From assembly GCF_024171735.1 (NCBI RefSeq), contig NZ_JAMTCH010000006.1, forward strand, positions 124,001 through 188,000: a stretch of DNA of 64,000 bases, given 5' to 3'. This DNA is from Prauserella alba (lineage in GTDB: Bacteria > Actinomycetota > Actinomycetes > Mycobacteriales > Pseudonocardiaceae). Under the pieces are notes generated by a model. The model did not search any database. It had not been told where the DNA came from and worked only from the letters and a program-made list of their open reading frames with translations. This document shows, piece by piece, positions 1 to 64,000 of the stretch. The position numbers and the translations under genes were made by a program. How positions within the stretch are numbered: the first letter of the stretch is position 1; the number at the start of each line of letters is the position of its first letter.

Positions 1-34
1 CGATTTCTTCGAGGACTGCCGCCTTCACCTTCAT
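1..34 (-). CDS. alcohol dehydrogenase-like protein, first 11 codons only (partial)
   Basis: Only the N-terminus is in the window; the gene runs off the left edge. The minus strand reads ATG at 34 followed by KVKAAVLEEI, the usual opening of zinc-dependent medium-chain alcohol dehydrogenases. A GGGAG ribosome-binding sequence lies about 7 bases before the ATG. It is divergent from the AraC regulator, a common arrangement for a regulator and its target dehydrogenase. With 11 residues the family call is suggestive only. Confidence 0.5.
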   Translation of the reverse strand, partial: MKVKAAVLEEI

Positions 35-417
35 GCGATCTCCCGTACGTCGATGGACAGGCGTGAGGTCGTGCGGGCACCCCGCCCCCACGGCCTGTGA
101 TCCGAGTCACGATCCCCAGGTCAACGTACGATCTTCCGGCGCGGCAGCCATAGCGCGATCGCGGCCACAACCGCGCCGTTCCGGCCATGCCGCACTCTCG
201 CGGCCGCACCGGCGTGGCCGTTGACGCGTGATTCGGGCTCGGCGAAACTGGCCGGATGGATCCCGGCAGCGCTGCCGACGTTGTTCCACCGACCGCCGAT
301 CACTCCGGCCAGCAGCACACCGCGAGCCCCGACCCGGATAGCCGCGCCGCGAATGGACGTGACCGGGAGGGCCGTGCCGCAGAGCATCGCGACGCCGCCG
401 TTGCCGACTCCAACCGG
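35..417. other. intergenic region between the dehydrogenase start and araC-type gene
   Basis: This gap holds no convincing gene. It contains the CRP-like site at 96-111 and a possible promoter toward the AraC gene (TTGACG at 221-226, 17-base spacer, GAAACT at 244-249). If that promoter is real, the ATG at 256 would lie upstream of the transcript start, which argues for a later start of the regulator. Confidence 0.4.
96..111. promoter_or_regulatory. CRP/GlxR-like site TGTGA-N6-TCACG
   Basis: The sequence reads TGTGA, six bases, TCACG. This matches the CRP-family consensus TGTGA-N6-TCACA at 9 of 10 fixed positions. It lies 62 bases upstream of the dehydrogenase start on the minus strand, a suitable place for an activator. 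CRP-family regulators in actinobacteria (for example GlxR) bind this type of site. No CRP-family gene is in the window. Confidence 0.45.
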
Positions 418-1443
418 GTGATCGCCGCCATCGCCGACTCGTGGGATCACCCGCGGACGATGGTGGGCGTCTCTACCCTGCTCGACTGGGCCGCCGAGCA
501 CGGGCTCGACCGGCAGGCCCTGCTCGACGGCTCGCACGTCGAACCCGCGCTCCTGCCCGATCCGGTCGCGTTGATCGAAGCCCGCCAGGAACTCGCCGTG
601 ATCCGCAACCTCGTCCTCGCATGCGGCGACCGGCCGGGACTGGGTGTCGACGTCGGTGCCCGCTACCACCTGACGGCGTACGGGCATTTCGGCTATCTCC
701 TCGCGACGTGCGGTTCGGCGCGCGAGATCGCCGAGCTCGGCCTGCGCTACATCCTGCTGACCTTCGCCTTCTCCACGATGACGGCCCACATCCGCGACGG
801 GGACGGCTACGTGCTGGCTTTCGACGCCGACGACGTGCCCGCCGACGTCCGCCGGTTCACCGTCGAACGCGACGCCGCGGCGACGATGCAGGTCCAGCGC
901 GAGGTGTTCCCGGGTGCCGGCCGTGTCCCGCTGCGGGCGGCGCGGTTCGCGTTCCCGCTCGACCGGCCCGGCGACGCCGCGGCCTACCGCAGGCATTTCC
1001 GTGTCCCGGTGTCGTTCGACGCACCACGTACGGAGCTCGTCTTCGACGCCGCGTACCTCGACCACGTCCCGCCGATGGCCAACCGGCACACGGCCAAGCT
1101 GATGACGGCCGAATGCGAACGCATCCGCACCGAACGCCTCCACCGCACCGGGGTGGCCGCGCGGGTGCGGGCGTTCCTGCTCGACCAGACGTCGCTCGAC
1201 CTGACCCTGGAGACGGTCGCCGAACGGCTGCACTACGCACCGCGCACACTCCGCAGGCACCTCGAAGGTGAGGGCACGACGTTCCGGATGATTCTCGACG
1301 AGGTACGGCGGGTCGTCGCCGAGCAGCTGCTGCACGACCCGTCGGTGCCCCGCTACGAGATCGCCCGGCGCCTCGGTTACCAGGACTGGTCCAGCGTGGC
1401 CCGCGCACGCCGCCGGTGGTCCGGCCGCACCGCGGTGACCTGA
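418..1443 (+). CDS. AraC-family transcriptional regulator (Arabinose_bd-like N-terminal domain)
   Basis: A regulator of the OruR/ArgR-like AraC type: an N-terminal ligand-sensing domain of about 200 residues and a C-terminal double helix-turn-helix (VAERLHYAPRTLRRHL, then YEIARRLGYQDWSSVARA). It probably controls the divergent dehydrogenase, since the two share a promoter region. I chose the GTG at 418 (341 aa) because the conserved first helix begins near WDHPRTMVGVS and family members are about 330-340 aa. The ATG codons at 256 (adding a low-complexity 54-residue leader) and 460 are alternatives; none has a strong ribosome-binding site. Confidence 0.85.
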   Translation: MIAAIADSWDHPRTMVGVSTLLDWAAEHGLDRQALLDGSHVEPALLPDPVALIEARQELAVIRNLVLACGDRPGLGVDVGARYHLTAYGHFGYLLATCGSAREIAELGLRYILLTFAFSTMTAHIRDGDGYVLAFDADDVPADVRRFTVERDAAATMQVQREVFPGAGRVPLRAARFAFPLDRPGDAAAYRRHFRVPVSFDAPRTELVFDAAYLDHVPPMANRHTAKLMTAECERIRTERLHRTGVAARVRAFLLDQTSLDLTLETVAERLHYAPRTLRRHLEGEGTTFRMILDEVRRVVAEQLLHDPSVPRYEIARRLGYQDWSSVARARRRWSGRTAVT

Positions 1444-1455
1444 CGAGCCGTCCGG

Positions 1456-1677
1456 TCACCGCTCCCGGCGAGCGGGCGGAACCCACGCCGGAGCGAGCGC
1501 GAGCTGTTCGACCCGTTGGCGCACCAGCGAAATGTGATCCCCCCCCCCGTCGAGATCCGTCCTGCGCGCCGAGGTGGACAGCTGGCGGGGATGCTTGCGG
1601 TACCACAGCGTCGGCGCGTCGAGCACGACTCCTTCGGCGACCGCGGACGCGGCCATGAGCAGACCCGTGTCCTCCAT
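1456..1677 (-). pseudogene. C-terminal remnant of a family-2 glycosyltransferase-like protein
   Basis: The minus strand encodes 73 residues beginning MEDTGLLMAASAVAEG and continuing through LWYRKHPRQLS. This EDTGLL...YRKHPxQ pattern is typical of the C-terminal end of actinobacterial GT2-like glycosyltransferases, where the Asp-bearing segment follows the catalytic domain. The nucleotide-sugar-binding and catalytic N-terminal two thirds are absent. Upstream the frame passes straight into the 21-base tandem repeat. I read it as a 3' gene relic left by a deletion or rearrangement; a short expressed protein is possible but no ribosome-binding site is evident. Confidence 0.45.
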
Positions 1678-1691
1678 ACCGAACAGCGGCC

Positions 1692-1754
1692 CCGGAATCC
1701 CCAACACCATCCCTGGAATGCGCAACACGGGCCCCGGGATGCGCAACACGCGAC
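1692..1754. repeat. 21-base tandem repeat, three copies
   Basis: Three consecutive 21-base units share the core AATGCGCAACACG. The second and third cores (1718-1729 and 1739-1750) match over 12 bases; the first is degenerate (AATCCCCAACACC). The repeat directly abuts the glycosyltransferase remnant, so it may mark the junction at which that gene was lost. Confidence 0.7.
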
Positions 1755-1795
1755 CCCGGGGCCGGGGGTTCCCTCGCACGGCGTAGTGTGCCATC

Positions 1796-1820
1796 TTGTC
1801 CGTACAACTTATGCGTACAA
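1796..1820. promoter_or_regulatory. two tandem GntR-type operator sites upstream of the kdgT-like gene
   Basis: TTGTCCGTACAA (1796-1807) and TTATGCGTACAA (1809-1820) follow each other at a 13-base period. Each is an inverted TTGT-N4-ACAA element (the second has one mismatch), the kind of site used by GntR-family repressors. They lie 48-72 bases upstream of the permease start. The likely binder is the GntR protein encoded last in the same operon; that is inference. Confidence 0.5.
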
Positions 1821-1867
1821 GTTCTCGGCGCGGGATGCTCGCGCCGGATGCCGACAAGGAGGCCGGC

Positions 1868-2881
1868 GTGAGCGACCAGGAAACTTCGCGCGTCCCGATT
1901 TTCGCGACGATGCAGCGGATCCCCGGCGGGCTGATGCTGATCCCGCTGATCCTCGGGGCGATCATCGGCACGTTCGCATCCGGTGCCCTCGAGATCGGCA
2001 GCTTCACCACGGCCCTGTTCGCCGACAGCGCGCTACCGCTGATCGCGCTGCTCATCTTCGCCACCGGAACTCAGGTGAGCGCGCGCACCGGCGGGCCGAT
2101 CCTGGCGACCGCGGGCACCCTGCTGCTCACCAAGAGCCTCATCCCGGCAGGACTGGCCGTGCTGCTCGGCCTGTTCGTGGGCCTCGACGGCATCTTCGGC
2201 ATCTCACTGCTGGCGCTGCTCGCCGCGGTCGACAACAGCAACGGCGGCCTGTGGCTCGCGTTCACCGGCCAGTACGGCGACGAGCGCGACCGCGGCGCCT
2301 ACCTCGCCAGCGCGATCAACGACGGCCCGTTCCTGACGCTGCTGTTCCTCGGCGCGTCCGGGCTCGGCGACATCCCGGTGCTGGCCCTGGTCGGTGCGAT
2401 CGTGCCGTTCCTGCTCGGTGTGCTCGTCGGCAACCTCGACGCCCAGTGGCGCAAGGTCGTCGCCGGAGTGCCGAACGTCGTCATCCCGTTCTTCGCCTTC
2501 GCGCTCGGCACCGGTATCGACCTCGGCGACATCGTCACCGGCGGCGTCAGCGGCCTGGTGCTCGGCGTGATCGTCGCACCGGTCACGGGCTTTCTCGTCT
2601 ACCTCGGCTACCGCTTCCTGCTGCGCCGCGGAAAGGCGTCCGGCATCGGCTTCGCCGCGGGCACGACGGCGGGCAATGCGATCGCCACCCCCGCGGTCGT
2701 GGCCGCCGCCGACCCGACGTTCCAGCAGTACGTCGGCACGGCCACCGCGCAGATCGCCGCGTCGGCGCTCGTCACGGCGATCCTGGCACCCTCGATCGCA
2801 GCGTTCATGCTCAAACGCTCCGGGGCGCTCGTGAAACCGGCCCCGGCCACGGAAGCCGCCGGATCGGCCGAACCCGCATGA
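1868..2881 (+). CDS. KdgT-family sugar-acid permease
   Basis: A 337-residue integral membrane protein of the 2-keto-3-deoxygluconate permease family, with about ten hydrophobic helices from residue 15 on and the typical opening IPGGLMLIPLILGAIIGTF. It should import a sugar acid by cation symport. The GTG at 1868 has AAGGAGG five bases upstream; a longer reading frame from 1796 would run over the operator sites. The stop overlaps the start of the downstream kinase (ATGA). Next to a four-carbon-acid kinase and a PdxA2-type dehydrogenase, the cargo is more likely D-threonate/D-erythronate or a related acid than ketodeoxygluconate. Confidence 0.85.
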   Translation: MSDQETSRVPIFATMQRIPGGLMLIPLILGAIIGTFASGALEIGSFTTALFADSALPLIALLIFATGTQVSARTGGPILATAGTLLLTKSLIPAGLAVLLGLFVGLDGIFGISLLALLAAVDNSNGGLWLAFTGQYGDERDRGAYLASAINDGPFLTLLFLGASGLGDIPVLALVGAIVPFLLGVLVGNLDAQWRKVVAGVPNVVIPFFAFALGTGIDLGDIVTGGVSGLVLGVIVAPVTGFLVYLGYRFLLRRGKASGIGFAAGTTAGNAIATPAVVAAADPTFQQYVGTATAQIAASALVTAILAPSIAAFMLKRSGALVKPAPATEAAGSAEPA

Positions 2882-4152
2882 CCGGCAGCGCGGAACCCGT
2901 TGCCCCGCGACGCCACCGCCCGCACGACGTCGTGATCGTCGCCGACGACGTCACCGGCGCCGGCGACACCGCCGTGCAGTTCGCGGAGGCGGGCTGGACG
3001 GCCGAGTTGCGGCTGCAACCGGGCACGAGCGAGGCCCAGGTCGTCGCCGTGAGCAGCGACTCGCGTGCGTGCCCGGCTTCCGACGCCGCAGCCCGGGTCC
3101 GGCGGACGACGGCCGAGACACCGGGTGTGCGGATGTTCAAGAAGATCGACTCCACGGTGCGGGGCCCGATCCGTGCCGAGGTCGACGCGTTGCTGGAGGA
3201 GCTCGGCCCGGAGGCGGTCGCGGTCGTGTGCCCGGCGTTCCCCGGAGTGGGCCGCACCGTCGTCGACGGCACGGTGCTGGTCGACGGCGTGCCCGTCGGC
3301 GACACCCCGGTGGGCCGCGACCCGGTCACCCCGGTGACCGAGAGCCACCTGCCGACGCTGCTCGGCGCACCGCGGGTGCGGCTCGACCCCGCCGGCGATC
3401 CGGCGGAATGGGCGACCCGGGTCCGCGAGTCCGGGCCGGTGGTGGTCGTCGACGCCGCGACCGATGCCGACCTCGACCGCATCGCACACGCCATCGGCGC
3501 CCTCGGCGACGACGGACTGCCGGTCGGGGCCGCAGGCCTGGCAGGCGCGCTCGCCCGCCGGTGGCGCCCGTCCACTCCCGCCGCACCCGTGTCGGCACCC
3601 GCACCGGCCGACCCCGGCGGCACGGTGCTGGTCGTCGTGACGAGCCTGCACGCCGCGGCTCGCACACAGGTGCAGGCGCTGCTCGACGGCGGCGCCACAC
3701 ACCACGAGCCGACCCCGCACCAGCTGCTCGACGACGACGCGTGGCAAGCCCTGCTGGACAGCCTCCCCGCCGCAGCCGCGACCGGCGCGGACACCGCACG
3801 GCCACGCACGATCGTGCTCAGCGCCCCGGAACGGGGTGAGACCCGGGTGCCGCCCGACCTCGTCGCGCGCCGCCTCGCCGAGGCCGCGGCCCGGCTCGTC
3901 CGGACCATCACACCCGCGGGCCTCGTCGTCACCGGCGGCGACGGTGCCCGCGCCCTGCTGGCCGGCCTCGGCAGCAGCGGCATCCGGCTCGACACGACCG
4001 GCACCGGGGCCGGAGCAGGCGTCGCGACGGGCACGGTCGTGGCAGGCCCCGCCGAAGGACTGCCGATCGCGACCAAGGCCGGTGGTTTCGGCGAATCCGA
4101 CGTGTTGATCACGGCCGCACACGCGGTCCGCAGAAGAAGGAGTGACCGTTGA
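2878..4152 (+). CDS. dtnK: four-carbon acid sugar kinase (D-threonate/D-erythronate kinase family, DUF1537)
   Basis: A 424-residue kinase of the OtnK/DtnK family. The N-terminal domain begins VVIVADDVTGAGDTAVQFAEAG and holds the FKKIDSTVRGPIRAE signature; the C-terminal nucleotide-binding domain holds LVVTGGDGARALL and ends with TKAGGFGESDVL. The family phosphorylates C4 sugar acids at O4. The product is the substrate of the PdxA2-type dehydrogenase encoded next, matching the published D-threonate pathway. The ATG overlaps the permease stop by four bases and the gene overlaps its downstream neighbour by TTGA. Exact epimer specificity (threonate or erythronate) cannot be read from sequence. 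Confidence 0.85.
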   Translation: MTGSAEPVAPRRHRPHDVVIVADDVTGAGDTAVQFAEAGWTAELRLQPGTSEAQVVAVSSDSRACPASDAAARVRRTTAETPGVRMFKKIDSTVRGPIRAEVDALLEELGPEAVAVVCPAFPGVGRTVVDGTVLVDGVPVGDTPVGRDPVTPVTESHLPTLLGAPRVRLDPAGDPAEWATRVRESGPVVVVDAATDADLDRIAHAIGALGDDGLPVGAAGLAGALARRWRPSTPAAPVSAPAPADPGGTVLVVVTSLHAAARTQVQALLDGGATHHEPTPHQLLDDDAWQALLDSLPAAAATGADTARPRTIVLSAPERGETRVPPDLVARRLAEAAARLVRTITPAGLVVTGGDGARALLAGLGSSGIRLDTTGTGAGAGVATGTVVAGPAEGLPIATKAGGFGESDVLITAAHAVRRRRSDR

Positions 4153-5204
4153 CGGCAGCGACACAGCCACAGGTGCCGACCCTCGCCCTCACGCTCGGCG
4201 ACGTCGCAGGCATCGGCCCCGAGATCACGGCACGGACCCTGCTGACCCACGACGAGCTCCGCGGCAGCTGCCGCCCCGTCGTCGTCGGCGACGCCGACGC
4301 GTTGCGCCGCGCGGTCACCGGCGTCCTCGGTCTCGACCCCGCCGTCGTCCGCGTCGTCGACCGCCCCGCCGATGCGACGAACGAGCCCGGCGTCATCGAG
4401 GTCGTCCAAGAAGGACCGTCGCTGGCTCACGTGCCCTACGGCGAACTCAGCCGCGACGCCGGTGACGCCGCGGCGCGGTTCGTGACGCGGGCGTGCGCGC
4501 TCGCACGCACCGGCGAGGTCGACGGCATCGTGACGGCACCGCTGAACAAGGCCGCGATGCACGCCGGAGGGCACCCGTGGCCCGGCCACACCGAACTGCT
4601 CGCGCACGAGTTCGGCGTCGACAACTTCAGCCTCGTCCTGTCGGCCGGTGAACTGTACTTCTTCCACCTCACGACACACGTGTCGCTGCGCGACGCGATC
4701 ACCGGCGTCGACGCCGAGCGCACGGACAACGTGCTGCGGCTCGTGGGCTCGTTCGCCGGTGCGCTCGGCAGCCCGGACGAGCCCATCGGCGTCGCCGGTC
4801 TCAACCCGCACGCCGGCGAGAACCGGCTCTTCGGCGACGAGGACGCCGACGTGCTGGAACCGGCCGTGCAGCGCGCCAGGGCCGCCGGCATCAACGCCGT
4901 GGGACCGCTTCCCGCCGACGCGCTCATCCCCCAGGCCGTCGGCGGGAAGTGGCGCTTCGTCGTCGTCTGTTACCACGACCAGGGGCACGCGCCGTTCAAG
5001 GCGGTCTACGGCGACGACGGCGTGAACATCACGGTCGGACTGCCCGTGGTGCGCGTCTCGGTCGATCACGGCACCGCCTTCGACATCGCGGGCAAGGGCA
5101 TCGCGCGCGAGGCCAGTCTGGTACTCGCCGCGCGCCGCGCCGCCGAGCTCGCACCCGGCTGGCATCAGGTGTGGGAGACGGCGCGGACGGGGGCGACGTC
5201 GTGA
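4149..5204 (+). CDS. pdxA2: PdxA2-type 4-phospho-D-threonate 3-dehydrogenase
   Basis: A 351-residue PdxA-family NAD-dependent dehydrogenase. Predicted divalent-metal ligands are H177 (TTHVSLRD), H221 (LNPHAGEN) and H276 (YHDQGHAP). PdxA2 oxidises and decarboxylates 4-phospho-D-threonate or -erythronate to dihydroxyacetone phosphate. The position straight after the DtnK-type kinase is why I prefer this role over vitamin B6 synthesis. The start is a TTG inside the kinase stop (TTGA) with AAGAAGGAG ahead of it. Confidence 0.85.
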   Translation: MTAATQPQVPTLALTLGDVAGIGPEITARTLLTHDELRGSCRPVVVGDADALRRAVTGVLGLDPAVVRVVDRPADATNEPGVIEVVQEGPSLAHVPYGELSRDAGDAAARFVTRACALARTGEVDGIVTAPLNKAAMHAGGHPWPGHTELLAHEFGVDNFSLVLSAGELYFFHLTTHVSLRDAITGVDAERTDNVLRLVGSFAGALGSPDEPIGVAGLNPHAGENRLFGDEDADVLEPAVQRARAAGINAVGPLPADALIPQAVGGKWRFVVVCYHDQGHAPFKAVYGDDGVNITVGLPVVRVSVDHGTAFDIAGKGIAREASLVLAARRAAELAPGWHQVWETARTGATS

Positions 5205-5262
5205 CCGCCACCCCACCGGCCTGCCGGTGCCGGACTCGGCCGGCTTCGTAGACTGCTGCGCC

Positions 5263-6159
5263 ATGGGCGTCGACCGCAGCACACGCGCACCGCTGCACCA
5301 GCAGGTCGCGGACGCGTTGCGCCAGGAGATCCTCGGCCACGACCTCCCGCCCGGGGAGGCCCTGCCGAGCGAAGCGACGCTGTGCGACCGGTTCGGCGTC
5401 GCACGCAGTGTCGTGCGCCAGGCCGTCGCCGGTCTCGCCGGCGACGGCCTCGTGATCCGCAGGCAGGGCAGGCCGACGATCGTCGCACCTCCCGCCGAGT
5501 ACCGCCGCCTGGTGCAGCGCGCCACCGGCATGTTCGACCAGTTCGCGCGGCGCGGGCACCAGTTGCGCACGACGATCCGCGACCTCTCCCCCGCACCGCC
5601 CCCACCCGGCGGACGCGACTTCCTCGGCACCGACGACACGATCCGGATCGAACGGGTCCGCCTCGTCGACGGCGACCCACTGTCCTATGTGCGCACCTGG
5701 CTGCCCGCCGAGCGCGTACCGGACCTGCGCGCCGAGCATCTCACCGACGCGTCGTTGCACCGGCTGTTGACCCGGAACTACGACCTGCGCCCGATGCGAG
5801 GCAGGCGGCAGGTCCACGCCGTGGCGGCCGACGAGCTCCTCGCCGACGCGCTCGACGTCGCCACCGGCGGACCGCTGCTGCTACTCGAAGGCGGCACGAC
5901 CGATCAGCACGACCGGCCCCTCGAATGGTTCAGTGCCTGGCACCGCGCCGACCGCGTGGTGTTCGACATCGACGTCTCCGAGTCCATGGAGACGCTCCGC
6001 CTCGACTCGGCCGAGGCCGGGCACCCCGCGGACGAGGGTGCCCGTGCCGACCATGGCGATGACGTCGCCGGTGACCACGGCGGTGAGCCCGGCGGCGACA
6101 CCGTCGACCTCGAACGCGCGCGCAGGCTCCTCGCCGAGCTGACCCGTATCCTCGGTTGA
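5263..6159 (+). CDS. GntR-family regulator with UTRA domain
   Basis: A 298-residue HutC-type GntR regulator. The N-terminal winged helix-turn-helix (PPGEALPSEATLCDRFGVAR, then SVVRQAVAGLAGDGLV) is followed by a UTRA effector domain (IERVRLVDGDPLSYVRTWLP) and an acidic, low-complexity tail with repeated Asp/Gly. It is the last gene of the sugar-acid operon, 58 bases after pdxA2. It is the natural candidate to bind the tandem TTGT-N4-ACAA sites upstream of the permease and to sense the acid or its phosphate. The ATG at 5263 fits the first helix; an in-frame GTG at 5227 would add 12 residues. Confidence 0.85.
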   Translation: MGVDRSTRAPLHQQVADALRQEILGHDLPPGEALPSEATLCDRFGVARSVVRQAVAGLAGDGLVIRRQGRPTIVAPPAEYRRLVQRATGMFDQFARRGHQLRTTIRDLSPAPPPPGGRDFLGTDDTIRIERVRLVDGDPLSYVRTWLPAERVPDLRAEHLTDASLHRLLTRNYDLRPMRGRRQVHAVAADELLADALDVATGGPLLLLEGGTTDQHDRPLEWFSAWHRADRVVFDIDVSESMETLRLDSAEAGHPADEGARADHGDDVAGDHGGEPGGDTVDLERARRLLAELTRILG

Positions 6160-6292
6160 CGCTCTACAGGGATGGCGTCGTGGGCGCAGAACCTGCGCAA
6201 TTCATTCCGCCTGCCGGAACAATCGTTCGTCGTCACCCGGTAGTGATCCCGCTTGACCCCCGATTTCGGCTGGTGGGACACTTGACGCGACC

Positions 6293-6309
6293 ATTCCTTC
6301 AACAGAAAC
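6293..6309. promoter_or_regulatory. IclR-type operator ATTCC-N7-GAAAC before the iclR gene
   Basis: ATTCC, seven bases, GAAAC forms an imperfect inverted repeat ending six bases before the regulator start codon. The same 17-bp pattern occurs twice, plus one degenerate copy, in the livK/CoA-transferase promoter region about 10.7 kb away. The position suggests autoregulation by the IclR protein. Confidence 0.6.
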
Positions 6310-6315
6310 GATGTC

Positions 6316-7203
6316 GTGGCCGAACGCATGGTTCCGTCCTCGCAGGCTCCGTTTTCGCAGGGCGCGTCACCCCAGCACTCGTCACCCCAGCAGCCGCCTC
6401 CCCATAGCGCCGTGCCGTCGCAGGGCGGTACGGGCACCGAGGCCGCAGCGCGCGTCGCCGACGTGCTGTTGCTGTTCACCGGCGGCCCCGAGTATCTGGG
6501 TGTCAGCACGATCAGCCGCCAACTCGGCATCTCCAAGGCCGTCGTGTACCGCATCCTCCAGTCGCTGGTGTCGCGGGACGTGCTGGCCACCACGCCCGGG
6601 GTCACCGGCTACCGACTCGGCCCCGCGGCGGTCGCACTCGGCGCCAGCGCGCTCCGCCGGTTCGACGCCAAGACCGCGGCCGCCCCGGTACTCCGGCGCC
6701 TCCGCGACGAGACCGGCGAGACCACCACGCTCTCCGGCCTGGTCGGCGACGAACGGGTGTACCTCGAGCAGTTCGACAGCCGCGCCGAGATCAAGATGAC
6801 CGTCGACATCGGCACCCGTTTCCCGCTGCACGCCGGATCGTCGGGCAAGGCGATTCTCGCGCAGCTGCCGCAGTGGCGGCGCGAGGAGATCCTCGAAGGC
6901 GGCCTCGGCGCGCTGACCGACCGCACCGTCACCGATCCGGCCACGCTGCGCGAGCAGCTCGACGCCATCGGCGCCGACGGGGTCGCGGTGTCCCTCGGCG
7001 AACGGCAGAGCGGCGCCGGCTCCGTCGCCGCCGCGCTCGTGACACCGGACGGCGAGGTGCACGGCGCGATCAGTGTCTGCGGTCCCGAGTACCGCTTCAC
7101 GCCGGAGAAGATCGAGCGCTACCGCGAACTCGTGCGCGAGGCCACCACCGAGATCATCCGGAACTGGACCAACGGGCCCGCCGCGGGCGGGCACCGGGGC
7201 TGA
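6316..7203 (+). CDS. IclR-family transcriptional regulator
   Basis: A 295-residue IclR regulator: a low-complexity Pro/Ser/Gln-rich leader of about 40 residues, a winged helix-turn-helix (STISRQLGISKAVVYRILQS) near residues 65-90, and the C-terminal effector domain with GLVGDERVYLEQFDS, the LHAGSSGKAILAQL pocket and a GAGSVAAALVTPDG core. IclR proteins usually sense an acid from the pathway they control. It lies at the far 3' end of the minus-strand liv/amidohydrolase operon, convergent with it, and its own promoter carries the operator found at that operon's promoter. GTG at 6316 or ATG at 6328 could start translation. Confidence 0.85.
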   Translation: MAERMVPSSQAPFSQGASPQHSSPQQPPPHSAVPSQGGTGTEAAARVADVLLLFTGGPEYLGVSTISRQLGISKAVVYRILQSLVSRDVLATTPGVTGYRLGPAAVALGASALRRFDAKTAAAPVLRRLRDETGETTTLSGLVGDERVYLEQFDSRAEIKMTVDIGTRFPLHAGSSGKAILAQLPQWRREEILEGGLGALTDRTVTDPATLREQLDAIGADGVAVSLGERQSGAGSVAAALVTPDGEVHGAISVCGPEYRFTPEKIERYRELVREATTEIIRNWTNGPAAGGHRG

Positions 7204-7231
7204 CCCCGGCCCCGCCCCGCGGCATGCGGGT

Positions 7232-8701
7232 TCAGCGGCCGCGGGCCAGGTAGCGGCCGACCGGGTCACCCTGCACCGTGCCGTCGGCGAACACGTGGTT
7301 GCCGCGCACGAAGGTGTCGGTGACTCTGGCCGTCATGTCGAAGCCCTCGAACGGCGTGTACTCCTGCGTGGATTCCGAGTCGGCCGCGCGCACCGTCCAC
7401 GTCGCGGTCGGGTCGACGAGCGCGATGTCGGCGTCGTAGCCCTCGGCGATCGTGCCCTTGTTGAGCAGGCCGTAGCGCCGGGCCGGATTCCACGACGTCA
7501 GCTTCGCGACCCGTTGCGGCGACAGGCCGCGCTTGGCGCCCTCGCCGACCAGCCCCGGCAGCAGGTACTCGGCGCCGCCGAACCCCGATTTCGCGACGAA
7601 CACGTCGTCACGGTCGTCGCCGAACTTCAGTTCGTCCTTGCAGCAGGCGTGATCGCTGACGACCCAGTCGACCTCACCGGCCAGCACGTGCCGCCACAGC
7701 GCCTCGACGTCCTCCCGTTCACGCAGCGGCGGGTTGACCTTGCCGCCGACGCCGCTGGCGGTGTCCACGTCGGCCAGCAGATGGCCGACCGTGATCTCCC
7801 TCCGGAAGTCCACGTGCGGGAACGTCCCCGCCATTCGCAGCGCCGCGTCCAGCGCCTTCTCCGACGACAGGTGCAGCAGGTTGATGTTCGGCAGGCCGGT
7901 CTCGTGAGCCAGGTACGACGCGATCGTCACGGCCAGGCCCTCCGAGTGGGGCGGGCGCGACCGGCTGTAGGCACGCAGCCCGGACAGCGACGGGTCCTGC
8001 TCGACGAGCTTCGTGTACGCGGTCATGATCTCCGCCGTCTCGCAGTGCAGTGACAGCGAGAGGTGATCGGCGTAGTCCGGCAGTGCCTCCCGTGCCGCCT
8101 GGATGCCGCGCATGACGAACTCGAAGTGCGCCAGGTCGTAGCGCTCCTCGGGCGGGATCATGAGGAAGTCGCTCTGACTCGCCGACCGCCCGTGGAGGCC
8201 GTGGCTGCCGTAGAACATGAAGATCTTGAACGACGTGACGCCGTGCTGTTCGACCAGGTACGGGATCTCGTCGATGTGCTGCGACATCATCGGCGCGAGG
8301 TGGAAGGCGTAGTCCACATAGGCGTTGCCGGACGCGGCCGAGAGCACCTCGGGGAAGAACTCGCGGTACGGGCCGCCCTTGTTGAGGTAGTACTGCCCGG
8401 TGCGCATGTAGGTCAGCGCCGTGGTCACCCCGCCCTGCGCGCTCGCCCTGCTCTCGGTGCGCGTGTCGGCGGGCAGCTCGTTGTAGATGCCCCAGTGCTG
8501 GTGCGCGTCCACCACGCCGGGGAACGCCAACAGGCCGCGGCCGTCGACGACGTTCGCGGCGTCCTCGCGCGACTGTCCACTCGCGACGCGCGCGATCGTA
8601 CCGTCGTTGACCGCGATGTCGGTCGTCTCCGGCGCCGCGTTGTCCGGATCGTCGGGGCGCACCACCCGGACATCGGTGATGAGCAGTTCCGTCGTCGCCA
8701 T
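7232..8701 (-). CDS. cyclic amidohydrolase (dihydropyrimidinase/hydantoinase-like)
   Basis: A 489-residue metal-dependent hydrolase of the dihydropyrimidinase/allantoinase group, which opens cyclic amides, imides or ureides. The binuclear centre is complete: D65-x-H67-x-H69 (VDAHQH), the lysine to be carboxylated K159 (TSFKIFMF), H219 (LHCETAE), H277 (LLHLSS) and D350 (VSDHACC). It is the last gene of the minus-strand operon, 12 bases after the FAD enzyme, with AAGGAG eight bases before its ATG. No carbamoylase or half-amidase gene follows it, so the ring-opened product must be processed by other genes here or elsewhere. Substrate unknown. Confidence 0.8.
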   Translation of the reverse strand: MATTELLITDVRVVRPDDPDNAAPETTDIAVNDGTIARVASGQSREDAANVVDGRGLLAFPGVVDAHQHWGIYNELPADTRTESRASAQGGVTTALTYMRTGQYYLNKGGPYREFFPEVLSAASGNAYVDYAFHLAPMMSQHIDEIPYLVEQHGVTSFKIFMFYGSHGLHGRSASQSDFLMIPPEERYDLAHFEFVMRGIQAAREALPDYADHLSLSLHCETAEIMTAYTKLVEQDPSLSGLRAYSRSRPPHSEGLAVTIASYLAHETGLPNINLLHLSSEKALDAALRMAGTFPHVDFRREITVGHLLADVDTASGVGGKVNPPLREREDVEALWRHVLAGEVDWVVSDHACCKDELKFGDDRDDVFVAKSGFGGAEYLLPGLVGEGAKRGLSPQRVAKLTSWNPARRYGLLNKGTIAEGYDADIALVDPTATWTVRAADSESTQEYTPFEGFDMTARVTDTFVRGNHVFADGTVQGDPVGRYLARGR

Positions 8702-8713
8702 CTGTCGTTCTCC

Positions 8714-10111
8714 TTACTGCGTGTGCGAATACCGCCGGGCCACGTCGTCGGCGGCCAGCCAGGCCAGGCCGAACGCCGGCAGCAGCCCGTTGCCCGGCAG
8801 ATAACCGGCGGCGCCGCGGCCGGAGATGCCGGCCGCCGCGCCACCTGCGGCGTACAGACCGGGGATCGGCCGGTCGTCGGCGTCGACGACGGCCGCGCGC
8901 TGGTCGACCAGCAGGCCTCCTTGCGTGTGGAACAGGGCCGGCACGACCCGGACGGCGGCGAGCCTGCCCGTCAGCGGGCGCTCCCAGTTGGTCCTGCCGA
9001 ACCGGTCGGGGCGCTCGCCGCGCGCGGCCGCGGTGCTGTCGGCGACCTCGGCGGCCAGCGCCGCCGCCGGCAGGCCGGTCACCTCGGCGAGCTCGGTGGC
9101 GTCGGCACCCCACACGACGGCGCCCGCGTCGACGTTGTCCTGGAAGTCGCGGAACGGCAGGCACTGCCGGTGGATCGTCTCGTCGATGACGATCCACCCG
9201 GTGGCCCCGCGCCGCGCGGCCAGTTCCGCCGCGTACTCCGAGTAGCCGCGGGTCTCGTCACCGAAGCGCCTGCCGTCGAGGTCGACGAGGATGCCGCCGT
9301 GGATGATCGTCGCCCACCCGACGAGCGTGCCGGACTTCGCGCCGACCGCGCCGTGTCCCTGGTAGGCGTCGAGGAAACCGGATGCGGCACCGAGCTTCCG
9401 CCCGATCCGCAGCGCGTCACCGAGCGAGTGCTCGCCGCCCTGGTACAGCGCCCCGGCGATCTCGGGCAGATGTTCGGCCACGAGACCGCGGTCGGCGCCG
9501 AAGCCGTTCGTGGCGAGCAACACCGCCCGGGTCGGGATCTCCTCCTCCGCACCGTCCGGGTACCGCACCACCACGGCACGCACGGCTCCGTCGTCGTCGA
9601 GCCGGACGTCGGTCAGCCGCGCAGGTGCCAGCAGCTCGATGCCGGGATGCTCACCGGCGCGGCGCGCGAGGTGATCGATCACTCCGGAGCCGTGCCTGCC
9701 CGGGATGGTGTGGCAGCGCGGGACCGTGTGACCGGGATAGTTGAAGTCGGTCACGAGCGACAACGGCAACCCCGCCGAGTCGGCGAGCCACTCCACCAGC
9801 GGGGCACTGATCTCGGCCAGTGTCCCGGCCAGCCGCGGGTCCGCGGTGCCGTGGGTCTTGGCCATGATGTCACCGACGAACCGTTCCGGCCCGTCGTCGA
9901 TCCCCGCGTCGGCCTGCCAGCGCGATCCGGCTCCGGGGAACATCGCCGTGGACATGGACGTGTTGTTGCCCCTGCGGAAGTGTTCGCTGGCCTCGACCAC
10001 GAGCACGCTGAGCCCGTGTTCGGCAGCGCGCAGGGCGCCGGCGAGACCGCCGCCGGCCCCGGCGACGACGAGGTCGGGCCCCTCGGTCTCGGTCGGGTCG
10101 GGACCGGTCAT
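8714..10111 (-). CDS. FAD-dependent oxidoreductase of the fumarate reductase/ketosteroid dehydrogenase type
   Basis: A 465-residue single-chain flavoprotein. An N-terminal Rossmann motif (LVVAGAGGGLAGALRAAEHG), the RGNNTSMS segment after the second strand, and a C-terminal FAD-binding end (GLYAAGGAAAGISGRGAAGY) place it with soluble fumarate reductase, KSTD and tricarballylate dehydrogenase-like enzymes. These add or remove hydrogens next to a carboxylate or keto group. Its ATG overlaps the stop of the racemase-family gene (ATGA), so the two are translationally coupled. In this operon it could desaturate or reduce a dicarboxylate intermediate; that is inference. No membrane anchor or heme domain is present. 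Confidence 0.8.
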   Translation of the reverse strand: MTGPDPTETEGPDLVVAGAGGGLAGALRAAEHGLSVLVVEASEHFRRGNNTSMSTAMFPGAGSRWQADAGIDDGPERFVGDIMAKTHGTADPRLAGTLAEISAPLVEWLADSAGLPLSLVTDFNYPGHTVPRCHTIPGRHGSGVIDHLARRAGEHPGIELLAPARLTDVRLDDDGAVRAVVVRYPDGAEEEIPTRAVLLATNGFGADRGLVAEHLPEIAGALYQGGEHSLGDALRIGRKLGAASGFLDAYQGHGAVGAKSGTLVGWATIIHGGILVDLDGRRFGDETRGYSEYAAELAARRGATGWIVIDETIHRQCLPFRDFQDNVDAGAVVWGADATELAEVTGLPAAALAAEVADSTAAARGERPDRFGRTNWERPLTGRLAAVRVVPALFHTQGGLLVDQRAAVVDADDRPIPGLYAAGGAAAGISGRGAAGYLPGNGLLPAFGLAWLAADDVARRYSHTQ

Positions 10112-10785
10112 GCGGTCGGCGCTCCTTCCACGGTCAGCAGCCGCAGCGCGAGCGCGGTCGGGTCGACGATGCGCGCGGCCAGGTCGGCGGGTTCGACGTC
10201 CACCGCGGAGCAGCCGTTGAGCACCGCGGTGGCTCCGCGCTCGGCGAGCCGGGTGACCGCCCCGCCGAGCGCGGCGTTCCAGGTGGCGGTGTCGGCGATG
10301 GCGTCGAACGGCAGGTCCAGCACCTCGACCCCCGCCGAGTACGCCACCAGACCGTACGCCGCGAGCCGCCGGGTCAGCTCCGCGGCGATCGCCTCGTTGC
10401 GGACGACAGCGCCGAACCGCTCGCCACGGGCCGCCAGCACCCCCGCCGAGAGCTTCAACAGCCCGTGGATCGTCGTGCCCGATGGCGCCGCGCCGCCGGT
10501 GCCGACCCCGGCGGGCACGGCCGGGTCCAGCACGCAATCGGGAAACGCCAGGTCCCAGCCCGCCGTCCGGTCGGCCAGTGCGGCGTCGAGCGCCGATGCG
10601 ACGGCCCGCTCCGAGACGCGCACAGCGGTATCGGTGTCCAGCGCCCCCGGCGCCGCCGGGCCGACATCGCGCAGCACGATCTCGAGTCCCGGCGGTGCCA
10701 GCCGGTCGTACCGGCTCTGCCGCCTGCGGATCTCCTCGTCCGGCAGCTGGATCGGGGTCACGGCCAGTGCACGTACCACGCTCAT
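10108..10785 (-). CDS. Asp/Glu-racemase superfamily protein
   Basis: A 225-residue enzyme-sized protein with the two-cysteine pattern of the aspartate/glutamate/hydantoin racemase and maleate isomerase superfamily: C84 in FPDCVLDP and C192 in LNGCSAVDVE, each at the end of a predicted strand in one half of the molecule. Such enzymes invert a carbon next to a carboxylate or isomerise maleate to fumarate. It overlaps its neighbours by four bases on both sides, between the MmgE/PrpD and FAD genes. The first half is divergent, so racemase, isomerase or decarboxylase activity cannot be chosen from sequence. Confidence 0.65.
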   Translation of the reverse strand: MSVVRALAVTPIQLPDEEIRRRQSRYDRLAPPGLEIVLRDVGPAAPGALDTDTAVRVSERAVASALDAALADRTAGWDLAFPDCVLDPAVPAGVGTGGAAPSGTTIHGLLKLSAGVLAARGERFGAVVRNEAIAAELTRRLAAYGLVAYSAGVEVLDLPFDAIADTATWNAALGGAVTRLAERGATAVLNGCSAVDVEPADLAARIVDPTALALRLLTVEGAPTA

Positions 10786-12221
10786 TCCTCCTTCTCCGGG
10801 GCAGCGCCGTCCGGGGCAGCGCCGTCCACGGCGGATCCGGTCGGGCAGCCGCCACCCGGAGCGGGTCCCGCGGGCACACCGGCGAGTCCACGCAGGGCGT
10901 CCCCGACCCGCGGCAAGGACGCGAACTCACGGCTGAACAGCGCCAGCCGGTCGAGCAGGTCGTCGTCGCCGAGCCAGCGGCGGAGCAGGTCGGTGACGGC
11001 GGCACGGCCGAACGGCCGGTGATCGGCGTCGCCGACCGGATTGGGCACCTCGGCGATGCGGGTGTCGCCGTCGGCGTAGCGCACGGTCACTCGGGTGGCG
11101 CGTTCCGCAGGCAGGCGGGCCGTCAGGTCGTCGGCGGCGACGACGGTCACCCTGCGGGCCAGCTCCCGCAGCCCCGGATCGTTCAGCCGGCCGGCGGCGT
11201 AGGTCTGCGGCCCGACGGCGCCGTCGAGGGCAGCGGCCGCGACGACGAACGGCGTCGAGAACATCGCCGACAACCGGTTGTCCCAGTCCACTCCGGACAA
11301 TCCGGCGCCCAGCCGGTGCGTCTCCACCTGCACCTCGGCGATGGGCCTGCCGTCGGCGAGTTCGAACATCGCGTCCGCTGCCGGGTGCGTGAACGAGCAC
11401 GACGCATGCCGCTTGAAGTAGCCGGCCGTGATGTCCCACCGCGTGCCCAGCCCTGCCGTGAGCTCGTGGGGATCGAACTCGCCCAGGAGCGCCCCGAGCG
11501 ACAGGCCCGCGGTGCCGGTGTTCCTGGCGACGCCGGCGCTCGCCATGCGCGCGGCGGCGAGACCGGAGGTGTTGGCGGCCCCGAGCCAGGCGTCCCGGAC
11601 CGGATTGCCGGTCGTCGCGGAGTCGAAGTGACCGGCGATCGGCATGCCGGCTCCGGTGTCGACGGCGGCTGCGCACGCCTCGGGACCGAGGCCGAGGAGC
11701 CGGGCACATCCGGCCGCCGCGCCCGCGACGCCCCAGTTGCCGTGCGGGTGCGCTCCCGCACGCAGACCGGTGGCGCGGCCGAACCGGGCCGCCACCTCGT
11801 ACGCGGCCAGCAGCGCCGCGGCGGTGTCATCGCCGGAGGAGTCGCGCTCCGCCGCGAGTGCCAGCACCGCGGGAAACCCGTGTACCGCGGGATGCCCCTT
11901 GGCGTATTTGTTGCCCTCGTCGAGCTCGAGACACGCCATCGCCACGGCGTTCAGCCACGCCGCGGTGTCGATCGGCGCCCTCTCTCCCGTACCGAACAGC
12001 GGGGCCGGCCCGGTCGGTGCGGTCCACGCCCGCCGCAACGCGGTCTGGTCGGCTGTCCTGGCGCCCACCGCGGCGACGCCCACGACGTCGAGCACCACGA
12101 GACCGAGCCGGTCGACGACGGCGGCCGGCACCGCGGCGAGGTCCAACCGCGACACCCACTCACCGAGTCCTGCCGTGGCGGCCACCGCGGGAGTCCCCGA
12201 CATCGTCGTGTGCCTGTCCAT
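10782..12221 (-). CDS. MmgE/PrpD family protein (first of two)
   Basis: A 479-residue member of the family that includes methylcitrate dehydratase, cis-aconitate decarboxylase and iminodisuccinate epimerase. Family traits are LELDEGNKYAKGHPAVHGFPA (about residues 99-119) in place of the common DFDDTH, and GYFKRHASCSFTHPAADAM. The C-terminus carries a short duplicated Asp-Gly-Ala-Ala-Pro tail from a 15-base tandem repeat. The ATG at 12221 overlaps the livF stop as TGATG; a GTG lies one codon upstream. The second MmgE/PrpD in the divergent operon differs at the active-site segment, so the two probably act on different steps. Confidence 0.8.
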   Translation of the reverse strand: MDRHTTMSGTPAVAATAGLGEWVSRLDLAAVPAAVVDRLGLVVLDVVGVAAVGARTADQTALRRAWTAPTGPAPLFGTGERAPIDTAAWLNAVAMACLELDEGNKYAKGHPAVHGFPAVLALAAERDSSGDDTAAALLAAYEVAARFGRATGLRAGAHPHGNWGVAGAAAGCARLLGLGPEACAAAVDTGAGMPIAGHFDSATTGNPVRDAWLGAANTSGLAAARMASAGVARNTGTAGLSLGALLGEFDPHELTAGLGTRWDITAGYFKRHASCSFTHPAADAMFELADGRPIAEVQVETHRLGAGLSGVDWDNRLSAMFSTPFVVAAAALDGAVGPQTYAAGRLNDPGLRELARRVTVVAADDLTARLPAERATRVTVRYADGDTRIAEVPNPVGDADHRPFGRAAVTDLLRRWLGDDDLLDRLALFSREFASLPRVGDALRGLAGVPAGPAPGGGCPTGSAVDGAAPDGAAPEKEE

Positions 12222-12922
12222 CACAGTCCCAGGTACGCCTTCCGCACACGTTCGTCGTCGGCGAGTTCGCCGCCACCGCCGGACAGCACGACCGATCCGC
12301 TCTCCATGACGTAGGCCCGGTCGGCGATGGCCAGTGCCTGCTTCGCGTTCTGCTCCACGAGCAACACCGACACTCCGGTGTCACGAACCTCGCGCACCGC
12401 GTCCAGCATCGTCCAGGTCAACTTCGGCGACAGGCCGGTCGACGGTTCGTCGAGCAGCAACAGCCGCGGTCCCGCCATCAACGCGCGCCCGATCGCGAGC
12501 ATCTGCTGCTGGCCGCCGCTGAAGGTCTGCGCCACCTGGCCGCGGCGCTCGGCGAGGATCGGGAACAGTTCGTACACCTGGTCCAGCCGCGTCGTCGTAT
12601 CCCCGGCCGACGCGGTCCACGCTCCCATCCGGAGGTTCTCCTCGACGGTCAACGTGCCGAACAGAGCGCGGTCCTCGGGCACGTGCACCAGCCCGTCCCG
12701 CACGAGCATGTCGGGCCTGCGCCCCGCCGTGTCGGCGCCGTCGAACACGATTCGCCCCGAATGCGGTGCGAGCTGCCCGCAGATGCTGCGCAGCGCCGTG
12801 GTCTTGCCCGCGCCGTTCGCGCCGACCAATGCGACCAGTTCCCCCGCGCCGACGTGCAAGTCCACTTCGTGCAGGATGCGCATGCGCCCGTATCCGGCGC
12901 TCAGTTTCTCAAGCGTCAGCAT
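12221..12922 (-). CDS. livF: branched-chain amino acid-type ABC transporter ATP-binding protein LivF
   Basis: A 233-residue ATPase of the HAAT importer family: Walker A GANGAGKTT, signature TFSGGQQQMLAIGRAL, Walker B LLLLDEPSTGL and the switch histidine region replaced by LLVEQN, as is normal for LivF. It pairs with LivG on the cytoplasmic face of LivH-LivM. It overlaps livG by 14 bases and touches the MmgE/PrpD gene, so importer and enzymes are one transcript. Confidence 0.9.
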   Translation of the reverse strand: MLTLEKLSAGYGRMRILHEVDLHVGAGELVALVGANGAGKTTALRSICGQLAPHSGRIVFDGADTAGRRPDMLVRDGLVHVPEDRALFGTLTVEENLRMGAWTASAGDTTTRLDQVYELFPILAERRGQVAQTFSGGQQQMLAIGRALMAGPRLLLLDEPSTGLSPKLTWTMLDAVREVRDTGVSVLLVEQNAKQALAIADRAYVMESGSVVLSGGGGELADDERVRKAYLGL

Positions 12923-13646
12923 GGGGCGTCGGCTCCTCCCCGAGGTAGGCGTCGATCACGCGCGGGTCGGCCGTGACCTCGTCGGGCGTGCCGGTGGCCA
13001 GCACGGCGCCCTGGTCCATGACCAGCACGCGGTCGGACAACCGCATCACCGCGGCCATGATGTGCTCGATGAACACCAGCGTCGTGCCGTCCTGCTGCCG
13101 GAGCTCGGCCAGCAGGTCGAGGACGGGCTCACGCTCGGCGGGCAGCAGGCCGGCGAGCACCTCGTCGAGCAGCAGCACCCGCGGCCGCGCGGCGAGCGCC
13201 CTGGCCAGTTCGAGCCGTTTCAGGCCGGCCGTCGGCAGTTCGGTGGCACGCCGGTGCGCCCACTCCGTCAGTCCGACCCGCTCGACGACCTCCATGGCAC
13301 GCTCGCGCAGCCGCTCCGGCCCACGCGTGTGGTGCTGCGCGGCCAGGCTCACGTTCTCCGCCACCGTCATGCTCGCGAACGGCCGCATCAGCTGGAAGGT
13401 CCGCACCATGCCACGACGTGCGATCTTCTCCGGCTTGCGGCCGGTCACGTCACTGCCGTCGAAGTGCACCGAACCCGCATCGGGCTTCAGCGCACCGCAG
13501 ATCACGTTGAACAGCGTCGTCTTGCCGGCGCCGTTCGGGCCGATCACCCCGACGATCTCGCCCTCCGACACGGACATCTCCACATCGGACAGGGCGTGCA
13601 GGCCACGGAACTTCTTGTCCACGCCGGACAGTTCGAGCACACTCAT
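12909..13646 (-). CDS. livG: branched-chain amino acid-type ABC transporter ATP-binding protein LivG
   Basis: A 245-residue ATPase with Walker A GPNGAGKTT, Walker B RVLLLDEVLAGLLPAE and the LivG-type C-terminal ADPRVIDAYLGEE. The signature region reads LPTAGLKRLELARAL, where LSxGxQ is expected. The central Gly is kept but the first residues deviate (PTAG in place of SYGQ or SGGQ), a mild oddity. The ATG sits inside the livM stop (ATGA). Confidence 0.9.
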   Translation of the reverse strand: MSVLELSGVDKKFRGLHALSDVEMSVSEGEIVGVIGPNGAGKTTLFNVICGALKPDAGSVHFDGSDVTGRKPEKIARRGMVRTFQLMRPFASMTVAENVSLAAQHHTRGPERLRERAMEVVERVGLTEWAHRRATELPTAGLKRLELARALAARPRVLLLDEVLAGLLPAEREPVLDLLAELRQQDGTTLVFIEHIMAAVMRLSDRVLVMDQGAVLATGTPDEVTADPRVIDAYLGEEPTPHADA

Positions 13647-14707
13647 CGGCGCCGCCTTTCCGCAACCTTCTCGGCCAGAGTTCCGAAGATGCCCTTCGGC
13701 ATGAGCCGCACGATGAGAATCAGCATCACGGCGTACAGGATGACGTCGAGTCCGCTGCGTCCCTGCAGGAAGCTCAGGAACTCTGGCGGGGTCGCCAGCA
13801 GCGTCGCCGTCACGTCCGAGAGCGAGCCCACGATCACCGCTCCCACGACCGGCCCCCAGATCGTGCCGATCCCGCCGATCACGGCGGTGACGATCGCCTC
13901 GATGGACACCGAGGAACCGAACGCCAGCTGCGGATCGATGAACAGGTAGTACTGCGTGTAGAAGGCTCCCGCGACCGCGGTGATCGCACCCGAGAGCGCC
14001 ACGGTCAGCAGCTTGTGCCGCATCACAGGTGCCCCGACGGAGGCGGCCGCCAACTCGTCGTCCCGGATCGCCACGACGTAGCGACCGGCCGCCGAGTGCC
14101 GGAACAGGATGCTCAGGGCCACGGCCCCGCCCGCCAGCACGAGCGCGATCCAGAAGTAGGCGGGCGACCCGGCCGGGAACTGCAGCTGACCCACCGACGA
14201 TCCCTGGATCAGCGGCACCTGATATCCGACGGCACCGTTCACGGCGTCGCTGCTGGTGGTGATCAATCGCAGCATCTCCGCGAACGCGAAGGTCGCCAGC
14301 GCGAAGTACGCACCTTTGAGGTCGTACCGGAACGAGAAGTAGCCGATCACCATCGCCACGGCGGCCGCGACGACCATGCCGGCAGCCATGCCGACCCACG
14401 GCGACACACCGTGCTCGACCAGCAGGTACGCACTCGTGTAAGCGCCGAGGCCGAAGTACGCGGCGTGCCCGAAGCTGAACATCCCGCCGAAGCCGCTCAT
14501 GATGTTCCAGCCGACGGCCATGATCAGGAAGATCAGGATGCGCACGGCCACCGCGCCCTGCGCGGGCGGCAGGATCAACGGCAACGGGACAGCCAGCAGA
14601 ACCAGCACGGCCAGCACGGCGAACTGCCGATTCTGCGGCCGCAGCGGTGGCGCCGCGGGCCCGGCGGGCCGTGTCGGCGGCCGCGACTCGACTGCGGTGT
14701 CGGTCAT
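13643..14707 (-). CDS. livM: branched-chain amino acid-type ABC transporter permease LivM
   Basis: A 354-residue inner-membrane permease with about nine or ten helices after a 25-residue cytoplasmic leader. The LivM signature MSGFGGMFSFGHAAYFGLGAYT near residue 70 and the coupling-loop region IGGIGTIWGPVVGA near residue 270 identify it. It forms the channel with LivH. It overlaps livG and livH by four bases at each end. Confidence 0.9.
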   Translation of the reverse strand: MTDTAVESRPPTRPAGPAAPPLRPQNRQFAVLAVLVLLAVPLPLILPPAQGAVAVRILIFLIMAVGWNIMSGFGGMFSFGHAAYFGLGAYTSAYLLVEHGVSPWVGMAAGMVVAAAVAMVIGYFSFRYDLKGAYFALATFAFAEMLRLITTSSDAVNGAVGYQVPLIQGSSVGQLQFPAGSPAYFWIALVLAGGAVALSILFRHSAAGRYVVAIRDDELAAASVGAPVMRHKLLTVALSGAITAVAGAFYTQYYLFIDPQLAFGSSVSIEAIVTAVIGGIGTIWGPVVGAVIVGSLSDVTATLLATPPEFLSFLQGRSGLDVILYAVMLILIVRLMPKGIFGTLAEKVAERRRR

Positions 14708-15699
14708 GTTCGCCTCCCGAACAATCCTTGCGGACGCAGGAACAGCACCAGCACGAACACCACGAACACGCCGAGCAGGGAGCTCTGGCCGTCGAGATAG
14801 ATCGTGGTGAGCTGTTCGACCAGGCCGATCAGCAGCCCGCCGACGAGCGCGCCGACGACGTTGCCCATGCCACCGAGGACCACCACGACGAACGCGGTGA
14901 TGTTGAACTGCTCGCCCAGCGTCGGCGTGACCGAGAGCAGCGGCACGGCCAGCGCCGCCGCCGCACCGGCACAGGCTGCGCCGATGGCGAAGGTCAACGT
15001 GTGGATCCGGCGCACATTGATACCGACCAGTTCGGCCCCGGGACTGTTGGACGCGACCGCGCGGATCGCCGTGCCGAGCCGGGTGTGCTGCAACATCCAG
15101 TACAGCACCAGGCCGAGTGCCACGGCGCCCAGGAACGCGTACAGCCGCGACCCGGATACCACGGCGCCGAACACGTCGAGGTGCGTCTCGCCCGGCAACG
15201 TCACGTTCTTCGGCTCCGCCCCGAGGAACAGCAGCAGTCCGTTCTCCAGCAGCAGCGACAGTCCGAGCGTGATGAGCAACTGGTTCTCCAGCGTTGCTCC
15301 GCCTGCACCGGACAGCAGTCCGCGGTGCACGAGCGCACCGACGAGGAACAGGGCGGGCACGGTCACCAGCATCGTCAGGTACGGGTGCAGTCCGGTCACC
15401 GCCACCACGCCGAACGAGAGGAACATGGCCACGGCCAGCATCGCGCCGTGGGCGAAGTTCACGATGTCGAGCACGCCGAAGATCAGCGTGAGGCCCATCG
15501 CGATCAATCCGTACAGCCCGCCGGTCAGCAGGCCGGTCACCACCGACTGCCAGACCACGATGCCGCTGCCGGACTGAATCAGCGCGACGGCGATGGCCAC
15601 CGCCACCAGAGCGCCCACGACCCCGGCGCGCTTCAGGACCGCGACCGTGGCCGACGGCGCCCGCGTTTCCGGAGCGTCACTGTCGATCGTCGCCGTCAT
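14704..15699 (-). CDS. livH: branched-chain amino acid-type ABC transporter permease LivH
   Basis: A 331-residue permease with the LivH signatures GLYGLIAMGLTLIFGVLDIVNFAHG (the central part spans about residues 62-85) and VVVLGGMGNVVGALVGG near the C-terminus. Translation can start at ATG 15699 or at a GTG at 15705 that overlaps the livK stop (GTGA); I list the ATG. The overlap with livM is ATGA. The cargo is set by LivK and is not necessarily an amino acid; HAAT importers also carry amides, urea and aromatic or dicarboxylic acids. Confidence 0.88.
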   Translation of the reverse strand: MTATIDSDAPETRAPSATVAVLKRAGVVGALVAVAIAVALIQSGSGIVVWQSVVTGLLTGGLYGLIAMGLTLIFGVLDIVNFAHGAMLAVAMFLSFGVVAVTGLHPYLTMLVTVPALFLVGALVHRGLLSGAGGATLENQLLITLGLSLLLENGLLLFLGAEPKNVTLPGETHLDVFGAVVSGSRLYAFLGAVALGLVLYWMLQHTRLGTAIRAVASNSPGAELVGINVRRIHTLTFAIGAACAGAAAALAVPLLSVTPTLGEQFNITAFVVVVLGGMGNVVGALVGGLLIGLVEQLTTIYLDGQSSLLGVFVVFVLVLFLRPQGLFGRRT

Positions 15700-15701
15700 C
15701 G

Positions 15702-16943
15702 TCACCACGCCACCGAGTAGTCTGGGTCGGATTCGGCCTTCTCCGGGGGATACACCTGTTTCACCCGTCCGTTCTGAATCTGCATGAGCACCGCGGCCGA
15801 GTTCACGTTCTCCCCGTCCGGACCGAACCGGACCGGGCCGTCGCCGACGGTGAGGGGGTCGATCTCCGCGCGGGCGATCCCGTTGCGCACGGCCGCCGGG
15901 TCGGTGCTGCCCGCCTCCTCGACACCGGCGGCGATGGCCTGGACCGCGTCGTAGGACAGGACCGCACCGGTGCGCATCGGTGCTCCGAACCGCTGTCGGT
16001 ACTCCTCGCGCAACCTCCGGGTCTCGGGGTTCTGCGCGTCGAAGTGATAATTGGTGCTGAAGTACCGGTCGCCGAGTTCGCCGGCGTCGGACACGAATTT
16101 CGGCTGGTCGTAGGCGCCGTTCGAGACGCCCCACACCGCGTCGAGATCAGGTTTCACGGCATCGACGGCCTGCGCGATGAGCAGGCTGTCGCCGTAGTAA
16201 CCGGCGACGACGAGCACATCGGCGCCGGAGGCCTTGACCTGTGTGATCTGCGAGGTGAAGTCCGAGGCCGTGGTCGCGTCGTAGCTGATCCGCGGGCCGA
16301 CCTCCATGCCCAGCTTCTCCGCCGCCGTCTCGAAGGCGTCGGCCGCACCGGTGCCGAAATCCGTGTGCTCGTGGAGCACGGCGACCCGCTCGGCGGGTTT
16401 GCCCGCCTGTTCGGAGACCTGTTCGAGGTACTCGGCCGCCGACTCGGAGATCTTGGCGCTGCCCGGCTGCACCCGGAACGAGTAGCGGTAGCCGTGCTGG
16501 AAGATCTCGTCCGATGCGGTCACGTCCATGACGAACGGCACCTCGTTGCGCTCTGCCACGACGGCCACGTTGCTGCTGACCGAACTCTGGTAGGTGCCGA
16601 TCAGGCCGACCGCGCCGTCCGAGATCAGGCGCTGGGCCTCGCTCTGGCCGATCTCGGGCTTGCCCTGTGTATCCGCGGTCGCCAGCCGAACCTCTCGGCC
16701 GCCGAGCGAGGCGATGCCGCCGGAGTCGTTGATCTGTTCCACCGCGAGCTGCGCGCCGCGACGCATCTGCAGTCCGTCGACCGCCATCGACCCACTGACC
16801 GGGTGCAGTGCCCCGATCCTGACCGGACCGTCACCGCTACCGGCAGCGTCCCCCGCGGCGCCGGACGGCGCGGAACCACCGCAGCCCGCGGTCGCGAGCA
16901 GTGAACCCGCACCGAGGACGGCGATCAGCCTGCGAACGATCAT
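15702..16943 (-). CDS. livK: ABC transporter substrate-binding lipoprotein, LivK type
   Basis: A 413-residue periplasmic-binding-fold lipoprotein. The signal peptide ends in a lipobox LLATAGC with C21 as the lipidated residue, followed by a Gly/Ala/Ser linker. The mature domain opens VRIGALHPVSGSMAVDGLQM and contains GTYQSSVS and HEHTDFGTGAADAF, as in type I (Leu/Ile/Val-type) receptors. As the first gene of the nine-gene operon it is expressed at the top of the transcript. The promoter region carries two RTTCC-N7-GAAAC-like elements. The ligand is unknown but is presumably the compound catabolised by the downstream enzymes. Confidence 0.88.
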   Translation of the reverse strand: MIVRRLIAVLGAGSLLATAGCGGSAPSGAAGDAAGSGDGPVRIGALHPVSGSMAVDGLQMRRGAQLAVEQINDSGGIASLGGREVRLATADTQGKPEIGQSEAQRLISDGAVGLIGTYQSSVSSNVAVVAERNEVPFVMDVTASDEIFQHGYRYSFRVQPGSAKISESAAEYLEQVSEQAGKPAERVAVLHEHTDFGTGAADAFETAAEKLGMEVGPRISYDATTASDFTSQITQVKASGADVLVVAGYYGDSLLIAQAVDAVKPDLDAVWGVSNGAYDQPKFVSDAGELGDRYFSTNYHFDAQNPETRRLREEYRQRFGAPMRTGAVLSYDAVQAIAAGVEEAGSTDPAAVRNGIARAEIDPLTVGDGPVRFGPDGENVNSAAVLMQIQNGRVKQVYPPEKAESDPDYSVAW

Positions 16944-16966
16944 CTCTGATCCCTGTTCCCTGAAGT

Positions 16967-17001
16967 GTTCCGCCGAAAGAAGTTGTTCCGCTTAGAGAAA
17001 C
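16967..17001. promoter_or_regulatory. double IclR-type operator before livK
   Basis: GTTCC-N7-GAAAC occupies 16985-17001, and a degenerate copy GTTCC-N7-GAAGT occupies 16967-16983, exactly 18 bases away. They begin 24 bases upstream of the livK ATG (minus strand). The full copy has the same half-sites and spacing as 17140-17156 and 6293-6309. A regular 18-base phase is compatible with side-by-side binding of IclR dimers. Confidence 0.6.
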
Positions 17002-17139
17002 ATCATTCTGAAGTTGAGCTATCGTGACACCGACCGCAGCGATAGGTCAACAACCCTGCACAGCTTGACTACACGCGGTCAGCGGTGCCAACTTGAACCA
17101 CCGGGGACGCCGGAGTCGCGAAACATGGCGGTTATCGTT

Positions 17140-17156
17140 GTTCCCCTAAACGAAAC
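17140..17156. promoter_or_regulatory. IclR-type operator before the CoA-transferase gene
   Basis: GTTCC-N7-GAAAC identical in both half-sites to 16985-17001, on the other side of the divergent intergenic region. It ends 26 bases before the CoA-transferase start used here and two bases before an alternative ATG at 17159, which makes that alternative start less likely. Confidence 0.6.
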
Positions 17157-17182
17157 GCATGACGAAAGGCAGGTACCGCCCC

Positions 17183-18370
17183 ATGACGGGCGCATTGTCG
17201 GGAATCCGCGTCCTGGACGTGGCCACGCTGTTCGCCGGCCCATTGGCCGCGACCACGCTCGCCGATTACGGGGCCGAGGTCATCAAGATCGAGCACCCCA
17301 ACGGCGATCCGGTCCGCAACCACGGCGCGCAGCGCGACGGTGTCGGCCTGTGGTGGAAGCTGCTGGGACGCAACAAGAAAGCCGTCACGCTCTACCTCGG
17401 CTCTCCCGAAGGTCAGGAGATCTTCCGCGAGATGGTCGCCGACGCGGACGTGGTGATCGAGAACTTCCGTCCCGGCACGCTCGAACGCTGGGGTCTCGGC
17501 TACGACGAGCTCCGCAAGATCAACCCCGGGATCGTCCTCACCCGCGTCACCGGGTTCGGCCAGGTCGGGCCCTACGCCAAGCGCCCCGGGTTCGGCACCC
17601 TCGCCGAGGCCATGAGCGGCTTCGCCGCCATCACCGGCGAACCGGACGGCCCGCCGATGCTGCCGCCGTTCGGGCTCGCCGACGGCATCGCGGCGCTGGC
17701 GACGGCCTTCGCCGTGACGACGGCCCTGCGCGCGAGGGAACAGACCGGCCAGGGCCAGGTCGTCGACATGGCCATCATCGAGCCGATCCTGACCCTGCTC
17801 GGACCGCAGATCATCGCCTACGACCAGCTCGGCGTGCTGCAGGAGCGCACCGGTAACCGTTCGAGCAACAACGCGCCGCGCAACACCTACCGCACCAGGG
17901 ACGGCAGCTGGGTCGCGATCTCCACCAGCGCCCAGTCGATCGCCGAGCGCGTCATGCGGCTCGTGGGCAGGCCCGAGTTCATCGACGAGCCCTGGTTCGC
18001 CAGCGGGGCCGAACGGGCGAAGCACGCCGACGAACTCGACGAGGCGGTCGGCTCGTGGATCGCCGCGCGCGACCGCGACGAGGTCATCACGGCCTTCGAG
18101 GAGGCCCAGGCCGCGATCGCGCCGATCTACACGGCGGCCGACATCGTCGAGGACCCGCAGTTCCAGGCACTCGGCACGATCGCCACCCTGCCCGACGACG
18201 AACTCGGGCCCGTGCGGATGCAGAACGTGCTGTTCCGCATGTCCGAGACGCCGGGTGCGATCAACTGGACGGGCGCGCCGGTGGGGGCGCACACCGAGGA
18301 GGTCCTCGGCGGGTACGGCGTGACGCCGCAGCGGCTGGCCCGGCTCCGCGAACAGGGGGTCGTACGGTGA
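17183..18370 (+). CDS. class III (CaiB/BaiF) CoA-transferase
   Basis: A 395-residue CoA-transferase of the formyl-CoA/succinyl-CoA transferase fold. The opening VLDVATLFAGPLAATTLADYGAEVIKIE is split by domain interlocking later; the catalytic aspartate is D167 in FGLADGIAAL, equivalent to D169 of formyl-CoA transferase, and ENFRPGTLERWGL is the usual CoA-binding region. It would move CoA from a donor such as succinyl-CoA onto the pathway acid. It opens the plus-strand operon. I chose the ATG at 17183 (AAAGGCAGG about 10 bases upstream); 17159 would add eight residues. The lyase gene follows in a GTGA overlap. Confidence 0.88.
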   Translation: MTGALSGIRVLDVATLFAGPLAATTLADYGAEVIKIEHPNGDPVRNHGAQRDGVGLWWKLLGRNKKAVTLYLGSPEGQEIFREMVADADVVIENFRPGTLERWGLGYDELRKINPGIVLTRVTGFGQVGPYAKRPGFGTLAEAMSGFAAITGEPDGPPMLPPFGLADGIAALATAFAVTTALRAREQTGQGQVVDMAIIEPILTLLGPQIIAYDQLGVLQERTGNRSSNNAPRNTYRTRDGSWVAISTSAQSIAERVMRLVGRPEFIDEPWFASGAERAKHADELDEAVGSWIAARDRDEVITAFEEAQAAIAPIYTAADIVEDPQFQALGTIATLPDDELGPVRMQNVLFRMSETPGAINWTGAPVGAHTEEVLGGYGVTPQRLARLREQGVVR

Positions 18371-19206
18371 CGGCACCGGTGCGGACGTGGCTCTACGTTC
18401 CCGCCGACCGCCCGGAGCGGATCGCCAAGGCCCTGGCATCGGACGCCGACGCCGTGATCCTCGACCTCGAGGACGCCGTGGCCCCGGACGCCAAGGAGCG
18501 GGCGCGGCGCAACGTCGTCGCGGCGCTCGCCGACGGCCACCGCGCCTACGTGCGCGTCAACGAGTCCGGCACTCCACACGGGACGGCCGATGTGGACGCA
18601 CTCGTCGCCGCTTCCGTCCCGCCGGCAGGGGTCCGGATTCCCAAGTGCGAGGACCCGGCGCAGCTGAGCGGGGTCGCCGAGCGACTCGGCGTGCCCGTGT
18701 ACCCGATCGTCGAGTCGGCACGGGGCGTGGAATGCGCCTACGCCCTCGCCACCGCGCACCCTCTCGTGTCGGGCATCTCCCTCGGTGAGGCCGACCTCGC
18801 CGCGGACCTGCGCGTCACCGATCGGAACGCGCTCACCTGGGCGAGGTCCCGGGTGGTCGTGGCCGCTCGCGCGGCGGGCCTGCCCAGCCCCGCGCAGAGT
18901 GTGTGGACCGCGGTCCGCGACCTCGACGGCCTGCGCGCCGACACCGATGAGGGGCGGCGGGCGGGTTTCTTCGGCCGGTCGGTCATCCACCCGGAGCAGA
19001 TTCCCGTGGTGCACGCGGCCTGCCGCCCCGACCCCGACGACGTGGCGTGGGCGCGGTCGCTTGTGGACACGGTGCGTGATTCCGGCGAGGCGGCGTGGAT
19101 CGACTCCACGGGCCGCTTCGTCGACAAAGCGGTCGTCGAGCGAGCGCTGTGGCTGCTCGCGATCGCCGACGAGGACCAGAACGGCAAGGAAGGCCAGACG
19201 TCATGA
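18367..19206 (+). CDS. CitE-like HpcH/HpaI-family acyl-CoA lyase
   Basis: A 279-residue TIM-barrel lyase of the citrate lyase beta/malyl-CoA lyase group. Key segments are RTWLYVPADRPERI at the N-terminus, VILDLEDAVAPDAK with acidic metal ligands, YVRVNE, and ISLGEADLAADL with a further acidic ligand; GRSVIHPEQI closes the barrel. Related enzymes cleave malyl-CoA, citramalyl-CoA or HMG-CoA-like esters to acetyl-CoA plus an oxoacid. Directly behind a CoA-transferase it most likely cleaves the activated beta-hydroxy acid. GTG start within the previous stop; the stop overlaps the cyclase ATG. Confidence 0.85.
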   Translation: MTAPVRTWLYVPADRPERIAKALASDADAVILDLEDAVAPDAKERARRNVVAALADGHRAYVRVNESGTPHGTADVDALVAASVPPAGVRIPKCEDPAQLSGVAERLGVPVYPIVESARGVECAYALATAHPLVSGISLGEADLAADLRVTDRNALTWARSRVVVAARAAGLPSPAQSVWTAVRDLDGLRADTDEGRRAGFFGRSVIHPEQIPVVHAACRPDPDDVAWARSLVDTVRDSGEAAWIDSTGRFVDKAVVERALWLLAIADEDQNGKEGQTS

Positions 19207-20024
19207 CACGTTCCCAGGACCCGCTGCTCGCCGCCGTTTCCGGCGGGGTCCGGCTCTACGAGCTCGGGCAGCCCTTCTTCACGGGCATGCCGTGTTCGCC
19301 GAACCATCCGGGTTTCCGGATGACGCTCATCCGCAGACACGGCGACATGGAACGCCCCGACGGCGGTTCGGCCGCCAACGAGATCATCGTCACCGGCGGC
19401 CACGTCGGCACCCACATCGACGCGCTCTCGCACGTGAGCCACTGCGGCGAGCTCCACGGCGGGGTCGACGCGGCCGAGGCACAGCAGGGCGGCACGTTCA
19501 GCACGCACGGGGCGGAGAACCTGCCGGGCCTGCTGCGGCGCGCGGTGCTGCTCGACGTGGCGGCCGTCCACGGTGTGCCGACGCTGCCCGCAGGGTACGG
19601 CGTCACCGCCGACGACCTCGCCGCGGCCGCCGAGCTTGCGGGTGCCGAACCGGGGCGGGGCGACGTCGCACTGGTGCGCACCGGCTGGGCACGCCACTTC
19701 GCGGACTCGGCGACCTACATGGGCAAGGAGACAGGTGTGCCGGGTCCGACCGTCGAGGCGGGACGGTGGCTGGCCGATCGGGGCGTCGTCGCGACCGGCG
19801 CCGACACCACGGCCTACGAACAGATCCCCGCGGGAGCGGGACACGCCGTCCTGCCGGTGCACCGAGTGCTGCTGGTCGAGTCGGGCATCTTCATCATGGA
19901 ACACCTCAACCTCGAGGAGATCGCCGACGTGGGCGTCCGCGAGTTCAGCTTCCTGCTCGCTCCGCTGCGCATCACCGGCGGCACCGGTTCGCCGATCCGC
20001 CCGCTCGCGGCGGTGAGCGCATGA
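19203..20024 (+). CDS. cyclase-family metal hydrolase (kynurenine formamidase/isatin hydrolase-like)
   Basis: A 273-residue protein of the PF04199 cyclase family, recognised by the metal motif HVGTHIDALSHV (HxGTHxDxxxH) near residue 64 and the partner segment TGADTTAYEQ. Family members hydrolyse formamide or lactam bonds (kynurenine formamidase, isatin hydrolase). It overlaps both neighbours by ATGA. Together with the cyclic amidohydrolase of the divergent operon, it gives the locus two distinct amide/lactam-opening activities. Confidence 0.85.
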   Translation: MTRSQDPLLAAVSGGVRLYELGQPFFTGMPCSPNHPGFRMTLIRRHGDMERPDGGSAANEIIVTGGHVGTHIDALSHVSHCGELHGGVDAAEAQQGGTFSTHGAENLPGLLRRAVLLDVAAVHGVPTLPAGYGVTADDLAAAAELAGAEPGRGDVALVRTGWARHFADSATYMGKETGVPGPTVEAGRWLADRGVVATGADTTAYEQIPAGAGHAVLPVHRVLLVESGIFIMEHLNLEEIADVGVREFSFLLAPLRITGGTGSPIRPLAAVSA

Positions 20025-21424
20025 GCACGCTGGTGCAACGCCTCGCCCGGCTGGCGTCGGCGACTCGCGACGACGGCCTCGCCCCGGAACTACGGGACGA
20101 CGTCGCACGCCGGGTTCTCGACGTACTCGGCAACAGTCTCGCCGCGACGGCGGAACCACCCGCCGAGGCGGTCGGCAGGCTCGTCCGGGAATGGGGCGGC
20201 GCGGGCCGGTCGACGGCCATCGGCGCACAACCCGTGCCGGAGCCGAGCGCCGCCCTGCTGAACGGCACGCTCGCCCACTCGCTCGACTTCGACGACACGC
20301 ACCTGCCGTCGGTGCTCCACCCGTCGGCGTCCGTGGTACCCGCTGCGTTGGCCGTCGCCGAGTCACGGGGCGCGAGCGGCGCGCAGCTGCTCGATGCGAT
20401 CGGTGTGGGCATCGAGGTGGCGGTGCGGCTCGGAATGGCCGGCTACGACTCGGACCTCGGCAACTCGGTGTTCTTCGAGCACGGCCTGCACGCCACGGCG
20501 ATCTGCGGCGCGGTCGGCGGCGCCGTGTCGGCGGCGATGCTGTCCGGTGTGGACACCGACGGCATCGCCGACACGGTGGGGATCGCGGCGAGCATGGGCT
20601 CCGGTCTGCTCGAGGCGAACCGCACGGGCGGCACGGTCAAACGGATCCACTGCGGATGGGCCGCACACGCCGCCGTGACGGCCGCCGGGCTCGCGCGCGC
20701 CGGCATCACCGGTCCGCCGACCGTACTCGAAGGCCGGTTCGGCATGCTGCAGGCGTTCTGCGGCGACCGGGTCGACCTCGACGCCGTCACGACCGGGCTC
20801 GGCGAGCGGTGGGAGCTGCCGGGGATCTTCTTCAAGCCCTACCCGTGCAACCACTTCACCCACGCCGGCATCGACGCGGCGCTGCGGCTGCGGGCCCGCG
20901 GGATCGATCCCTCGGCGATCGAGAGCATCGAGCTCGGAGCACCCACGGCGGTGTTGCGGACCATCGGCCAGCCACCCGCGGAGAAGGCGGTCCCCAAGTC
21001 GGGGTACCACGCGGCGTTCTCCGGCCCGTACACCGTGGCCGCGGCGCTACTCGGGGGCGGCGGGCTCGGCGTGTTCCACGAGGACTTCACCGACGCCGCG
21101 GCCGCCGATCCGGACCGGCTGGCGCTCGCAGCCAGGGTGACGTGCGTTCCCGACGCGGAATGCGACCGGATCTTCCCGCACCAGTTCCCCGCGGTGCTGC
21201 GGGTTCGGCTGTCCGACGGCATCGAACTCAGCGAGCGCGTCGACGTCAACCGGGGTGGCCACGGCAATCCGCTGTCGGCCGACGAGCTCGCGACGAAGTT
21301 CCGGCTGAACGCCACGCGTGCCGTCACCGACGCGCGCGCCGAGCGGATCACCGAGCTCACCTACGGACTGGCCGGGCTACCCGACGTCACGGCGCTGACC
21401 GGGGAACTCGTCACCGACGCCTGA
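20021..21424 (+). CDS. MmgE/PrpD family protein (second of two)
   Basis: A 467-residue member of the methylcitrate dehydratase/cis-aconitate decarboxylase/iminodisuccinate epimerase family with the canonical NGTLAHSLDFDDTHLPSVLH segment near residues 81-100, the GGTVKRIHCGWAAHAA motif and FFKPYPCNHFTHAGIDAAL. It closes the plus-strand operon and is followed by a strong hairpin. Compared with the first MmgE/PrpD it retains the classical DFDDTH loop. A dehydration, hydration or epimerisation of a hydroxy- or amino-dicarboxylate is the reasonable guess. Confidence 0.82.
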   Translation: MSTLVQRLARLASATRDDGLAPELRDDVARRVLDVLGNSLAATAEPPAEAVGRLVREWGGAGRSTAIGAQPVPEPSAALLNGTLAHSLDFDDTHLPSVLHPSASVVPAALAVAESRGASGAQLLDAIGVGIEVAVRLGMAGYDSDLGNSVFFEHGLHATAICGAVGGAVSAAMLSGVDTDGIADTVGIAASMGSGLLEANRTGGTVKRIHCGWAAHAAVTAAGLARAGITGPPTVLEGRFGMLQAFCGDRVDLDAVTTGLGERWELPGIFFKPYPCNHFTHAGIDAALRLRARGIDPSAIESIELGAPTAVLRTIGQPPAEKAVPKSGYHAAFSGPYTVAAALLGGGGLGVFHEDFTDAAAADPDRLALAARVTCVPDAECDRIFPHQFPAVLRVRLSDGIELSERVDVNRGGHGNPLSADELATKFRLNATRAVTDARAERITELTYGLAGLPDVTALTGELVTDA

Positions 21425-21429
21425 GCCGG

Positions 21430-21475
21430 CCGGGCTCGCCCGCTCCCCGCGTGGTCCGGGAGCGGGCGAGCCCGG
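21430..21475. terminator. strong bidirectional hairpin terminator
   Basis: A perfect 18-base-pair stem (CCGGGCTCGCCCGCTCCC paired with its complement) with a 10-base loop starts five bases after the MmgE/PrpD stop. It lies between two convergent genes (MmgE/PrpD and dgdR). There is no U-tract, as is common in actinobacteria. Confidence 0.8.
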
Positions 21476-21598
21476 ATTCCGGGGGCCGTGGCGGGGCGAG
21501 CTGTCCGAGCCGAATCCCGGGAGTCACGTGCGCCGGCGCCGGATCGGCGTGCGCAGCAGTTCGGACACTCACGACGGCCGCAGCAGCCGACCGGCCGA

Positions 21599-22522
21599 TC
21601 AGCCCTGGTCCTCGCCGGGAGCGGTCAGCGCCGGGACCTCCGGGTGGTCGAGCAGGGCGTCGACGACGGCGTCGACGGCCGCCCGCGGGGCGCTGCCGCT
21701 GCGCACCACGATCGTGACGTTGCGGTGCACCGGGGTCGTCAGTTCGCACGTCGCCACGGCGAGGCCCGCGGGCACGGCCAGCGCCGGCAGCAGCGTCACG
21801 GCGCGGCCCGACTCCACCTCGCCCAACTGCAGCAGGTAGTTGCTGAAGCGGCTCGCGGTCCGCGGTTCGAAACCGGACTGGCGGCACAGCCTGCGGGTCA
21901 GCTCGGCCATGTACGAGCCCGTGCGGTCCCCGGTCCACGTTTCGTCCGCGCACGCCGCGAGGTCGACGGCACGCCTGCGTGCCAGCGGATGCGCCTGCGG
22001 CAGCACGAGCACGACCGGGTCGGTGCCCAACGGCACGATCTCCAGGTCCCGGCCCCAGGGGAACTCGACGTAATCGGTGGTCGTGATGATCACGTCGAGC
22101 TCGCCGGTCCGCAGTGCGGGACCGCTCTCGTGCGGTTCGGACTCCACGAGTTCGACCTGCAGCTGCGGGTGCGAGTCGGCCAACCGGGTCACGGCTGGCA
22201 CGGCGAGCGGCTGGATCGCGCTCTGGAACGCACCGACCCGCACCGTGCCGATCGGCTCGTCCCCGAGCATGCGCAGCTCGGCCTCGGCTTCGGCCATGCG
22301 GTCGAGGATCTCCCTGCCCCGCCGCGCCAGCAGGCTGCCCTGCCGGGTGAGCCGCACCCGTCTGCCGGTCCGCTCCAGCAGCGTCGCCCTGGTCTCCGAT
22401 TCGAGCACCGTCAGCTGCTGCGACACCGTCGAGGCACTCAGATGCAGCGTCTCGGCCACGGCACGCACGGTGCCGAGGCTTTCCAGCAGGGACAGCAGCC
22501 GCAGTCGCCACGGATTGAGCAT
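21599..22522 (-). CDS. dgdR: LysR-type regulator of dialkylglycine decarboxylase (DgdR-like)
   Basis: A 307-residue LysR regulator: helix-turn-helix LGTVRAVAETLHLSASTVSQ at residues about 16-35 and a periplasmic-binding-like effector domain (GTVRVGAFQSAIQPLAVPAV). It is divergent from dgdA. In Burkholderia cepacia DgdR is the LysR repressor/regulator of dgdA in this same arrangement, which supports the name. The ATG at 22522 begins MLNPWRLRLLSLL, a normal LysR start; a longer frame from 22588 would run through the shared operator region. Confidence 0.82.
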   Translation of the reverse strand: MLNPWRLRLLSLLESLGTVRAVAETLHLSASTVSQQLTVLESETRATLLERTGRRVRLTRQGSLLARRGREILDRMAEAEAELRMLGDEPIGTVRVGAFQSAIQPLAVPAVTRLADSHPQLQVELVESEPHESGPALRTGELDVIITTTDYVEFPWGRDLEIVPLGTDPVVLVLPQAHPLARRRAVDLAACADETWTGDRTGSYMAELTRRLCRQSGFEPRTASRFSNYLLQLGEVESGRAVTLLPALAVPAGLAVATCELTTPVHRNVTIVVRSGSAPRAAVDAVVDALLDHPEVPALTAPGEDQG

Positions 22523-22543
22523 GCCCCCAGTCTGCGCCGAATA

Positions 22544-22560
22544 GTTCGGGAAAACCGAAC
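22544..22560. promoter_or_regulatory. LysR-type box GTTCGG-N5-CCGAAC
   Basis: A perfect 6-5-6 inverted repeat 22 bases upstream of the dgdR start and 58 bases upstream of dgdA. It has the T-N11-A format of LysR recognition sites, so it is the probable DgdR recognition site. Confidence 0.65.
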
Positions 22561-22571
22561 AGCGGCGTCGA

Positions 22572-22592
22572 CATCGTGTGATGGACACGATG
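22572..22592. promoter_or_regulatory. perfect palindrome CATCGTGT-N5-ACACGATG before dgdA
   Basis: An 8-5-8 perfect inverted repeat 26 bases upstream of the dgdA ATG. It has different half-sites from the neighbouring GTTCGG element. It could be the LysR activation site or the target of a second regulator, since its position would overlap the dgdA promoter or transcript start. Confidence 0.6.
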
Positions 22593-22608
22593 CAACGCAG
22601 CTTCGTAG

Positions 22609-23901
<1,293 letters not shown>

Positions 23902-23902
23902 C

Positions 23903-23925
23903 CCGAACCCGGCGGCCGGGTTCGG
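23903..23925 (+). terminator. hairpin terminator after dgdA
   Basis: CCGAACCCGG pairs perfectly with CCGGGTTCGG across a 3-base loop, starting one base after the dgdA stop codon. Confidence 0.75.
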
Positions 23926-23985
23926 TGTGCTGCCGCCTCTCCGGTGCGCCGGTCGCCGTGCTCGTCCCTGACGTGGACCGAGAGT

Positions 23986-24000
23986 GTAAACTTTGTTTAC
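23986..24000. promoter_or_regulatory. perfect palindrome GTAAAC-TTT-GTTTAC before the SDR gene
   Basis: A 6-3-6 perfect inverted repeat, strikingly AT-rich for this window, 41 bases upstream of the SDR start. The layout suits a TetR-family operator, and a TetR gene lies just beyond the SDR. That pairing is inference. Confidence 0.6.
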
Positions 24001-24041
24001 CTTAGTTGAGCGACGGCCCGCGCATCCGCCGGAGGCAGCCC

Positions 24042-25055
24042 ATGAGCACGACACCCCGCGTCCTGACCGCCGCCAGCACGGTCGGAACCTGGCTCGGACA
24101 TCCCGAAGGGGGCGTCGCCATCCGGGAGCTGCTGGAGGAGGCGGGCGTGGGCGCCGACGCACTCGCACCCGTGGCGAACCTGCCGCTGCAGGAACTCGTC
24201 ACCCTCAGCCAGGGCAGGCTGTCGCAGGACGTCGTCGACGCACTGGTACAGCGCGTCGGCGGCGGATCTGCCGACGCCGACGAGTCGGTGTGGCGGGAAC
24301 GCATCACCCCCGGCCGCTTCGAAGGGCGCACCGTCGTCGTCACCGGCGCGGCGTCCGGCATCGGCCGTGCCACGGCGAACCGCATCGCCGCCGAAGGTGG
24401 CAGTGTCGTGGCCGCCGACATCACCGAGCAGGGACTCGACACGCTGACGTCCGAATCGGACACCGAGCGCATCACGCCCGTTGCGGGCGACATCACCCGC
24501 GACGACGACATCGACCGCATCGTCGCCGCGGCCGGCGGGCGGATCGACGGGCTCGCCAACGTGGCGGGGATCGTCGACGACTTCTCCCCCGCCCATGAGA
24601 CGTCCGACGAGCTGTGGCGCCGCGTGTTCGCGGTCAACGTCGACGGCGTGTTCCGCCTCACCCGCGCCGTGCTGCCTGCCATGATCGACCGCCGCTCGGG
24701 ATCCATCGTCAACGTCGCGTCGGAGGCCGCGCTGCGCGGCAACGCCGCGGGCGTGGCCTACACCGCGGCCAAGCACGCGGTCGTCGGCATCACCAAGAAC
24801 ACGGCGTTCATGTACGGCCCGCACGGCATCCGGGTCAACGCCGTGGCCCCTGGCGGAGTCGCGACCGGCATCGCCCGCGGCGGCGCACCGGATTCCGACT
24901 GGGGCAACGAGCGCACCCGCGACTTCGTCCGCATGATCCCGCCGATCGCGACGGCACAGCAGCTCGCGGCATCGATCAGCTTCCTGCTCAGCGACGACGG
25001 GGTGAACGTCTCCGGGGCGATCCTGCCCTCGGACGGCGGCTGGTCGGTCCAGTGA
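24042..25055 (+). CDS. short-chain dehydrogenase with an N-terminal helical extension
   Basis: A 337-residue protein. Residues about 1-95 form a helical extension (STVGTWLGHPEGGVAIRELL then LSQGRLSQDVVDALVQRV) not found in classical SDRs. Residues about 97-337 form a complete SDR: TGAASGIG cofactor loop, NVAG, catalytic Ser in NVASEAA, YTAAKHA with Tyr and Lys, and the C-terminal SDGGWSVQ. The ATG at 24042 has GGAGGC six bases before it. The extension resembles small helical tails seen on some actinobacterial hydrolases and reductases, but I cannot name it. Substrate unknown; regulation likely by TetR through the palindrome upstream. Confidence 0.8.
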   Translation: MSTTPRVLTAASTVGTWLGHPEGGVAIRELLEEAGVGADALAPVANLPLQELVTLSQGRLSQDVVDALVQRVGGGSADADESVWRERITPGRFEGRTVVVTGAASGIGRATANRIAAEGGSVVAADITEQGLDTLTSESDTERITPVAGDITRDDDIDRIVAAAGGRIDGLANVAGIVDDFSPAHETSDELWRRVFAVNVDGVFRLTRAVLPAMIDRRSGSIVNVASEAALRGNAAGVAYTAAKHAVVGITKNTAFMYGPHGIRVNAVAPGGVATGIARGGAPDSDWGNERTRDFVRMIPPIATAQQLAASISFLLSDDGVNVSGAILPSDGGWSVQ

Positions 25056-25112
25056 CGTCGCGAGGGCACTGACGTCTCGACGTCTCAAGGACTGCCGAAG
25101 CATCCCGGAAGT

Positions 25113-25661
25113 TCAGGCCTCCGGGGTGATGATCTGCTGGACGATCGTGCCGTAGCGTGCCACGAGTTCCGGCCGGTCGTGGGCGAGCGCCTCGTCCCCC
25201 ACGACCCACAGCGAGTACAGCAGCCCACCCACCGCGGCGGCCGCCATGCGGGCGCGCAGGTCCGCGTCCGGACCGGACAGGCGGGCGCGCAGCGGCGCGA
25301 CGAGCGCGTTCTCGTGCACCTCACGGAGTCGTTCCGCGATCCGCCGCTCACCACTGCCGCGCACGAGTGCCAGGTACACGCCGCGAATGTCGCCTGTGGA
25401 CAGCACGACCTCGACGAAGCGGGCGCCGAAGGATTCGATCGGCACGTCCAGCAACGGTTCGTCGTCGATGTTCAGCCGCATGGTCTCGAGGAACAGTTCC
25501 TCTTTGCTGCCGAAGTAGCGGATGACGAGCGCCGCGTTCACGCCCGCGGCGCTCGCGATGTCCCGCACCGGTGTCCGCGCGTATCCGCGTTCGAGAAACA
25601 GCCGCGTGGCAGCCGCCCGGATCGCCTCTCTGGTGGCCGCTCCCGATCCCCGCTCCGACAT
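25113..25661 (-). CDS. TetR-family transcriptional regulator
   Basis: A 182-residue TetR regulator. The N-terminal helix-turn-helix reads TRLFLERGYARTPVRDIASA and AGVNAALVIRYFGSKEELF; the C-terminal ligand domain is of the TetR_C type with RGSGERRIAERLREV. The start at 25661 (MSERGSGAATREAIRAA) is the usual distance from the helix-turn-helix. It is convergent with the SDR that carries the GTAAAC palindrome and lies downstream of the small orf and second SDR. Confidence 0.85.
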   Translation of the reverse strand: MSERGSGAATREAIRAAATRLFLERGYARTPVRDIASAAGVNAALVIRYFGSKEELFLETMRLNIDDEPLLDVPIESFGARFVEVVLSTGDIRGVYLALVRGSGERRIAERLREVHENALVAPLRARLSGPDADLRARMAAAAVGGLLYSLWVVGDEALAHDRPELVARYGTIVQQIITPEA

Positions 25662-25671
25662 GAGAGCCAGC

Positions 25672-25848
25672 CTAGGCGTCGGGCACCCGGTGCGGCTCGG
25701 TACCCGGTCCCACCACGTATGAGCCCCCACCACGGGTGAGCAACAGCACCGTTCGCTCGGTCCCGGCCGCGACATGCAGCGCTCCGTCGGGCCCGGCGTC
25801 GAGCCGTCGGACGGCACGACGACGTCGCCCCACTGTACGGACGGACAC
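25672..25848 (-). CDS. small orf, 58 residues, uncharacterised
   Basis: A short minus-strand frame starting with GTG four bases after the upstream SDR stop and ending 10 bases before the TetR start. It encodes an Arg-rich N-terminus and a hydrophilic strand-rich end containing LHVAAGTERTVLLLTRGGG. Its fit in an otherwise empty gap between co-directional genes is the main support. It could also be a relic or chance frame; no family recognised. Confidence 0.3.
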   Translation of the reverse strand: MSVRTVGRRRRAVRRLDAGPDGALHVAAGTERTVLLLTRGGGSYVVGPGTEPHRVPDA

Positions 25849-25852
25849 GCGG

Positions 25853-26698
25853 TCACTCCCGCCGGAACGCCCTCATCCGCCGTAGGTACCGGACCAGACC
25901 ACGCAGCGAAACCGGCCGTGGCCAGGCATCGGGACGGAGGTAGGCGTCGGTTCCGCCGTCCACGAACACGACACTTCCCGCCATGAAGTCGGCGGCGTCG
26001 GACAGCAGGAACACCACCCAGTCGGCGAGTTGCGCCGGATCACCGAAACCGCCCACCGGAACCGGAAACGAGGTCACCGCCTTGGCCGACGCCGGGTCGG
26101 CGAGCTGTTGGTCCAGCAGCGGCGTGCGGACCGCTCCCGGCGCGAGGGCGTTGAGGCGGATACCGGAGCCCGCCCACTCCGGCGTCACCGCCTCGCGTCG
26201 GACCCAGTGACTCACGGCGAGCTTCGAGCCGCCGTAGCTCATCACGGCACGCGCCGGGCCGTGGAACCGCAGGGCTTGCACGGCCTTACCGGACTCCCCC
26301 GCGAGCAGAGCCCGCACCACACGCCGCGGCACCAGCGGGGTGGTGGTGGTCGAGTTGCTGGACAGGACCACTGCCCTGCCACCTCCCCCGGCAGCCAGCG
26401 CGGGCCGCCACCGCCCCAGCAGCTCGGTCACGCCGAAGTAGTTGACCTCGAGAATCTCGCGTTCGCTGCCTGGCACCGGGCCGAGTCCGGCAGCCAGCAC
26501 GGCGCCGTCGAGCCGTCCGCCACAGGTTTCGAGCACCGCGTCCGCGGCGTACCGCCGACCGGCCGCCGTGGCCAGATCGGCCACGACGTCGGCGGCCCGG
26601 ACGTCCACGCCGACCACGGTGTGCCCCGTGGCCCTGAGCTTGTCGGCGGCCGCGCGCCCCATGCCGGAAGCCGCCCCGGTGACCGCGTACACCCCCAT
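25853..26698 (-). CDS. short-chain dehydrogenase (3-alpha-hydroxysteroid dehydrogenase/carbonyl reductase-like)
   Basis: A 281-residue SDR: cofactor loop VTGAASGMGRAAA, acidic VGVDVRAADV at the end of strand 2 (favouring NAD), catalytic serine region LSSNSTTTT, and YGGSKLAVSHWVRREA with the Tyr-Lys pair. The YxxSKxAxxxWVRR segment and long insert after the serine are typical of the 3-alpha-HSD/carbonyl reductase subgroup. The C-terminal tail RYLRRMRAFRRE is strongly basic. The ATG at 26698 has AAAGG eight bases upstream. Steroid activity itself is not implied. Confidence 0.8.
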   Translation of the reverse strand: MGVYAVTGAASGMGRAAADKLRATGHTVVGVDVRAADVVADLATAAGRRYAADAVLETCGGRLDGAVLAAGLGPVPGSEREILEVNYFGVTELLGRWRPALAAGGGGRAVVLSSNSTTTTPLVPRRVVRALLAGESGKAVQALRFHGPARAVMSYGGSKLAVSHWVRREAVTPEWAGSGIRLNALAPGAVRTPLLDQQLADPASAKAVTSFPVPVGGFGDPAQLADWVVFLLSDAADFMAGSVVFVDGGTDAYLRPDAWPRPVSLRGLVRYLRRMRAFRRE

Positions 26699-26839
26699 GT
26701 CGTACACCTTTCGCCGCCCACGGCGGAAACTAGCAGCGGCCCACCACCCCGCCCCAGTGCTGTTTCAATCAGTGGTGGCCCTGCTGCGGGCTCCACTGCC
26801 GGCTCTGCGCCATGCCACGGCGCGTCCCTTGTCGCCGGG

Positions 26840-27475
26840 TCACTCGGCGACGGGCGCCACCGGCTGCCGGAGGATCGTGCGCCGCTTCCCTGCAGGCGTC
26901 CTGCGCGGATCGCTGAAGTAGATCTCGTGGTGCGTCCCGGCCATCCGGAGGCCGCGCGAGGGGATGACGTCGTGGTGCATCGTCGCCAGCACCGGCGCTT
27001 CGTCGTCGAACGAGCCGACGTGCAGCGTCTGGACACAGGTCCCTTCCGACAACACCTCGCAGCGAACGTCGTCGATACGCGCGGGGCGCTTCTTCGCCGC
27101 CACGGCGGCGATGGCGGCCTCGACCATGACGTCGTCGACCCACTCCGGCACCATGATCAGCATCGTCCACGACCACAGCGTCTTGTCGCGCCCCGTGGTG
27201 AACGCGGCCATGTCCTCGGCCCACCACAGCCCTTCCAACGGCGGCACGACGTAGTCCCTGCCGAGGTCGCGCTTGCTGGCGAACTTCACCGTGTACGCCA
27301 CCGGATACAGCGCGCCGAGGGCATCGGCGAACGCGGCCGACGTGTTCGGGTCACCGTGCCCGTCGACCATCAGGAACCGCAGGTCCGGCACGTCGACGAC
27401 GTCGAACCGGCCTTTCCGGGCGCGGTAGCAGTCGATCGCCTTCGTGACGTCGACCTTGCCGTTCGTCGCAGCCAT
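26840..27475 (-). CDS. GyrI-like small-molecule-binding protein
   Basis: A 211-residue stand-alone GyrI-like (PF06445) protein. It opens with VDVPDLRFLMVDGHGDPN and has YPVAYTVKFASK and EGLWWAEDM in the usual order, with a basic C-terminal end (FSDPRRTPAGKRRTIL) shared with family members from actinobacteria. GyrI-like domains bind or hydrolyse small ligands; there is no attached DNA-binding domain. It is divergent from the sugar dehydrogenase gene with only 59 bases between them. Confidence 0.75.
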   Translation of the reverse strand: MAATNGKVDVTKAIDCYRARKGRFDVVDVPDLRFLMVDGHGDPNTSAAFADALGALYPVAYTVKFASKRDLGRDYVVPPLEGLWWAEDMAAFTTGRDKTLWSWTMLIMVPEWVDDVMVEAAIAAVAAKKRPARIDDVRCEVLSEGTCVQTLHVGSFDDEAPVLATMHHDVIPSRGLRMAGTHHEIYFSDPRRTPAGKRRTILRQPVAPVAE

Positions 27476-27534
27476 GGGCCGATCGTCCCGCACTCGGCCG
27501 CCGACGTCCCGGCGACGTCCGTACCGTGGGCGAT

Positions 27535-28590
27535 ATGGCCTCGATGCGCAGTCTGACCGTCCTCGGAGCCGCCGCGCTCGCGCTGCTCACCGGCTGTTCG
27601 GCCGTCGCGCCGGAGAACCCGTCGGAACGCACCGATGCCCGCGGCAGCGCCGACACCGTGGTCGGCGGCCTGAACGCGCCGTGGTCGATCACGTTCGTCG
27701 GCGACGCTCCCGTCGTCAGCACGCGCGACGACGGCGACATCCTCGAGGTCACCGGCGACGGCACCCGGGTGGTCGGCACGATCGACGACGTGGCGCCGAG
27801 CGGCGAAACCGGACTGATGGGGCTGGCGACCGACGACCGGCAGCGCCTGTACGTCTGTTCGACGGGGCCGGACGGCAACCGCATCCAGCGCTACGCCGTC
27901 GAGGGCGAGCCCGGCGCGCTGTCCCTCGGTGACGCGGAGACGATCATCGACGGTCTGCCGTCCGCGACGATTCACTCCGGCGGCCGGATCGCGTTCGGGC
28001 CCGACGGGATGCTCTACGTCACCGTGGGCGACGCGGGCGTCTCGGACGACGCCCAGGACCGCGGCAACCTCGCCGGGTCGATTCTCCGGCTGACCCCGGA
28101 CGGGGAGGTGCCCGCCGACAATCCGTTCGACGGTTCACCCGTGTATAGCTACGGGCACCGCAATCCGCAGGGGCTCGCCTGGGCCGCCGACGGCACCATG
28201 TTCGCGTCCGAGTTCGGCGAGGACACGTGGGACGAGCTCAACATCATCGAGCCGGGCGGCAACTACGGCTGGCCGATCGTCGAAGGGATCGGCGGCGACG
28301 AACGGTTCGTCGACCCGGTTCAGCAGTGGCGGCCGGACGAGGCCAGCCCGAGCGGCATCGAGATCCACGACGGCACGATCCACATCGCCAACCTGCGCGG
28401 CGAGGTGCTGCGCACGGTGCCGGTCGCCGACCCGTCGTCGTCGGCGGAGTTGCTGGCAGGCGAGTTCGGCCGGCTGCGCGACGTCACCACGACGCCCGAC
28501 GGCGAGCTGTGGGTCCTGACCAACAACACCGACGGCCGGGGGTCACCGGCCGACGGCGACGATCGGATTCTCCGGCTGACCGGCCGGTGA
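27535..28590 (+). CDS. PQQ-type glucose/sorbosone dehydrogenase family lipoprotein
   Basis: A 351-residue extracellular lipoprotein with lipobox ALLTGC (C21 from the ATG at 27535) and a six-bladed beta-propeller of the soluble glucose/sorbosone dehydrogenase family. Typical pieces are LNAPWSITFVGD, SGETGLMGLATD, HSGGRIAFGPDGMLYVTVGD, SYGHRNPQGLAW and EPGGNYGWPIVEG. The GGRIAFGPDG histidine and the HRNPQG region line the PQQ site in relatives. Whether it uses PQQ is uncertain, since no PQQ genes are here. A short in-frame GTG at 27526 is an alternative start. Confidence 0.82.
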   Translation: MASMRSLTVLGAAALALLTGCSAVAPENPSERTDARGSADTVVGGLNAPWSITFVGDAPVVSTRDDGDILEVTGDGTRVVGTIDDVAPSGETGLMGLATDDRQRLYVCSTGPDGNRIQRYAVEGEPGALSLGDAETIIDGLPSATIHSGGRIAFGPDGMLYVTVGDAGVSDDAQDRGNLAGSILRLTPDGEVPADNPFDGSPVYSYGHRNPQGLAWAADGTMFASEFGEDTWDELNIIEPGGNYGWPIVEGIGGDERFVDPVQQWRPDEASPSGIEIHDGTIHIANLRGEVLRTVPVADPSSSAELLAGEFGRLRDVTTTPDGELWVLTNNTDGRGSPADGDDRILRLTGR

Positions 28591-28640
28591 CCTGCGGTGG
28601 CCGAGCCGCGGTGGCCGCCCGTGTCACCTCGGCGAAGCGC

Positions 28641-28655
28641 GCGGGACGGTCCCGC
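28641..28655. terminator. short hairpin between convergent genes
   Basis: GCGGGA-CGG-TCCCGC, a 6-base-pair stem with a 3-base loop, lies in the 90-base gap between the convergent sugar dehydrogenase and MFS genes. Modest strength. Confidence 0.4.
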
Positions 28656-28680
28656 ACCCGCTGGACCCGGTCGCTGCGGG

Positions 28681-29922
28681 TCAACCGACCCGTTCGGCGG
28701 TTCCGATGCGTCCGGCACCGGCGGGTTCCGTATCTCCGGTGACCGCGCCGGCCGATTCGGCCACCTGCCCGGAACCGGACCGGTCCCGGTCCGACAGCCC
28801 CGCCGCGACGGCGATTCCGAGGCCGACGACGGCCAGCACCGCACCGATGATCGCGGGCGAGGCGTACCCCAGACCGGCGCTGATGCCCAGCCCGCCCAGC
28901 CACGCTCCCCCGGCGTTGGCCAGGTTGAACGCCGAGTGGTTCGAGGCCGCGGCCAGCGTCGGGGCCCGTCCCGCCTTCTGCATGATCAGCACCTGCAGCG
29001 GTGCGGTGACACCGAATCCGACGGCGCCGAGCACGACGGTCATGACGATCGCCGACCACGGGGAGTCGATCGCGAACCAGAACACCAGCAGCGCGACGGC
29101 GAGCGCCACCAACGAGCCGTAGATCGTCGGCCGCAGTGCACGGTCCGCGAGCGGCCCCACGATCAGCGACCCTGCGGTCATGCCGGCGCCGAACAGGGCG
29201 AGCACCACCGGCACCGCGGCGTCCGACAGTCCGGCCAGCTCGGTCAGCATCGGCGAGATGTAGCTGTAGACGGCGAAGACCCCGGCGAACCCGAACACGG
29301 CGGTGGTCAATCCGAGTACGACCTGCTTCCTGCCGAGGGCCACCACCTCCGTTCGCAGGCCGACGCCTTCCGGTTTCGGCAGCGACGGCACGAACGCGGC
29401 CACGCCGGCAGCGGCGAGCAGTCCGAGCACGCCGACCACCAGGAACGCGGCACGCCAGCCGAAGACCTGGCCGAGGAAGGTGCCCGCCGGGACACCGACG
29501 ATGTTGGCGATCGTCAGCCCCATCAGCACGCGCGCCACCGCGGTCGCCTGCCGTGCGGGCCCGACGAGCTGGGCAGCGACGAGGCTCGCCGCTCCGAGGT
29601 AGGCGCCGTGCGGCAGTCCCGCGATCACCCGCGACGCGAACACGCCGCCGTAGCCCGGCACGAGCACGGTCGCGACGTTGCCCAGGACGAACAGTGCCAG
29701 GAACGCCAGCAGCGCCTGCTTGCGGCCCAGCCGGGTGGCGACCGCCGTCAGCAGTGGCGCACCGACCACGACGCCGAGCGCGTAGGCGGAGATGAGATTG
29801 CCCGCGGTGGCCACGGACACGTCGAGACCGCCCGCCACCTCCGGCAGCAGACCCATGATGACGAACTCGGTGGTACCGATGGCGAACGCTCCCAGCGCGA
29901 GAGCGCACAACGCCACAGCCAT
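28681..29922 (-). CDS. MFS transporter, DHA1 (AraJ/PbuE-like) exporter
   Basis: A 413-residue twelve-helix major facilitator. The first helix GAFAIGTTEFVIMGLLPEVA is the hallmark of the AraJ/NepI/PbuE efflux group, and TRLGRKQALL is the helix 2-3 motif A. The C-terminus has a 40-residue Gly/Ala/Thr-rich cytoplasmic tail. It probably exports a sugar-like or nucleoside-like compound or drug. The ATG at 29922 has GGAAAGG upstream. It is divergent from a LacI regulator with a perfect palindrome between them. Confidence 0.85.
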   Translation of the reverse strand: MAVALCALALGAFAIGTTEFVIMGLLPEVAGGLDVSVATAGNLISAYALGVVVGAPLLTAVATRLGRKQALLAFLALFVLGNVATVLVPGYGGVFASRVIAGLPHGAYLGAASLVAAQLVGPARQATAVARVLMGLTIANIVGVPAGTFLGQVFGWRAAFLVVGVLGLLAAAGVAAFVPSLPKPEGVGLRTEVVALGRKQVVLGLTTAVFGFAGVFAVYSYISPMLTELAGLSDAAVPVVLALFGAGMTAGSLIVGPLADRALRPTIYGSLVALAVALLVFWFAIDSPWSAIVMTVVLGAVGFGVTAPLQVLIMQKAGRAPTLAAASNHSAFNLANAGGAWLGGLGISAGLGYASPAIIGAVLAVVGLGIAVAAGLSDRDRSGSGQVAESAGAVTGDTEPAGAGRIGTAERVG

Positions 29923-29995
29923 GAGGGCACACCTTTCCTGCGCATCGGACGAGGGACTGGCGACGGGCCGGCCGGGCCCGCGGCGATGAAGGCGG

Positions 29996-30011
29996 TTTGG
30001 CACGTGCCAAA
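29996..30011. promoter_or_regulatory. perfect 16-bp LacI-type operator TTTGGCACGTGCCAAA
   Basis: A fully symmetric palindrome with the central CG typical of LacI-family operators. It sits 74 bases upstream of the MFS start and 150 bases upstream of the LacI start. Both genes are probably repressed from it. Confidence 0.65.
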
Positions 30012-30160
30012 TCCACGGTCTCAGGACCGTTCGGGATCGTTCAAGTCGCACGGCTGTGATCTGCCTCGCCGACCCACGTCCGCCGCGGCGCAGTCCGGGC
30101 GCCCGGTACGATCCCGGGCACACTTCGCGCCGGTCGGAAGGCAGCGATCAGGAGGCAGTG

Positions 30161-31180
30161 ATGCCGCGGTCGGAGGACTGCGAACCCACGCGACGTCCCA
30201 CGATGGCCGACGTCGCGGCTCGCGCGGGGGTGTCGCGCCAGACGGTGTCGCTCGTGCTCGGCGACAAGCCGGGCCCGAATCCGCACACCCGCGAGCACGT
30301 CCTGCGGGCCGCAGAGGACCTGGGGTTCCACGCCGACACGGCGGCGCAACTGCTGCGGCGTGCGCGCAGCCGCCAACTCGGCGTGCTGTTCACCATGGAA
30401 CACTCCCTCGACCCGCTGGTGATCGAGGGGCTGTACGCGGCGGCGGCCGGACTCGACTACAGCATCGTGCTCAGCGCGATCCTGCCGACGCGCGGCGTAC
30501 GGCAGGCCGTGGACGAGCTGCTCGGCCTGCGCTGCGAGGCGATCATCCTCATCGGACTGTCCATCGAGTCGCCCTCGCACCTGACCAAGATCGCGCGGCA
30601 GGTTCCGGTCGTCGAGATCGGCCAGCACACCGGCGGAACCGGCATCGGCAGTGTGCGTACCGCCGATGAGGAGGGCGCCCGCCTCGCCGTCGACCACCTC
30701 GTCGACCTCGGACACCGCGACATCGTCCACGTCGACGGCGGCTCCCTGCCGGGCTCGGCCGACCGCCGGAACGGCTACCGCGCGCGGATGAACGACCACG
30801 GCCTCGCCGGGCACGTCGAGATCCTGCCTGGCGACTACACCGAGGAGTCCGGAGTCCGTGCCGCCGTGGAGCTGCTGTCGCGTTCGGACCGCCCGACCGC
30901 GGTGTTCGCGGCCAACGACAGCTGTGCCGAAGGGCTGCTGCACACGCTCGGCCGCGCGGGCGTACGCGTGCCACGTGACCTGTCGATCGTGGGCTACGAC
31001 GACACCCGCGCTGCCGGCATGTCCTACGTCGACCTGACCACTGTCAAGCAGGACGCCACCGCGATGGCGAGGTTCGCCGTGCAGGCCTGCGCCGAACGCC
31101 TCGACGAACAGCGCACCGCCGAGAAGGACGTGGTCCTCACCCCGACGCTCACCGTCCGCGGCAGTACCGCGGCACCGTGA
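30161..31180 (+). CDS. LacI-family regulator
   Basis: A 339-residue LacI-type repressor: N-terminal helix-turn-helix and hinge (MADVAARAGVSRQTVSLVLG) after a 14-residue leader, then a periplasmic-binding-like effector core with RQLGVLFTMEHS and DLGHRDIVHVDGG, and the C-terminal DLSIVGYDDTRAAG. AGGAGG lies five bases before the ATG. It is divergent from the MFS exporter, which is its probable target through the palindrome. Confidence 0.88.
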   Translation: MPRSEDCEPTRRPTMADVAARAGVSRQTVSLVLGDKPGPNPHTREHVLRAAEDLGFHADTAAQLLRRARSRQLGVLFTMEHSLDPLVIEGLYAAAAGLDYSIVLSAILPTRGVRQAVDELLGLRCEAIILIGLSIESPSHLTKIARQVPVVEIGQHTGGTGIGSVRTADEEGARLAVDHLVDLGHRDIVHVDGGSLPGSADRRNGYRARMNDHGLAGHVEILPGDYTEESGVRAAVELLSRSDRPTAVFAANDSCAEGLLHTLGRAGVRVPRDLSIVGYDDTRAAGMSYVDLTTVKQDATAMARFAVQACAERLDEQRTAEKDVVLTPTLTVRGSTAAP

Positions 31181-31183
31181 CCG

Positions 31184-31214
31184 GACGGCACCGGGAGCGG
31201 TCGCCGGTGCCGTC
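31184..31214 (+). terminator. hairpin terminator after the lacI-type gene
   Basis: GACGGCACCGG pairs perfectly with CCGGTGCCGTC across a 9-base loop, starting three bases after the stop. It is followed at 31217-31255 by about 2.6 copies of a 15-base direct repeat with core GGTGGCGCGA. Confidence 0.7.
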
Positions 31215-31292
31215 GGGTTCCGGTGGCGCGAGTTCGGGTGGCGCGAGTTCCGGTGCGACGCGCGTGTCGGTGTCGGACGCCCGCCGACCGCG

Positions 31293-33200
31293 CTACCGCC
31301 AGTCCTCGTTCTTGTTGTTCTCCCAGTCGCCGATGACCGGTGGCGCGATGGCCTGTTCGGGGGCGAAGACGTTCTCCTCGTCCTCGAGGTAGCCCGCCAC
31401 GCGGTGCTCCTTGTCCTCCTCGCCTTTCCGGCCCGCGCCCCCGGCACCCATCCCGGGCGCCATCCCGCCGGCCGCACCACCCGCGGCACCGCCGCCGGGT
31501 ACGCCGCCCGCCGCATGCGGCGTTCCCGACACTCCGGAAACCCCGCCGGAGCCGCCGGAACCCCAGGATCCGCTCCCGCCTGCCGGTCCGCGTCCTCCCG
31601 CGCCTGCGGAGCCGGAGCCGCCGGCGAGCACTCCGCCGATGCCCGCGCCCGAGCCGGCGCCGGTCGCGCCGCCCAGCCTGCTGCTGATGTCGCCGTTCGA
31701 CGCGCCCGGCCAGCCGGGGGTGCCACCGCCGCCGGGAGGGAGATCAGGGGTGGTGAACCTCGGCGGTGCGTACGACGACGTCCCCGTGCCGTCGTCACCG
31801 CCGTCGACATCCGGCACGTCCAGCGGAGCCGGTGAGAACGGACCGCCATGTGGGGCCTCGGGTGGCAACGGCTGGGGGCCACCGTTCGGCACGTGCGGCA
31901 CGCTCGCCGGGAACGACTGCCCGCCCGGCGGGGCGCCGGGTGCTTGCGGTGCCGGGACCTGCGGCGAATACGGCCCGCCACCCTGTGGCGGGTCCGGCAT
32001 GTCCGGAACGTCCGGCGAGCACGCCCCGCCAGGCGGAACGTCCGGCGAGAACGACTGCGCGTCGCCGCCGGGCACCTCCGGCACGCCTGCCGGGAAGGAC
32101 GGTCCCTCGCCCCCTGGCCCCGCCGGGGTGGGCACACCGTCGCGGCCCCCGGCCGGCGGCTGACCGTCGGCTGCGAACGGCCGGTCGGCCGTCCACGCCG
32201 TCCCGTTCGCTGGTTCGGCCTCCTGCCCGTCCATGTGGGGCGCACGCGCGTTGTGGAGCGGCGCCTGTCCCGCACCGGCCGCCGCTTCCCCTCCCGCGGC
32301 CGACGTGCCTGGAGCCGCCCCGGAAGAAGCCACTCCCGGAGCCGCCGCGGCCCGCGGTCCGGCGAGTTCCGGTGGCGGGGAGAACAGCGGCATGTCGACA
32401 GCGCCGCCGACGGTCTCGTCGAACTGCGACATGATCCGAGCGGCCTGGCCCCGTCTGACCTCGCTCTCCTGCATCGACTGCATCTCCTGCTGCGCAGCCG
32501 CGGCGTAGGCCGTGGGGTCGTCGATGCCGGCCAGCCGCCGGTTGGCAGCCGCAGCGGAGAACGCCAGTGGCGGGTTCGCATCCATCTGCTTCTGCGTCTC
32601 GTTGAGCGTCTGCGAGTGGATCTGTTGCTGCCGTCCCGTGAGGACCGCACCCTGCGCGGTGGCTCCGAGCCACTTGGCCACACCGGCGAGGTGCTCCCTG
32701 GCGGCATCACCGCCCTCGCCCTGCCAATCGCCCATGCTGTCGCTGATCGCATCGGCGACGGCCTTCTGGTGCAGGGTCAGATCGTTGCCGGTCCGCACCC
32801 ATTCCTCGGAGGTCTCGGCAACCGCCGCGGAATCGGCGTGACTGCCGAGCGCCTCGACCATCTGCTCGTGCGAGGCGTTGTCCCACACGGTCCTCGGAAT
32901 CTCGCCCACCTGCCGGATTTCCAGGTCTTCGTCCATTCCGGCCCGGTCGCTCGTGAGAAAGCCCTGATAGAGCGCCTGTGTGAAGGCGTCACCGAACACG
33001 CTGAACGGGAACACGTCCGAAATGGCCTCCGCGGCGTCGCGGAACTCGTGACCGGATTCCGCCTCCTCGGTGATCTCGCCCACGTAGAACGGCGACGACG
33101 GATCGACGGTCACGTCGTAGTGCGGACTGCCGGGATCGTAGTTCTCACTCCGCGGGTCCGAGACATCCTGTGTCTTCTCTTCCGGGGTGGACGTGGACAC
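31293..33200 (-). CDS. PPE-like type VII secretion protein with a long Pro/Gly-rich tail
   Basis: A 635-residue protein. The helical N-terminal part (about 100-270) contains W159-Q-G161 in SMGDWQGEGGDAAREHL, the WxG turn of PPE/WXG-type T7SS substrates. Residues about 275-590 are a low-complexity linker of degenerate F/S-P-x-V-P-x-x-PGG repeats, and a Gly-rich stretch precedes an acidic C-terminus (EDEENVFAPEQAIAPPVIGDWE). It is probably exported or surface-linked. The GTG at 33200 has AGAGGTG upstream. It is followed upstream in the same direction by the 146-residue orf and EspG, which suggests an EspG-chaperoned substrate. Confidence 0.75.
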   Translation of the reverse strand: MSTSTPEEKTQDVSDPRSENYDPGSPHYDVTVDPSSPFYVGEITEEAESGHEFRDAAEAISDVFPFSVFGDAFTQALYQGFLTSDRAGMDEDLEIRQVGEIPRTVWDNASHEQMVEALGSHADSAAVAETSEEWVRTGNDLTLHQKAVADAISDSMGDWQGEGGDAAREHLAGVAKWLGATAQGAVLTGRQQQIHSQTLNETQKQMDANPPLAFSAAAANRRLAGIDDPTAYAAAAQQEMQSMQESEVRRGQAARIMSQFDETVGGAVDMPLFSPPPELAGPRAAAAPGVASSGAAPGTSAAGGEAAAGAGQAPLHNARAPHMDGQEAEPANGTAWTADRPFAADGQPPAGGRDGVPTPAGPGGEGPSFPAGVPEVPGGDAQSFSPDVPPGGACSPDVPDMPDPPQGGGPYSPQVPAPQAPGAPPGGQSFPASVPHVPNGGPQPLPPEAPHGGPFSPAPLDVPDVDGGDDGTGTSSYAPPRFTTPDLPPGGGGTPGWPGASNGDISSRLGGATGAGSGAGIGGVLAGGSGSAGAGGRGPAGGSGSWGSGGSGGVSGVSGTPHAAGGVPGGGAAGGAAGGMAPGMGAGGAGRKGEEDKEHRVAGYLEDEENVFAPEQAIAPPVIGDWENNKNEDWR

Positions 33201-33235
33201 GGTCGTGGCACCTCTTTCGGCCGGCCTGGGAAAAA

Positions 33236-33676
33236 TCAGAAGCGATCGTGGAAACCCTCGAGCTGACCGCGGGTCCCCGATTCCGTGTCGGAATACCGGC
33301 GCTTGGCCTCGCGGATCGCCTCGATGTACTGCGGAAGTTCTTCGCGTGCCCGGCGCAGCTGCGTGAGCAACCCGCGCTCGTCGGAGGCAGTGTTGACCGT
33401 GTGCTGTGCGACCCATTGCGCGGTGGACGTCGCGCTCAGCTGCGGCGAGGTCTCCAGCTTCGACAGTGTCGCCCACCGGTTGTTGAGAGCTTCCAGAATG
33501 TCCTGAAGTGCACTGATCATCCGGTTGCCCGTGGTCTCGTCCACGGCGAAGCCGCCGTCGGTGGCCATGCGCTTCAGTTCACGCCCGCTCAGCATCGGCG
33601 TACCGCGCTCGGCCGCCCGCAGCACCGGACCCGTCGGCGCGGCCGTCTGCGGAACCTCGGGGGCATCGTCACTCAT
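33236..33676 (-). CDS. small helical protein of the ESX locus, function unknown
   Basis: A 146-residue protein with a short polar N-terminus and several amphipathic helices (ISALQDILEALNNRWATLSKL, split near its middle by a Leu-rich turn, and LRRAREELPQYIEAIREAKRR). It has no WxG motif and no signal peptide. Lying between EspG and the PPE-like gene in one direction, it may be a heterodimer partner of the PPE-like protein, in the role PE plays for PPE; that is inference. Confidence 0.65.
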   Translation of the reverse strand: MSDDAPEVPQTAAPTGPVLRAAERGTPMLSGRELKRMATDGGFAVDETTGNRMISALQDILEALNNRWATLSKLETSPQLSATSTAQWVAQHTVNTASDERGLLTQLRRAREELPQYIEAIREAKRRYSDTESGTRGQLEGFHDRF

Positions 33677-33689
33677 CACACACTCCGAC

Positions 33690-34538
33690 TCAGTAGGTTG
33701 CGGCGACCAGACCGTGAATGGCGCGTGACACCTCGGCACGACCGGCAGGCTCGTAGCGGGCGACGAACTCGTTGCCCACCTCACCGGCATGAACCAGGTA
33801 GCGGCCCTCGGCGGTGTCCACCCAGCCGACCGAGCGCGGCGCGGATCGCTCACCGGCGAACGCCGACACGACCACCTGCCCACCGCCCCGTCGCTGCGCC
33901 GCGAACGCGCGGCGCAGTCGCTGCTCCCCGGATTCCCCGTCACCTCGCGACCTTCTCGGCGCGGAGGTCCGGCCGACGACGCGGATGTTGCCGAACGCGT
34001 TCGTCTCTTCCTCGTCGTGGGCACGCTCTGCCGCTTTCTGCGCATCGAACGCGGAACGGTACTCGGGCAGACTCTGCCGAACGGTGGCTTCGGGGCCGCT
34101 GGCCGCCGACACCGCGGGGAGCGCGCCGGTGAGGACGTCGACGAGATCGTCGTCGGAGAAGGACCGGAAAACCAGTTCGTCCTCACCGTGGTGCTGCGTG
34201 ACCCCGACCGCGTCCGCACCGTCGGTGACGACGAGCATCGCGATCTCGTTGTCCCGATCGTCGATTCCGCTCACCGCCGCCGATACGCGGTAGCGACCGA
34301 ACAGCTCGAATGCCCGCTGCAGGTTCGGGTGTGGGTCCTTGCCCACCAGCAACCCGCGTTCGGCGAGCGTACCGCTGACGATCCCGGCGAGTTTGCGCAG
34401 CCGGTCGGGATCGGTGGTGGTGTTGCGGACCCGCAAGGGAAACCGCCGGACATCGACACCGAACGCCTGAGCCACGACACTCGCCTCGACGCTGCCCAGC
34501 ACGAACTCGAAACTACCGAACACCTTGCTGGAGGCCAC
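33690..34538 (-). CDS. EspG-family ESX chaperone
   Basis: A 282-residue EspG family protein, a cytosolic chaperone for PE/PPE-type substrates of ESX secretion. Features are the opening SFEFVLGSVEASVVAQAFG, the ADGAD-like VVTDGADAVGVTQHHG strand pair, and DDDLVDVLTGALP. A long charged loop (about 165-215) is inserted before the last strands. The GTG at 34538 overlaps a GGAAAGG sequence; a GTG five codons on is the alternative. It is the first gene of the minus-strand half of the ESX locus. Confidence 0.78.
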   Translation of the reverse strand: MASSKVFGSFEFVLGSVEASVVAQAFGVDVRRFPLRVRNTTTDPDRLRKLAGIVSGTLAERGLLVGKDPHPNLQRAFELFGRYRVSAAVSGIDDRDNEIAMLVVTDGADAVGVTQHHGEDELVFRSFSDDDLVDVLTGALPAVSAASGPEATVRQSLPEYRSAFDAQKAAERAHDEEETNAFGNIRVVGRTSAPRRSRGDGESGEQRLRRAFAAQRRGGGQVVVSAFAGERSAPRSVGWVDTAEGRYLVHAGEVGNEFVARYEPAGRAEVSRAIHGLVAATY

Positions 34539-34630
34539 CTTTCCGGAAGAGCGCCGGGTGATCGCTTCGGGCCGAAGGCTAGCAGCAGTCCGGAGGGGCA
34601 GCTATGAGACCACTCGGATTCGCTTCGCCA

Positions 34631-34646
34631 GCGCTCATATGAGCGC
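34631..34646. promoter_or_regulatory. perfect 16-bp palindrome GCGCTCATATGAGCGC
   Basis: A fully symmetric palindrome 93 bases upstream of the EspG start and 312 bases upstream of the YbaB-like gene. Its AT core contrasts with the GC flanks. It is a candidate operator for the ESX genes; no regulator gene lies in the locus. Confidence 0.5.
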
Positions 34647-34792
34647 ACATCGATCGGACTGTGCGGGGGTTCTGGACCGGCGCGAGGTGCTGCCGATAGG
34701 TTGCCGGTGGCATCGTCGCCTCCTCATTGGACTGCATCCGACATCTCGCGGGTGTCGGATGCTCGCTCGTCGCGAGCCGGGCTGCCCTTGTC

Positions 34793-34840
34793 AGAGCAGC
34801 ACCGGAAGCAGAGCAGCACCGGAAGCAGAGCAGCACCGGG
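34793..34840. repeat. 17-base tandem repeat, about 2.8 copies
   Basis: The unit AGAGCAGCACCGGAAGC is repeated head to tail (34793-34809, 34810-34826, then a partial copy). It lies in the leader region of the plus-strand ESX genes. Confidence 0.8.
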
Positions 34841-34957
34841 AGTCGGAGCGGTCCGGGAAGTCGTTGCGGCGTCGAGACGGGTCGCGTTCATCGCCAGCAC
34901 GGAGGAAGCGTTCCGGTAACCGGTTCAAACGGCCCAACGTATTCGAAGGAGCAGGGT

Positions 34958-35485
34958 GTGGAGCCGAATCCGAATCTGAGGCCCGGCGAGGACCTCCAGC
35001 ACTACGTCGAACGGCAGGCCGTCGAGATGCAGCAACGGGCGGCCGAGCTGCAGGACGCGTTCTCGGCCGCGGCCGCGACGGTGAGTTCGCGCGACGGTGC
35101 GGTCACCGTCTCACTGGCCCCGAACGGCGCCCTGCGCAACATCCAGCTCGGCAAACGGGCCTGCGAGCTCGGCGAGGCACGGCTCACGACGACCATCATG
35201 GACACCGTCCGGGAGGCGCAGCGGCAGACCGCGCAGGCGGTCGCGGGCTCGGTGGAGTCGATCATGGGCGGCGGCGAGGTGCTCGAGATGATGCAGGGAT
35301 TCCTGCCCACCGACCCCGCGGCCGCGTCCGGGACGGACCGCGCCGCGTTCGCCGAACCTCCCGAACCGGACACGCAACCGCAGACACCGGGGTCCGCGGC
35401 ACCACCGCCCCCGCCGCCCGGGCCCGCACCCCGCCGCAGGCCCGCACGGGACGACGCAGATGACGATGAGGTGAATCCCTGGTGA
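34958..35485 (+). CDS. YbaB/EbfC-like protein of the ESX locus
   Basis: A 175-residue protein. Residues about 15-110 have the YbaB/EbfC layout: a long first helix (YVERQAVEMQQRAAELQDAF), the strand pair VTVSLAPNGALRNIQLG, and a second helix (IMDTVREAQRQTAQAVAGSV). The tail is Pro-rich and acidic (ADDDEVNPW). YbaB-type proteins bind DNA as dimers, but versions inside actinobacterial ESX loci are frequent and their role there is not settled. GTG start with AAGGAG six bases before it; the stop overlaps the next gene (GTGA). Confidence 0.75.
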   Translation: MEPNPNLRPGEDLQHYVERQAVEMQQRAAELQDAFSAAAATVSSRDGAVTVSLAPNGALRNIQLGKRACELGEARLTTTIMDTVREAQRQTAQAVAGSVESIMGGGEVLEMMQGFLPTDPAAASGTDRAAFAEPPEPDTQPQTPGSAAPPPPPPGPAPRRRPARDDADDDEVNPW

Positions 35486-35793
35486 GCAGTGGGTACGAAG
35501 TGGACGATCCGGAGGCGTTCGACGTCTTCGGCAGGCATCTGGACCAACTCGCCGACGATCTCCGCGGGACCGCCGAGATGATCGGCGGCTGTGTCGCCGA
35601 TCCCGGCCTGTTCGGCGCCGTCGGCCAGATCTTCGGTCTCGGTGCCACCATCCACTGTGGCAAGGCGCGGGATCAGTTCACCAGCTACGCCGCCTCGGTC
35701 GGAGCGCTCCGCGAGAAGCTCGACAAGGCCAAGCAGACCTACCTGCAGCAGGACGAGGACGTGGCCGGTTCGATCTCGGAGCACAAGGTATGA
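35482..35793 (+). CDS. EspC/WXG100-like small ESX protein
   Basis: A 103-residue helical protein with the size and two-helix pattern of EspC-type secreted ESX proteins: helix 1 around FGRHLDQLADDLRGTAEMIG, a Gly-rich turn (FGAVGQIFGLG in place of WxG), then helix 2 around FTSYAASVGALREKLDKAK. It overlaps its neighbours by four bases on both sides, so it is translated together with the YbaB-like protein and the large substrate. Confidence 0.7.
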   Translation: MSSGYEVDDPEAFDVFGRHLDQLADDLRGTAEMIGGCVADPGLFGAVGQIFGLGATIHCGKARDQFTSYAASVGALREKLDKAKQTYLQQDEDVAGSISEHKV

Positions 35794-37469
35794 GCGGGGA
35801 TTACCAGCCGGGCGACTTCTGGCACGACCCGCAGGAAACGCTGGGCAAGAAGGACATGCTCAGCGGCGCCGGCATCATGGACTCGGCCAACACGCTGAGC
35901 GTCGGCGTCGACGAGCGCAACGACGTGGCGATCGGCCTGGGCGCCACCGGGCTGGCACTCGACACCCTGGGACTGGCGATAGACCCGGTCGGCAGCCTCG
36001 TCTCGGCCGCCATCGGCTGGCTCATCGACCACGTGACGCCGTTCCGGGTTCCGCTCGACATGTTGATGGGCGATCCCGTCGGCATCGGAGCCGCGCAGGA
36101 AGCCATCGACGCCGAGCGCAAGAAGCTCTCCGAGTGGGCGGAGGATCACCGGAAAGCTCTGGAGGAGCTGAGAAAATCGTGGCGGGGCGCGGCGGCCGAC
36201 GCCTTCACCAAGGACATGGAGGGCCTGAAGGCCCACCTGGACTCGCTCGGAAAGTACGTCGATTCGGCGTCGCAGCAGATGGGCATCGCCGGCGGTCTGG
36301 TGGGCGCGTTCCGCGGCGTCATCCGCGACATCATCGCCGGCGTCCTCGGCGGTATCATCGCGGGCGCATTCGCGGCCGCCGCGGCCATGCCCTTCACCTT
36401 CGGCGCGTCGATTCCGATCTTCCTCGGTACGGTAGCCGCGACCGTCGGCATCACGATGGCGAAGATCGGGGTGCAGATCGCCAAGCTCACCCAGAAGCTC
36501 ACCAAGAGCCGCGCCAATGTCGACGAGACGGGCAAGATCGGCGACGACGCCGCCAAGGCCTTCGACGATGCGGCCACCGGCGGATCGAACCCCACACCGG
36601 GCGGCAGCGGCAGCGGCAGCGGCAGCGGCAGCGGCAGCGGCAGCGGCAGCGGCAGCGGCAGCGGCAGCGGCAGGGCGAACGGTGACACGAGCACGCCGGG
36701 GGGCAACAACCCCGGCGACAATGCCGGTACGAACGGCGGCAGCACCCCGAATCCCGGCGGCGGTCCTGCAGGCAATCCCGGCGGCGGTACGAAACCCCCG
36801 AAGCCGGACCTCACCGTCGACACCAACGTGCCCAAACCGGACGCGGGCAGCAGCCCTTCCAGCGGAGGCACCGAGTACTTCACGCCGGACACGTCTCCCC
36901 GGCCCGGCTCCGGTTCACCGGCCGGTTCGAACGCGCCGGGTTCGAACGGAAGCAGCCCCGGCGGCAACGGATCCATATCGTCCACACTGGACGGCGGTGG
37001 CCCACCCGGAGGCGGTGCCGGCAACTCCAACGCTGGCTCCGGCACAGGAAACAACGGCAACGGCACAGGAAATGCCGGCAACGGCGGCGGCAACGGTTCG
37101 GGGACGCCGGACGGTGGCGGCAAACCCGATGGCGATACCTCCCTCAAGCCCGGGCACGAACCGCCCGCCGACAAGATGGTGCGCTATGCCAAGGAGAACC
37201 TCGAGCAAACGATCGCCGACAAGCTGCCCCACGCGCGGCCTGCCGAGCACCGGATCATCCTCGACAGGTTCGATCAGTACGCGGGCATGGGCAAGCCCGA
37301 CCTGACGAGGGTGCTCGGTGACCAAGGCGCGGCGCGATTCGAGTCCATCGTCAAGACCCTGACGGACCCGGGCTACGGCGCTCGCGGATTCCTGTCCAAG
37401 AGCTCGATCGAGTTCATCAAGTCGCTGGGCGACGTCAACAAGGAAGTGAACATGAACGACGAGCAGTGA
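35790..37469 (+). CDS. large WXG-type T7SS substrate candidate with Gly/Ser repeat linker
   Basis: A 559-residue protein. Residues 1-160 are helical and contain W131-R-G133 (RKSWRGAAADAF). Residues about 165-235 hold two or three membrane helices (DIIAGVLGGIIAGAFAAAAA and SIPIFLGTVAATVGITMAKI). Residues about 265-455 are a disordered Gly/Ser/Pro/Asn linker including eleven Gly-Ser units. The last 100 residues form a separate folded domain (MVRYAKENLEQTIADKLPHA, ILDRFDQYAGMGKPDLTRVL). This trafficking domain-linker-tip layout is that of polymorphic T7SS effectors, but no immunity-like gene follows and the tip is not recognised. Confidence 0.7.
   Translation: MSGDYQPGDFWHDPQETLGKKDMLSGAGIMDSANTLSVGVDERNDVAIGLGATGLALDTLGLAIDPVGSLVSAAIGWLIDHVTPFRVPLDMLMGDPVGIGAAQEAIDAERKKLSEWAEDHRKALEELRKSWRGAAADAFTKDMEGLKAHLDSLGKYVDSASQQMGIAGGLVGAFRGVIRDIIAGVLGGIIAGAFAAAAAMPFTFGASIPIFLGTVAATVGITMAKIGVQIAKLTQKLTKSRANVDETGKIGDDAAKAFDDAATGGSNPTPGGSGSGSGSGSGSGSGSGSGSGSGRANGDTSTPGGNNPGDNAGTNGGSTPNPGGGPAGNPGGGTKPPKPDLTVDTNVPKPDAGSSPSSGGTEYFTPDTSPRPGSGSPAGSNAPGSNGSSPGGNGSISSTLDGGGPPGGGAGNSNAGSGTGNNGNGTGNAGNGGGNGSGTPDGGGKPDGDTSLKPGHEPPADKMVRYAKENLEQTIADKLPHARPAEHRIILDRFDQYAGMGKPDLTRVLGDQGAARFESIVKTLTDPGYGARGFLSKSSIEFIKSLGDVNKEVNMNDEQ
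36603..36673 (+). repeat. GGCAGC hexanucleotide microsatellite inside a coding region
   Basis: Eleven perfect GGCAGC units plus a partial twelfth, in frame, encoding a (Gly-Ser)n linker. Because the unit is six bases, copy-number changes by slippage keep the reading frame and alter only linker length. Confidence 0.95.
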
Positions 37470-37488
37470 CCGTCACGGAGCATCGGGG

Positions 37489-37551
37489 AACCGGGTCGCC
37501 CGGTTCGCGGGACCGCGGCGCACCGACCGTGTTCGGAGCGCCGCGGTCCCG
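37489..37551. terminator. double hairpin between convergent genes
   Basis: A small hairpin (AACCGGG-TCG-CCCGGTT, 37489-37505) is followed by a long one with a perfect 14-base stem (CGGGACCGCGGCGC at 37508-37521 with its complement at 37538-37551). They lie between the T7SS substrate gene and the nitrilase gene and can stop transcription from both sides. Confidence 0.75.
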
Positions 37552-37583
37552 TACGTCCGAGAGGTCACGAGCCGCCGTGGACC

Positions 37584-38423
37584 TCATCCTGCGGACATGC
37601 CCCGCGCATCCGGGTACCCGTACAGCTCCGGCCTGCGGTCCGACAACACATCGTTGTGCGCCGAGATCGCCTTGTTCCGTGCCCGGGACAAGGTCAGGTC
37701 GGCGACGACCAGGCGCTCCTCGCCGGTGGCGGCGTCCCCGCCCGCCACGATCCACCCCGCTTCGTCGATGACGACCGTGCCGCGGGTCCATTCCTGTCCG
37801 CGTTCGGTTCCTCCTCGGTCGCACACGGCCATGAACACCCGGTTCGTCCGGGCCGCGGCCATCGCCTGGACGACCTCCGGCGGCCGCTCCCCCTCGGGCC
37901 GCGGCACCACCGGCCAGTTCACCGGGGCGACGAGCAGCTCCGCGCCGCGCAAGGCGAGCGACCGCGGCATCTCGGGGAATTCCAGGTCGTAGCAGATCAG
38001 CACCCCCACCCGGCGGCCGGCTACCTCGACGACCGGCGCCGGCTCCGCACCCGGCCGGAAGACGAGCCGTTCACGATCCCACAGGTGCGTCTTGCGATAC
38101 ACGGCCTGCACCCGTCCACCGTGGAGCACCACGGCGCTGTTGTAGAGGGCACCGTCGTCGCCGAGCTCGCAGAACCCGGCGACGACGCTCATCTCACCCG
38201 CGACACGCGCCCATTCGGCCAGCGTCACGTCGTCCGCGGCCATCGCCGCTGCTCGTGCCTCCGCCGTGTCGGCGAACACATAGCCCGACGTCGCCAGCTC
38301 CGGAAGCACGGCGAGGTCCGCACCCTGCTCGCGGGCCCTGGTGATCCAGTCGGCGACCCGCCTGCGGTTGCCGACTGGATCGCCGACGACCGGCGCGAAC
38401 TCGGCGCACGCGACCCTGGTCAC
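37584..38423 (-). CDS. nitrilase-superfamily amidohydrolase
   Basis: A 279-residue carbon-nitrogen hydrolase with a complete catalytic triad: E42 (LPELATSGY), K111 (YRKTHLWD) and C144 (LICYDLEFPE). Family members hydrolyse amides, nitriles or carbamoyl compounds. The motif set resembles omega-amidase or carbamoylputrescine/ureidopropionase-like branches rather than true nitrilases. GTG start overlapping the stop of the NTF2-like gene (GTGA), so it belongs to the hisD1 operon and is its last gene. Confidence 0.85.
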   Translation of the reverse strand: MTRVACAEFAPVVGDPVGNRRRVADWITRAREQGADLAVLPELATSGYVFADTAEARAAAMAADDVTLAEWARVAGEMSVVAGFCELGDDGALYNSAVVLHGGRVQAVYRKTHLWDRERLVFRPGAEPAPVVEVAGRRVGVLICYDLEFPEMPRSLALRGAELLVAPVNWPVVPRPEGERPPEVVQAMAAARTNRVFMAVCDRGGTERGQEWTRGTVVIDEAGWIVAGGDAATGEERLVVADLTLSRARNKAISAHNDVLSDRRPELYGYPDARGMSAG

Positions 38424-39685
38424 TCGCCCGGGCCGTCCCGCAGCAGCTGGGCGAGGACGTCGAACTCGTTGAACAACGACCACTCCTCGACGATCTCCCC
38501 CTGGGAGAAGTAGAGCTGCGACATGCCCCAGAGGTGCACCCGCCTGCCGGTCGGGGTCCCGTACAGACCGTAACCGCGGTGGGTACCGGAACCACTCCAG
38601 CGCACCGACACGCTGTAACCGTCGACGTCGTTGCCCATCCAGTACACCTCGTCGACCCGAACACCCATGTCCGGGAACGTCGCCAGGAGGTTGCGCGCCA
38701 TGCCGCGTACGTCCGAACGCCCGTAACCGGTGCGGTTGGTCGTCCCGTGCCAGCGCACGGTCCGCGCATAGATGCGGTCGACGGCGCTGAGGTCGCGCCG
38801 GTTGTACACGTCGTGGAAGAGCCTGCGCACCTCGTGCTCGACGTCGAAGCCGGGCGTCGAAGGGTCGGGGTACGGCATCGGCTTGCGCCCGCCCTCGATC
38901 CGGTCGGTCTCGGCGAACCCACGCTCAGCCAGGCCGGGGAAGTCCTTGGAGTTGCCGTACTCCCGCGCCGCAGCGAGCACGTCGATGCCGAGCTGCTGCA
39001 ACTTCGCCGCGGTGTTGTAGAGGACCCACTCCTCGTAGATCTCGTTGTCACGCACCACGCAGTTGGCCATGACCCAGGTCTCGAGCTTGCGGCCGGTCGG
39101 CTCGCCCCAACGCCACGGACCGGTGTGGTGGCCGATGTTGATCGCCCGATGCGACGTGACGAAACCTTCCGTGTCGGTACCAGCCCAGATCACGTCGTCG
39201 GCGTAGTGCCGGCAGTCCGGGAACGCGTTGATGCTCTGCATCGTGCCGGCGACGAGCTGTTCGACGCCGAAGTGGACACCGCTGTCGTCGTAGAGGCGGC
39301 AGCCTGGCGCGTAGGTGTCGTAGATGTAACCCACGTCCTGGTCTTCCCAGATGCGGTGAGTGATGCGGACGATGTAGTCGACGATGTCGGTGTAGGTGTC
39401 CTCGAAGCCCTGCAGCGACTGCCGGCGTTCACCGTGCACCACGTTCGGCGCGTCGACGCCGTACCCCGGATTCACCGCGATGGCGTGATCGACGGGCATC
39501 GTCCGGCGCCTCGGAGCCATGGTCCCCGGCGGGCTCGACGGCACGCCGGTCCTCCCCCGGCCGTCGCCACCGGAGAACGCACCGGCGCCCGGCGACGTCG
39601 TCCCCGTCGCCGTCTTCGCATCCGATGTGGACCGACCGCCGGTCGACTCCGCGGTGCTGTCGTGATTCTCGGCTTCCTTGCTCAT
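38420..39685 (-). CDS. tandem NTF2/SnoaL-like domain protein (A)
   Basis: A 421-residue cytosolic protein. After a disordered Ser/Thr/Gly-rich leader of about 65 residues, two NTF2/SnoaL-like alpha+beta barrels follow: one around YIYDTYAPGCRLYDDSGVHF to NEIYEEWVLYNTAAKLQ, the other around DLSAVDRIYARTVRWHG to GEIVEEWSLFNEFDVLAQL. The xxxEEWxLxNxxxxLxQL ending occurs in both halves, so it arose by domain duplication. SnoaL-like folds act as cyclases, dehydratases, isomerases or binding proteins. It sits between the HisD-like and nitrilase genes with 4-bp overlaps on both sides. A paralogue lies in the ABC operon. Confidence 0.78.
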   Translation of the reverse strand: MSKEAENHDSTAESTGGRSTSDAKTATGTTSPGAGAFSGGDGRGRTGVPSSPPGTMAPRRRTMPVDHAIAVNPGYGVDAPNVVHGERRQSLQGFEDTYTDIVDYIVRITHRIWEDQDVGYIYDTYAPGCRLYDDSGVHFGVEQLVAGTMQSINAFPDCRHYADDVIWAGTDTEGFVTSHRAINIGHHTGPWRWGEPTGRKLETWVMANCVVRDNEIYEEWVLYNTAAKLQQLGIDVLAAAREYGNSKDFPGLAERGFAETDRIEGGRKPMPYPDPSTPGFDVEHEVRRLFHDVYNRRDLSAVDRIYARTVRWHGTTNRTGYGRSDVRGMARNLLATFPDMGVRVDEVYWMGNDVDGYSVSVRWSGSGTHRGYGLYGTPTGRRVHLWGMSQLYFSQGEIVEEWSLFNEFDVLAQLLRDGPGE

Positions 39686-41013
39686 GACTCCTCCTGCCCG
39701 GAACGGTAACGCTCCAGTCGCACGGTCGCTGTCTTCCGGTGGGCCGCCATGCCTTCGTAGTCGGAGATCGCGTCCACTGCCTCGGCCAGCAGCGGCGTCG
39801 CCTCACGGCTCACCCGCTGGTACGTGAGCAGCTTCAGGAACCGCGAGACCGACAGGCCGGCGCTGTGCTTGGCCCCGCCCGCGGTCGGCAGCACGTGGTT
39901 CGTGCCGGCCATGCCCTTGTCCGAATAGGCCACGGTGCTCCACGGTCCGAGGAACAGTGATCCGTAGTTGCGGAGCGCGCCGTGGTAGTACGCGTCGTCG
40001 GCGGTGTGGACCTCCAGATGTTCGGGAGCCAGATCGTCCATCAGCGCGACCGCCGTGGCCTCGTCCTTGGCCCAGGTGACCGAGCCGTGATCGCGCCAGG
40101 CAGGTCCCGCGACCTCGCTGGTCGCCAATGTCGCGAGCTGGCGGTCGGCCTCGGCGATCACCTGCTCGCCGAGCCGCTGCGACGTCGTGACGAGCGCGGC
40201 CGGCGAGTTGACCCCGTGCTCGGCCTGTCCCAGCAGGTCGGCGGCGACCAACTCCGGATCGGCGGTCTCGTCGGCGATCACCGCCACCTCGGAAGGGCCG
40301 GCGAGCAGGTCGATCGCGACCGTGCCGAACAGCTGGCGTTTCGCCTCGGCGACATAGGCGTTCCCCGCCCCTACGATCATGTCCACCTCGGGCTCACCGA
40401 GCAGCCCGAACGCCATCGCGGCCAGCGCCTGAACGCCACCGAGCGCGTACGCACGGTCCACACCGGACAGATATGCCGAGTACAGCACGGCGGGGTGCGC
40501 CCGGCCGTCCGGTCCCGGCGGGCTGCACGCCAGCACCGTGGGAACCCCCGCGGCCTTGGCGACACCCGCGGTCATGAATGCGCTGGCGAGCAACGGAAAC
40601 CGGCCCGCGGGAAGGTAGGCGCCGACGCGTTCGACGGGCACGTAGCGGTGGCCCGTGACCAGCCCGGGCGCGAGCTCGGTCTCGAAGTCGACGAGGTGGG
40701 CGCGCTGGGCGAGCGCGAACGCGCGGGTGCGCTCGGCGCCGAGTTCGAGGCCGGCCCGCACCTCCTTCGGCAGCTCGTCACCCGAGCGGGCCAGCTCGCC
40801 CGCACCCAGTTCGACGTCACCGCCTTCCGAGCCGTCGAGTTCACTGGCGTACCGCAGCACCGCGTCCATCCCGCCGCGCTCGATCTCGGACAACATCTCC
40901 GACACGCGATCGGCGACGGCCGGATCCCGTTGGGCGGGTGGCCGGTCGACGGGTTCCTTCAGCAGGCGGTAGGCACCGTCCAGTTCGGCCAGTCGTGAAG
41001 AACTGAATCTCAT
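39682..41013 (-). CDS. HisD-family NAD-dependent dehydrogenase (1)
   Basis: A 443-residue homologue of histidinol dehydrogenase. All zinc and catalytic residues are visible: Q263 and H266 (GQAEHG), D365 (YSDKGMAGTNHV), H425 (GMAAHRK) and the E331-H332 pair (LAPEHLE). The absence of other his genes and the presence of a second copy 8.5 kb away argue for a catabolic role, as in HpsN (sulfopropanediol 3-dehydrogenase), a known HisD-fold catabolic enzyme. It would perform a four-electron oxidation of an alcohol to an acid. First gene of the minus-strand hisD1-NTF2-nitrilase operon, divergent from a LysR gene. Confidence 0.82.
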   Translation of the reverse strand: MRFSSSRLAELDGAYRLLKEPVDRPPAQRDPAVADRVSEMLSEIERGGMDAVLRYASELDGSEGGDVELGAGELARSGDELPKEVRAGLELGAERTRAFALAQRAHLVDFETELAPGLVTGHRYVPVERVGAYLPAGRFPLLASAFMTAGVAKAAGVPTVLACSPPGPDGRAHPAVLYSAYLSGVDRAYALGGVQALAAMAFGLLGEPEVDMIVGAGNAYVAEAKRQLFGTVAIDLLAGPSEVAVIADETADPELVAADLLGQAEHGVNSPAALVTTSQRLGEQVIAEADRQLATLATSEVAGPAWRDHGSVTWAKDEATAVALMDDLAPEHLEVHTADDAYYHGALRNYGSLFLGPWSTVAYSDKGMAGTNHVLPTAGGAKHSAGLSVSRFLKLLTYQRVSREATPLLAEAVDAISDYEGMAAHRKTATVRLERYRSGQEES

Positions 41014-41085
41014 GCGGTCGACGCTAGATACGGCGTAACCAAAGGACAACCCCATGCAATCTTGACCTTCCGATAGGGTTTCCCT

Positions 41086-41982
41086 GTGACATTGAAACAG
41101 CTTCGCGCGTTCCTGGAGGCAGTGCGGACCGGCTCGTTCACGGCCGCGGCCGCACGGATGGACATCACGCAGGCCTCCGTGTCGGAACTGATCCGGAAAC
41201 TCGAGGACGAGCACGGCACGCCCGTGTTCTCGCGCGGCGGGAGGCGGCTCGTCCTCACGGCCGCGGGTTCGGCACTGCTCCCTTTCGCCGAACGCGCCGT
41301 CGCCGCGGCCGACGGGGCCGAACAGGCGCTGCGGTCCGTCCGCTCCCTCCGCGGTGGCGTCGCGACGTTCGGCCTGCTGCGCAACGCCGCCTACTACCTC
41401 CTGTCCGACCTGGCCGAGCAGTTCCACGACAACTATCCCGAGGTTCGGATCCGGCTGATCGGCCTAAACTCGGTCGAAGTGGCTTCGGCCGTCGCCGCAG
41501 GCACCGTGGAGGCGGGCCTGGTCGTGCTCCCCATCGACGACGAGGGCCTCGACGTCACGCCTCTGCTGCGCGACGAGGTCCGGTACGCCAGCGCCGATCC
41601 GGCACGCGTGGCCGAGCCGGTGACGACCGCCGGGCTCGGCAGGTCGCGGCTGATCCTCTACGACGCGCACTACGGCTGGGCCGATCCGACGCGCAGGCAG
41701 CTCGCGGAACGCGCCCAGGTGGCCGGTGTCAAACTCGAGCCGTGGATCGAGGTCGAGCATGTCGAATCCGCTCTCGCGCTCGTCGCACGCGGCATCGGTG
41801 ACACGATCGTGTCGAGAGCGGTCGCGGAGAGTTCGGTGTGCCCGCCGTCGGTGCACACGGTCGAGTTCGCCGAACCGCTCCACGAGACGATCGCACTGGT
41901 CAGCAGGGAAGGCGAGGTGCTCTCGCCCGCGAGCCGCGAGCTCGCCCGGCTCGCCCAGCGCATGCTGCTCAGCCGGTCATGA
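41086..41982 (+). CDS. LysR-type regulator
   Basis: A 298-residue LysR regulator: helix-turn-helix FLEAVRTGSFTAAAARMDIT and ASVSELIRKLEDEHG at the N-terminus, effector domain with GLLRNAAYYLLSDLAEQFH and ALVARGIGDTIVS. It shares a 72-base promoter region with the divergent hisD1 operon, which is therefore its likely target. GTG start. Its last six bases overlap the convergent NTF2-like gene. Confidence 0.85.
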   Translation: MTLKQLRAFLEAVRTGSFTAAAARMDITQASVSELIRKLEDEHGTPVFSRGGRRLVLTAAGSALLPFAERAVAAADGAEQALRSVRSLRGGVATFGLLRNAAYYLLSDLAEQFHDNYPEVRIRLIGLNSVEVASAVAAGTVEAGLVVLPIDDEGLDVTPLLRDEVRYASADPARVAEPVTTAGLGRSRLILYDAHYGWADPTRRQLAERAQVAGVKLEPWIEVEHVESALALVARGIGDTIVSRAVAESSVCPPSVHTVEFAEPLHETIALVSREGEVLSPASRELARLAQRMLLSRS

Positions 41983-42987
41983 CGGCTCGTCGCCGCGCGA
42001 CCGTGCGATCTGAGCCATGACCGAGAGTTCGTCGTAGACCCGCCATTCCCGCACGATCCTGCCCTCCCGGAACAGGAATTGCGACGACCCGAGCAGGCGC
42101 ACCGGCGTCCCCGTCGTCGGACCGTAGGCGGGCGCGCCGTAGTACGTTCCTTCGAACCACCAGACGACCCCCACCCGGACACCACCGTGCGGCGCCGACG
42201 CGTGCGCGACCACGTCCCTGACCTCGAACTGCCCGTCCGGCACGGGCGCGAGGAGTGCGAGCAGCCCGCGCTGGTATCCGTCCGGCCGGGTCAGCGTGCG
42301 GCCACGCGAGATGTCACACGTGACGTCCCGCGCGACGAAGTGGGTCACCTCGTCGAGCATGCGCTGGTTCCACACCCGCTCGATCAGCCCGAGAGCGTGC
42401 TCGCACTCGGCCCGGTGCAGGTCCGGCCGCGGCCCCGTCTCACCCGCCGCCAGCACGTCCGGCAGCGGCGCGCGGTCCGGCCAACCGGGAAACGCCAGTT
42501 CCCGCGCCACCGCGTCCGGGTCGAGACCGAGCTGTTCCACGACGGCGTATTCGTCCCGCACGACCCATTCGTACTCCATGACGCCGCGGCGATAGAGGCA
42601 CGTCGCGATGGTGCGCGACGAGAACGGGCGGTGCGTCGGGGGACCGTAGGCCGAGACGCCGGTGTGGGTACCCGAGCTGTACACCCGGTGCGAGCTCAGG
42701 AACGCGTCCTCGCCGCGCCGCTCCCACACCACGTCCTCCGCCTGCCCCACCCGGTCCGGGTAGGCCGCGATCTTCGTCAGCGTCGAACGCACGACCGGTT
42801 CGACACCGCGGACCGTGCCGTAGGCCCCGTGGACCACCGCGTCGGACGCGTAGTTGTCCCGGATCGAACCGACCGCGCGGCGTACCCAGATGCGGTCGGT
42901 CCACTCGACGATGAACTCCTCGGGATCCCGGTACGGTGCGTAGGCGACCGAGTCCGGCCAACGCTCCGTCGTCGTGCGTTCCGTCAT
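41977..42987 (-). CDS. tandem NTF2/SnoaL-like domain protein (B)
   Basis: A 336-residue paralogue of protein A without the disordered leader. Two NTF2/SnoaL-like barrels are seen: RAVGSIRDNYASDAVVHGAYG to VMEYEWVVRDEYAVVEQLG, and QRMLDEVTHFVARDVTCDIS to GRIVREWRVYDELSVMAQIA. The ending ExxxREWxVxDExxxxxQ is shared by both halves and by protein A. It is the last gene of the ABC operon (ATGA overlap with the binding protein), so both NTF2-type proteins of this island are tied to a catabolic transcript. Confidence 0.75.
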   Translation of the reverse strand: MTERTTTERWPDSVAYAPYRDPEEFIVEWTDRIWVRRAVGSIRDNYASDAVVHGAYGTVRGVEPVVRSTLTKIAAYPDRVGQAEDVVWERRGEDAFLSSHRVYSSGTHTGVSAYGPPTHRPFSSRTIATCLYRRGVMEYEWVVRDEYAVVEQLGLDPDAVARELAFPGWPDRAPLPDVLAAGETGPRPDLHRAECEHALGLIERVWNQRMLDEVTHFVARDVTCDISRGRTLTRPDGYQRGLLALLAPVPDGQFEVRDVVAHASAPHGGVRVGVVWWFEGTYYGAPAYGPTTGTPVRLLGSSQFLFREGRIVREWRVYDELSVMAQIARSRGDEPS

Positions 42988-44378
42988 GACTCTCCTCCCG
43001 CCCGGCCACGGTCCAGCAACGTCTGCACCTCGTCGGCCGCGCGCTCGAGCCGTCTGGGCACATCGGCGCCGTGCGCCATCTCGTTGATCGCCACCTCGAG
43101 CACGTCCTGAATCTGGGGCCAGTCGATGGTCATCGGGACCGTCCTGGCCCTGCGCAAGGCGCGTTCCTGCAGGCGGGGAAGTCCGTGATTGGCCTTGTTC
43201 ACCGCGTCGTCTCGCATGTTCTCGGTGTGCACCACCACGCTGGTCGCCGTGGCCGGGTCGGACTTGTCCAACGCGACGTCCCGCTCGGTGTCGGGATGAG
43301 TGAGCCATTTCAGGTACTCCCATGCGGCGCCCTGATTGTCAGACGTGTTGAGCACACCCATCAGCCACGTGTAGCCGTACGTGACGGCCGGTTCCCCGTC
43401 CCAACCCGGCAGCGGCGCAACCCCGATGTCCTCGGCTACCTCCGGCTGCACCTTGTCCGGATCGGTGAAGTCGTCCATCTGCCAGCCCCAGGTGAACACC
43501 GAGTTGCTGCGATTCTGTTCGAAGGCCTGGGTCGCGTCGGTCTCCGTCCAGTTGACCGACGCCGGCGGGCTGTGACCGTTGCGAAGCAGGTCGATGTACC
43601 GCTGGGTCGCTTCGACCGCCTCCGGACTCGTGAACGCGGGATCGCCGGCGTCGTCCAGCACTTCACCGCCGTTGCTCCAGAGCATCGCCAGCCACGTGTA
43701 GAGGTTCTGGCCACCACTGCGGCCGTACTGCCCCGCCAGCGCCGACCGGCCGCTCGCTCCGTCGAGCTCGTCCAGCTGCGCACCGAACTCCGACCACGTC
43801 TCCGCGGGTTCCATCCCGCGCCGCTCGAACTCGCTCTCGCGGTAGAAGTAGTTGTACGAGAATCCGCGGAACGGCAGGCCGTACACGGTGTGCTCGTCAC
43901 CGGCACGGGCCGCGTCCTGGAAGGGCGCCGGGAATTCCTCGATGGAACGTCCCGAACGTTTCAGCATCGTGTGCAGCGGCTGCAGGCCGATCTTCGCCGA
44001 GGCGCCGTAGGCATCCGGCCACACCACCAGATCGTAGGTTCCACCGCCGACGGCAGTCTCAGCCACGATCTGCTGGAGGTACGACTCGTACGGAATGTTG
44101 GCCCACTCCACCGTGATTCCGGTCTTCTTCGTGAACTCCTCGCCGGTCCGCTGCTGCAGCGCCGCGAACTGTGCCGTGGTCTTGCAACAGCTGAGCAACC
44201 GGATGTGTGTCCCGTCGTAGGGCTTGCCCTCGAGCAGCCCCTTCTGCCCCACCGGTGCGTCGGCGACCAGTTCGGACAGCTTCTGCTCACCAGGTCCTGC
44301 CGTGCAGCCCGTCGCCAGCAACACTGCCGTGACGCCGAGCGCCAGCACCGCCCTCGCGGTCCATCGCATACGCCTCAT
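42984..44378 (-). CDS. CUT1-type ABC transporter substrate-binding lipoprotein
   Basis: A 464-residue extracellular solute-binding protein of family 1 (sugar type). The signal peptide ends in lipobox AVLLATGC with C25 lipidated. The mature part contains ITVEWANIPYESYLQQIVAE, the central GLPFRGFSYNYFYRE and NGGEVLDDAGDPAFTSPEA, typical of carbohydrate-binding ABC receptors. An unusual CC pair (LLSCCKTT) follows the first strand. It overlaps the MalG-type permease by ATGA. The sugar or polyol bound is unknown. Confidence 0.87.
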   Translation of the reverse strand: MRRMRWTARAVLALGVTAVLLATGCTAGPGEQKLSELVADAPVGQKGLLEGKPYDGTHIRLLSCCKTTAQFAALQQRTGEEFTKKTGITVEWANIPYESYLQQIVAETAVGGGTYDLVVWPDAYGASAKIGLQPLHTMLKRSGRSIEEFPAPFQDAARAGDEHTVYGLPFRGFSYNYFYRESEFERRGMEPAETWSEFGAQLDELDGASGRSALAGQYGRSGGQNLYTWLAMLWSNGGEVLDDAGDPAFTSPEAVEATQRYIDLLRNGHSPPASVNWTETDATQAFEQNRSNSVFTWGWQMDDFTDPDKVQPEVAEDIGVAPLPGWDGEPAVTYGYTWLMGVLNTSDNQGAAWEYLKWLTHPDTERDVALDKSDPATATSVVVHTENMRDDAVNKANHGLPRLQERALRRARTVPMTIDWPQIQDVLEVAINEMAHGADVPRRLERAADEVQTLLDRGRAGGES

Positions 44379-45271
44379 TTCACGGCTCCCATCGTCATGC
44401 CCTCGGTGAAGTGCTTCCGGACGAGGAATGCCATCACCAACATCGGTGCCATCACCAGCAGGCCCGCGGCCGCCATCTGTCCCCATGCGACGCCTTCGGG
44501 AAGTACGAGCGTCATCAACGCCACCGGCAACGTCGTGGCGTCCGAACGCGACAGGAACGTCGGAAACAGGAACTCGTTCCATGCGAGCAGGAACGAGAAG
44601 ACCGCTGATACGAAGATGCCAGGTGCCGCCAACGGAGTGATCACCCGCCAGAGCAGTGAGACCTGACCACAGCCGTCGATGCGGGCCGCCTCCTCGATCT
44701 CGACCGGCAGACTGTCGACGAAGCCCTTCAACAGCCACGTGATGTAGGGGACCACGATCGAGAGGTTCACGATCACCAGTGCAAGGTGGGTGTCGATGAG
44801 GCCCAGGCTGCGAAACAGCGTGAGGAACGGCAGCGCGATCGCCACGCCGGGGATGAACTGCGTCGCCACGATCGCCAGCAACATGGAACGGTGCCCCGGG
44901 AACCGATAGCGGGAGAACGCATAGGCCGCGAGCAGCGCCAACGGTACGGCGATCACGGTCGTAGCCGCACCGATCAGGACGCTGTTGAGCAGCGCTCCCG
45001 TCAGGTCACTCTGTCCACCGAGGACGGCGGAAAAGTTCTCGAGACTCGGGGTGAACACGAGCGCCGTCGAGAAGGCGTCGCGTGCGGGTTTGAACGCCGT
45101 CAGCGCCATCCACACGATCGGGAACAGCACGAAGAAGAGGATCGCCATGGTGGCCGTCACCCTCGCCGCGGACCCGGCGGCCGACCAGGCACTCCGCTTT
45201 CGCCTCCGCCGCGGCGGAGGCGGCTCCACCGGGGCGGCCGCCGGCTCACGTTTCACTGCCATGTCGGTCAT
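44375..45271 (-). CDS. CUT1 ABC transporter permease, MalG type
   Basis: A 298-residue six-helix permease with a 35-residue charged leader (Pro/Arg-rich). The EAA coupling loop reads EIEEAARIDGCGQVSLLWRVITPLAAPG near residue 200, and the C-terminus FLVRKHFTEGMTMGAVK is standard for MalG-type subunits. It overlaps both neighbours by four bases. Confidence 0.9.
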   Translation of the reverse strand: MTDMAVKREPAAAPVEPPPPRRRRKRSAWSAAGSAARVTATMAILFFVLFPIVWMALTAFKPARDAFSTALVFTPSLENFSAVLGGQSDLTGALLNSVLIGAATTVIAVPLALLAAYAFSRYRFPGHRSMLLAIVATQFIPGVAIALPFLTLFRSLGLIDTHLALVIVNLSIVVPYITWLLKGFVDSLPVEIEEAARIDGCGQVSLLWRVITPLAAPGIFVSAVFSFLLAWNEFLFPTFLSRSDATTLPVALMTLVLPEGVAWGQMAAAGLLVMAPMLVMAFLVRKHFTEGMTMGAVK

Positions 45272-46185
45272 TTCGCCTCCTGCCTGGCCATCGCGATCAG
45301 ATAGAGGGCAGCCAGCACCCCGAGCACGAGGACGATCACCCAGGACACGGCCGAGGCGTATCCGATGTCGAGGAAGGTGAAGCCCTGCGAGTAGGCGAAG
45401 AAGTTCATGCTCTCCGTCGCGCGGCCGGGGCCGCCGCCGGTGGTCGTGACGACCTGGTCGAAGATCTTCACCGAGAACACAGCCTTGAGGAAGACGACGA
45501 CGAGCAGTAGCGGCCGCAGCAGCGGGAACGTGACGCGCCAGAACTCCTGCCACGGCGACGCGCCGTCGAGTTTGGCCGCTTCTCGCACCTCCGGTGAGAT
45601 CGAGCCGAGTCCACCGAGCAGCATCAAGGCGATCAGCGGCGCCCAGCCCCAGACTTCCGTCAGCGCCAGCACCATCAAGGCCCAGAACGGATCACCGAGC
45701 CAGTTGATGTCGTCGAAGAACGGCAGCACCGTGTCGACCATCTTGTCGTAGACACCGGTGTCCGGGTTGAGCATGAAGCGCCACGAGAAGCCCTTCAACG
45801 CGGGTGCCACCGCGAACGGCAGGATCAGCAGCGCTTTGGTGAACGCGCTCAACCTCGTGCGATTGTTGAGGATCAGCGCGATGCCGAGGCCGAGCCCGAC
45901 CGACAGCACGACCGAGATCACGGTGAACTCGAGCGTGACCCAGGCACTGTTGTAGAACGTTCCGTCGGTGAAAGCTCGCTCGTATTGCTCCAGCCCGACG
46001 AACTCACCCGGCTCCCGCGTCTCGTTGAGCCGCCAGTGCCGGAAACTCGTGATGAGCGCGGAGACGAGCGGATACACCGTCGTCAGTCCGATGGCCAGCA
46101 ACGCAGGCGCCAGATGTGCGTACGGTGCGGCACGTCTGCGCCAACCGGAACGCCTGCGCGGTGGGGGGACGGTGGATGCCACCAT
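45268..46185 (-). CDS. CUT1 ABC transporter permease, MalF/UgpA type
   Basis: A 305-residue permease with six helices and the EAA loop EVREAAKLDGASPWQEFWRVTFPLLRP near residue 205. It is the first gene of the ABC operon. The transcript starts from the promoter-operator at 46236-46265. AGGAGG lies ten bases before the ATG, a rather long spacing. No ATPase gene belongs to this operon; the matching one is at the end of the divergent cupin operon. Confidence 0.9.
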   Translation of the reverse strand: MVASTVPPPRRRSGWRRRAAPYAHLAPALLAIGLTTVYPLVSALITSFRHWRLNETREPGEFVGLEQYERAFTDGTFYNSAWVTLEFTVISVVLSVGLGLGIALILNNRTRLSAFTKALLILPFAVAPALKGFSWRFMLNPDTGVYDKMVDTVLPFFDDINWLGDPFWALMVLALTEVWGWAPLIALMLLGGLGSISPEVREAAKLDGASPWQEFWRVTFPLLRPLLLVVVFLKAVFSVKIFDQVVTTTGGGPGRATESMNFFAYSQGFTFLDIGYASAVSWVIVLVLGVLAALYLIAMARQEAK

Positions 46186-46235
46186 CGAAGGTCGACCTCC
46201 TCTGCCGGAAGAACGGCGCGATCGGGGTGCCGCGC

Positions 46236-46265
46236 AGTGTATGCGTATTCACAGCTGCGAGACAA
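46236..46265 (-). promoter_or_regulatory. promoter of the ABC operon with LacI-type operator GTGTATGCGTATTCAC
   Basis: On the minus strand TTGTCT (46265-46260) and TACACT (46241-46236) form -35 and -10 boxes with an 18-base spacer. The operator GTGTATGCGTATTCAC (46237-46252) lies between and over them and has a central CG, as in LacI-family sites. It matches the operator at 47583-47598 at 11 of 16 positions. Confidence 0.6.
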
Positions 46266-46440
46266 TGCCCAGCCGAAACCTTGTTGCAGAATCCCGACTG
46301 CATCGGATCAGAAGAGATGACCAGCGAAGAACCGTCTCGTATCGAGCTGAACACGACGGGATATCACCAAGGAACAGGTGATTCTTCGTATGTACGTGCC
46401 GGGCGGCACCCTGAGGTAAGCGCGACGCCGGGCGGGTCGA

Positions 46441-47478
46441 TCAGACCTGCGGCGGCTCGGCGTGGGTGCGGCGCGCCACGAAGTGCGGCTCGAGCGTGAC
46501 CCGCCGCTGACCCGCCGAACCGTTGCCGTCCACTCCGCTCGGGTGGAGGTCGGCGTCGTCGCCCGAGACCCGTGCGACGAGGAGCCTGGCTGCGGTACGG
46601 GCCATCTCGTCGAGGTCGTGCCGCACCGTGCTCAGCTCGAAACTCGCCCACGACGCCATGGGAATGTCGTCGAAACCCACGACCGACAACTGCTCCGGAA
46701 TACCGACTCCGAGCCGGCGGGCCGCATCGATCACGCCGATGGCCACGACGTCGTTCCCGCAGAACACCGCCGTCGGCGCCGGGTCGGCGCCCAGGAACTC
46801 GGCCAGCGCTTGCGCTCCGGTGTCGAACTCGAACGGGCCGTGCCGGACATGCGCGGGACGCAGCGCGATGCCGGCGTCGGCCAGTCCCTGCCGGAACCCG
46901 ATCTCCCGATCACGTCCGGTGCTGGTGTTGTCGGGCCCGAAGATCGCACCGATGCGAGTGTGACCGGCCTTGACCAGTTCCTCGGCGACCAGCTCACCGC
47001 CGCGCCGGTTGTCGACGACGACCGCGTCGGCCGGAACCGTCCCCTCCCGGTTGAGATACACGAACGGCAGCCGCCGCCGGTCCAGCTCGGCCGGCAGTCC
47101 GGAGTCCAGCGTGGACGTCGCCAGGACGAGGCCGTCGATGGACCGATCCACGAGCCGCTCCGCAGCCGCGGTCGCTTCGGAGCGTTCCGTGAAGAGCATC
47201 ATCCGGTAGCCGAGCTGCTCGAGTTCATCGTGCAACGGCCCGACCAGATGCGGATAGAACGGGTTCGTCAAGTCGGTGACCAGGACCCCGATGCGATGAC
47301 TGATCTGCGTCGACAGCGACCGCCCCGCCTCACTGGGAACGTAGTTGAGGGCCTCGGCCGCCATCCGCACCCGGCGCACGGTGTCCTCGGACACCCGCGG
47401 ATCCCCACGCAGCGCCCTCGACACCGTCGGCTGCGACACGCCCGCCAGCCGTGCCACATCGCGACTGGTGATCCCCAC
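46441..47478 (-). CDS. LacI-family regulator of the ABC/cupin island
   Basis: A 345-residue LacI regulator: helix-turn-helix and hinge SRDVARLAGVSQPTVSRALR, LNYVPSEAGRSLSTQ, effector domain with RIGVLVTDLTNPFYPHLVG and the C-terminal LSVVGFDDIPMASWASF. The GTG at 47478 has GGGGAGG five bases ahead; a longer frame from 47523 or 47511 is less likely. Placed between the ABC operon and the divergent cupin operon, it is the natural binder of the two GTGNATNCGNAT-type operators flanking it. Confidence 0.87.
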   Translation of the reverse strand: MGITSRDVARLAGVSQPTVSRALRGDPRVSEDTVRRVRMAAEALNYVPSEAGRSLSTQISHRIGVLVTDLTNPFYPHLVGPLHDELEQLGYRMMLFTERSEATAAAERLVDRSIDGLVLATSTLDSGLPAELDRRRLPFVYLNREGTVPADAVVVDNRRGGELVAEELVKAGHTRIGAIFGPDNTSTGRDREIGFRQGLADAGIALRPAHVRHGPFEFDTGAQALAEFLGADPAPTAVFCGNDVVAIGVIDAARRLGVGIPEQLSVVGFDDIPMASWASFELSTVRHDLDEMARTAARLLVARVSGDDADLHPSGVDGNGSAGQRRVTLEPHFVARRTHAEPPQV

Positions 47479-47553
47479 GTCTTCCTCCCCGTTCCGGTCG
47501 CGGTCGAGCATACGTCCTCGCACTGGTCACGGCAGAACCGACCCTGGTGACGG

Positions 47554-47598
47554 TTGACAACCACTACCACCGTCCATCTAGTGTGCATACGTATGAAG
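47554..47598 (+). promoter_or_regulatory. promoter and LacI-type operator of the cupin operon
   Basis: A perfect -35 box TTGACA (47554-47559), a 17-base spacer and TCTAGT (47577-47582) make one of the clearest promoters in the window. The operator GTGCATACGTATGAAG (47583-47598), with the palindromic core CATACGTATG, covers the expected transcript start. It includes the ATG at 47593, so the mRNA would be almost leaderless. Confidence 0.7.
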
Positions 47599-48756
47599 CA
47601 ATCGGATGTGACCGTGCACAGTGACCCCGTGATGGTGACCGAGGACGAGGCGGCCCGGCGCACCATCCGTCGCAGTGACTTCGTCTCCTGCAACCAGGCC
47701 TTCATCGACTGCCGCACGCCCGGATCGGATCGCAAGGAGAACTACGCGATGATCGGGCCGGGCGTGTCGCAGAATTCCGACCAGGTGGTCAACCTGCGCG
47801 AACCGCACGGCTACAACATCGGCGCGGCGGCGATGCCCAACGGCATCACCAACAATCTGCACCTGCACTTCACGGCCGAGGTCTTCTACTGCTTCCGCGG
47901 GGAGTTCCTCCTGCGGTGGGGCGCCGACGGCAAGGACGGCGAGCTCGTGCTGCGCGAGGGCGACATCGCCTCGATGCCGACGTGGATCTTCCGGGGATTC
48001 ACCAACATCGGACCGGACGACGGCTGGCTGTTCACCACGCTCGGCCACGACGACACCGGCGGCATCATCTGGGGGCCGTCGGTGCTGCAACAGGCGGCCG
48101 ACCACGGGCTCCATCTCACGACCGAGAGCAAGCTCATCGACACCGAAGCCGGTGACGAACCGCCGGAGGACGACGAACTCGTCCGGCCCATGGCGCCCGA
48201 GCAGATCGCACAGCTGCGCAGCTACTCGGTGGACAAGATGCGCAAGCGCATCGCCTCCCCCAGTGACCTCGAATACTCCACCGCACCGTTCCTCGACAGC
48301 CTGCTGCCCGGAGGCGGCGCGGAGCTGGCCCTGGTCATCGGGTACGGCATGACCGAGGACCGGGACCAGGAGCCGCCCATTCACAACCCGCACGGGCACA
48401 ACGTCGCCTGGCTGCGGGCCGAACCGGGCAACGGCATGCGCGGCCACCGGCACCACGAGACCCAGGTCCTGCTCGCCAAGGACGGCGAGTGGGAGGTCAC
48501 GCTCAACTCCGAGGACCAGGTCACGGTACGACTCGGCCCGTGGGACATGCTCTCCGTACCGCGGGGCGCCTGGCGCTCCATCCGCAACGTCGGCGACGAC
48601 ACCGCGTCGCTGCTCGTCATCAACGGCGGCGACGGCCGGGTCCGGCTGCAGTGGGACGACGAGGTCACCAAGGCCGCCGCCGACGCCGGCACCGCGATCG
48701 ACCACAACGGCTACGTCGCACCCTACGCGCTGGTGCCGAGGAAGATCGGCGAATGA
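47593..48756 (+). CDS. two-domain cupin (bicupin) protein
   Basis: A 387-residue protein with two cupin barrels. The first (about residues 60-150) has NNLHLHFTAEVFYCFRGEF and GDIASMPTWIFRGFTNIG; the second (about 255-345) has RGHRHHETQVLLAKDGEWE and WDMLSVPRGAWRSIRNVG. Histidine clusters in both fit metal sites, as in dioxygenases, isomerases or sugar-acid epimerases. It opens the plus-strand operon. I chose the ATG at 47593 because an upstream frame would begin inside the promoter; another ATG lies at 47632. Function unknown beyond fold. Confidence 0.78.
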   Translation: MKQSDVTVHSDPVMVTEDEAARRTIRRSDFVSCNQAFIDCRTPGSDRKENYAMIGPGVSQNSDQVVNLREPHGYNIGAAAMPNGITNNLHLHFTAEVFYCFRGEFLLRWGADGKDGELVLREGDIASMPTWIFRGFTNIGPDDGWLFTTLGHDDTGGIIWGPSVLQQAADHGLHLTTESKLIDTEAGDEPPEDDELVRPMAPEQIAQLRSYSVDKMRKRIASPSDLEYSTAPFLDSLLPGGGAELALVIGYGMTEDRDQEPPIHNPHGHNVAWLRAEPGNGMRGHRHHETQVLLAKDGEWEVTLNSEDQVTVRLGPWDMLSVPRGAWRSIRNVGDDTASLLVINGGDGRVRLQWDDEVTKAAADAGTAIDHNGYVAPYALVPRKIGE

Positions 48757-49481
48757 CGGACTCCGCGCCCGTTGTCACGGTGTCCGGGATGCTCTGCGAC
48801 GCCACGTTGTGGGACGACGTCCGGCACTCCTTCGGACCCCGGGTGGTGGACGTCGTCCCGACAGCACCGAGCATCGCCGAGATGGCCGAGGAGGTTCTCG
48901 TCGCCTCGGACGGGCCGTTCGTCCTCATCGGACTGAGCCTCGGTGCGATCGTCGGCTTCGAAGTGCTCCGACAGGCACCAGAGCGGGTCACGGCGTTCGC
49001 TGCGATGTCCACGAACGCGGGTGCGCCGACGAAGGCCCAACGGACCGGATGGGCGACGTTCGACGCGCAGACCCGCCGCGGCGGCTTCTCCGAGGTCGTC
49101 CGCGATTCGATCCTGCCGACGATGTTCGCGGCGCCCGAACCGCCCGCGCACCATGCCGGCCGGTTCACAGCGATGGCCGAACAGGTGGGACCTGAGGCGT
49201 TCCGCAGGCAGCTCGCCGCCCAAGCGACCCGCACCGACGCCACCGCGTCATTGCCCGAGGTCGCCGTTCCGACCCTGGTGCTGTGCGGCACGGCCGACGC
49301 GTTGTGCCCGCCCGAGTTCCACCGCCGGATCGCCGGCGCCGTGCCGGGCGCCGAACTGCACGCCCTTCCGGGAGCCGGACATCTGCTCCCCATCGAGCGA
49401 CCGGCCGAGGTCGCCGACCACCTGACCGACTGGCTCACCCGTTGCAACACCGTGGAAGGAAACGCATGCCCGAGCTCGTGA
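48753..49481 (+). CDS. alpha/beta-hydrolase
   Basis: A 242-residue alpha/beta-hydrolase with nucleophile S62 in IGLSLGAI, the acid in LCGTADALCPPE and the histidine in PGAGHLLPIE. The oxyanion-loop segment reads VSGMLCDATLWDD. It is most like small esterases or lactonases (3-oxoadipate enol-lactonase-like). It overlaps the cupin gene by ATGA and hisD2 by 16 bases. It could open a lactone formed by the upstream oxidation steps; inference. Confidence 0.82.
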   Translation: MTDSAPVVTVSGMLCDATLWDDVRHSFGPRVVDVVPTAPSIAEMAEEVLVASDGPFVLIGLSLGAIVGFEVLRQAPERVTAFAAMSTNAGAPTKAQRTGWATFDAQTRRGGFSEVVRDSILPTMFAAPEPPAHHAGRFTAMAEQVGPEAFRRQLAAQATRTDATASLPEVAVPTLVLCGTADALCPPEFHRRIAGAVPGAELHALPGAGHLLPIERPAEVADHLTDWLTRCNTVEGNACPSS

Positions 49482-50782
49482 AAGCGCCGACAAGCCGGCG
49501 GCCCGGCGCCGAGCAGGACGCCGACGTCGCCGAACGCGTGTCGACGATCATCGCCGACATCCGCGACCGCGGCGACGCCGCCGTCCGCGAGTACTCCGAG
49601 CGGTTCGACGGATGGTCGCCGGAGTCCTTCCGGCTGACCGCCGACGAGGTCGAACGGATCGTCGCCGGTGTCCCCGCCCAGGTGATCGAAGACATCCGGT
49701 TCGTGCAGGACCAGGTTCGCGGATTCGCCCGACACCAGCGCGAGTCCATGCGCGACGTCGAGGTCGAGACGCTGCCCGGAGTCCATCTCGGACACCGGCA
49801 CGTCCCCGTGGCGGCCGCCGGGTCGTACGTGCCGGGCGGCCGGTATCCGCTGACCGCCTCGGCCCACATGACGATCGTGACCGCGAAGGTCGCGGGCGTG
49901 CCCAGGGTCGCGGCCTGCACTCCGCCCATCCGCGGCGAGGTCCCGGCGGCGACGGTCGCGGCGATGCACATGGCGGGCGCCGACGAGATCTATCTGCTGG
50001 GCGGAGTGCAGGCGATGGCGGCCATGGCCGTCGGCACCGAGACGCTGCCGCGAGTCGACCTGATCGCAGGGCCGGGCAACGCCTACGTGGCCGAGGCCAA
50101 ACGGCAGCTGTTCGGTCAGGTCGGTATCGATCTGTTCGCCGGCCCCACCGAGATCCTCATCGTCGCGGACGGCACCGCCGATCCGTTCGTCGTCGCCGTG
50201 GACCTGTTGTCGCAGGCCGAGCACGGGCCGGATTCTCCCGCCGTACTCGTCACCACCTCGGCCGAGGTCGGCCGCGCGGTCCTCGACCACGTGGAACGGC
50301 TCCTGCCCGGTATGCCCACGCGGGACTTCGCCGAGCCCGCGTGGCGTGACCACGGCGAGATCGTCGTCGTGGACTCGCTCGACGAGGCGTTCGAGGTCGC
50401 CGACGGCTACGCCAGCGAGCACGTTCAGATCCTCACCGTGAATCCGCGGCAGGCACTGGACCGGATGAGCCAGTACGGTGCACTGTTCCTGGGAGAGGGC
50501 ACGTGCGTGTCCTACGGCGACAAGGTCAGCGGGACGAATCACGTGCTGCCCACCAAGGGTGCCGCCCGCTACACGGGCGGTCTCTGGGTCGGCAAGTACC
50601 TCAAGACGGTGACGTATCAGGAGGTCACCGACCCGTCCGCCAGCGCGCGGCTCGGCGAGGTCTGCGGCAGGGCCGCCCGCGTGGAACTGTTCGAAGGGCA
50701 CGCCCGCTCGGGTGACGTGCGTGCGGCCAAGTACGGCGACGCGCCGCTGCCGTGGGCCCCGCAGGCGGAGGTGCGGACATGA
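49466..50782 (+). CDS. HisD-family NAD-dependent dehydrogenase (2)
   Basis: A 438-residue second HisD homologue with full active site: Q250 and H253 (SQAEHG), D352 (YGDKVSGTNHV), H412 (FEGHARS), and E318-H319 (ASEHVQ). The LAPEHLE motif of HisD 1 is changed to ASEHVQI, and the TKGAARYTGGLWVGKYLKTV segment is characteristic of the catabolic HisD/HpsN branch. The ATG has GGAAGGA upstream. It follows the hydrolase and precedes an SDR, so a chain of oxidations on one substrate is likely. Confidence 0.83.
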   Translation: MPELVKAPTSRRPGAEQDADVAERVSTIIADIRDRGDAAVREYSERFDGWSPESFRLTADEVERIVAGVPAQVIEDIRFVQDQVRGFARHQRESMRDVEVETLPGVHLGHRHVPVAAAGSYVPGGRYPLTASAHMTIVTAKVAGVPRVAACTPPIRGEVPAATVAAMHMAGADEIYLLGGVQAMAAMAVGTETLPRVDLIAGPGNAYVAEAKRQLFGQVGIDLFAGPTEILIVADGTADPFVVAVDLLSQAEHGPDSPAVLVTTSAEVGRAVLDHVERLLPGMPTRDFAEPAWRDHGEIVVVDSLDEAFEVADGYASEHVQILTVNPRQALDRMSQYGALFLGEGTCVSYGDKVSGTNHVLPTKGAARYTGGLWVGKYLKTVTYQEVTDPSASARLGEVCGRAARVELFEGHARSGDVRAAKYGDAPLPWAPQAEVRT

Positions 50783-51543
50783 CGGACGTGCTGTCGGGCA
50801 GGACGGCGTTGGTCACCGGCGGCGGGTCCGGCCTGGGCCGGGCGATGTGCACCGCGCTGGCCGACAACGGCTGCCGAGTGATCGCCGCGGGCCGGACGCG
50901 TGCGAAGGTCGAGGAGACCGTTGCCGGACTGGCGGCGCCGGGACGCGCCGCCACGGTCGACGTCGCCGACCCGGAATCGGTGACCGCGTTGGCCGCCGAG
51001 CTCGCCGACGAGGACGTGTCGATCCTGGTCAACAACGCGGGCACACCCGGTCCCGTGAAGCCGCTGACCGACATCGAACCGGCCGAGTGGTCGGAGGTGT
51101 TCGCCGGCAACGTGCACGGCACGTACCTGATGTGCCGGGCGATGCTGCCGGGCATGCTCGCGAGGCGATCCGGCGACATCGTGAACATCGCCTCGGTCAG
51201 CGGGAAACGCCCCCTCGCCCGGCGGACTCCGTACTGTGCGTCGAAAATGGCCGTGCTGGGACTCACGACCACGCTCGCCGCGGAGGTCGGCCCGCTGGGG
51301 GTGAACGTCAACTCGCTCTCCCCCGGTCCCGTCGCCGGGCCACGGATGGAACGCAACTTCCGCCTGGAGGCCGACCGGACCGGCACGAGCTACGAGGAGG
51401 CGGAGGCCGCGTTCGTCTCACGGGCAGCGCTCGGCCGCATGGTGACCGAGCAGGAGGTCGCCACGGCGCTCGTGTCGATGCTCGCGATGCCCGGGCTGTG
51501 CGCCGCCGACATCGACCTGTCGGCGGGGATGGTGGCGCGATGA
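50779..51543 (+). CDS. short-chain dehydrogenase/reductase
   Basis: A 254-residue classical SDR: TGGGSGLGRAM cofactor loop, AAGRTRAK at the end of strand 2 (Arg residues favour NADP), NNAG, catalytic Ser in NIASVSG, YCASKMA with Tyr-Lys, and SPGPVAGPRM in the substrate loop. The C-terminal motif is AADIDLSAGMVAR. It overlaps hisD2 and the aldolase gene by ATGA. Its substrate is presumably the hydroxy or keto intermediate made by HisD 2. Confidence 0.85.
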   Translation: MTDVLSGRTALVTGGGSGLGRAMCTALADNGCRVIAAGRTRAKVEETVAGLAAPGRAATVDVADPESVTALAAELADEDVSILVNNAGTPGPVKPLTDIEPAEWSEVFAGNVHGTYLMCRAMLPGMLARRSGDIVNIASVSGKRPLARRTPYCASKMAVLGLTTTLAAEVGPLGVNVNSLSPGPVAGPRMERNFRLEADRTGTSYEEAEAAFVSRAALGRMVTEQEVATALVSMLAMPGLCAADIDLSAGMVAR

Positions 51544-52286
51544 CCGCGACATCGGAGCTCAAGCGGCGGCTGTCGGCCGGTGACCGGCTGCGCGGCGGCC
51601 TGGTGCGCATGCCCTCGGACTATCTCGTCGAGCTGTGTGGCATCGGCGGCCTCGACTTCGTGCTCGTCGACTGCGAGCACGGCCCCGCCGACCTGGTTCC
51701 GCTGCAGCAGCACATCCAAGCGGCCCAGGCACGGGGCATCGGCGTGCTCGTCCGGGTCGGCCACGACGAGCCCGCGTTCACGTTGCGCGTACTCGATCTC
51801 GGCGCGGACGGCGTGGTCGTGCCGCACGTCGACACACCGGAGCAGGCCCGGCGTGCGGTGTCCGCGGCCCGGTATCCCCCGCTCGGCGATCGGGGGTTCG
51901 CGACGTACTCGCGAGCCGGTTCGTTCGGCGCCGCGGGCGCCGAGGAGCATCTGGCGAACGCGGCGGAGACCACGCTCGTCGTACCGATGCTCGAAACGGA
52001 GGCAGCGTGCGCCGCGGCCGGTGACATCGCGGCCGTCGACGGTGTCGACGCGCTGATGATCGGCCCCGCGGATCTCGCGGTGTCGATGGGCAGGCCCGGC
52101 GGCACCGCCGACCCCGCGGTGCGGGCCGTCGCGGACGGTGCCGTCGCCGCGGCCACCGACGCCGGAACACCATTGGTCACGATCGTGTCGACCACGGACG
52201 CGGCAACCGCGGCGCCTGCGGGGGCGGTCGTGTTCAACCTCGCGCATATCCTGCTCGGCACCGTCCGGGGTCTGGCCTCGGCATGA
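51540..52286 (+). CDS. HpcH/HpaI-type class II aldolase (2-oxo-acid aldolase)
   Basis: A 248-residue TIM barrel of the HpcH/HpaI aldolase family: LRGGLVRMPSDYLVELCGIG, the VLVDCEHGPADL signature with the catalytic His and acidic metal ligand, and the second metal region VPMLETEAACAAAG. Family members (HpaI, RhmA, GarL) split 2-keto-3-deoxy acids to pyruvate plus an aldehyde. This is the likely terminal carbon-carbon cleavage of the island's pathway. It overlaps the SDR; the ABC ATPase follows after about 100 bases. Confidence 0.85.
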   Translation: MTATSELKRRLSAGDRLRGGLVRMPSDYLVELCGIGGLDFVLVDCEHGPADLVPLQQHIQAAQARGIGVLVRVGHDEPAFTLRVLDLGADGVVVPHVDTPEQARRAVSAARYPPLGDRGFATYSRAGSFGAAGAEEHLANAAETTLVVPMLETEAACAAAGDIAAVDGVDALMIGPADLAVSMGRPGGTADPAVRAVADGAVAAATDAGTPLVTIVSTTDAATAAPAGAVVFNLAHILLGTVRGLASA

Positions 52287-52309
52287 CCCGCCCGCGCGGT
52301 GCCCTTCGA

Positions 52310-52334
52310 CGTCCGGCCGACCGGCGGCCGGACG
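52310..52334 (+). terminator. hairpin between aldolase and ABC ATPase genes
   Basis: CGTCCGGCC-N7-GGCCGGACG, a perfect 9-base stem, starts 24 bases after the aldolase stop. It may partly terminate or stabilise the enzyme transcript, lowering expression of the ATPase gene relative to the enzymes. Confidence 0.5.
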
Positions 52335-52392
52335 GCAATCTCCGCGGCGACCGGCCGAAGGTGCCCGGCGCCCACGGTGAAAGGTGGTTTCC

Positions 52393-53487
52393 ATGGCAGA
52401 GGTCAGCTACCGGAACGCATCCCGGCTGTACCCCGGTTCGCCCCCGGTGCGCGCGGTCGACCGGCTCGACCTGACCGTCGCCGACGGCGAGTTCCTGGTC
52501 CTGGTCGGCCCGTCGGGTTCCGGAAAGTCCACGGCGTTACGCATGCTGGCCGGTCTCGAGGACATCGACGAGGGTGCCATCCACATCGACGACAGGGACG
52601 TCACCGACACTCCCGCGAAGGACCGCGACATCGCCATGGTGTTCCAGTCCTATGCGCTCTACCCGCACATGACGGTCGCGGAGAACATGAGCTTCGCGCT
52701 GAAACTCGCAGGCGAATCGAAGGCGACCATCGCAGAGCGGGTGCGGCAGGCGGCCGAGCTGCTCGACCTCACCGCGTACCTGGACCGCAAGCCGAAGGCC
52801 CTCTCGGGCGGGCAACGCCAGCGGGTCGCGATGGGCAGGGCGATCGTCCGCGAGCCGTCGGTGTTCCTCATGGACGAACCGCTGTCCAATCTGGACGCGA
52901 AACTGCGGGTCGAGACCCGCGCCAACATCGCCTCCCTCCAGGACCGGCTCAGCACCACCACGATCTACGTCACCCACGATCAGATCGAGGCGATGACGAT
53001 GGGACACCGCGTGGCGGTACTCAAGGACGGCACCCTCCAGCAGTGCGACACCCCGCGCAACCTGTACGAACGCCCGACCAACGCGTTCGTCGCCGGGTTC
53101 ATCGGATCGCCCGCGATGAACCTCAAGACCGTGACCGTGGTCGACGACGGCGCCCGCTTCGACGGCCTCAGCGTTCCGCTGCCCCGGGACACCCTCGCCG
53201 CGGCCGGTGACACGCTGACGCTGGGTGTACGACCGGAGTCGTTGCGGCTGGCCGGTTCCGGTGAGGTCGGCGCGGCCATGACGGTGGAGCTCGTCGAGGA
53301 GCTCGGCGCGGACGCCTACGTCCACGGCACCGTCCGGGTCGGCGAGCACCCGGAACGGTTCGTCGTCCGTACCGACGGGCGCACACCACCGAAGCTCGGC
53401 GAGACCGTCACGGTCGCCATCACCAGCCCCGACGAGGTGCACGCCTTCCACGCGGAGACGGGCCTGCGGCTACCCGCCGGCGGGTGA
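52393..53487 (+). CDS. CUT1 ABC transporter ATPase (MsmK/UgpC type)
   Basis: A 364-residue sugar-importer ATPase: Walker A GPSGSGKST, Q-loop FQSYALYPHM, signature LSGGQRQRVAMGRAI, Walker B VFLMDEPLSNLDAKLR, switch VTHDQIEAMTMG, and a C-terminal MalK-like regulatory domain (LGVRPESLRL). It supplies the missing motor for the binding protein and permeases of the divergent ABC operon, or serves several importers as MsmK does. The ATG at 52393 is preceded by GAAAGGTGG. Confidence 0.9.
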   Translation: MAEVSYRNASRLYPGSPPVRAVDRLDLTVADGEFLVLVGPSGSGKSTALRMLAGLEDIDEGAIHIDDRDVTDTPAKDRDIAMVFQSYALYPHMTVAENMSFALKLAGESKATIAERVRQAAELLDLTAYLDRKPKALSGGQRQRVAMGRAIVREPSVFLMDEPLSNLDAKLRVETRANIASLQDRLSTTTIYVTHDQIEAMTMGHRVAVLKDGTLQQCDTPRNLYERPTNAFVAGFIGSPAMNLKTVTVVDDGARFDGLSVPLPRDTLAAAGDTLTLGVRPESLRLAGSGEVGAAMTVELVEELGADAYVHGTVRVGEHPERFVVRTDGRTPPKLGETVTVAITSPDEVHAFHAETGLRLPAGG

Positions 53488-53540
53488 CGCGGCGCCCACG
53501 ACCACCCTGGCCCGAGCGCCGCAGCACCGGTCGGCGGCAT

Positions 53541-53612
53541 CCGCCGGGCGCGTCGGCGCGGCATTCGCCGGCCGCGTCGAGCCCGCGACCGCCGGGCGCG
53601 TCGGCCGCACGG
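53541..53612. repeat. 24-base tandem repeat, three copies
   Basis: Three units at 53541, 53565 and 53589 share the core CCGCCGGGCGCGTCGGC (first and third identical over 17 bases, the second with several changes). Noncoding, directly after the ABC ATPase gene. Confidence 0.75.
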
Positions 53613-53741
53613 CAGCGGATGGCGCGGGCGGCGCCCGTGGCCGCTCATCGAGGTACGGGATGAGCGGCGACGGGCGCCCGCGTCACCCTCGTCGTGTGCA
53701 CGTTGCCCGCCTCACGGAATGTGCCCGGCGCGGCATCGCGA

Positions 53742-53755
53742 TGAAAACGATTCAA
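53742..53755. promoter_or_regulatory. LacI-type operator TGAAAACGATTCAA before the rhamnose regulator
   Basis: Shares the run AACGATTCAA and a central CG with TTGAAACGATTCAA at 55037-55050; the left half is less symmetric. It lies 76 bases before the regulator start and suggests autoregulation. Confidence 0.6.
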
Positions 53756-53831
53756 ATGAGTTATCGTCCGATCATGAACGGATCCACCGGCACGCACCGC
53801 CGCGAACGCGGCACTGCAGGCGGGAGTCGGG

Positions 53832-54869
53832 GTGGCGGACCGACCCGATAGCCGCTCCCGTGGCGTCAGTATCAAGGACGTCGCCCGGGCCGCCGACGTG
53901 TCGGTCGCGACGGTGTCCAACGCCCTGAACCATCCGGAACTGCTCTCCGCCGACACGCACACGCGGGTGATGCGGGCCGTCGAGAAGCTCGGCTACGTAC
54001 GCAGCGAATCGGCCCGTCAGCTGCGCGCGGGCCAGAGTCGCATGCTCGGCCTGCTCGTGCTGGACATGCGCAACCCGTTCTTCGTCGGCATGGCACACGG
54101 CGCCGAGCAGGCCGCCCGTGCCGACGGACTCGGCGTCATGCTGTGCGACAGCTCCCAGGAGCTCGCCGCGGAGGAGTTCTACCTGGGCCTGTTCGCCGAA
54201 CAACGGGTCCGCGGCGCACTCGTGACACCCACCGACAGCTCCACGACGTCGCTCTCCGTGCTGCGCAGGCACGGGATCCCGTACGTCTTCCTCGACCGCG
54301 TCGCCTCCGGCGACGAAGCGTGCTCGGTGTCGGTCGACGACGTCACCGGCGGCAGGCTCGCGGTCGGCCACCTGCTCGAACAGGGCCATCGGGACATCGC
54401 CTACCTGAGCGGGCCGATGTCCCTTCCCCAGTGCCGCGACCGGCGCACCGGCGCCCTCCAGGCCTGTGACGAGGCGGGCGTCGACCACGACGCCGTCACG
54501 GTCGTCGAGACCGAACGCCTCGACGTCGATGCGGGCCGGGACGCCGGTTCCCGCCTGCTCGGACTGAGCCCCCGCCCCACGGGCGTGTTCTGCGCCAACG
54601 ACCTCATCGCCCTCGGCGTGCTCCAGACCCTCGTCGCGGCGGGCGTCGCCGTACCCGACGACATCGCGCTCGTCGGCTACGACGACATCGACTTCGCCGC
54701 GGCCGCCGCCGTGCCGCTCACATCCGTCCGCCAGCCCGCCGCCCAGATGGGCGCCACCGCGACAGAACTGCTGGTCCGTGAGATCGCGGGCGCCGAACGG
54801 CACGTCCACGAGAACGTGGAGTTCGCGCCCGAACTGGTCGTGCGGCGCTCCAGCATCACCCGCCACTGA
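53832..54869 (+). CDS. rhaR: LacI-family regulator of rhamnose catabolism
   Basis: A 345-residue LacI regulator with helix-turn-helix IKDVARAADVSVATVSNALN, hinge region GYVRSESARQLRAGQ, effector domain LGLLVLDMRNPFFVGMAHG and C-terminal IALVGYDDIDFAAAAAV. It stands immediately upstream of, and in the same direction as, the rhamnose operon, and the same operator type precedes both. The effector is probably rhamnose or a rhamnose intermediate. GTG start with a weak GGGAG upstream. The symbol is by context. Confidence 0.83.
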   Translation: MADRPDSRSRGVSIKDVARAADVSVATVSNALNHPELLSADTHTRVMRAVEKLGYVRSESARQLRAGQSRMLGLLVLDMRNPFFVGMAHGAEQAARADGLGVMLCDSSQELAAEEFYLGLFAEQRVRGALVTPTDSSTTSLSVLRRHGIPYVFLDRVASGDEACSVSVDDVTGGRLAVGHLLEQGHRDIAYLSGPMSLPQCRDRRTGALQACDEAGVDHDAVTVVETERLDVDAGRDAGSRLLGLSPRPTGVFCANDLIALGVLQTLVAAGVAVPDDIALVGYDDIDFAAAAAVPLTSVRQPAAQMGATATELLVREIAGAERHVHENVEFAPELVVRRSSITRH

Positions 54870-54922
54870 CGGAGCTCCCACCGGCGGAGCCTGACCCGCA
54901 CCCGCACCCGCCGACGCCACGG

Positions 54923-54987
54923 CTCACCCCCACCGGCCACAGCTCACCCACCACCGGCCACAGCCTCACCCGCCACCGCCGGCCACG
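54923..54987. repeat. degenerate C-rich tandem repeat, about three copies
   Basis: Units of 20-23 bases with the pattern CTCACCC-N-CCACCGGCCACAG follow the rhaR stop and fill most of the gap before the rhamnose promoter. The C-rich strand bias may help termination of the regulator transcript. Confidence 0.6.
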
Positions 54988-55004
54988 CCCCTCCTTCGGA
55001 TCCC

Positions 55005-55050
55005 TTGTTCACACGGTCGTGGTCCCCTACAGTGCCTTGAAACGATTCAA
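55005..55050 (+). promoter_or_regulatory. promoter and LacI-type operator of the rhamnose operon
   Basis: TTGTTC (55005-55010), a 17-base spacer and TACAGT (55028-55033) form a promoter. The near-perfect operator TTGAAACGATTCAA (55037-55050, one mismatch in symmetry, central CG) covers the expected transcript start, 27 bases before the MFS ATG. Repression by blocking initiation is the simple reading. Confidence 0.72.
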
Positions 55051-55077
55051 CCAACGGCGGCTGAAACGGGAGGACCA

Positions 55078-56382
55078 ATGACGGTCCGCGTGGGAGCACG
55101 ACGCACGACAGGCTGGCGGGCCACGATCGCCGTGGCCATGTCCAACTACATCGAGGCCGGCTCGATCATCGCGATCGCGACGAGCCTGAGCCTGTGGCAG
55201 GAGCAGTTCGGACTCGACGACCTCGCCGTCGGCCTGCTCGCCTCGCTCAGCGCCAACGCCTTCGGCGCAGCGGCGGGCGCCGCCATCGGCGGGCCGCTGT
55301 GCGACCGCTACGGCAGGAAGTTCATCTACACCTACGACCTGCTGCTGTTCATGCTCGGCTCGCTGCTGGCCGTCTTCGCCGTATCGTTCGCGATGCTGCT
55401 CACCGCGTTCGTCCTGACCGGCATCGCGGTCGGCGCGGGTGTCACGGCCTCGTGGACCTACATCGCCGAGGAGGCACCCGCCGATCGCAGAGCCGCGCAC
55501 GTCGGCACCGCGCAGCTGGCGTGGTCGCTCGGCCCCATGGTCGGCTACCTGCTGGCAGCGGCACTCGTTCCGCTCGGACTGCTCGGCAGCAGGCTGATCT
55601 TCGCGCACCTGTTCGTGGTCGCCGCGATCACCTGGTGGGTGCGCCGGGGCCTTGCCGAATCCACGATCTGGACGAACCGCACCACCTCCGGCAGCCAGGT
55701 CACGTTCCTGTCCAGCCTGCGCGGACTGCTGACCAGACGCGTCAACCTCACCGCGCTGCTGTTCCTGTTCGGTGTCTACGCGCTGTGGAACGCGGTCGCG
55801 GGCCAGGCGGGCATCTTCCAGCCCCGGGTGTACGACGCCGCGGGCTTCACCGAGGTCACCCAGCAGTACCTGCTGCAGGTGGTGGTCTGGGGCTGTACGA
55901 GCCTGACGACCTACCTCGGGTTCATGCTCCTCGCCGACCGCGTGAGCAGGCGGTGGCTGTACTTCTCCGGCGCAGCGCTCGGCATCGTCGCGTGGGCCGC
56001 GCTCATCTACGCCCCTCCGGGCACGGCCACGCTGCTGTTCTTCGCGATCGGCTGGGGCGTCTCGTCCGGTATCGGTGCGCAGGCGTTCTACGGACTGTGG
56101 ACCAGCGAACTGTTCGCCACGCAGTACCGCGCGAGCGCCCAGGGAGTGCTGTTCCTGTCCGCGCGGATCGTGGTCGGCCTGCTGAGCATGTGGTTCCCGA
56201 TGATGCTCACCGGGATCGGCCTCGAGGGCGTCGGCGTGATCATCCTCGGACTGCTGGCCGTCGCACTGGTCGTGGGCACGGTCGGCGCACCGAACACGCA
56301 GGGCAGGAGCCTGCAGGACATCGAGCGGGAACGGTACGGCCCGTCCTCCGATGACGAGGACGACCTGGCGGTGCGCTCGTGA
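55078..56382 (+). CDS. MFS transporter of the rhamnose operon (probable L-rhamnose importer)
   Basis: A 434-residue twelve-helix major facilitator with motif A GPLCDRYGRKFIY between helices 2 and 3, a large central loop around LAESTIWTNRTTSGS, and an acidic C-terminal tail (SSDDEDDLAVRS). It lacks similarity to E. coli RhaT, so it is an alternative rhamnose carrier type. Position as first gene, tightly coupled to rhaM (GTGA), supports rhamnose import. Ribosome-binding sequence GGGAGGA lies close upstream. Confidence 0.8.
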   Translation: MTVRVGARRTTGWRATIAVAMSNYIEAGSIIAIATSLSLWQEQFGLDDLAVGLLASLSANAFGAAAGAAIGGPLCDRYGRKFIYTYDLLLFMLGSLLAVFAVSFAMLLTAFVLTGIAVGAGVTASWTYIAEEAPADRRAAHVGTAQLAWSLGPMVGYLLAAALVPLGLLGSRLIFAHLFVVAAITWWVRRGLAESTIWTNRTTSGSQVTFLSSLRGLLTRRVNLTALLFLFGVYALWNAVAGQAGIFQPRVYDAAGFTEVTQQYLLQVVVWGCTSLTTYLGFMLLADRVSRRWLYFSGAALGIVAWAALIYAPPGTATLLFFAIGWGVSSGIGAQAFYGLWTSELFATQYRASAQGVLFLSARIVVGLLSMWFPMMLTGIGLEGVGVIILGLLAVALVVGTVGAPNTQGRSLQDIERERYGPSSDDEDDLAVRS

Positions 56383-56738
56383 TCAGGGTTTGTTTCCAGC
56401 TGCGGGTCGCACCGGACCGGATCGACGAGTACCGCCGCAGGCACGCCGCCGTGTGGCCCGAGATGCTCAGGGAGATCGAGGCGTCCGGAAGGCGCAACTA
56501 CTCGCTCTTCCTCCGTGACGACGGCCTGCTCATCGGCTACTACGAGACCGCATCGGTGGAACGCTCGGACGCCTACCTCGCGCGCTCGGAGATCGCCGCC
56601 CGGTGGGAGGCGGAGATGAGCGAGTTCTTCGTCGGCGACGGCCGCCCCGACCGGACGGCGGTGCCGCTCGACGAGGTCTTCCACCTCGAGGACCAGCTGT
56701 CCGAGACCGCTCCCCCGCACGAAGGGAATGGCGCGTAA
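56379..56738 (+). CDS. rhaM: L-rhamnose mutarotase
   Basis: A 119-residue RhaM/YiiL family protein that interconverts alpha and beta anomers of L-rhamnose. Catalytic residues of the E. coli enzyme are at the same numbers here: Y18 (DEYRR), H22 (RRHAAVWPEM) and Y41 (RRNYSLFL). The last 15 residues extend beyond the usual 104. GTG start inside the transporter stop; TAATG junction with rhaI. Confidence 0.92.
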   Translation: MIRVCFQLRVAPDRIDEYRRRHAAVWPEMLREIEASGRRNYSLFLRDDGLLIGYYETASVERSDAYLARSEIAARWEAEMSEFFVGDGRPDRTAVPLDEVFHLEDQLSETAPPHEGNGA

Positions 56739-57904
56739 TGCCCCGCTTCGCCGACATCACCGACACGCTCGCCCGGCAGGCCATCGAACTGCCCAGCTGG
56801 GCGTTCGGCAACTCCGGTACCCGGTTCAAGGTCTTCTCCACTCCGGGAACCCCTCGCACCCCCGAGGAGAAGATCGCCGACGCCGCCAAGGTGCACGAGC
56901 TGACCGGCCTCGCGCCGACCGTCGCGCTGCACATCCCGTGGGACACCGTCGACGACTACGCCGCATTGGGCCGCCGCGCCCGGGAACTCGGGGTCGAGCT
57001 CGGCACCGTCAACTCGAACACGTTCCAGGACGAGGACTACAAGTTCGGCAGCCTGACCCACTCCGACGCGAGGATCCGGCGGAAGGCGATCGACGCGCAC
57101 TTCCGGTGTCTCGACATCATGCACGCAACCGGGTCGACGGACCTGAAGATCTGGCTGGCCGACGGCACCAACTATCCGGGCCAGGATTCGTTGCGTGCCA
57201 GGCAGGACCGCCTCGCCGAATCGCTGGCGACCATCTACGAACGGCTTGCCGACCACCAACGGCTCGTACTCGAGTACAAGTTCTTCGAGCCGGCCTTCTA
57301 CCACACCGACGTCCCGGACTGGGGCACCTCGCTCGCCCAGGTCAGCGCACTCGGCGACCGCGCACTGGTGTGTTTGGACACCGGTCATCACGCACCCGGG
57401 ACGAACGTCGAGTTCATCGTCATGCAGCTGCTCCGTCTCGGCAGGCTGGGTTCGTTCGACTTCAACTCCCGGTTCTACGCCGACGACGACCTCATCGTCG
57501 GTGCGGCCGACCCGTTCCAGTTGTTCCGCATCCTGCACGAGGTCGTCGCGGGCGGCGGGTTGGCCGAGGCCTCGCCGGTGCGGTTCATGCTCGACCAGTG
57601 CCACAACGTCGAGGACAAGATTCCCGGCCAGATCCGTTCGGTCCTCAACGTGCAGGAGATGACCGCGCGGGCGCTGCTCGTCGACCACGCCGCGCTGGCG
57701 AAGGCGCAGGCCTCCCACGACGTGCTGGCCGCCAACGAGGTGCTGATGGACGCGTTCCAGACCGACGTGCGCGGGGACCTGGCCGCATGGCGTGACTCCC
57801 GGGGGCTGCCAGCCGACCCGATGCGCGCGTACGCCGAATCGGGACACCAGCGCAGGATCGCCGAGGAGCGGATCGGTGGCACGCAGGCGGGCTGGGGCGC
57901 ATGA
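56738..57904 (+). CDS. rhaI: L-rhamnose isomerase
   Basis: A 388-residue metal-dependent TIM-barrel isomerase of the Pseudomonas stutzeri L-rhamnose isomerase type (not E. coli RhaA). Typical segments are SWAFGNSGTRFKVF, VALHIPWDTVDDY, KIWLADGTNYPGQDS, the metal Glu in LEYKFFEPAFYHTD, CLDTGHHAPGTN with Asp and His ligands, and DFNSRFYADDD. It converts L-rhamnose to L-rhamnulose. It overlaps rhaM by one base and the next gene's upstream ATG by four. Confidence 0.92.
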   Translation: MPRFADITDTLARQAIELPSWAFGNSGTRFKVFSTPGTPRTPEEKIADAAKVHELTGLAPTVALHIPWDTVDDYAALGRRARELGVELGTVNSNTFQDEDYKFGSLTHSDARIRRKAIDAHFRCLDIMHATGSTDLKIWLADGTNYPGQDSLRARQDRLAESLATIYERLADHQRLVLEYKFFEPAFYHTDVPDWGTSLAQVSALGDRALVCLDTGHHAPGTNVEFIVMQLLRLGRLGSFDFNSRFYADDDLIVGAADPFQLFRILHEVVAGGGLAEASPVRFMLDQCHNVEDKIPGQIRSVLNVQEMTARALLVDHAALAKAQASHDVLAANEVLMDAFQTDVRGDLAAWRDSRGLPADPMRAYAESGHQRRIAEERIGGTQAGWGA

Positions 57905-57933
57905 GCGACGGTCGCACAGCGAAGGAGAACACC

Positions 57934-59976
57934 GTGACCACAGCCGATTCCGTCGTCGCCGACCTGCTGGCGCGCAGCAACCGCCTCGGGTCCGATCCGA
58001 AGAACACCAACTTCGCGGGCGGTAACGCCTCCGCGAAAGGCACCGACGTCGACCCGGTCACCGGCGAGCCCGTGGACCTGTTGTGGGTCAAGGGATCCGG
58101 CGGGGACCTCGGCACGCTCACCGAACGGGGTCTCGCGGTGCTGCGGCTGGACCGGCTGCAGGCACTGCGCGCCGTCTACCCCGGACTCGACCGCGAGGAC
58201 GAGATGGTCACGGCGTTCGACTACACGCTGCACGGCAAGGGCGGCGCGGCCCCGTCGATCGACACGGCGATGCACGGTCTCGTCGATGCCTGTCACGTCG
58301 ACCACCTCCACCCCGACAGCGGCATCGCGATCGCCACCGCCGTCGACGGGCCCGCGCTGACGGAGAAGATCTTCGGCGGCGCGGTGGTGTGGGTGCCGTG
58401 GCGCCGTCCCGGTTGGCAGCTCGGTCAGGACATCGCCGACATCAAGCGGGACCATCCGGACGCGGTCGGGGTGGTTCTCGGCGGTCACGGCATCACGGCG
58501 TGGGGCGACACGAGCGACGAGTGCGAGCGGAACTCGCTGTGGATGATCGACAGGGCCGCGGCCTACATCGCCGAGCACGGCAGGCCGGAGCCGTTCGGGG
58601 CCGTGCTCGACGGATGTGAGCCGCTCCCGGAGGAGCAGCGCCGCGCGAAGGCCGCCGCGCTCGCACCGATCATTCGTGGCCTGGCGAGCACGGACCGGCG
58701 GCAGGTCGGCCATTTCACCGACAGCCCCGAGGTGCTGGAGTTCCTGTCACGTGCCGAGCACCCGCGCCTCGCCGAACTCGGCACCAGCTGTCCGGACCAC
58801 TTCCTGCGCACCAAGGTCAAGCCGCTCGTGCTCGACCTGCCGGCGACCGCGACGGTCGAGGATTCGGCGCGCCGACTGCGCGAACTGCACGCCCACTACC
58901 GCGAGGACTACGCCGGCTACTACCACCGCCACGCCACCGCGGACTCACCGTCGATGCGCGGGGCCGACCCTGCGATCGTGCTCGTGCCCGGCGTCGGCAT
59001 GTTCAGCTACGGCGGCGACAAGCAGACCGCGCGGGTGGCGGGCGAGTTCTACGTCAACGCGATCAACGTGATGCGCGGTGCCGAGGCGATCTCGAGCTAT
59101 CGGCCCATCGACGAGTCCGAGAAGTTCCGCATCGAGTACTGGGAACTCGAAGAGGCCAAGCTGCGCAGGCGTCCCGCGCCGAAACCGCTGGCCACCCGCA
59201 TCGCGCTCGTCACCGGCGCGGCGTCGGGCATCGGCAAGGCCACGGCCCAGCGGCTCGCCGCGGAGGGCGCCGCGGTGGTGATCGCCGACGTCGACGCCGA
59301 CAAGGCCGCTGCGGCCGCCGCCGAACTCGGGTCGTCCGACGTCGCGATCGGCGTGCGGGCCGACGTCAGCGACGAGGCCGGTGTCGCCGGGGCCGTGCGG
59401 GAGGCCGTGCTGGCCTTCGGCGGGCTGGACCTGGTGGTCAACAACGCCGGTATGTCGCTGTCGAAACCGCTGCTGGAGACCACGGCGGAGGACTGGGACC
59501 GGCAGCACGACGTGATGGCGAAGGGCTCGTTCCTGGTCAGCCGCGCGGCCGCGGAGGTGTTCGTCGCACAGGATCTGGGCGGCGACCTCGTCTACGTCGT
59601 GTCGAAGAACAGCGTGTTCGCGGGGCCGAACAACATCGCCTACTCGGCGACGAAGGCCGACCAGGCCCATCAGGTCCGGCTCCTCGCCGCCGAACTGGGC
59701 CAGCACGGCATCCGGGTCAACGGCGTCAACCCCGACGGGGTGGTGCGCGGCTCCGGCATCTTCGCGGGCGGGTGGGGTGCCGAGCGCGCGAAGGTCTACG
59801 GCGTGCCGGAGTCCGAGCTCGGCGCGTTCTACGCCCAGCGCACGCTGCTCAACCGCGAGGTGCTGCCCGAACACGTCGCAGGCGCCGTGTTCGCGCTGAC
59901 CGGCGGGGACCTCAGCCACACGACGGGGTTGCACGTGCCGGTGGACGCCGGCGTCGCCGCGGCGTTCCTGCGGTGA
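57934..59976 (+). CDS. rhaD: bifunctional rhamnulose-1-phosphate aldolase/lactaldehyde dehydrogenase (aldolase-SDR fusion)
   Basis: A 680-residue fusion. The N-terminal class II aldolase domain (about 1-400) has NTNFAGGNASAKG, the zinc ligands in CHVDHLHPDS and GGHGITAWGD. The C-terminal SDR domain (about 420-680) has VTGAASGIGKATA, NNAGMS, the catalytic serine in VVSKNSVF and YSATKADQ. It splits rhamnulose-1-phosphate to dihydroxyacetone phosphate and L-lactaldehyde and oxidises the latter to lactate. The GTG at 57934 has AAGGAG six bases before it; an ATG at 57901 overlapping the rhaI stop would add 11 residues. Also annotated RhaEW/YuxG in relatives. Confidence 0.9.
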   Translation: MTTADSVVADLLARSNRLGSDPKNTNFAGGNASAKGTDVDPVTGEPVDLLWVKGSGGDLGTLTERGLAVLRLDRLQALRAVYPGLDREDEMVTAFDYTLHGKGGAAPSIDTAMHGLVDACHVDHLHPDSGIAIATAVDGPALTEKIFGGAVVWVPWRRPGWQLGQDIADIKRDHPDAVGVVLGGHGITAWGDTSDECERNSLWMIDRAAAYIAEHGRPEPFGAVLDGCEPLPEEQRRAKAAALAPIIRGLASTDRRQVGHFTDSPEVLEFLSRAEHPRLAELGTSCPDHFLRTKVKPLVLDLPATATVEDSARRLRELHAHYREDYAGYYHRHATADSPSMRGADPAIVLVPGVGMFSYGGDKQTARVAGEFYVNAINVMRGAEAISSYRPIDESEKFRIEYWELEEAKLRRRPAPKPLATRIALVTGAASGIGKATAQRLAAEGAAVVIADVDADKAAAAAAELGSSDVAIGVRADVSDEAGVAGAVREAVLAFGGLDLVVNNAGMSLSKPLLETTAEDWDRQHDVMAKGSFLVSRAAAEVFVAQDLGGDLVYVVSKNSVFAGPNNIAYSATKADQAHQVRLLAAELGQHGIRVNGVNPDGVVRGSGIFAGGWGAERAKVYGVPESELGAFYAQRTLLNREVLPEHVAGAVFALTGGDLSHTTGLHVPVDAGVAAAFLR

Positions 59977-59986
59977 GGAGGGGCCG

Positions 59987-61408
59987 GTGAACGAGGGACC
60001 GGTGAGCACTGCCCACGGGAGCGTCGCCGCGGTCGACCTGGGCGCGTCGGGCGGCCGCGTCATGCTCGGCCACGTCGGCGAACACGAGCTCCGGCTGGAG
60101 ACCGTCGCCCGGTTCGAGAACGAGCCGGTGCGCACGCCCGACGGCCTGCACTGGAACATCCTCGAGCTGTACCGGCGGTTACGGGAGGGCGTGGCCGAGG
60201 CCGCGATCCGCGCGCCCGGTCTACTGAGCGTCGGCATCGACTCGTGGGCCGTCGACTACGGACTCCTGCGCGCGGGCACGCTGCTCGGCGTTCCGTACCA
60301 CTACCGCGATTCCCGGACCGCCGACGGGGTCCGGGACGTCCACGCGGTCGCCGGGCCCGAGGAGCTGTACCGGCACAACGGGCTGCAGCACCTGCCGTTC
60401 AACACGCTGTTCCAGCTGGCCGCGGACCGGCGTACGGGGCTGCTCGACGTCGCGGACCGGGTGCTGCTGCTCCCGGATCTGCTGGCGTACTGGCTGACGG
60501 GTGTGCAGGTCGCCGAACGGACGAACGCGTCGACGACCGGGCTGCTCGACCCCGGCGGGGCGTGGAACCAGGCCCTGATGGAGCAGCTCGACCTCGACCG
60601 TTCACTGTTTCCGACCCTGGTCTCGCCAGGCGACACGATCGGCGAGACCGACGCACACGACGAGCACCGGATCCGCGTCACGGCGGCGGGTTCGCACGAC
60701 ACGGCGTCGGCGGTCGCGGCCGTGCCCGCAGCCGAGGAGTCGTTCGCCTACATCTCGTGCGGCACGTGGTCGCTGGTGGGTGTCGAGCTGGACGAACCGG
60801 TGCTCTCGGAGGAGTCGCGCGCGGCAGGGTTCACCAACGAGCTCGGTGTCGACGGCCGGATCCGGTACCTGCACAACGTCACGGGCCTGTGGTTGCTGAG
60901 CGAGTCCGTGGCGCACTGGCGCCGCAGCGACCCGACCGTCGAACTGTCCACGCTGCTCGCACAAGCGGCCGACGTGCCGCCGGGGCGCGTTCCGGTGTTC
61001 GACACCGACGACGAGCGCTTCCTGCCGCCCGGGGACATGCCCACGAGGATCGCGGCGTGGCTGTCCGAACGCGACCTGCCCGTCCCCGGAACCCGAGCCG
61101 AGTTCGTGCGGTGCATCCTGGAAAGCCTTGCCGATGCCTACGCCCGGACGATCACCACGGCGGAGAAGCTGACGGGCCGTTCCGTACCGGTCGTGCACGT
61201 GGTCGGCGGAGGGAGCCGCAACACCCTGCTGTGCCGGCTCACCGCCGAGCGCACGGGACGGCCCGTCATCGCGGGCCCGGTCGAGGCGACGGCGACGGGC
61301 AACGTCCTCGTGCAGGCGCGCGCCGCGGGCCTGATCCACGGAGGCCTCGACGAACTCCGCTCACTCGTCCGCCGCACCCAGAACCTAAAGACCCACCTGC
61401 CGTCGTGA
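59987..61408 (+). CDS. rhaB: rhamnulokinase
   Basis: A 473-residue FGGY-family carbohydrate kinase: AAVDLGASGGRVMLG phosphate loop, GLHWNILELYRRL, SVGIDSWAVDYGLL with the catalytic aspartate, SCGTWSLVGVE, and the adenosine site VVHVVGGGSRNTLL. These match RhaB. It phosphorylates L-rhamnulose at O1, the step before the aldolase. GTG start with GAGGAGG five bases upstream; a GTG five codons on is the alternative. It ends eight bases from the convergent symporter gene with no obvious hairpin between. Confidence 0.92.
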   Translation: MNEGPVSTAHGSVAAVDLGASGGRVMLGHVGEHELRLETVARFENEPVRTPDGLHWNILELYRRLREGVAEAAIRAPGLLSVGIDSWAVDYGLLRAGTLLGVPYHYRDSRTADGVRDVHAVAGPEELYRHNGLQHLPFNTLFQLAADRRTGLLDVADRVLLLPDLLAYWLTGVQVAERTNASTTGLLDPGGAWNQALMEQLDLDRSLFPTLVSPGDTIGETDAHDEHRIRVTAAGSHDTASAVAAVPAAEESFAYISCGTWSLVGVELDEPVLSEESRAAGFTNELGVDGRIRYLHNVTGLWLLSESVAHWRRSDPTVELSTLLAQAADVPPGRVPVFDTDDERFLPPGDMPTRIAAWLSERDLPVPGTRAEFVRCILESLADAYARTITTAEKLTGRSVPVVHVVGGGSRNTLLCRLTAERTGRPVIAGPVEATATGNVLVQARAAGLIHGGLDELRSLVRRTQNLKTHLPS

Positions 61409-61416
61409 GCGGCCGG

Positions 61417-62823
61417 TCACGTGGGGACCGACTGCTGCGGGGCCGGCGTGCGGGGTGTGGTCAGCAGGCTTCCTGCGACGAGGGCCAGCACGGCCAGTGG
61501 CAGCGCGACGAGCACGCTGTTCCAGTCGAACGGCTTGTCCAGGCCGAACTCCCACCCGACGGTCGCCACGATTCCCGTGACCATCGACGCGATGCAGCCG
61601 GCCGCAGTCGCCCGCCGCCACAGGAACGTCGCGAGCAGGGACGGCGTCACCACGGCGCCGTACATCGTGTACGCGAACACCTGGATCTCCAGCACGCCGG
61701 GGAAGAACTCACCGATCACGAACGCGGCCACGCCGAGCGCGACGATCGTCATCCTGGTCAGCAGCAGCTCCCTGCGGGAACCCCGTTCCTTCCGCGACAA
61801 CGATCCGTAGATGTCCCGCACCAGATTGCCCGCGGACGAGAGCAGGTACGAGTTGGCGGTCGTGATGATGAACGCCGTCGCGGCCATGAGCATGATCGCC
61901 CCGAGCGCCACCGGCAACGAATCGGTCGACAGCCGCAGCACCGCCGTGTCCGGCTGGATCGCGGGAAGCAGCACCGCGGCACCCGAGGAGATGATGATGA
62001 CCGCTCCGTAGAACAGCAGGTCCCCCGCCAGGAACCCGACGGTCGAGCGTTTCGCCACCTCCGGGCTCTGCGCGGCACTGAACCGCTGGTACATGTTCTG
62101 GTCGCCCAGGATCAGCAACAACGTCGGCAGTACGTACCCCAGCATCTGGATGGGGGTCAGTCCGCCGCTCCAGGTCATGTGGTCCTCGGGGAGCCGCTCG
62201 GCCAGTCCGCCGAAGCCGCCGAGCGTCACGAGCACGAAGACGAACGCACCGATCAGCCCGATGGTGATGAGCAGCGCGCTCAGCGCGTCGGTGTAGGCCA
62301 CGGATATCAAGCCACCGCTGAACGCGAGGAACACGACCACGGCGAGTCCCACGATCTTCGCGACGCCCTCGGGAAAGCCCGTCGTGAGGTGCAGGATGTA
62401 GCCGAGGCCGCGCACCTGTTCGGACACGATCGCGCTGTAGGCGATCACGATCGCCACGGCGGTCACGATGCGGACGGACGGTCCGTAGCGTTGCTGCATC
62501 AACTCGGGGACCGTGTACTTGCCGTGCTCGCGGACGCGCTTGGCGAGGAACAGGTACATGATCAGAATGCCGAGCGGCGCACCGATGCTGTAGAAGATGC
62601 TCGCGAGCGGCCCGTAGGTGTAGGAGAACGACGCCCGGCCCATGATCGTGCCCGCGCCGGTCCACGTGGCCAGCAGCGTGCCCATCAGCACGAGCCTGCC
62701 GAGCCGCTGTCCGGCCAGCATGAAGTCGTGGTTGTTCCTGACCTTCCTCGCCGCCCAGACGCCGATGCCCACCATCGCGGCGACGTAGGCGCAGATCGAA
62801 CCGAGGATCACCGCGTCCCTCAT
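61417..62823 (-). CDS. sodium:solute symporter family transporter
   Basis: A 468-residue SSS-family carrier with about 13 helices. Recognisable parts are GIGVWAARKVRNNHDFMLAG at the first loop, TWTGAGTIMG in helix 2, the core KIVGLAVVVFLAFSGGLISVAYTDALSALL (Na-site segment, helix 6), and TANSYLLSSAGNLVRDIYG in helix 9. Such carriers take up amino acids, sugars, nucleobases or carboxylates with sodium. It overlaps the upstream amidohydrolase gene by ATGA, so it probably imports that enzyme's substrate. Confidence 0.87.
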   Translation of the reverse strand: MRDAVILGSICAYVAAMVGIGVWAARKVRNNHDFMLAGQRLGRLVLMGTLLATWTGAGTIMGRASFSYTYGPLASIFYSIGAPLGILIMYLFLAKRVREHGKYTVPELMQQRYGPSVRIVTAVAIVIAYSAIVSEQVRGLGYILHLTTGFPEGVAKIVGLAVVVFLAFSGGLISVAYTDALSALLITIGLIGAFVFVLVTLGGFGGLAERLPEDHMTWSGGLTPIQMLGYVLPTLLLILGDQNMYQRFSAAQSPEVAKRSTVGFLAGDLLFYGAVIIISSGAAVLLPAIQPDTAVLRLSTDSLPVALGAIMLMAATAFIITTANSYLLSSAGNLVRDIYGSLSRKERGSRRELLLTRMTIVALGVAAFVIGEFFPGVLEIQVFAYTMYGAVVTPSLLATFLWRRATAAGCIASMVTGIVATVGWEFGLDKPFDWNSVLVALPLAVLALVAGSLLTTPRTPAPQQSVPT

Positions 62824-64000
62824 GATTCGCTCCTGACCAGGTGTGCACCCTGCACGACGGTGCGGATGTTCGCGGGCTCGGCGAGCACCGTCACGTCGGC
62901 GAGCGGGTCGTCGTCGAGCACGATCAGGTCGGCGTACGCACCCGGTGCGAGTGTTCCCAGCTCACCACGCATGCCGACGAGTGCCGCCGCGTTCGTCGTC
63001 GCCGCCCGGACGACGTCGATCGGGCGCTGCACCTGCGACCTGATGCGGAACTCCTCGTTCTGCCTCCGCTGCATCCCGCCGAGCAGGTCCGAGCCGTAGG
63101 CCAGTCGCACACCCGCGCGCGAGGCCGTCTCCAGTGCGCCGACGCCGTTGTCGAGCACCTCGCCGACCTTCTCCCAACTCGCCTGCGGCAGCCCGTGGTC
63201 CCGGCCCTCCTCGCGCAGCGCGAAGTAGGTGACGAGCGTGGGAACGAGGAACGCGTCGCGTTCGAGCAACAGTTCCACCGTGCGGTCGTCGAGGAGGTTG
63301 CCGTGTTCGACGCAGTGGACACCGGCTTCGAGCGCGCGGTTGATCGCCTGCGGCGGGTAGGCGTGCACCGTGACGTAGCGACCGGCGGCCTCGGTCTCCT
63401 CGACGGCGGCGCGCAGTTCGTCCATCGAGTACTGCGTCGAACCGATCCGGTCGCCCAGCGACGACACCCCACCCGAGGCGTGCAGCTTCAGATGGTGCGC
63501 ACCACGCCGCAGCTCCTCCCGGACGGCCTTGCGCACCTCGTCCGCACCGTCGACGACCCGGCCGGTTCCCGAACAGCACGGGTGCCCGTCGACATGGTTC
63601 TGTTCGATGGTCCGCTTGTCACCGTGCCCGCCCGTCTGGCTCAGGGCCTTGCCACCGTAGAACAGCCGTGGCCCGCGCACGAGTCCCTGTTCCCGCGCCC
63701 GTGCCAGGCCGAAGTCCGCGCCGCCGGTGTCGCGGACGCTCGTGAAGCCGCGGTCGAGCATCGCACCCATGTTGCGCACGGCCCCGGCCGCGACGTAGGT
63801 CGGCGGCGCGTCGGCGACCACGGTGAGATCGGCGCTGAACGCGAGGACGTGCACGTGACAGTCGATCAGCCCCGGCAGCACGTACCGGCCGTGGACGTCG
63901 AGCACCGGGATGTCGGACGCGGGCCGAATGCGGTCGTCGACCTCGACCACCCGGCCGTTCTCGCACCGTAGGTCGGCTCGCCGGTACTCGCCCTGCTCGG
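62820..64000 (-). CDS. metal-dependent amidohydrolase, prolidase/imidazolonepropionase-like (5' end beyond window)
   Basis: At least 393 residues of an amidohydrolase-superfamily enzyme; the frame stays open to the right edge. The metal site is H-x-H in LIDCHVHV, the bridging lysine in HHLKLHASGG, histidines in VTVHAYPPQ and CVEHGN, and the aspartate in LAYGSDLLGG. The ending GAYADLIVLDDDPLADV is typical. A GTG at 63950 could be misread as a start, but the codons before it (RADLRCENGRVVEVDDR) continue the N-terminal beta-sandwich. Relatives cleave Xaa-Pro dipeptides or cyclic amides. Coupled to the symporter gene. Confidence 0.85.
   Translation of the reverse strand, partial: EQGEYRRADLRCENGRVVEVDDRIRPASDIPVLDVHGRYVLPGLIDCHVHVLAFSADLTVVADAPPTYVAAGAVRNMGAMLDRGFTSVRDTGGADFGLARAREQGLVRGPRLFYGGKALSQTGGHGDKRTIEQNHVDGHPCCSGTGRVVDGADEVRKAVREELRRGAHHLKLHASGGVSSLGDRIGSTQYSMDELRAAVEETEAAGRYVTVHAYPPQAINRALEAGVHCVEHGNLLDDRTVELLLERDAFLVPTLVTYFALREEGRDHGLPQASWEKVGEVLDNGVGALETASRAGVRLAYGSDLLGGMQRRQNEEFRIRSQVQRPIDVVRAATTNAAALVGMRGELGTLAPGAYADLIVLDDDPLADVTVLAEPANIRTVVQGAHLVRSES

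Follow-up and report, generated by a model that had tools for sequence, protein, structure and literature searches.

Genes and operons of the locus

The window, by which we mean the whole 64,000-nucleotide stretch that was analysed, carries a set of genes that the original prediction had described as a candidate catabolic pathway, and the list of open reading frames for the window confirmed that all of the genes it named are intact open frames across positions 7232-21424. They form two divergent, tight operons and, judging from the coordinates, most adjacent genes of the set overlap by 4 bp. In order of position, the minus-strand operon comprises genes for a cyclic amidohydrolase of the dihydropyrimidinase/allantoinase type, which is our proposed imidase (7232-8701), an FAD_binding_2 oxidoreductase proposed to be a ring dehydrogenase (8714-10111), a racemase-like protein of the Asp/Glu/hydantoin racemase superfamily (10108-10785), a divergent MmgE/PrpD protein, PrpD1 (10782-12224), and a Liv importer. 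The last of these consists of the ATPases livF (12221-12922) and livG (12909-13646), the permeases livM (13643-14707) and livH (14704-15699, with an alternative GTG start possible at 15708), and the substrate-binding protein livK (15702-16943). Family searches identified livF, livG, and livM, and livK matched Peripla_BP_6 above its cut-off, while livH was named from its sequence and position and was aligned across loci. The plus-strand operon encodes a family III CoA-transferase, CaiB (17159-18370), a CitE/Ccl-type acyl-CoA lyase (18367-19206), a Cyclase-family (PF04199) metal hydrolase that we propose to be a half-amidase (19203-20024), and a second MmgE/PrpD protein, PrpD2, the proposed hydratase (20021-21424). 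The family labels given earlier to the amidohydrolase, the FAD enzyme (FAD_binding_2), both MmgE/PrpD proteins, the CoA-transferase (CoA-transferase III), the lyase (HpcH/HpaI, CitE), the Cyclase, and the importer all hold.

The earlier gene set overlooked an IclR-family gene on the plus strand (6316-7203; PF01614/PF09339 above cut-off), the putative regulator of the whole set, as well as a putative operator common to both operons. The two divergent operons and the IclR gene are one unit.

Conservation among actinobacteria and a common putative operator

The seven enzymes (amidohydrolase, FAD enzyme, racemase, CaiB, CitE, cyclase, and PrpD2) occur together at 50 of 80 named actinobacterial loci, several of the remaining loci being interrupted by contig ends or flanks, and in 17 of 21 neighbourhoods from relatives of the same order. 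The IclR gene accompanies the set at 66 of the 80 loci, and carriers range from Streptomyces and Rhodococcus to uncultured Candidatus Nanopelagicales. Comparison of gene neighbourhoods, as had been suggested, thus found the set kept in loci of many actinobacterial genera, which argues that it is more than a chance assembly. Importers and side enzymes differ between loci. The stretches of L095 and L130 yielded no PrpD1, and those of a pair of Actinomadura loci (L077 and L079) no FAD gene, so both may be dispensable; at L104, L120, and L135, no CaiB was found. A plasmid search with the racemase as query gave no match.

Some neighbouring genes were considered as further members and set aside. The upstream kdgT/dtnK/pdxA/gntR block, of the D-threonate type, was rejected as part of the pathway because it adjoins the set only in Prauserella. 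The downstream LysR and aminotransferase genes, which are not favoured either, were found in G239 and were not recognised in other genera, in a comparison in which several stretches stop near prpD2. No aminotransferase or ammonia-lyase was recognised among the gene families recurring in at least four of the neighbourhoods, whose genes were partly scanned, as would be expected if nitrogen is lost by hydrolysis. In Pseudonocardia acaciae, the set has a C-N hydrolase gene beside it, which would suit an amide step.

Importantly, a 17-bp dyad, GTTYC-N7-GRAAC, is present with at most one mismatch in all 49 of the divergent promoter regions compared, and as an exact copy in 36 of them. At least two dyads, spaced 131-156 bp apart, were found in 39 of the 49 regions. 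In 200 base shuffles, a mean of 1.5 regions contained the dyad and a mean of 0.02 contained two or more, as against 49 and 39. The window has two exact matches, GTTCCGCTTAGAGAAAC on the livK side (16985-17001) and GTTCCCCTAAACGAAAC on the caiB side (17140-17156), together with two operator-like dyads upstream of iclR (6204-6220 and 6293-6309), each with one mismatch, a pair whose distances (112 and 23 bp) recur unchanged in P. salsuginis. A dyad precedes iclR at 12 of 12 loci where that gene stands apart, versus none of 12 where it follows the amidohydrolase gene. Given this split and the dyad in all 49 promoter regions, both halves of the set very probably belong to a single IclR regulon, and since the conserved operator is common to both promoters, it now seems unlikely that the two operons fail to be co-induced. 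We suggest that IclR would repress both operons at GTTYC-N7-GRAAC until it binds the substrate or an intermediate, and that it probably also represses its own gene via the same dyad. The host genome contains 27 exact dyad sites, compared with 3 for the reversed pattern. Conserved spacing among these exact sites is confined to the pair in the window, and we therefore claim no second regulon locus in this genome.

Enzyme families and catalytic residues

The amidohydrolase has all of the metal ligands expected from its family call (H67, H69, K159, H219, H277, and D350), and these are conserved over 64 homologues. The six-ligand set of cyclic amidohydrolases, and the membership of imidases in that family, are described in PMC9863593. 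Among the matches listed (25 of 58), its best models include allantoinase, hydantoin-5-propionate hydrolase, and hydantoinase, and the protein falls below the equivalog cut-offs for allantoinase (215.9 versus 357.85 bits) and D-hydantoinase (174.9 versus 393.25 bits). The Cyclase-family protein scores 93.8 bits against PF04199 (cut-off 23.1), with an intact HxGTHxD..H at residues 67-77, which we take to be the metal motif. Among the matches listed, no core enzyme of the set scores as high as the curated cut-off for any characterised equivalog, and so the specificity of every enzyme was read from its superfamily.

The racemase label stood in part. The window copy has no Pfam family match at E≤1. 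However, two orthologues from the cluster exceed the PF01177 cut-off of 31 bits (G012, 51.8; G180, 45.8), with two others below it (G027, 25; G239, 20.6), and a profile built from 40 rows of this family picks up a PF01177 protein elsewhere. Two cysteines, C84 and C192, are invariant in 40 sequences, and by analogy with the PF01177 relative, they are the putative catalytic pair. The predicted model of the protein has a mean pLDDT of 93.3. A role like that of arylmalonate decarboxylase is not favoured, as both cysteines are invariant.

An amidohydrolase next to a racemase-superfamily protein recalls hydantoin utilisation, which consists of hydantoin racemase, hydantoinase, and carbamoylase. It is conceivable, if rather doubtful, that the substrate is a cyclic ureide, a hydantoin or dihydropyrimidine whose side chain is acidic (5-carboxymethylhydantoin, dihydroorotate-like compounds, or methylated analogues). 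The racemase and the amidohydrolase, acting as hydantoin racemase and hydantoinase, would then yield an N-carbamoyl aspartate-type acid, from which a PrpD or the cyclase would take off the ureido group, and the resulting unsaturated or hydroxy diacid would pass via CaiB and CitE. The superfamily of the racemase and the model matches of the amidohydrolase agree with such a route, as does the pairing of racemase and PrpD1 genes at G163 beside hydantoinase/oxoprolinase A and B genes. However, the core of the window set has a CoA-dependent lower pathway in place of a carbamoylase, no recurrent carbamoylase was recognised among the partly scanned neighbours (which include one C-N hydrolase, at L118), and unbranched aspartate-type products would need neither CaiB nor CitE.

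The FAD enzyme was placed in the flavocytochrome c/urocanate reductase/ketosteroid dehydrogenase superfamily. In a comparison using five of seven relatives (L192 and L205, which gave no usable frame, were left out), it reads GAAGYLPGNG where two succinate/fumarate-like relatives have SNRLGGN; the NRLGGN motif is also absent from two ketosteroid-dehydrogenase-type relatives and from the nearer relative G021. The arginine of this motif contacts the substrate carboxylate in flavoproteins of the succinate/fumarate type, and since the window enzyme lacks it, its substrate may be a ring or an amide rather than a free C4 dicarboxylate. Accessory genes at some loci, encoding muconolactone-isomerase-like, OYE, and F420-type LLM proteins, suggest chemistry at a C=C adjoining a carbonyl. 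It is improbable, in our view, that the ring is an unsaturated lactone or butenolide opened by the amidohydrolase or the cyclase. The muconolactone-isomerase-like gene, which at L135 sits between livF and the racemase gene, would suit a lactone, and so would the ACS-type organic-anion carrier gene found with the set at 13 loci (one was scanned), but the isomerase is rare (4 loci), the one protein scanned scores 79.7 bits where the equivalog cut-off is 130.6, and the amidohydrolase falls in the cyclic amide branch.

Both MmgE/PrpD proteins match the N- and C-domain families above the Pfam cut-offs; PrpD1 has an arginine at one active-site lysine column. PrpD2 retains the alignment columns with which the family binds a 1,4-dicarboxylate according to PMC12290011, which also describes a second catalytic tyrosine in iminodisuccinate (IDS) epimerase and methylsuccinate isomerase, the latter being compared here by that published description. 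At the column of the IDS epimerase tyrosine, PrpD1 has Leu, PrpD2 has Phe (conserved over 30 PrpD2 homologues), cis-aconitate decarboxylase has Met, and B. subtilis IRG1 has Tyr. The likeness to the epimerase of EDDS degradation, to which the original prediction had pointed, is accordingly weak, and an IDS/EDDS epimerase role is less plausible for either protein.

The calls of CoA-transferase and CitE-type lyase were borne out by conservation among homologues of the catalytic Asp of CaiB (in FGLAD) and of the Asp, Glu, and Arg of CitE. The nearest PDB entries to the lyase are the acyl-CoA lyase beta chains 8khl/9nzb, and its nearest model among those listed is RipC_Ccl. Such proteins also occur in the Pseudomonas itaconate/methylsuccinate cluster PA0878-PA0886, which contains ich, mcd, a ring-cleaving-dioxygenase-like gene, mmgE, ict, and ccl (PMC12290011, PMC9875883). 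Like the window set, it has a transporter alongside genes for a CoA-transferase, an MmgE/PrpD protein, and a lyase of the CitE type. That grouping and the relatives of CitE would be explained by a pathway for branched short-chain dicarboxylates (itaconate, methylsuccinate, citramalate), to which the ring enzymes are optional feeders, a proposal that we consider quite unlikely. No itaconyl-CoA hydratase or acyl-CoA dehydrogenase is present in the window cluster or was recognised among recurrent neighbours, and the window proteins score under the thresholds curated for the known enzymes (158.5 versus 375 bits for the itaconate lyase RipC/Ccl; 210.7 versus 700 for mesaconate CoA-transferase; 246.3 versus 750 for the succinate-glutarate enzyme). 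In addition, the window set has an extra cyclic amidohydrolase, racemase, FAD enzyme, cyclase, and second PrpD, and the amidohydrolase and racemase genes travel with the set across the compared loci. Because the hydratase and dehydrogenase genes are missing and the PrpD proteins lack the tyrosine, the itaconate/methylsuccinate pathway is not favoured as a full explanation.

Proposed pathway

That these genes serve one catabolic pathway, as first proposed, is supported by their joint linkage and common operator. The substrate is probably a small, nitrogen-containing ring compound that is imported, opened, and cut into central metabolites. Our leading explanation, to which we give somewhat less than an even chance, is an IclR-controlled regulon for a cyclic amide with a branched C4 dicarboxylate skeleton, most likely a 2- or 2,3-substituted succinimide or maleimide. 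The sequence itself shows which genes are present, that their catalytic residues and their linkage are conserved, and that the two operons have a paired operator in common, while we infer the substrate and every enzymatic step.

In such a pathway, LivKHMGF would take up the cyclic compound, the two-cysteine racemase would epimerise the acidic carbon adjoining a ring carbonyl, and the FAD enzyme would put in (or take out) a ring C=C. The binuclear amidohydrolase would then open the ring to a half-amide, and the nitrogen of this amide would be released as ammonia by the Cyclase-family metal hydrolase. PrpD2, together with PrpD1 at loci that have it, might hydrate or rearrange the substituted maleate to a malate- or citramalate-type hydroxy acid, to which CaiB would transfer CoA, and CitE could cleave the activated product into an acyl-CoA and pyruvate or another 2-oxo acid. 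We are least sure of the sequence in which the middle steps occur. To our knowledge, there is no characterised precedent for hydration of a substituted maleate by a PrpD protein, the known MmgE/PrpD reactions being dehydration, decarboxylation, and epimerisation.

The upper half of this scheme resembles microbial cyclic-imide metabolism (Blastobacter, Pseudomonas), where an imidase and a half-amidase carry out dihydropyrimidinase-like ring opening and then amide removal to a dicarboxylate. That route stops at simple C4 acids, whereas the window set adds a racemase, FAD enzyme, PrpD, CoA-transferase, and CitE lyase. Similarly, the end of nicotinate fermentation (dimethylmaleate hydratase and dimethylmalate lyase) hydrates a substituted maleate and cleaves the product to pyruvate, as proposed here, but with a hydratase of another family and no CoA step, where the window set has PrpD and a CoA-transferase. 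The original prediction could name no pathway for the whole set, and the openly licensed literature that we searched on hematinic acid, imides, dimethylmalate, and the enzyme set likewise held no description of such a cluster.

The pathway is well bounded and apparently co-regulated, and as genera from Streptomyces and Rhodococcus to Candidatus Nanopelagicales carry it, the substrate is more likely to be a natural compound of common occurrence than a pollutant. The set supplies seven enzymes whose specificities are uncertain and whose reactions may include new ones for the MmgE/PrpD and racemase superfamilies, and IclR with its 17-bp operator would offer a ready sensor for finding the substrate.

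One specific version, which we regard as a long shot, is a route for maleimides from oxidised tetrapyrroles (heme, chlorophyll, bilins), namely hematinic acid and methyl-ethyl-maleimide. Once the ring was opened and the amide lost, a 2,3-dialkylmaleate would result, which hydration would turn into a dialkylmalate, from which CoA transfer and CitE would yield pyruvate plus glutaryl-CoA (from hematinic acid) or butyryl-CoA (from methylethylmaleimide). If true, this would help to account for the presence of the set both in actinomycetes that have been cultured and in uncultured, apparently aquatic actinobacteria, as judged from record titles, and for the OYE-type gene beside the set in some of the latter. 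The best model for that gene is mycofactocin OYE 2, with bilirubin reductase as a secondary match, both below cut-off.

Gene organization and family assignments

The window occupies positions 124001-188000 of contig C4 in a genome of 5.6 Mb, and within it the gene for an IclR regulator and two operons together span 6316-21424. The first operon, on the minus strand, comprises nine genes (livK, livH, livM, livG, livF, prpD1 and those for the racemase, FAD enzyme and amidohydrolase), whilst the second, on the plus strand, comprises four (caiB, citE, cyclase and prpD2). Judged from their coordinates, most adjacent genes of the set share a 4-bp overlap, a sign of possible translational coupling within the operons. 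Family searches bore out the gene labels of the original prediction, apart from livH, which lay outside the scan, and the racemase. The window racemase was too divergent for hmmscan, but some cluster racemases exceed the cut-off of the Asp/Glu/hydantoin racemase family (PF01177): those of related genomes G012 and G180 lie over it, and those of G027 and G239 under it. In G034, a profile built on 40 cluster racemases also retrieved a member of PF01177 (E 1e-9), and the predicted model of the window racemase is confident (mean pLDDT 93.3, pTM 0.90). The nearest named record is Prauserella salsuginis, whose racemase is 91% identical to the window copy.

Genes at 1796-6159 encode 2-keto-3-deoxygluconate-permease-like, D-threonate-kinase-like and PdxA-type dehydrogenase proteins and a GntR regulator, and are a probable four-carbon sugar-acid operon; a block of this type was seen adjoining the cluster in Prauserella only. 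At 22618-25055, a class III aminotransferase and an SDR lie beside a LysR regulator; G239 again has the regulator and the aminotransferase, neither of which was recognised in other genera.

Distribution and modularity among actinobacteria

A racemase search of 397 genomes of the order gave 30 matches at E<=0.001, 22 of them strong (E<=3.5e-26, the window's own counted) and eight weak. All seven core enzymes (amidohydrolase, FAD enzyme, racemase, CaiB, CitE, cyclase and PrpD2) were found within the fetched stretch in 17 of the 21 other strong neighbourhoods; among the other four is G160, which crude gene calling did not resolve. A phylum-wide draw of 396 genomes contained eight strong matches (own included) and eight weak ones. 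An 84,980-species collection was also scanned with a single nine-residue pattern around the first racemase cysteine, which misses relatives lacking that pattern. This returned 119 stretches, 111 of them relatives, and the 80 best of the 111, all with actinobacterial record titles, were kept. The core seven are complete in 50 of these 80 loci, and PrpD1, LivK and IclR are present in 69, 53 and 66, respectively (thresholds of 40% identity; 30% for CitE and 38% for PrpD1). These loci overlap with the genomes of the order, several apparently being the same assemblies, and the counts are thus not independent. On these figures, the gene set is widespread, yet uncommon.

Among the remaining 30 loci, a number end at contig ends or at the 10-kb flank limit. 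Other absences look real within the stretch: the FAD gene between racemase and amidohydrolase in loci L079 and L077, CaiB in L104, L120 and L135, and all of the core seven except racemase and FAD enzyme in MAG loci such as L093, L094, L097, L105 and L107. PrpD1 was not found in L095 and L130, which hold the core seven. The importer varies as well. An ACS-type MFS carrier gene accompanies the set in 13 non-redundant loci, with no Liv gene seen there (one carrier protein was scanned), and an NMT1-type ABC importer lies alongside racemase and FAD enzyme in MAG loci (permease in seven loci, one binding protein scanned), as does, read from sequence, an apparent sugar-type ABC importer in L138/L140. 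Accessory genes include a muconolactone-isomerase-like gene (four loci), and EthD-like (barely over cut-off) and weakly PNPOx-like proteins (five loci). Three MAG loci (L095, L107 and L130; the L107 pair was scanned) carry an OYE together with a protein weakly resembling SnoaL. An F420-type LLM is present in L143, G040 has what looks like another, and Pseudonocardia acaciae has a C-N hydrolase. Record titles lead us to infer that the MAGs are aquatic. Loci L097 and L107, titled as a Bifidobacterium breve MAG, have the racemase/FAD gene order of the other actinobacterial MAGs here, and that label is probably wrong.

The lower half of the set was not found in the 20-32 kb fetched around the racemase in G163, G087 and G339. 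As G087 (locus L043) holds the upper triad of amidohydrolase, FAD enzyme and racemase without it, we suggest a division into a ring-level module, made up of these three, and a lower module of CaiB, CitE, cyclase and PrpD2. Neighbours of the G087 triad are an AMP ligase, a deaminase/chlorohydrolase-type amidohydrolase, a RidA-like protein and an SDR. Locus L063 (G339) has a racemase relative whose neighbours, by their sequence starts, resemble those of L043; no core amidohydrolase or FAD enzyme was called in that stretch.

A predicted operator shared by the two operons and iclR

The divergent livK intergenic region could be extracted from 48 loci and the window. The dyad GTTYC-N7-GRAAC, allowing for a single mismatch, is present in all 49 regions and as an exact copy in 36 of them; 39 contain two or more sites, spaced 131 to 156 bp apart, mostly 143-144 or 154-156. 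In 200 base shuffles, regions with at least one site averaged 1.5 (maximum 5), and those with two or more 0.02 (maximum 1). The exact sites in the window lie at 16985-17001 and 17140-17156. There are also nine one-mismatch dyads, two of them upstream of iclR (6204-6220 and 6293-6309) and seven scattered, against a chance expectation of 4.4 dyad matches in all. Among loci L064-L088, iclR is in view in 24 of 25. Where it has its own promoter, two dyads lie upstream in 12/12 loci (both with one mismatch in four Prauserella loci), whereas where it follows the amidohydrolase gene, in Actinomadura, an upstream dyad occurs in 0/12. This difference links the predicted operator to IclR as its probable binding protein, although the related genomes are not independent. 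We regard the two operons as very probably one IclR regulon. Protein distances of the upper and lower halves correlate in nine pairs (Spearman 0.47-0.87; 0/300 permutations as high), which is compatible with joint inheritance of the halves but no proof of it, because whole-genome shared descent would yield the same.

Active sites, candidate substrate and related loci

The six metal ligands of the amidohydrolase (ligand set from PMC9863593) are conserved, and the cyclase metal motif, HVGTHIDALSH, starts at residue 67. The FGLAD Asp of CaiB and the Asp, Glu and Arg of CitE are conserved. PrpD2 retains the family columns for 1,4-dicarboxylate binding, and the column of the IDS epimerase Tyr holds Phe in PrpD2 and Leu in PrpD1 (roles from PMC12290011). 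That column is Met in cis-aconitate decarboxylase and Tyr in B. subtilis IRG1, of unknown function; in PrpD1, Arg also replaces one Lys. The FAD enzyme conserves the FHTQGG and D..GR motifs but, where two succinate/fumarate-like relatives show the Arg motif NRLGGN, it has GYL.GNGLL, invariant across 28 cluster FAD sequences; its ketosteroid-dehydrogenase-type relatives also lack the Arg motif. In succinate/fumarate-type flavoproteins, this Arg is associated with the substrate carboxylate.

MmgE/PrpD, CaiB and CitE each act on diacids of the C4 type, and the product of the amidohydrolase would be a half-amide or a ureido acid. Our tentative proposal is that the substrate may be a branched C4 dicarboxylate in cyclic imide form, since this is the simplest compound that links the enzymes without leftover nitrogen chemistry. 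A cyclic ureide is a rather unlikely substrate, and a lactone a distinctly improbable one. It is also very doubtful that the set represents a known branched dicarboxylate pathway: the Pseudomonas itaconate/methylsuccinate cluster, as described in PMC12290011 and PMC9875883, has three enzyme families in common with the window set, but it comes without the ring module and with two enzymes missing from the window. A search of open-licence PMC papers found no published description of this gene set.

Outside the window on the same contig (stretch L144, 8659-11411), a second pair of PrpD1-like (35%) and amidohydrolase (27%) proteins suggests a related pathway in the same genome. In G163 (L042/L062), a racemase-PrpD1 pair adjoins hydantoinase/oxoprolinase A and B, whose closest models, under cut-off, are caprolactamase subunits. 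Nearby lie an amidase-like protein, a homologue of CaiB and an ABC importer of the peptide type, all three assigned by similarity or reading, and the locus as a whole looks like another undescribed cluster for ring degradation.

What the first reader, a model, noticed from the sequence alone, without database searches (positions are those of the whole stretch)
7232..21424. Candidate undescribed catabolic pathway: Liv importer, cyclic amidohydrolase, FAD dehydrogenase, racemase-family enzyme, two MmgE/PrpD, CoA-transferase, CitE lyase and cyclase
The gene set forms no pathway I can name. A consistent reading is import of a cyclic amide, imide or amino-dicarboxylate, opening of the ring (amidohydrolase, cyclase-family hydrolase), rearrangement or desaturation of a C4-C6 dicarboxylate (racemase family, FAD enzyme, MmgE/PrpD), CoA activation and retro-aldol cleavage to acetyl-CoA plus an oxoacid. 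Itaconate/mesaconate degradation shares the CoA-transferase and CitE steps; EDDS degradation shares an MmgE/PrpD epimerase; neither explains the whole set.
Basis: inference. Interest (0 to 1): 0.75.

Follow-up and report, generated by a model that had tools for sequence, protein, structure and literature searches.

The report
Self-contained cyclic-amide breakdown regulon
A soil actinobacterium carries a block of genes, apparently switched by a single regulator, that looks like a complete kit for importing an unknown small ring-shaped nitrogen compound, opening the ring and breaking it down to central metabolites; the kit recurs in many actinobacteria but its food is not known.

Summary
In detail: every enzyme and transporter named is intact at 7232-21424, in two divergent operons. 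It is no chance neighbourhood. In a 396-genome phylum sample the amidohydrolase is found in 21 and the cyclase in 25 genomes, 20 shared (expected 1.3). The two operons look co-regulated: a 17-bp IclR-type near-palindrome lies at both starts and, at up to one mismatch, nowhere else in the 5.6-Mb genome; all 25 exact sites in 32 cluster-bearing genomes lie inside this cluster. A FAD gene on another contig in an Actinomadura has its own perfect site. Known catalytic residues are conserved in the core enzymes. The racemase folds most like allantoin racemases, the amidohydrolase is allantoinase/hydantoinase-like, and hydantoinase A/B-type genes lie nearby in two other genomes (one by eye). Best reading: import of a chiral five-membered cyclic amide (most likely an imide of a branched succinate), desaturation, ring opening, loss of ammonia, hydration, CoA transfer, retro-Claisen cleavage. 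Substrate and reactions are inferred, not shown. No description was found in the papers searched.

The parts
6316..7203 (+). IclR-family regulator, the likely controller of the cluster
   Evidence: PF01614/PF09339; nearest NCBIfam model BhcR 153.3 bits, below its cut-off of 350; an IclR of this type found in 55 of 60 loci of 20 kb or more
7232..8701 (-). AH: metal-dependent cyclic amidohydrolase (allantoinase/dihydropyrimidinase/dihydroorotase-like), predicted ring opening
   Evidence: PF01979; AllB 215.9 bits, below cut-off 357.85; PDB allantoinase 8hfd E 9.2e-39; H67, H69, K159, H219, H277, D350 at least 97% conserved in 81 sequences
8714..10111 (-). FAD: FAD_binding_2 enzyme, predicted C-C desaturase next to a carbonyl
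   Evidence: PF00890; aligned to flavocytochrome c3: arginine position is Y290; Y290, H253 and H395 at least 97% conserved in 86 sequences
10108..10785 (-). RAC: Asp/Glu/hydantoin racemase superfamily, allantoin-racemase-like
   Evidence: AlphaFold pLDDT 91.9; best PDB fold allantoin racemase 3qvj, TM 0.74, 17% identity; C84 and C192 at least 97% conserved in 85 sequences, each just after a strand
10782..12224 (-). MMG1: divergent MmgE/PrpD protein, optional member
   Evidence: PF03972/PF19305; aligned to IDS epimerase 2hp0: H99, H150 and K266 positions kept, H85 to A, Y145 to L, K198 not Lys (positions matched by spacing)
12221..12922 (-). LivF ATPase
   Evidence: PF00005
12909..13646 (-). 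LivG ATPase
   Evidence: PF00005 and PF12399
13643..14707 (-). LivM permease
   Evidence: PF02653
14704..15699 (-). LivH permease
   Evidence: PF02653
15702..16943 (-). LivK solute-binding protein; ligand unknown
   Evidence: PF13458; best PDB match 8wch E 1.7e-42
16985..17001 (.). IclR-type operator, LivK-proximal site
   Evidence: GTTTCTCTAAGCGGAAC on the minus strand, 0 mismatches to the consensus, which was drawn from this family of regions
17140..17156 (.). IclR-type operator, CoA-transferase-proximal site, 155 bp from the first
   Evidence: 1 mismatch; site pair present in 27 of 28 intergenic regions with 155-156 bp spacing
17159..18370 (+). CoAT: family III CoA-transferase
   Evidence: PF02515 419.3 bits; D175 conserved in 84 sequences
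18367..19206 (+). CitE/HpcH-type CoA-ester lyase
   Evidence: PF03328; RipC citramalyl-CoA lyase 158.5 bits, below cut-off 375; R63, E116, D143 conserved in 79 sequences
19203..20024 (+). CYC: PF04199 metal-dependent amide hydrolase, predicted half-amide (or second ring) hydrolase
   Evidence: PF04199 93.8 bits; HxGTHxDxxxH motif (H67, G69, T70, H71, D73, H77) conserved in 72 sequences
20021..21424 (+). MMG2: MmgE/PrpD, predicted hydratase of a 1,4-dicarboxylate
   Evidence: PF03972 200.4 bits; H86, D89, H100, F152, H157, K207, K272 at least 97% conserved in 42 sequences

Best explanation
This is one IclR-controlled, self-contained catabolic regulon. LivKHMGF imports a small chiral five-membered cyclic amide, most likely an imide of a branched succinate. 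RAC inverts the ring stereocentre so that both enantiomers can be used; the FAD enzyme desaturates the ring next to a carbonyl; AH opens the ring to a half-amide; CYC removes the amide nitrogen and gives a free unsaturated 1,4-dicarboxylate; MMG2 hydrates it to a 2-hydroxy-dicarboxylate; CoAT makes its CoA ester; CitE cleaves that to an acyl-CoA plus a 2-oxoacid. MMG1 is an optional accessory step on a related acid or half-amide. SHOWN by computation: the gene set, its co-conservation, the shared operator, conserved catalytic residues, and the families. INFERRED: that the neighbouring IclR is the regulator, each reaction, their order, and the substrate class.
For: AH in 21 and CYC in 25 of 396 genomes, 20 shared (p). 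Of 19 other AH genomes whose surroundings were fetched (one of the 20 was not), 17 have AH on the same contig as at least three of CoAT, CitE, CYC and MMG2. The operator, at up to one mismatch, occurs only at these two places in 5.6 Mb; 25 of 25 exact sites in 32 cluster-bearing genomes are in the cluster, against one site of the backward control pattern; it fits the published IclR group-1 consensus GKTYCRYW3-4RYGRAMC (PMC8222616, passages). A FAD gene on another contig has the operator just upstream. RAC fold: allantoin racemases first; AH: allantoinase/hydantoinase relatives, and a dihydropyrimidinase hydrolyses the imide phthalimide (PMC4437985, passages). Annotated hydantoinase A/B-type proteins plus an amidase sit beside the cluster in Rhodococcus gordoniae, and HyuA/HyuB-like genes, by eye, follow three lower-module genes in L178. 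Known MmgE/PrpD substrates share a four-carbon 1,4-dicarboxylate, and the methylsuccinate isomerase does not use CoA esters (PMC12290011, sections 11, 13, 14), which argues for nitrogen removal before MMG2 and CoAT after it.
Against: No substrate, no expression data and no activity. None of the ten cluster proteins scanned (AH, FAD, RAC, MMG1, LivK, CoAT, CitE, CYC, MMG2, IclR) reaches the cut-off of a NCBIfam family among those shown. The racemase and AH families suit a hydantoin at least as well as an imide. CYC relatives on nicotine-associated plasmids (35% identical) seem to be the protein proposed to open a pyridine ring rather than cleave a half-amide (PMC6214936, passages), so AH and CYC could swap or share roles. 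Transporters vary between clusters. MMG1 has lost residues that bind the dicarboxylate in IDS epimerase. Of 57 distinct operator-like sites in other layouts, 27 are not within 300 bp upstream of a cluster gene start. Three loci have RAC and FAD without the other core genes.
Confidence: 0.45

Rival explanations
1. The substrate is a hydantoin or related ureide, not an imide. RAC and AH act as hydantoin racemase and hydantoinase, CYC removes the N-carbamoyl group, and the MmgE/PrpD proteins act on an N-substituted or 3-substituted aspartate-like acid before CoA activation.
For: RAC folds like allantoin/hydantoin racemases; AH nearest to allantoinase and also matches hydantoin-5-propionate amidohydrolase ErtD, 193.9 bits, cut-off 650; IDS epimerase, an N-substituted aspartate epimerase, is the best PDB hit of MMG1.
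Against: No classical N-carbamoylase among the cluster proteins; the CoA-transferase/lyase end is not needed for an aspartate-type product; the tyrosine of the epimerase is absent in both MmgE/PrpD proteins.
Confidence: 0.22
2. The substrate is a lactone or other oxygen ring of a branched di- or tricarboxylate; AH and CYC are lactonases and no nitrogen is released.
For: Amidohydrolase-superfamily enzymes include lactonases (recalled); FAD relatives include the tricarballylate dehydrogenase TcuA family, 126.8 bits, cut-off 369; the product end is carboxylate chemistry.
Against: RAC and AH belong to ring-nitrogen families; hydantoinase A/B-type genes and an amidase keep company with the cluster (by eye).
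Confidence: 0.12
3. The pathway handles a pyridine-derived six-membered imide such as citrazinate, opened to an aconitate half-amide.
For: A PF04199 protein is proposed to open trihydroxypyridine (PMC6214936, passages); citrazinate is the imide of aconitate (recalled).
Against: Aconitate would not need CoA-transferase and lyase; no hydroxylase is among the cluster genes; the nearest racemase folds act on five-membered rings.
Confidence: 0.07
4. Two unrelated operons that happen to lie side by side.
For: The lower genes also occur apart from AH and FAD: all four on a Streptantibioticus plasmid stretch, CoAT, CitE and MMG2 on two Burkholderia plasmid stretches.
Against: Same operator at both starts with constant 155-156 bp spacing in 27 of 28 regions; 20 of 21 AH genomes also have CYC.
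Confidence: 0.04

Closest known systems
Itaconate/methylsuccinate degradation cluster (Ict, Ich, Ccl, Mcd, Msi; PMC12290011)
   Same: CoA-transferase, CitE-type lyase and an MmgE/PrpD protein; ends in cleavage of a CoA ester. A cluster with these product names lies next to ours on a Rhodococcus plasmid.
   Different: No MaoC hydratase and no acyl-CoA dehydrogenase here; desaturation and hydration are predicted before CoA transfer; ring-opening hydrolases and a racemase are added.
Allantoin/hydantoin utilisation (racemase plus allantoinase or hydantoinase)
   Same: Racemase fold and amidohydrolase family; works like it at the ring stage.
   Different: Below the family cut-offs; no classical N-carbamoylase or allantoate enzymes in the cluster; goes on to CoA chemistry.
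Cyclic-imide routes: bacterial imidase (reference titles only; half-amidase recalled) and Aspergillus HxnM/HxnN (PMC9304392, passages)
   Same: Imide opened to a half-amide, then deamidated to a dicarboxylate (predicted here).
   Different: HxnM resembles a peptidoglycan-deacetylase-like protein and HxnN a FAAH-type amidase; no CoA-transferase or lyase was seen in those passages.
Nicotine and 2-hydroxypyridine lower pathways (PKC, HpoH plus omega-amidase; PMC6214936, passages)
   Same: PF04199 hydrolase thought to act on a ring amide; CYC is 35% identical to cyclases on nicotine-associated plasmids.
   Different: Six-membered aromatic substrate, product 2-oxoglutaramate, no CoA chemistry there.
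EDDS/iminodisuccinate epimerase
   Same: MmgE/PrpD family; best PDB hit of MMG1.
   Different: Catalytic tyrosine and other residues not conserved; no EDDS lyase among the cluster genes.

Membership tests
IclR regulon | 17-18 bp palindrome of the IclR group-1 type at the controlled operons | tested here: met
IclR regulon | the neighbouring IclR protein binds the sites | not testable with these tools
   needs EMSA or footprinting
Cyclic amidohydrolase superfamily (AH) | four His, one Lys and one Asp of the binuclear metal site | tested here: met
   H67, H69, K159, H219, H277, D350 at least 97% in 81 sequences; ligand set as in PMC9863593 (passages), positions assigned by motif
Allantoinase AllB | curated NCBIfam cut-off 357.85 bits | tested here: not met
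   215.9 bits
Asp/Glu/hydantoin racemase superfamily (RAC) | fold and two catalytic cysteines | tested here: met
   fold; C84 and C192 invariant in 16 sequences and at least 97% in 85
MmgE/PrpD (MMG2) | His/Asp/His/His/Lys/Lys set that holds a 1,4-dicarboxylate | tested here: met
   H86, D89, H100, H157, K207, K272, matched to the 2hp0 residues by motif spacing, by hand
MmgE/PrpD (MMG1) | the same set | tested here: inconclusive
   H99, H150 and K266 positions kept, D88 to E, H85 and K198 not kept
Two-base MmgE/PrpD epimerase (IDS epimerase, methylsuccinate isomerase) | catalytic Tyr145/148 | tested here: not met
   Leu in MMG1, Phe152 in MMG2 (hand alignment)
Fumarate reductase (FAD) | catalytic Arg402 of flavocytochrome c3 | tested here: not met
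   Tyr290 at that position; residue role recalled
Itaconate degradation | MaoC-type itaconyl-CoA hydratase in the cluster | tested here: not met
   none among the cluster proteins scanned
Itaconate degradation | lyase reaches the RipC cut-off of 375 bits | tested here: not met
   158.5 bits
Hydantoin utilisation | N-carbamoylase | tested here: inconclusive
   no classical one among the cluster proteins; CYC could serve, untested
Family III CoA-transferase | Pfam family and catalytic Asp | tested here: met
   419.3 bits; D175 conserved, catalytic role recalled

The most novel reading that the evidence does not exclude
The regulon is a dedicated, previously undescribed actinobacterial pathway for chiral cyclic imides of branched succinates such as those left by tetrapyrrole breakdown. 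For hematinic acid imide the predicted chain would end in a 2-methylhomocitryl-CoA-like ester that CitE cleaves to propionyl-CoA and 2-oxoglutarate: a bacterial fate for a pigment residue whose genes are not known to me.
Probability: 0.1. Interest if true: 0.85.

Novelty: new variant of a known kind. Interest (0 to 1): 0.55.

Why it matters
It turns a loose list of enzymes into one bounded problem: a regulon with a defined operator, an importer and eight enzymes, found in many Actinomycetota and also on a plasmid. One ligand for LivK or one inducer would name the substrate. It would add a route in which desaturation and hydration come before CoA-lyase chemistry, and give functions to several orphan subfamilies (MmgE/PrpD, PF04199, allantoin-racemase-like).

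Tried and rejected
Rejected: (1) IDS/EDDS epimerase role for the MmgE/PrpD pair, on the missing tyrosine. (2) Tricarballylate-dehydrogenase or fumarate-reductase membership for FAD, on cut-offs and the Arg-to-Tyr change. (3) Membership of LysR (21599-22588), class III aminotransferase (22618-23901) and SDR (24006-25055): they follow MMG2 in 3 of 4 other Prauserella stretches and in none of the three other Pseudonocardiaceae stretches fetched (L193-L195). (4) Membership of the D-threonate-type kinase/PdxA2/GntR genes upstream: seen in 4 of 80 loci. (5) A paper describing the set: none seen in the listings (0 papers; 2; 6; 25, 10 listed); the isonicotinate/citrazinate search gave one unrelated paper; the maleimide/tetrapyrrole search listed 7 papers, none with a bacterial maleimide pathway as far as titles and abstract starts show. 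(6) A fold search of CYC was not run because its model is poor (mean pLDDT 63.1). (7) FAD missing from two Actinomadura clusters (L042, L044) first looked like evidence against FAD; a 78% copy exists on another contig in both genomes.

Limits of the counts. Identity cut-offs and E-value cut-offs were set by me; the overlap of 20 was read off the two lists, which name the same handles, and kinship is not corrected for. One search uses 28 regions: the window plus the 27 of 80 loci with divergent CoAT and LivK 50-600 bp apart; the rest have another layout or are cut. Searches cover 85 other loci (L051 and L054 are in neither set), some of them overlapping stretches of one genome: 48 of 85 have a site, 37 have none at up to one mismatch; 64 raw sites are 57 distinct ones. 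In one search, 12 of 32 genomes had no exact site, three of the four other Prauserella among them. The consensus was drawn from the regions in which it was then counted, but searched other sequence. Names of transporters, HyuA/HyuB in L178 and isochorismatase-type hydrolases in unannotated loci were read by eye. LivG was used in the tblastn scripts with its last residues missing.


Full report
WHAT IS THERE. The window lies in a 5.61-Mb genome in 11 contigs. Minus-strand order from the promoter: LivK, LivH, LivM, LivG, LivF, MMG1, RAC, FAD, AH. Plus-strand order: CoAT, CitE, CYC, MMG2. Eight of eleven junctions overlap by 4 bp, as in coupled operons. An IclR gene (6316-7203) converges on AH.

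IT IS CONSERVED AS A SET. A scan of genome contigs with the racemase alignment gave 80 loci. tblastn of the window proteins shows the same genes in nearly the same order in Prauserella, Amycolatopsis, Nocardia and Actinomadura, and rearranged or partial in Micromonospora, Pseudonocardia, Saccharopolyspora, Streptomyces and aquatic actinobacterial MAGs. In the 60 loci of at least 20 kb, AH is seen in 54, FAD 59, CoAT 55, CitE 56, CYC 54, MMG2 50, IclR 55, MMG1 54, LivK 36; all six core enzymes in 46, at least five in 53; in three (L061, L065, L088) only RAC and FAD of the core set are seen. These loci were chosen by the racemase, so an independent sample was taken: of 396 Actinomycetota genomes, AH is found in 21 at E up to 1e-80, CYC in 25 at E up to 1e-60, both in 20, expected 1.3, hypergeometric p about 5e-28 without correction for kinship (the window's genome counted in both). 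Of the other 20 AH genomes, 19 were fetched and 17 have AH on the same contig as at least three of CoAT, CitE, CYC and MMG2; the exceptions are a short contig and a genome with the two parts on different contigs.

TWO MODULES. The lower module (CoAT, CitE, CYC, MMG2) is better conserved than the upper one: in L139-L142 CoAT is 68-74%, CYC and MMG2 58-62% identical to ours while AH and FAD are 42-46%, and RAC and MMG1 are not seen. Four of the five genomes with CYC but no AH at the cut-off carry at least three genes of the lower module; one of these has a weaker AH at its contig end. All four lower genes lie on a Streptantibioticus plasmid stretch, and CoAT, CitE and MMG2 on two Burkholderia plasmid stretches, without AH or FAD there. 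In L178 CoAT, CYC and MMG2 are followed by genes that read by eye as hydantoinase A/B; on a Rhodococcus gordoniae plasmid the full core lies beside annotated hydantoinase A/B-type proteins, an amidase and a methylsuccinate-type set (CoA ester lyase, acyl-CoA dehydrogenase, MmgE/PrpD, CoA-transferase, MaoC). Transporters vary: Liv, an MFS protein, or by eye other ABC types.

ONE REGULON. The intergenic region between LivK and CoAT holds two copies of a near-palindrome, GTTYCNCTNAGNGGAAC, at 16985-17001 and 17140-17156, the only matches with up to two mismatches in the window. With up to one mismatch these are the only sites in the whole genome. Of 28 such regions 27 have both sites, with starts 155 or 156 bp apart although the regions vary from 235 to 290 bp; letter-shuffled regions had one site in 5 of 1400 and never two. 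In 85 loci with other layouts 48 have at least one site, 64 in all or 57 distinct, against 0-1 in six resampled sets. Thirty of the 57 lie within 300 bp upstream (or up to 60 bp inside) of a start of iclR, FAD, MMG1, LivK, AH or CoAT; 27 do not. Of those 27, five lie at or within 190 bp of the start of the MFS gene (L074, L076, L089, two in L104; coordinates), nine lie past CoAT in five Micromonospora/Asanoa loci, and the others were not resolved. In 32 cluster-bearing genomes (about 269 Mb by my sum of rounded sizes) there are 25 exact sites in 20 genomes, every one in the cluster, including one beside iclR in each of G113 and G090; the backward control pattern gave one palindromic site. In Actinomadura sp. 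KC345 the FAD gene is on another contig, yet a perfect site lies just upstream of it; the same could not be tested in strain 7K507, whose contig ends there. The motif fits the published group-1 IclR consensus (PMC8222616, passages). Constant spacing of two sites suggests looping by a tetramer; that is inference. In this genome the site marks only these two operons, which speaks for a complete pathway from the imported compound.

THE ENZYMES. AH keeps the six metal-site residues and is closest to allantoinases and hydantoinases, below the curated cut-offs shown. RAC has both cysteines and a confident model whose four best PDB matches are allantoin racemases; an atypical fungal racemase-family protein and a hydantoin racemase follow. 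FAD aligns along its length with flavocytochrome c3 but has tyrosine at the catalytic arginine, as I recall for ketosteroid dehydrogenases, and keeps two histidines. MMG2 keeps the residues that hold a 1,4-dicarboxylate and has Phe instead of the epimerase Tyr; MMG1 is divergent. CYC has the PF04199 metal motif. CoAT and CitE keep their recalled catalytic residues. Known MmgE/PrpD substrates share a succinate backbone, and the methylsuccinate isomerase does not use CoA esters (PMC12290011, sections 11, 13, 14).

HOW IT PROBABLY WORKS. Racemase and amidohydrolase families and the company of hydantoinase A/B-type genes point to a five-membered cyclic amide. A dicarboxylate must be free for MMG2 and CoAT, so nitrogen should leave first: AH opens the ring, CYC cleaves the amide. 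MMG2 then hydrates, CoAT and CitE finish. FAD is placed at ring level. An imide of a branched succinate uses every core enzyme once, which is why I prefer it; a hydantoin leaves the CoA end unexplained. Order and substrate are inference. A PF04199 protein proposed to open a trihydroxypyridine ring (PMC6214936, passages) shows that AH and CYC could share or swap roles.

STATUS. No paper describing the set was seen in the open-access library searched (one library, word searches, capped listings). I rate it a new variant of a known kind: known enzyme families in a new, tightly regulated combination with unknown substrate.

Noticed in passing
window 2614-6159: D-threonate-kinase-like protein and PdxA-family dehydrogenase followed by a GntR gene: probably a four-carbon acid-sugar operon; seen next to the cluster in 4 of 80 loci, all Prauserella.
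   Followed up: partly
window 21599-25055: LysR, class III aminotransferase and SDR genes follow the cluster in three other Prauserella, not in the other stretches fetched for this.
   Followed up: partly
L202:8196-9616: FAD gene of Actinomadura sp. KC345 on another contig, beside what reads by eye as a dipeptide-type ABC transporter, with its own perfect IclR operator.
   Followed up: yes
L145:856-22008: Rhodococcus gordoniae plasmid pDND3A carries a methylsuccinate-type set, hydantoinase A/B-type genes, an amidase and this cluster in one block.
   Followed up: partly
L147:10855-16395, L149:12097-20445: Lower-module genes on Burkholderia stagnalis and Streptantibioticus plasmids near an isochorismatase-type hydrolase and an MFS protein (read by eye); perhaps another upper module.
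   Followed up: no
window 16985-17156: Between the two operators lie further conserved blocks (CAAGTTnGCAC, GTCAAGTT...TTGACC, CACGAT) that look like divergent promoters or a second regulator site.
   Followed up: no
L099:15190-16698, L183:15261-16646: Further MmgE/PrpD paralogues (30-33% identical to MMG1 or MMG2) beside some clusters.
   Followed up: no
L057:14678-14781, L067:14718-14824: Operator-like sites past the CoAT gene in Asanoa and Micromonospora loci, unexplained by the cluster genes; another gene may be controlled there.
   Followed up: no
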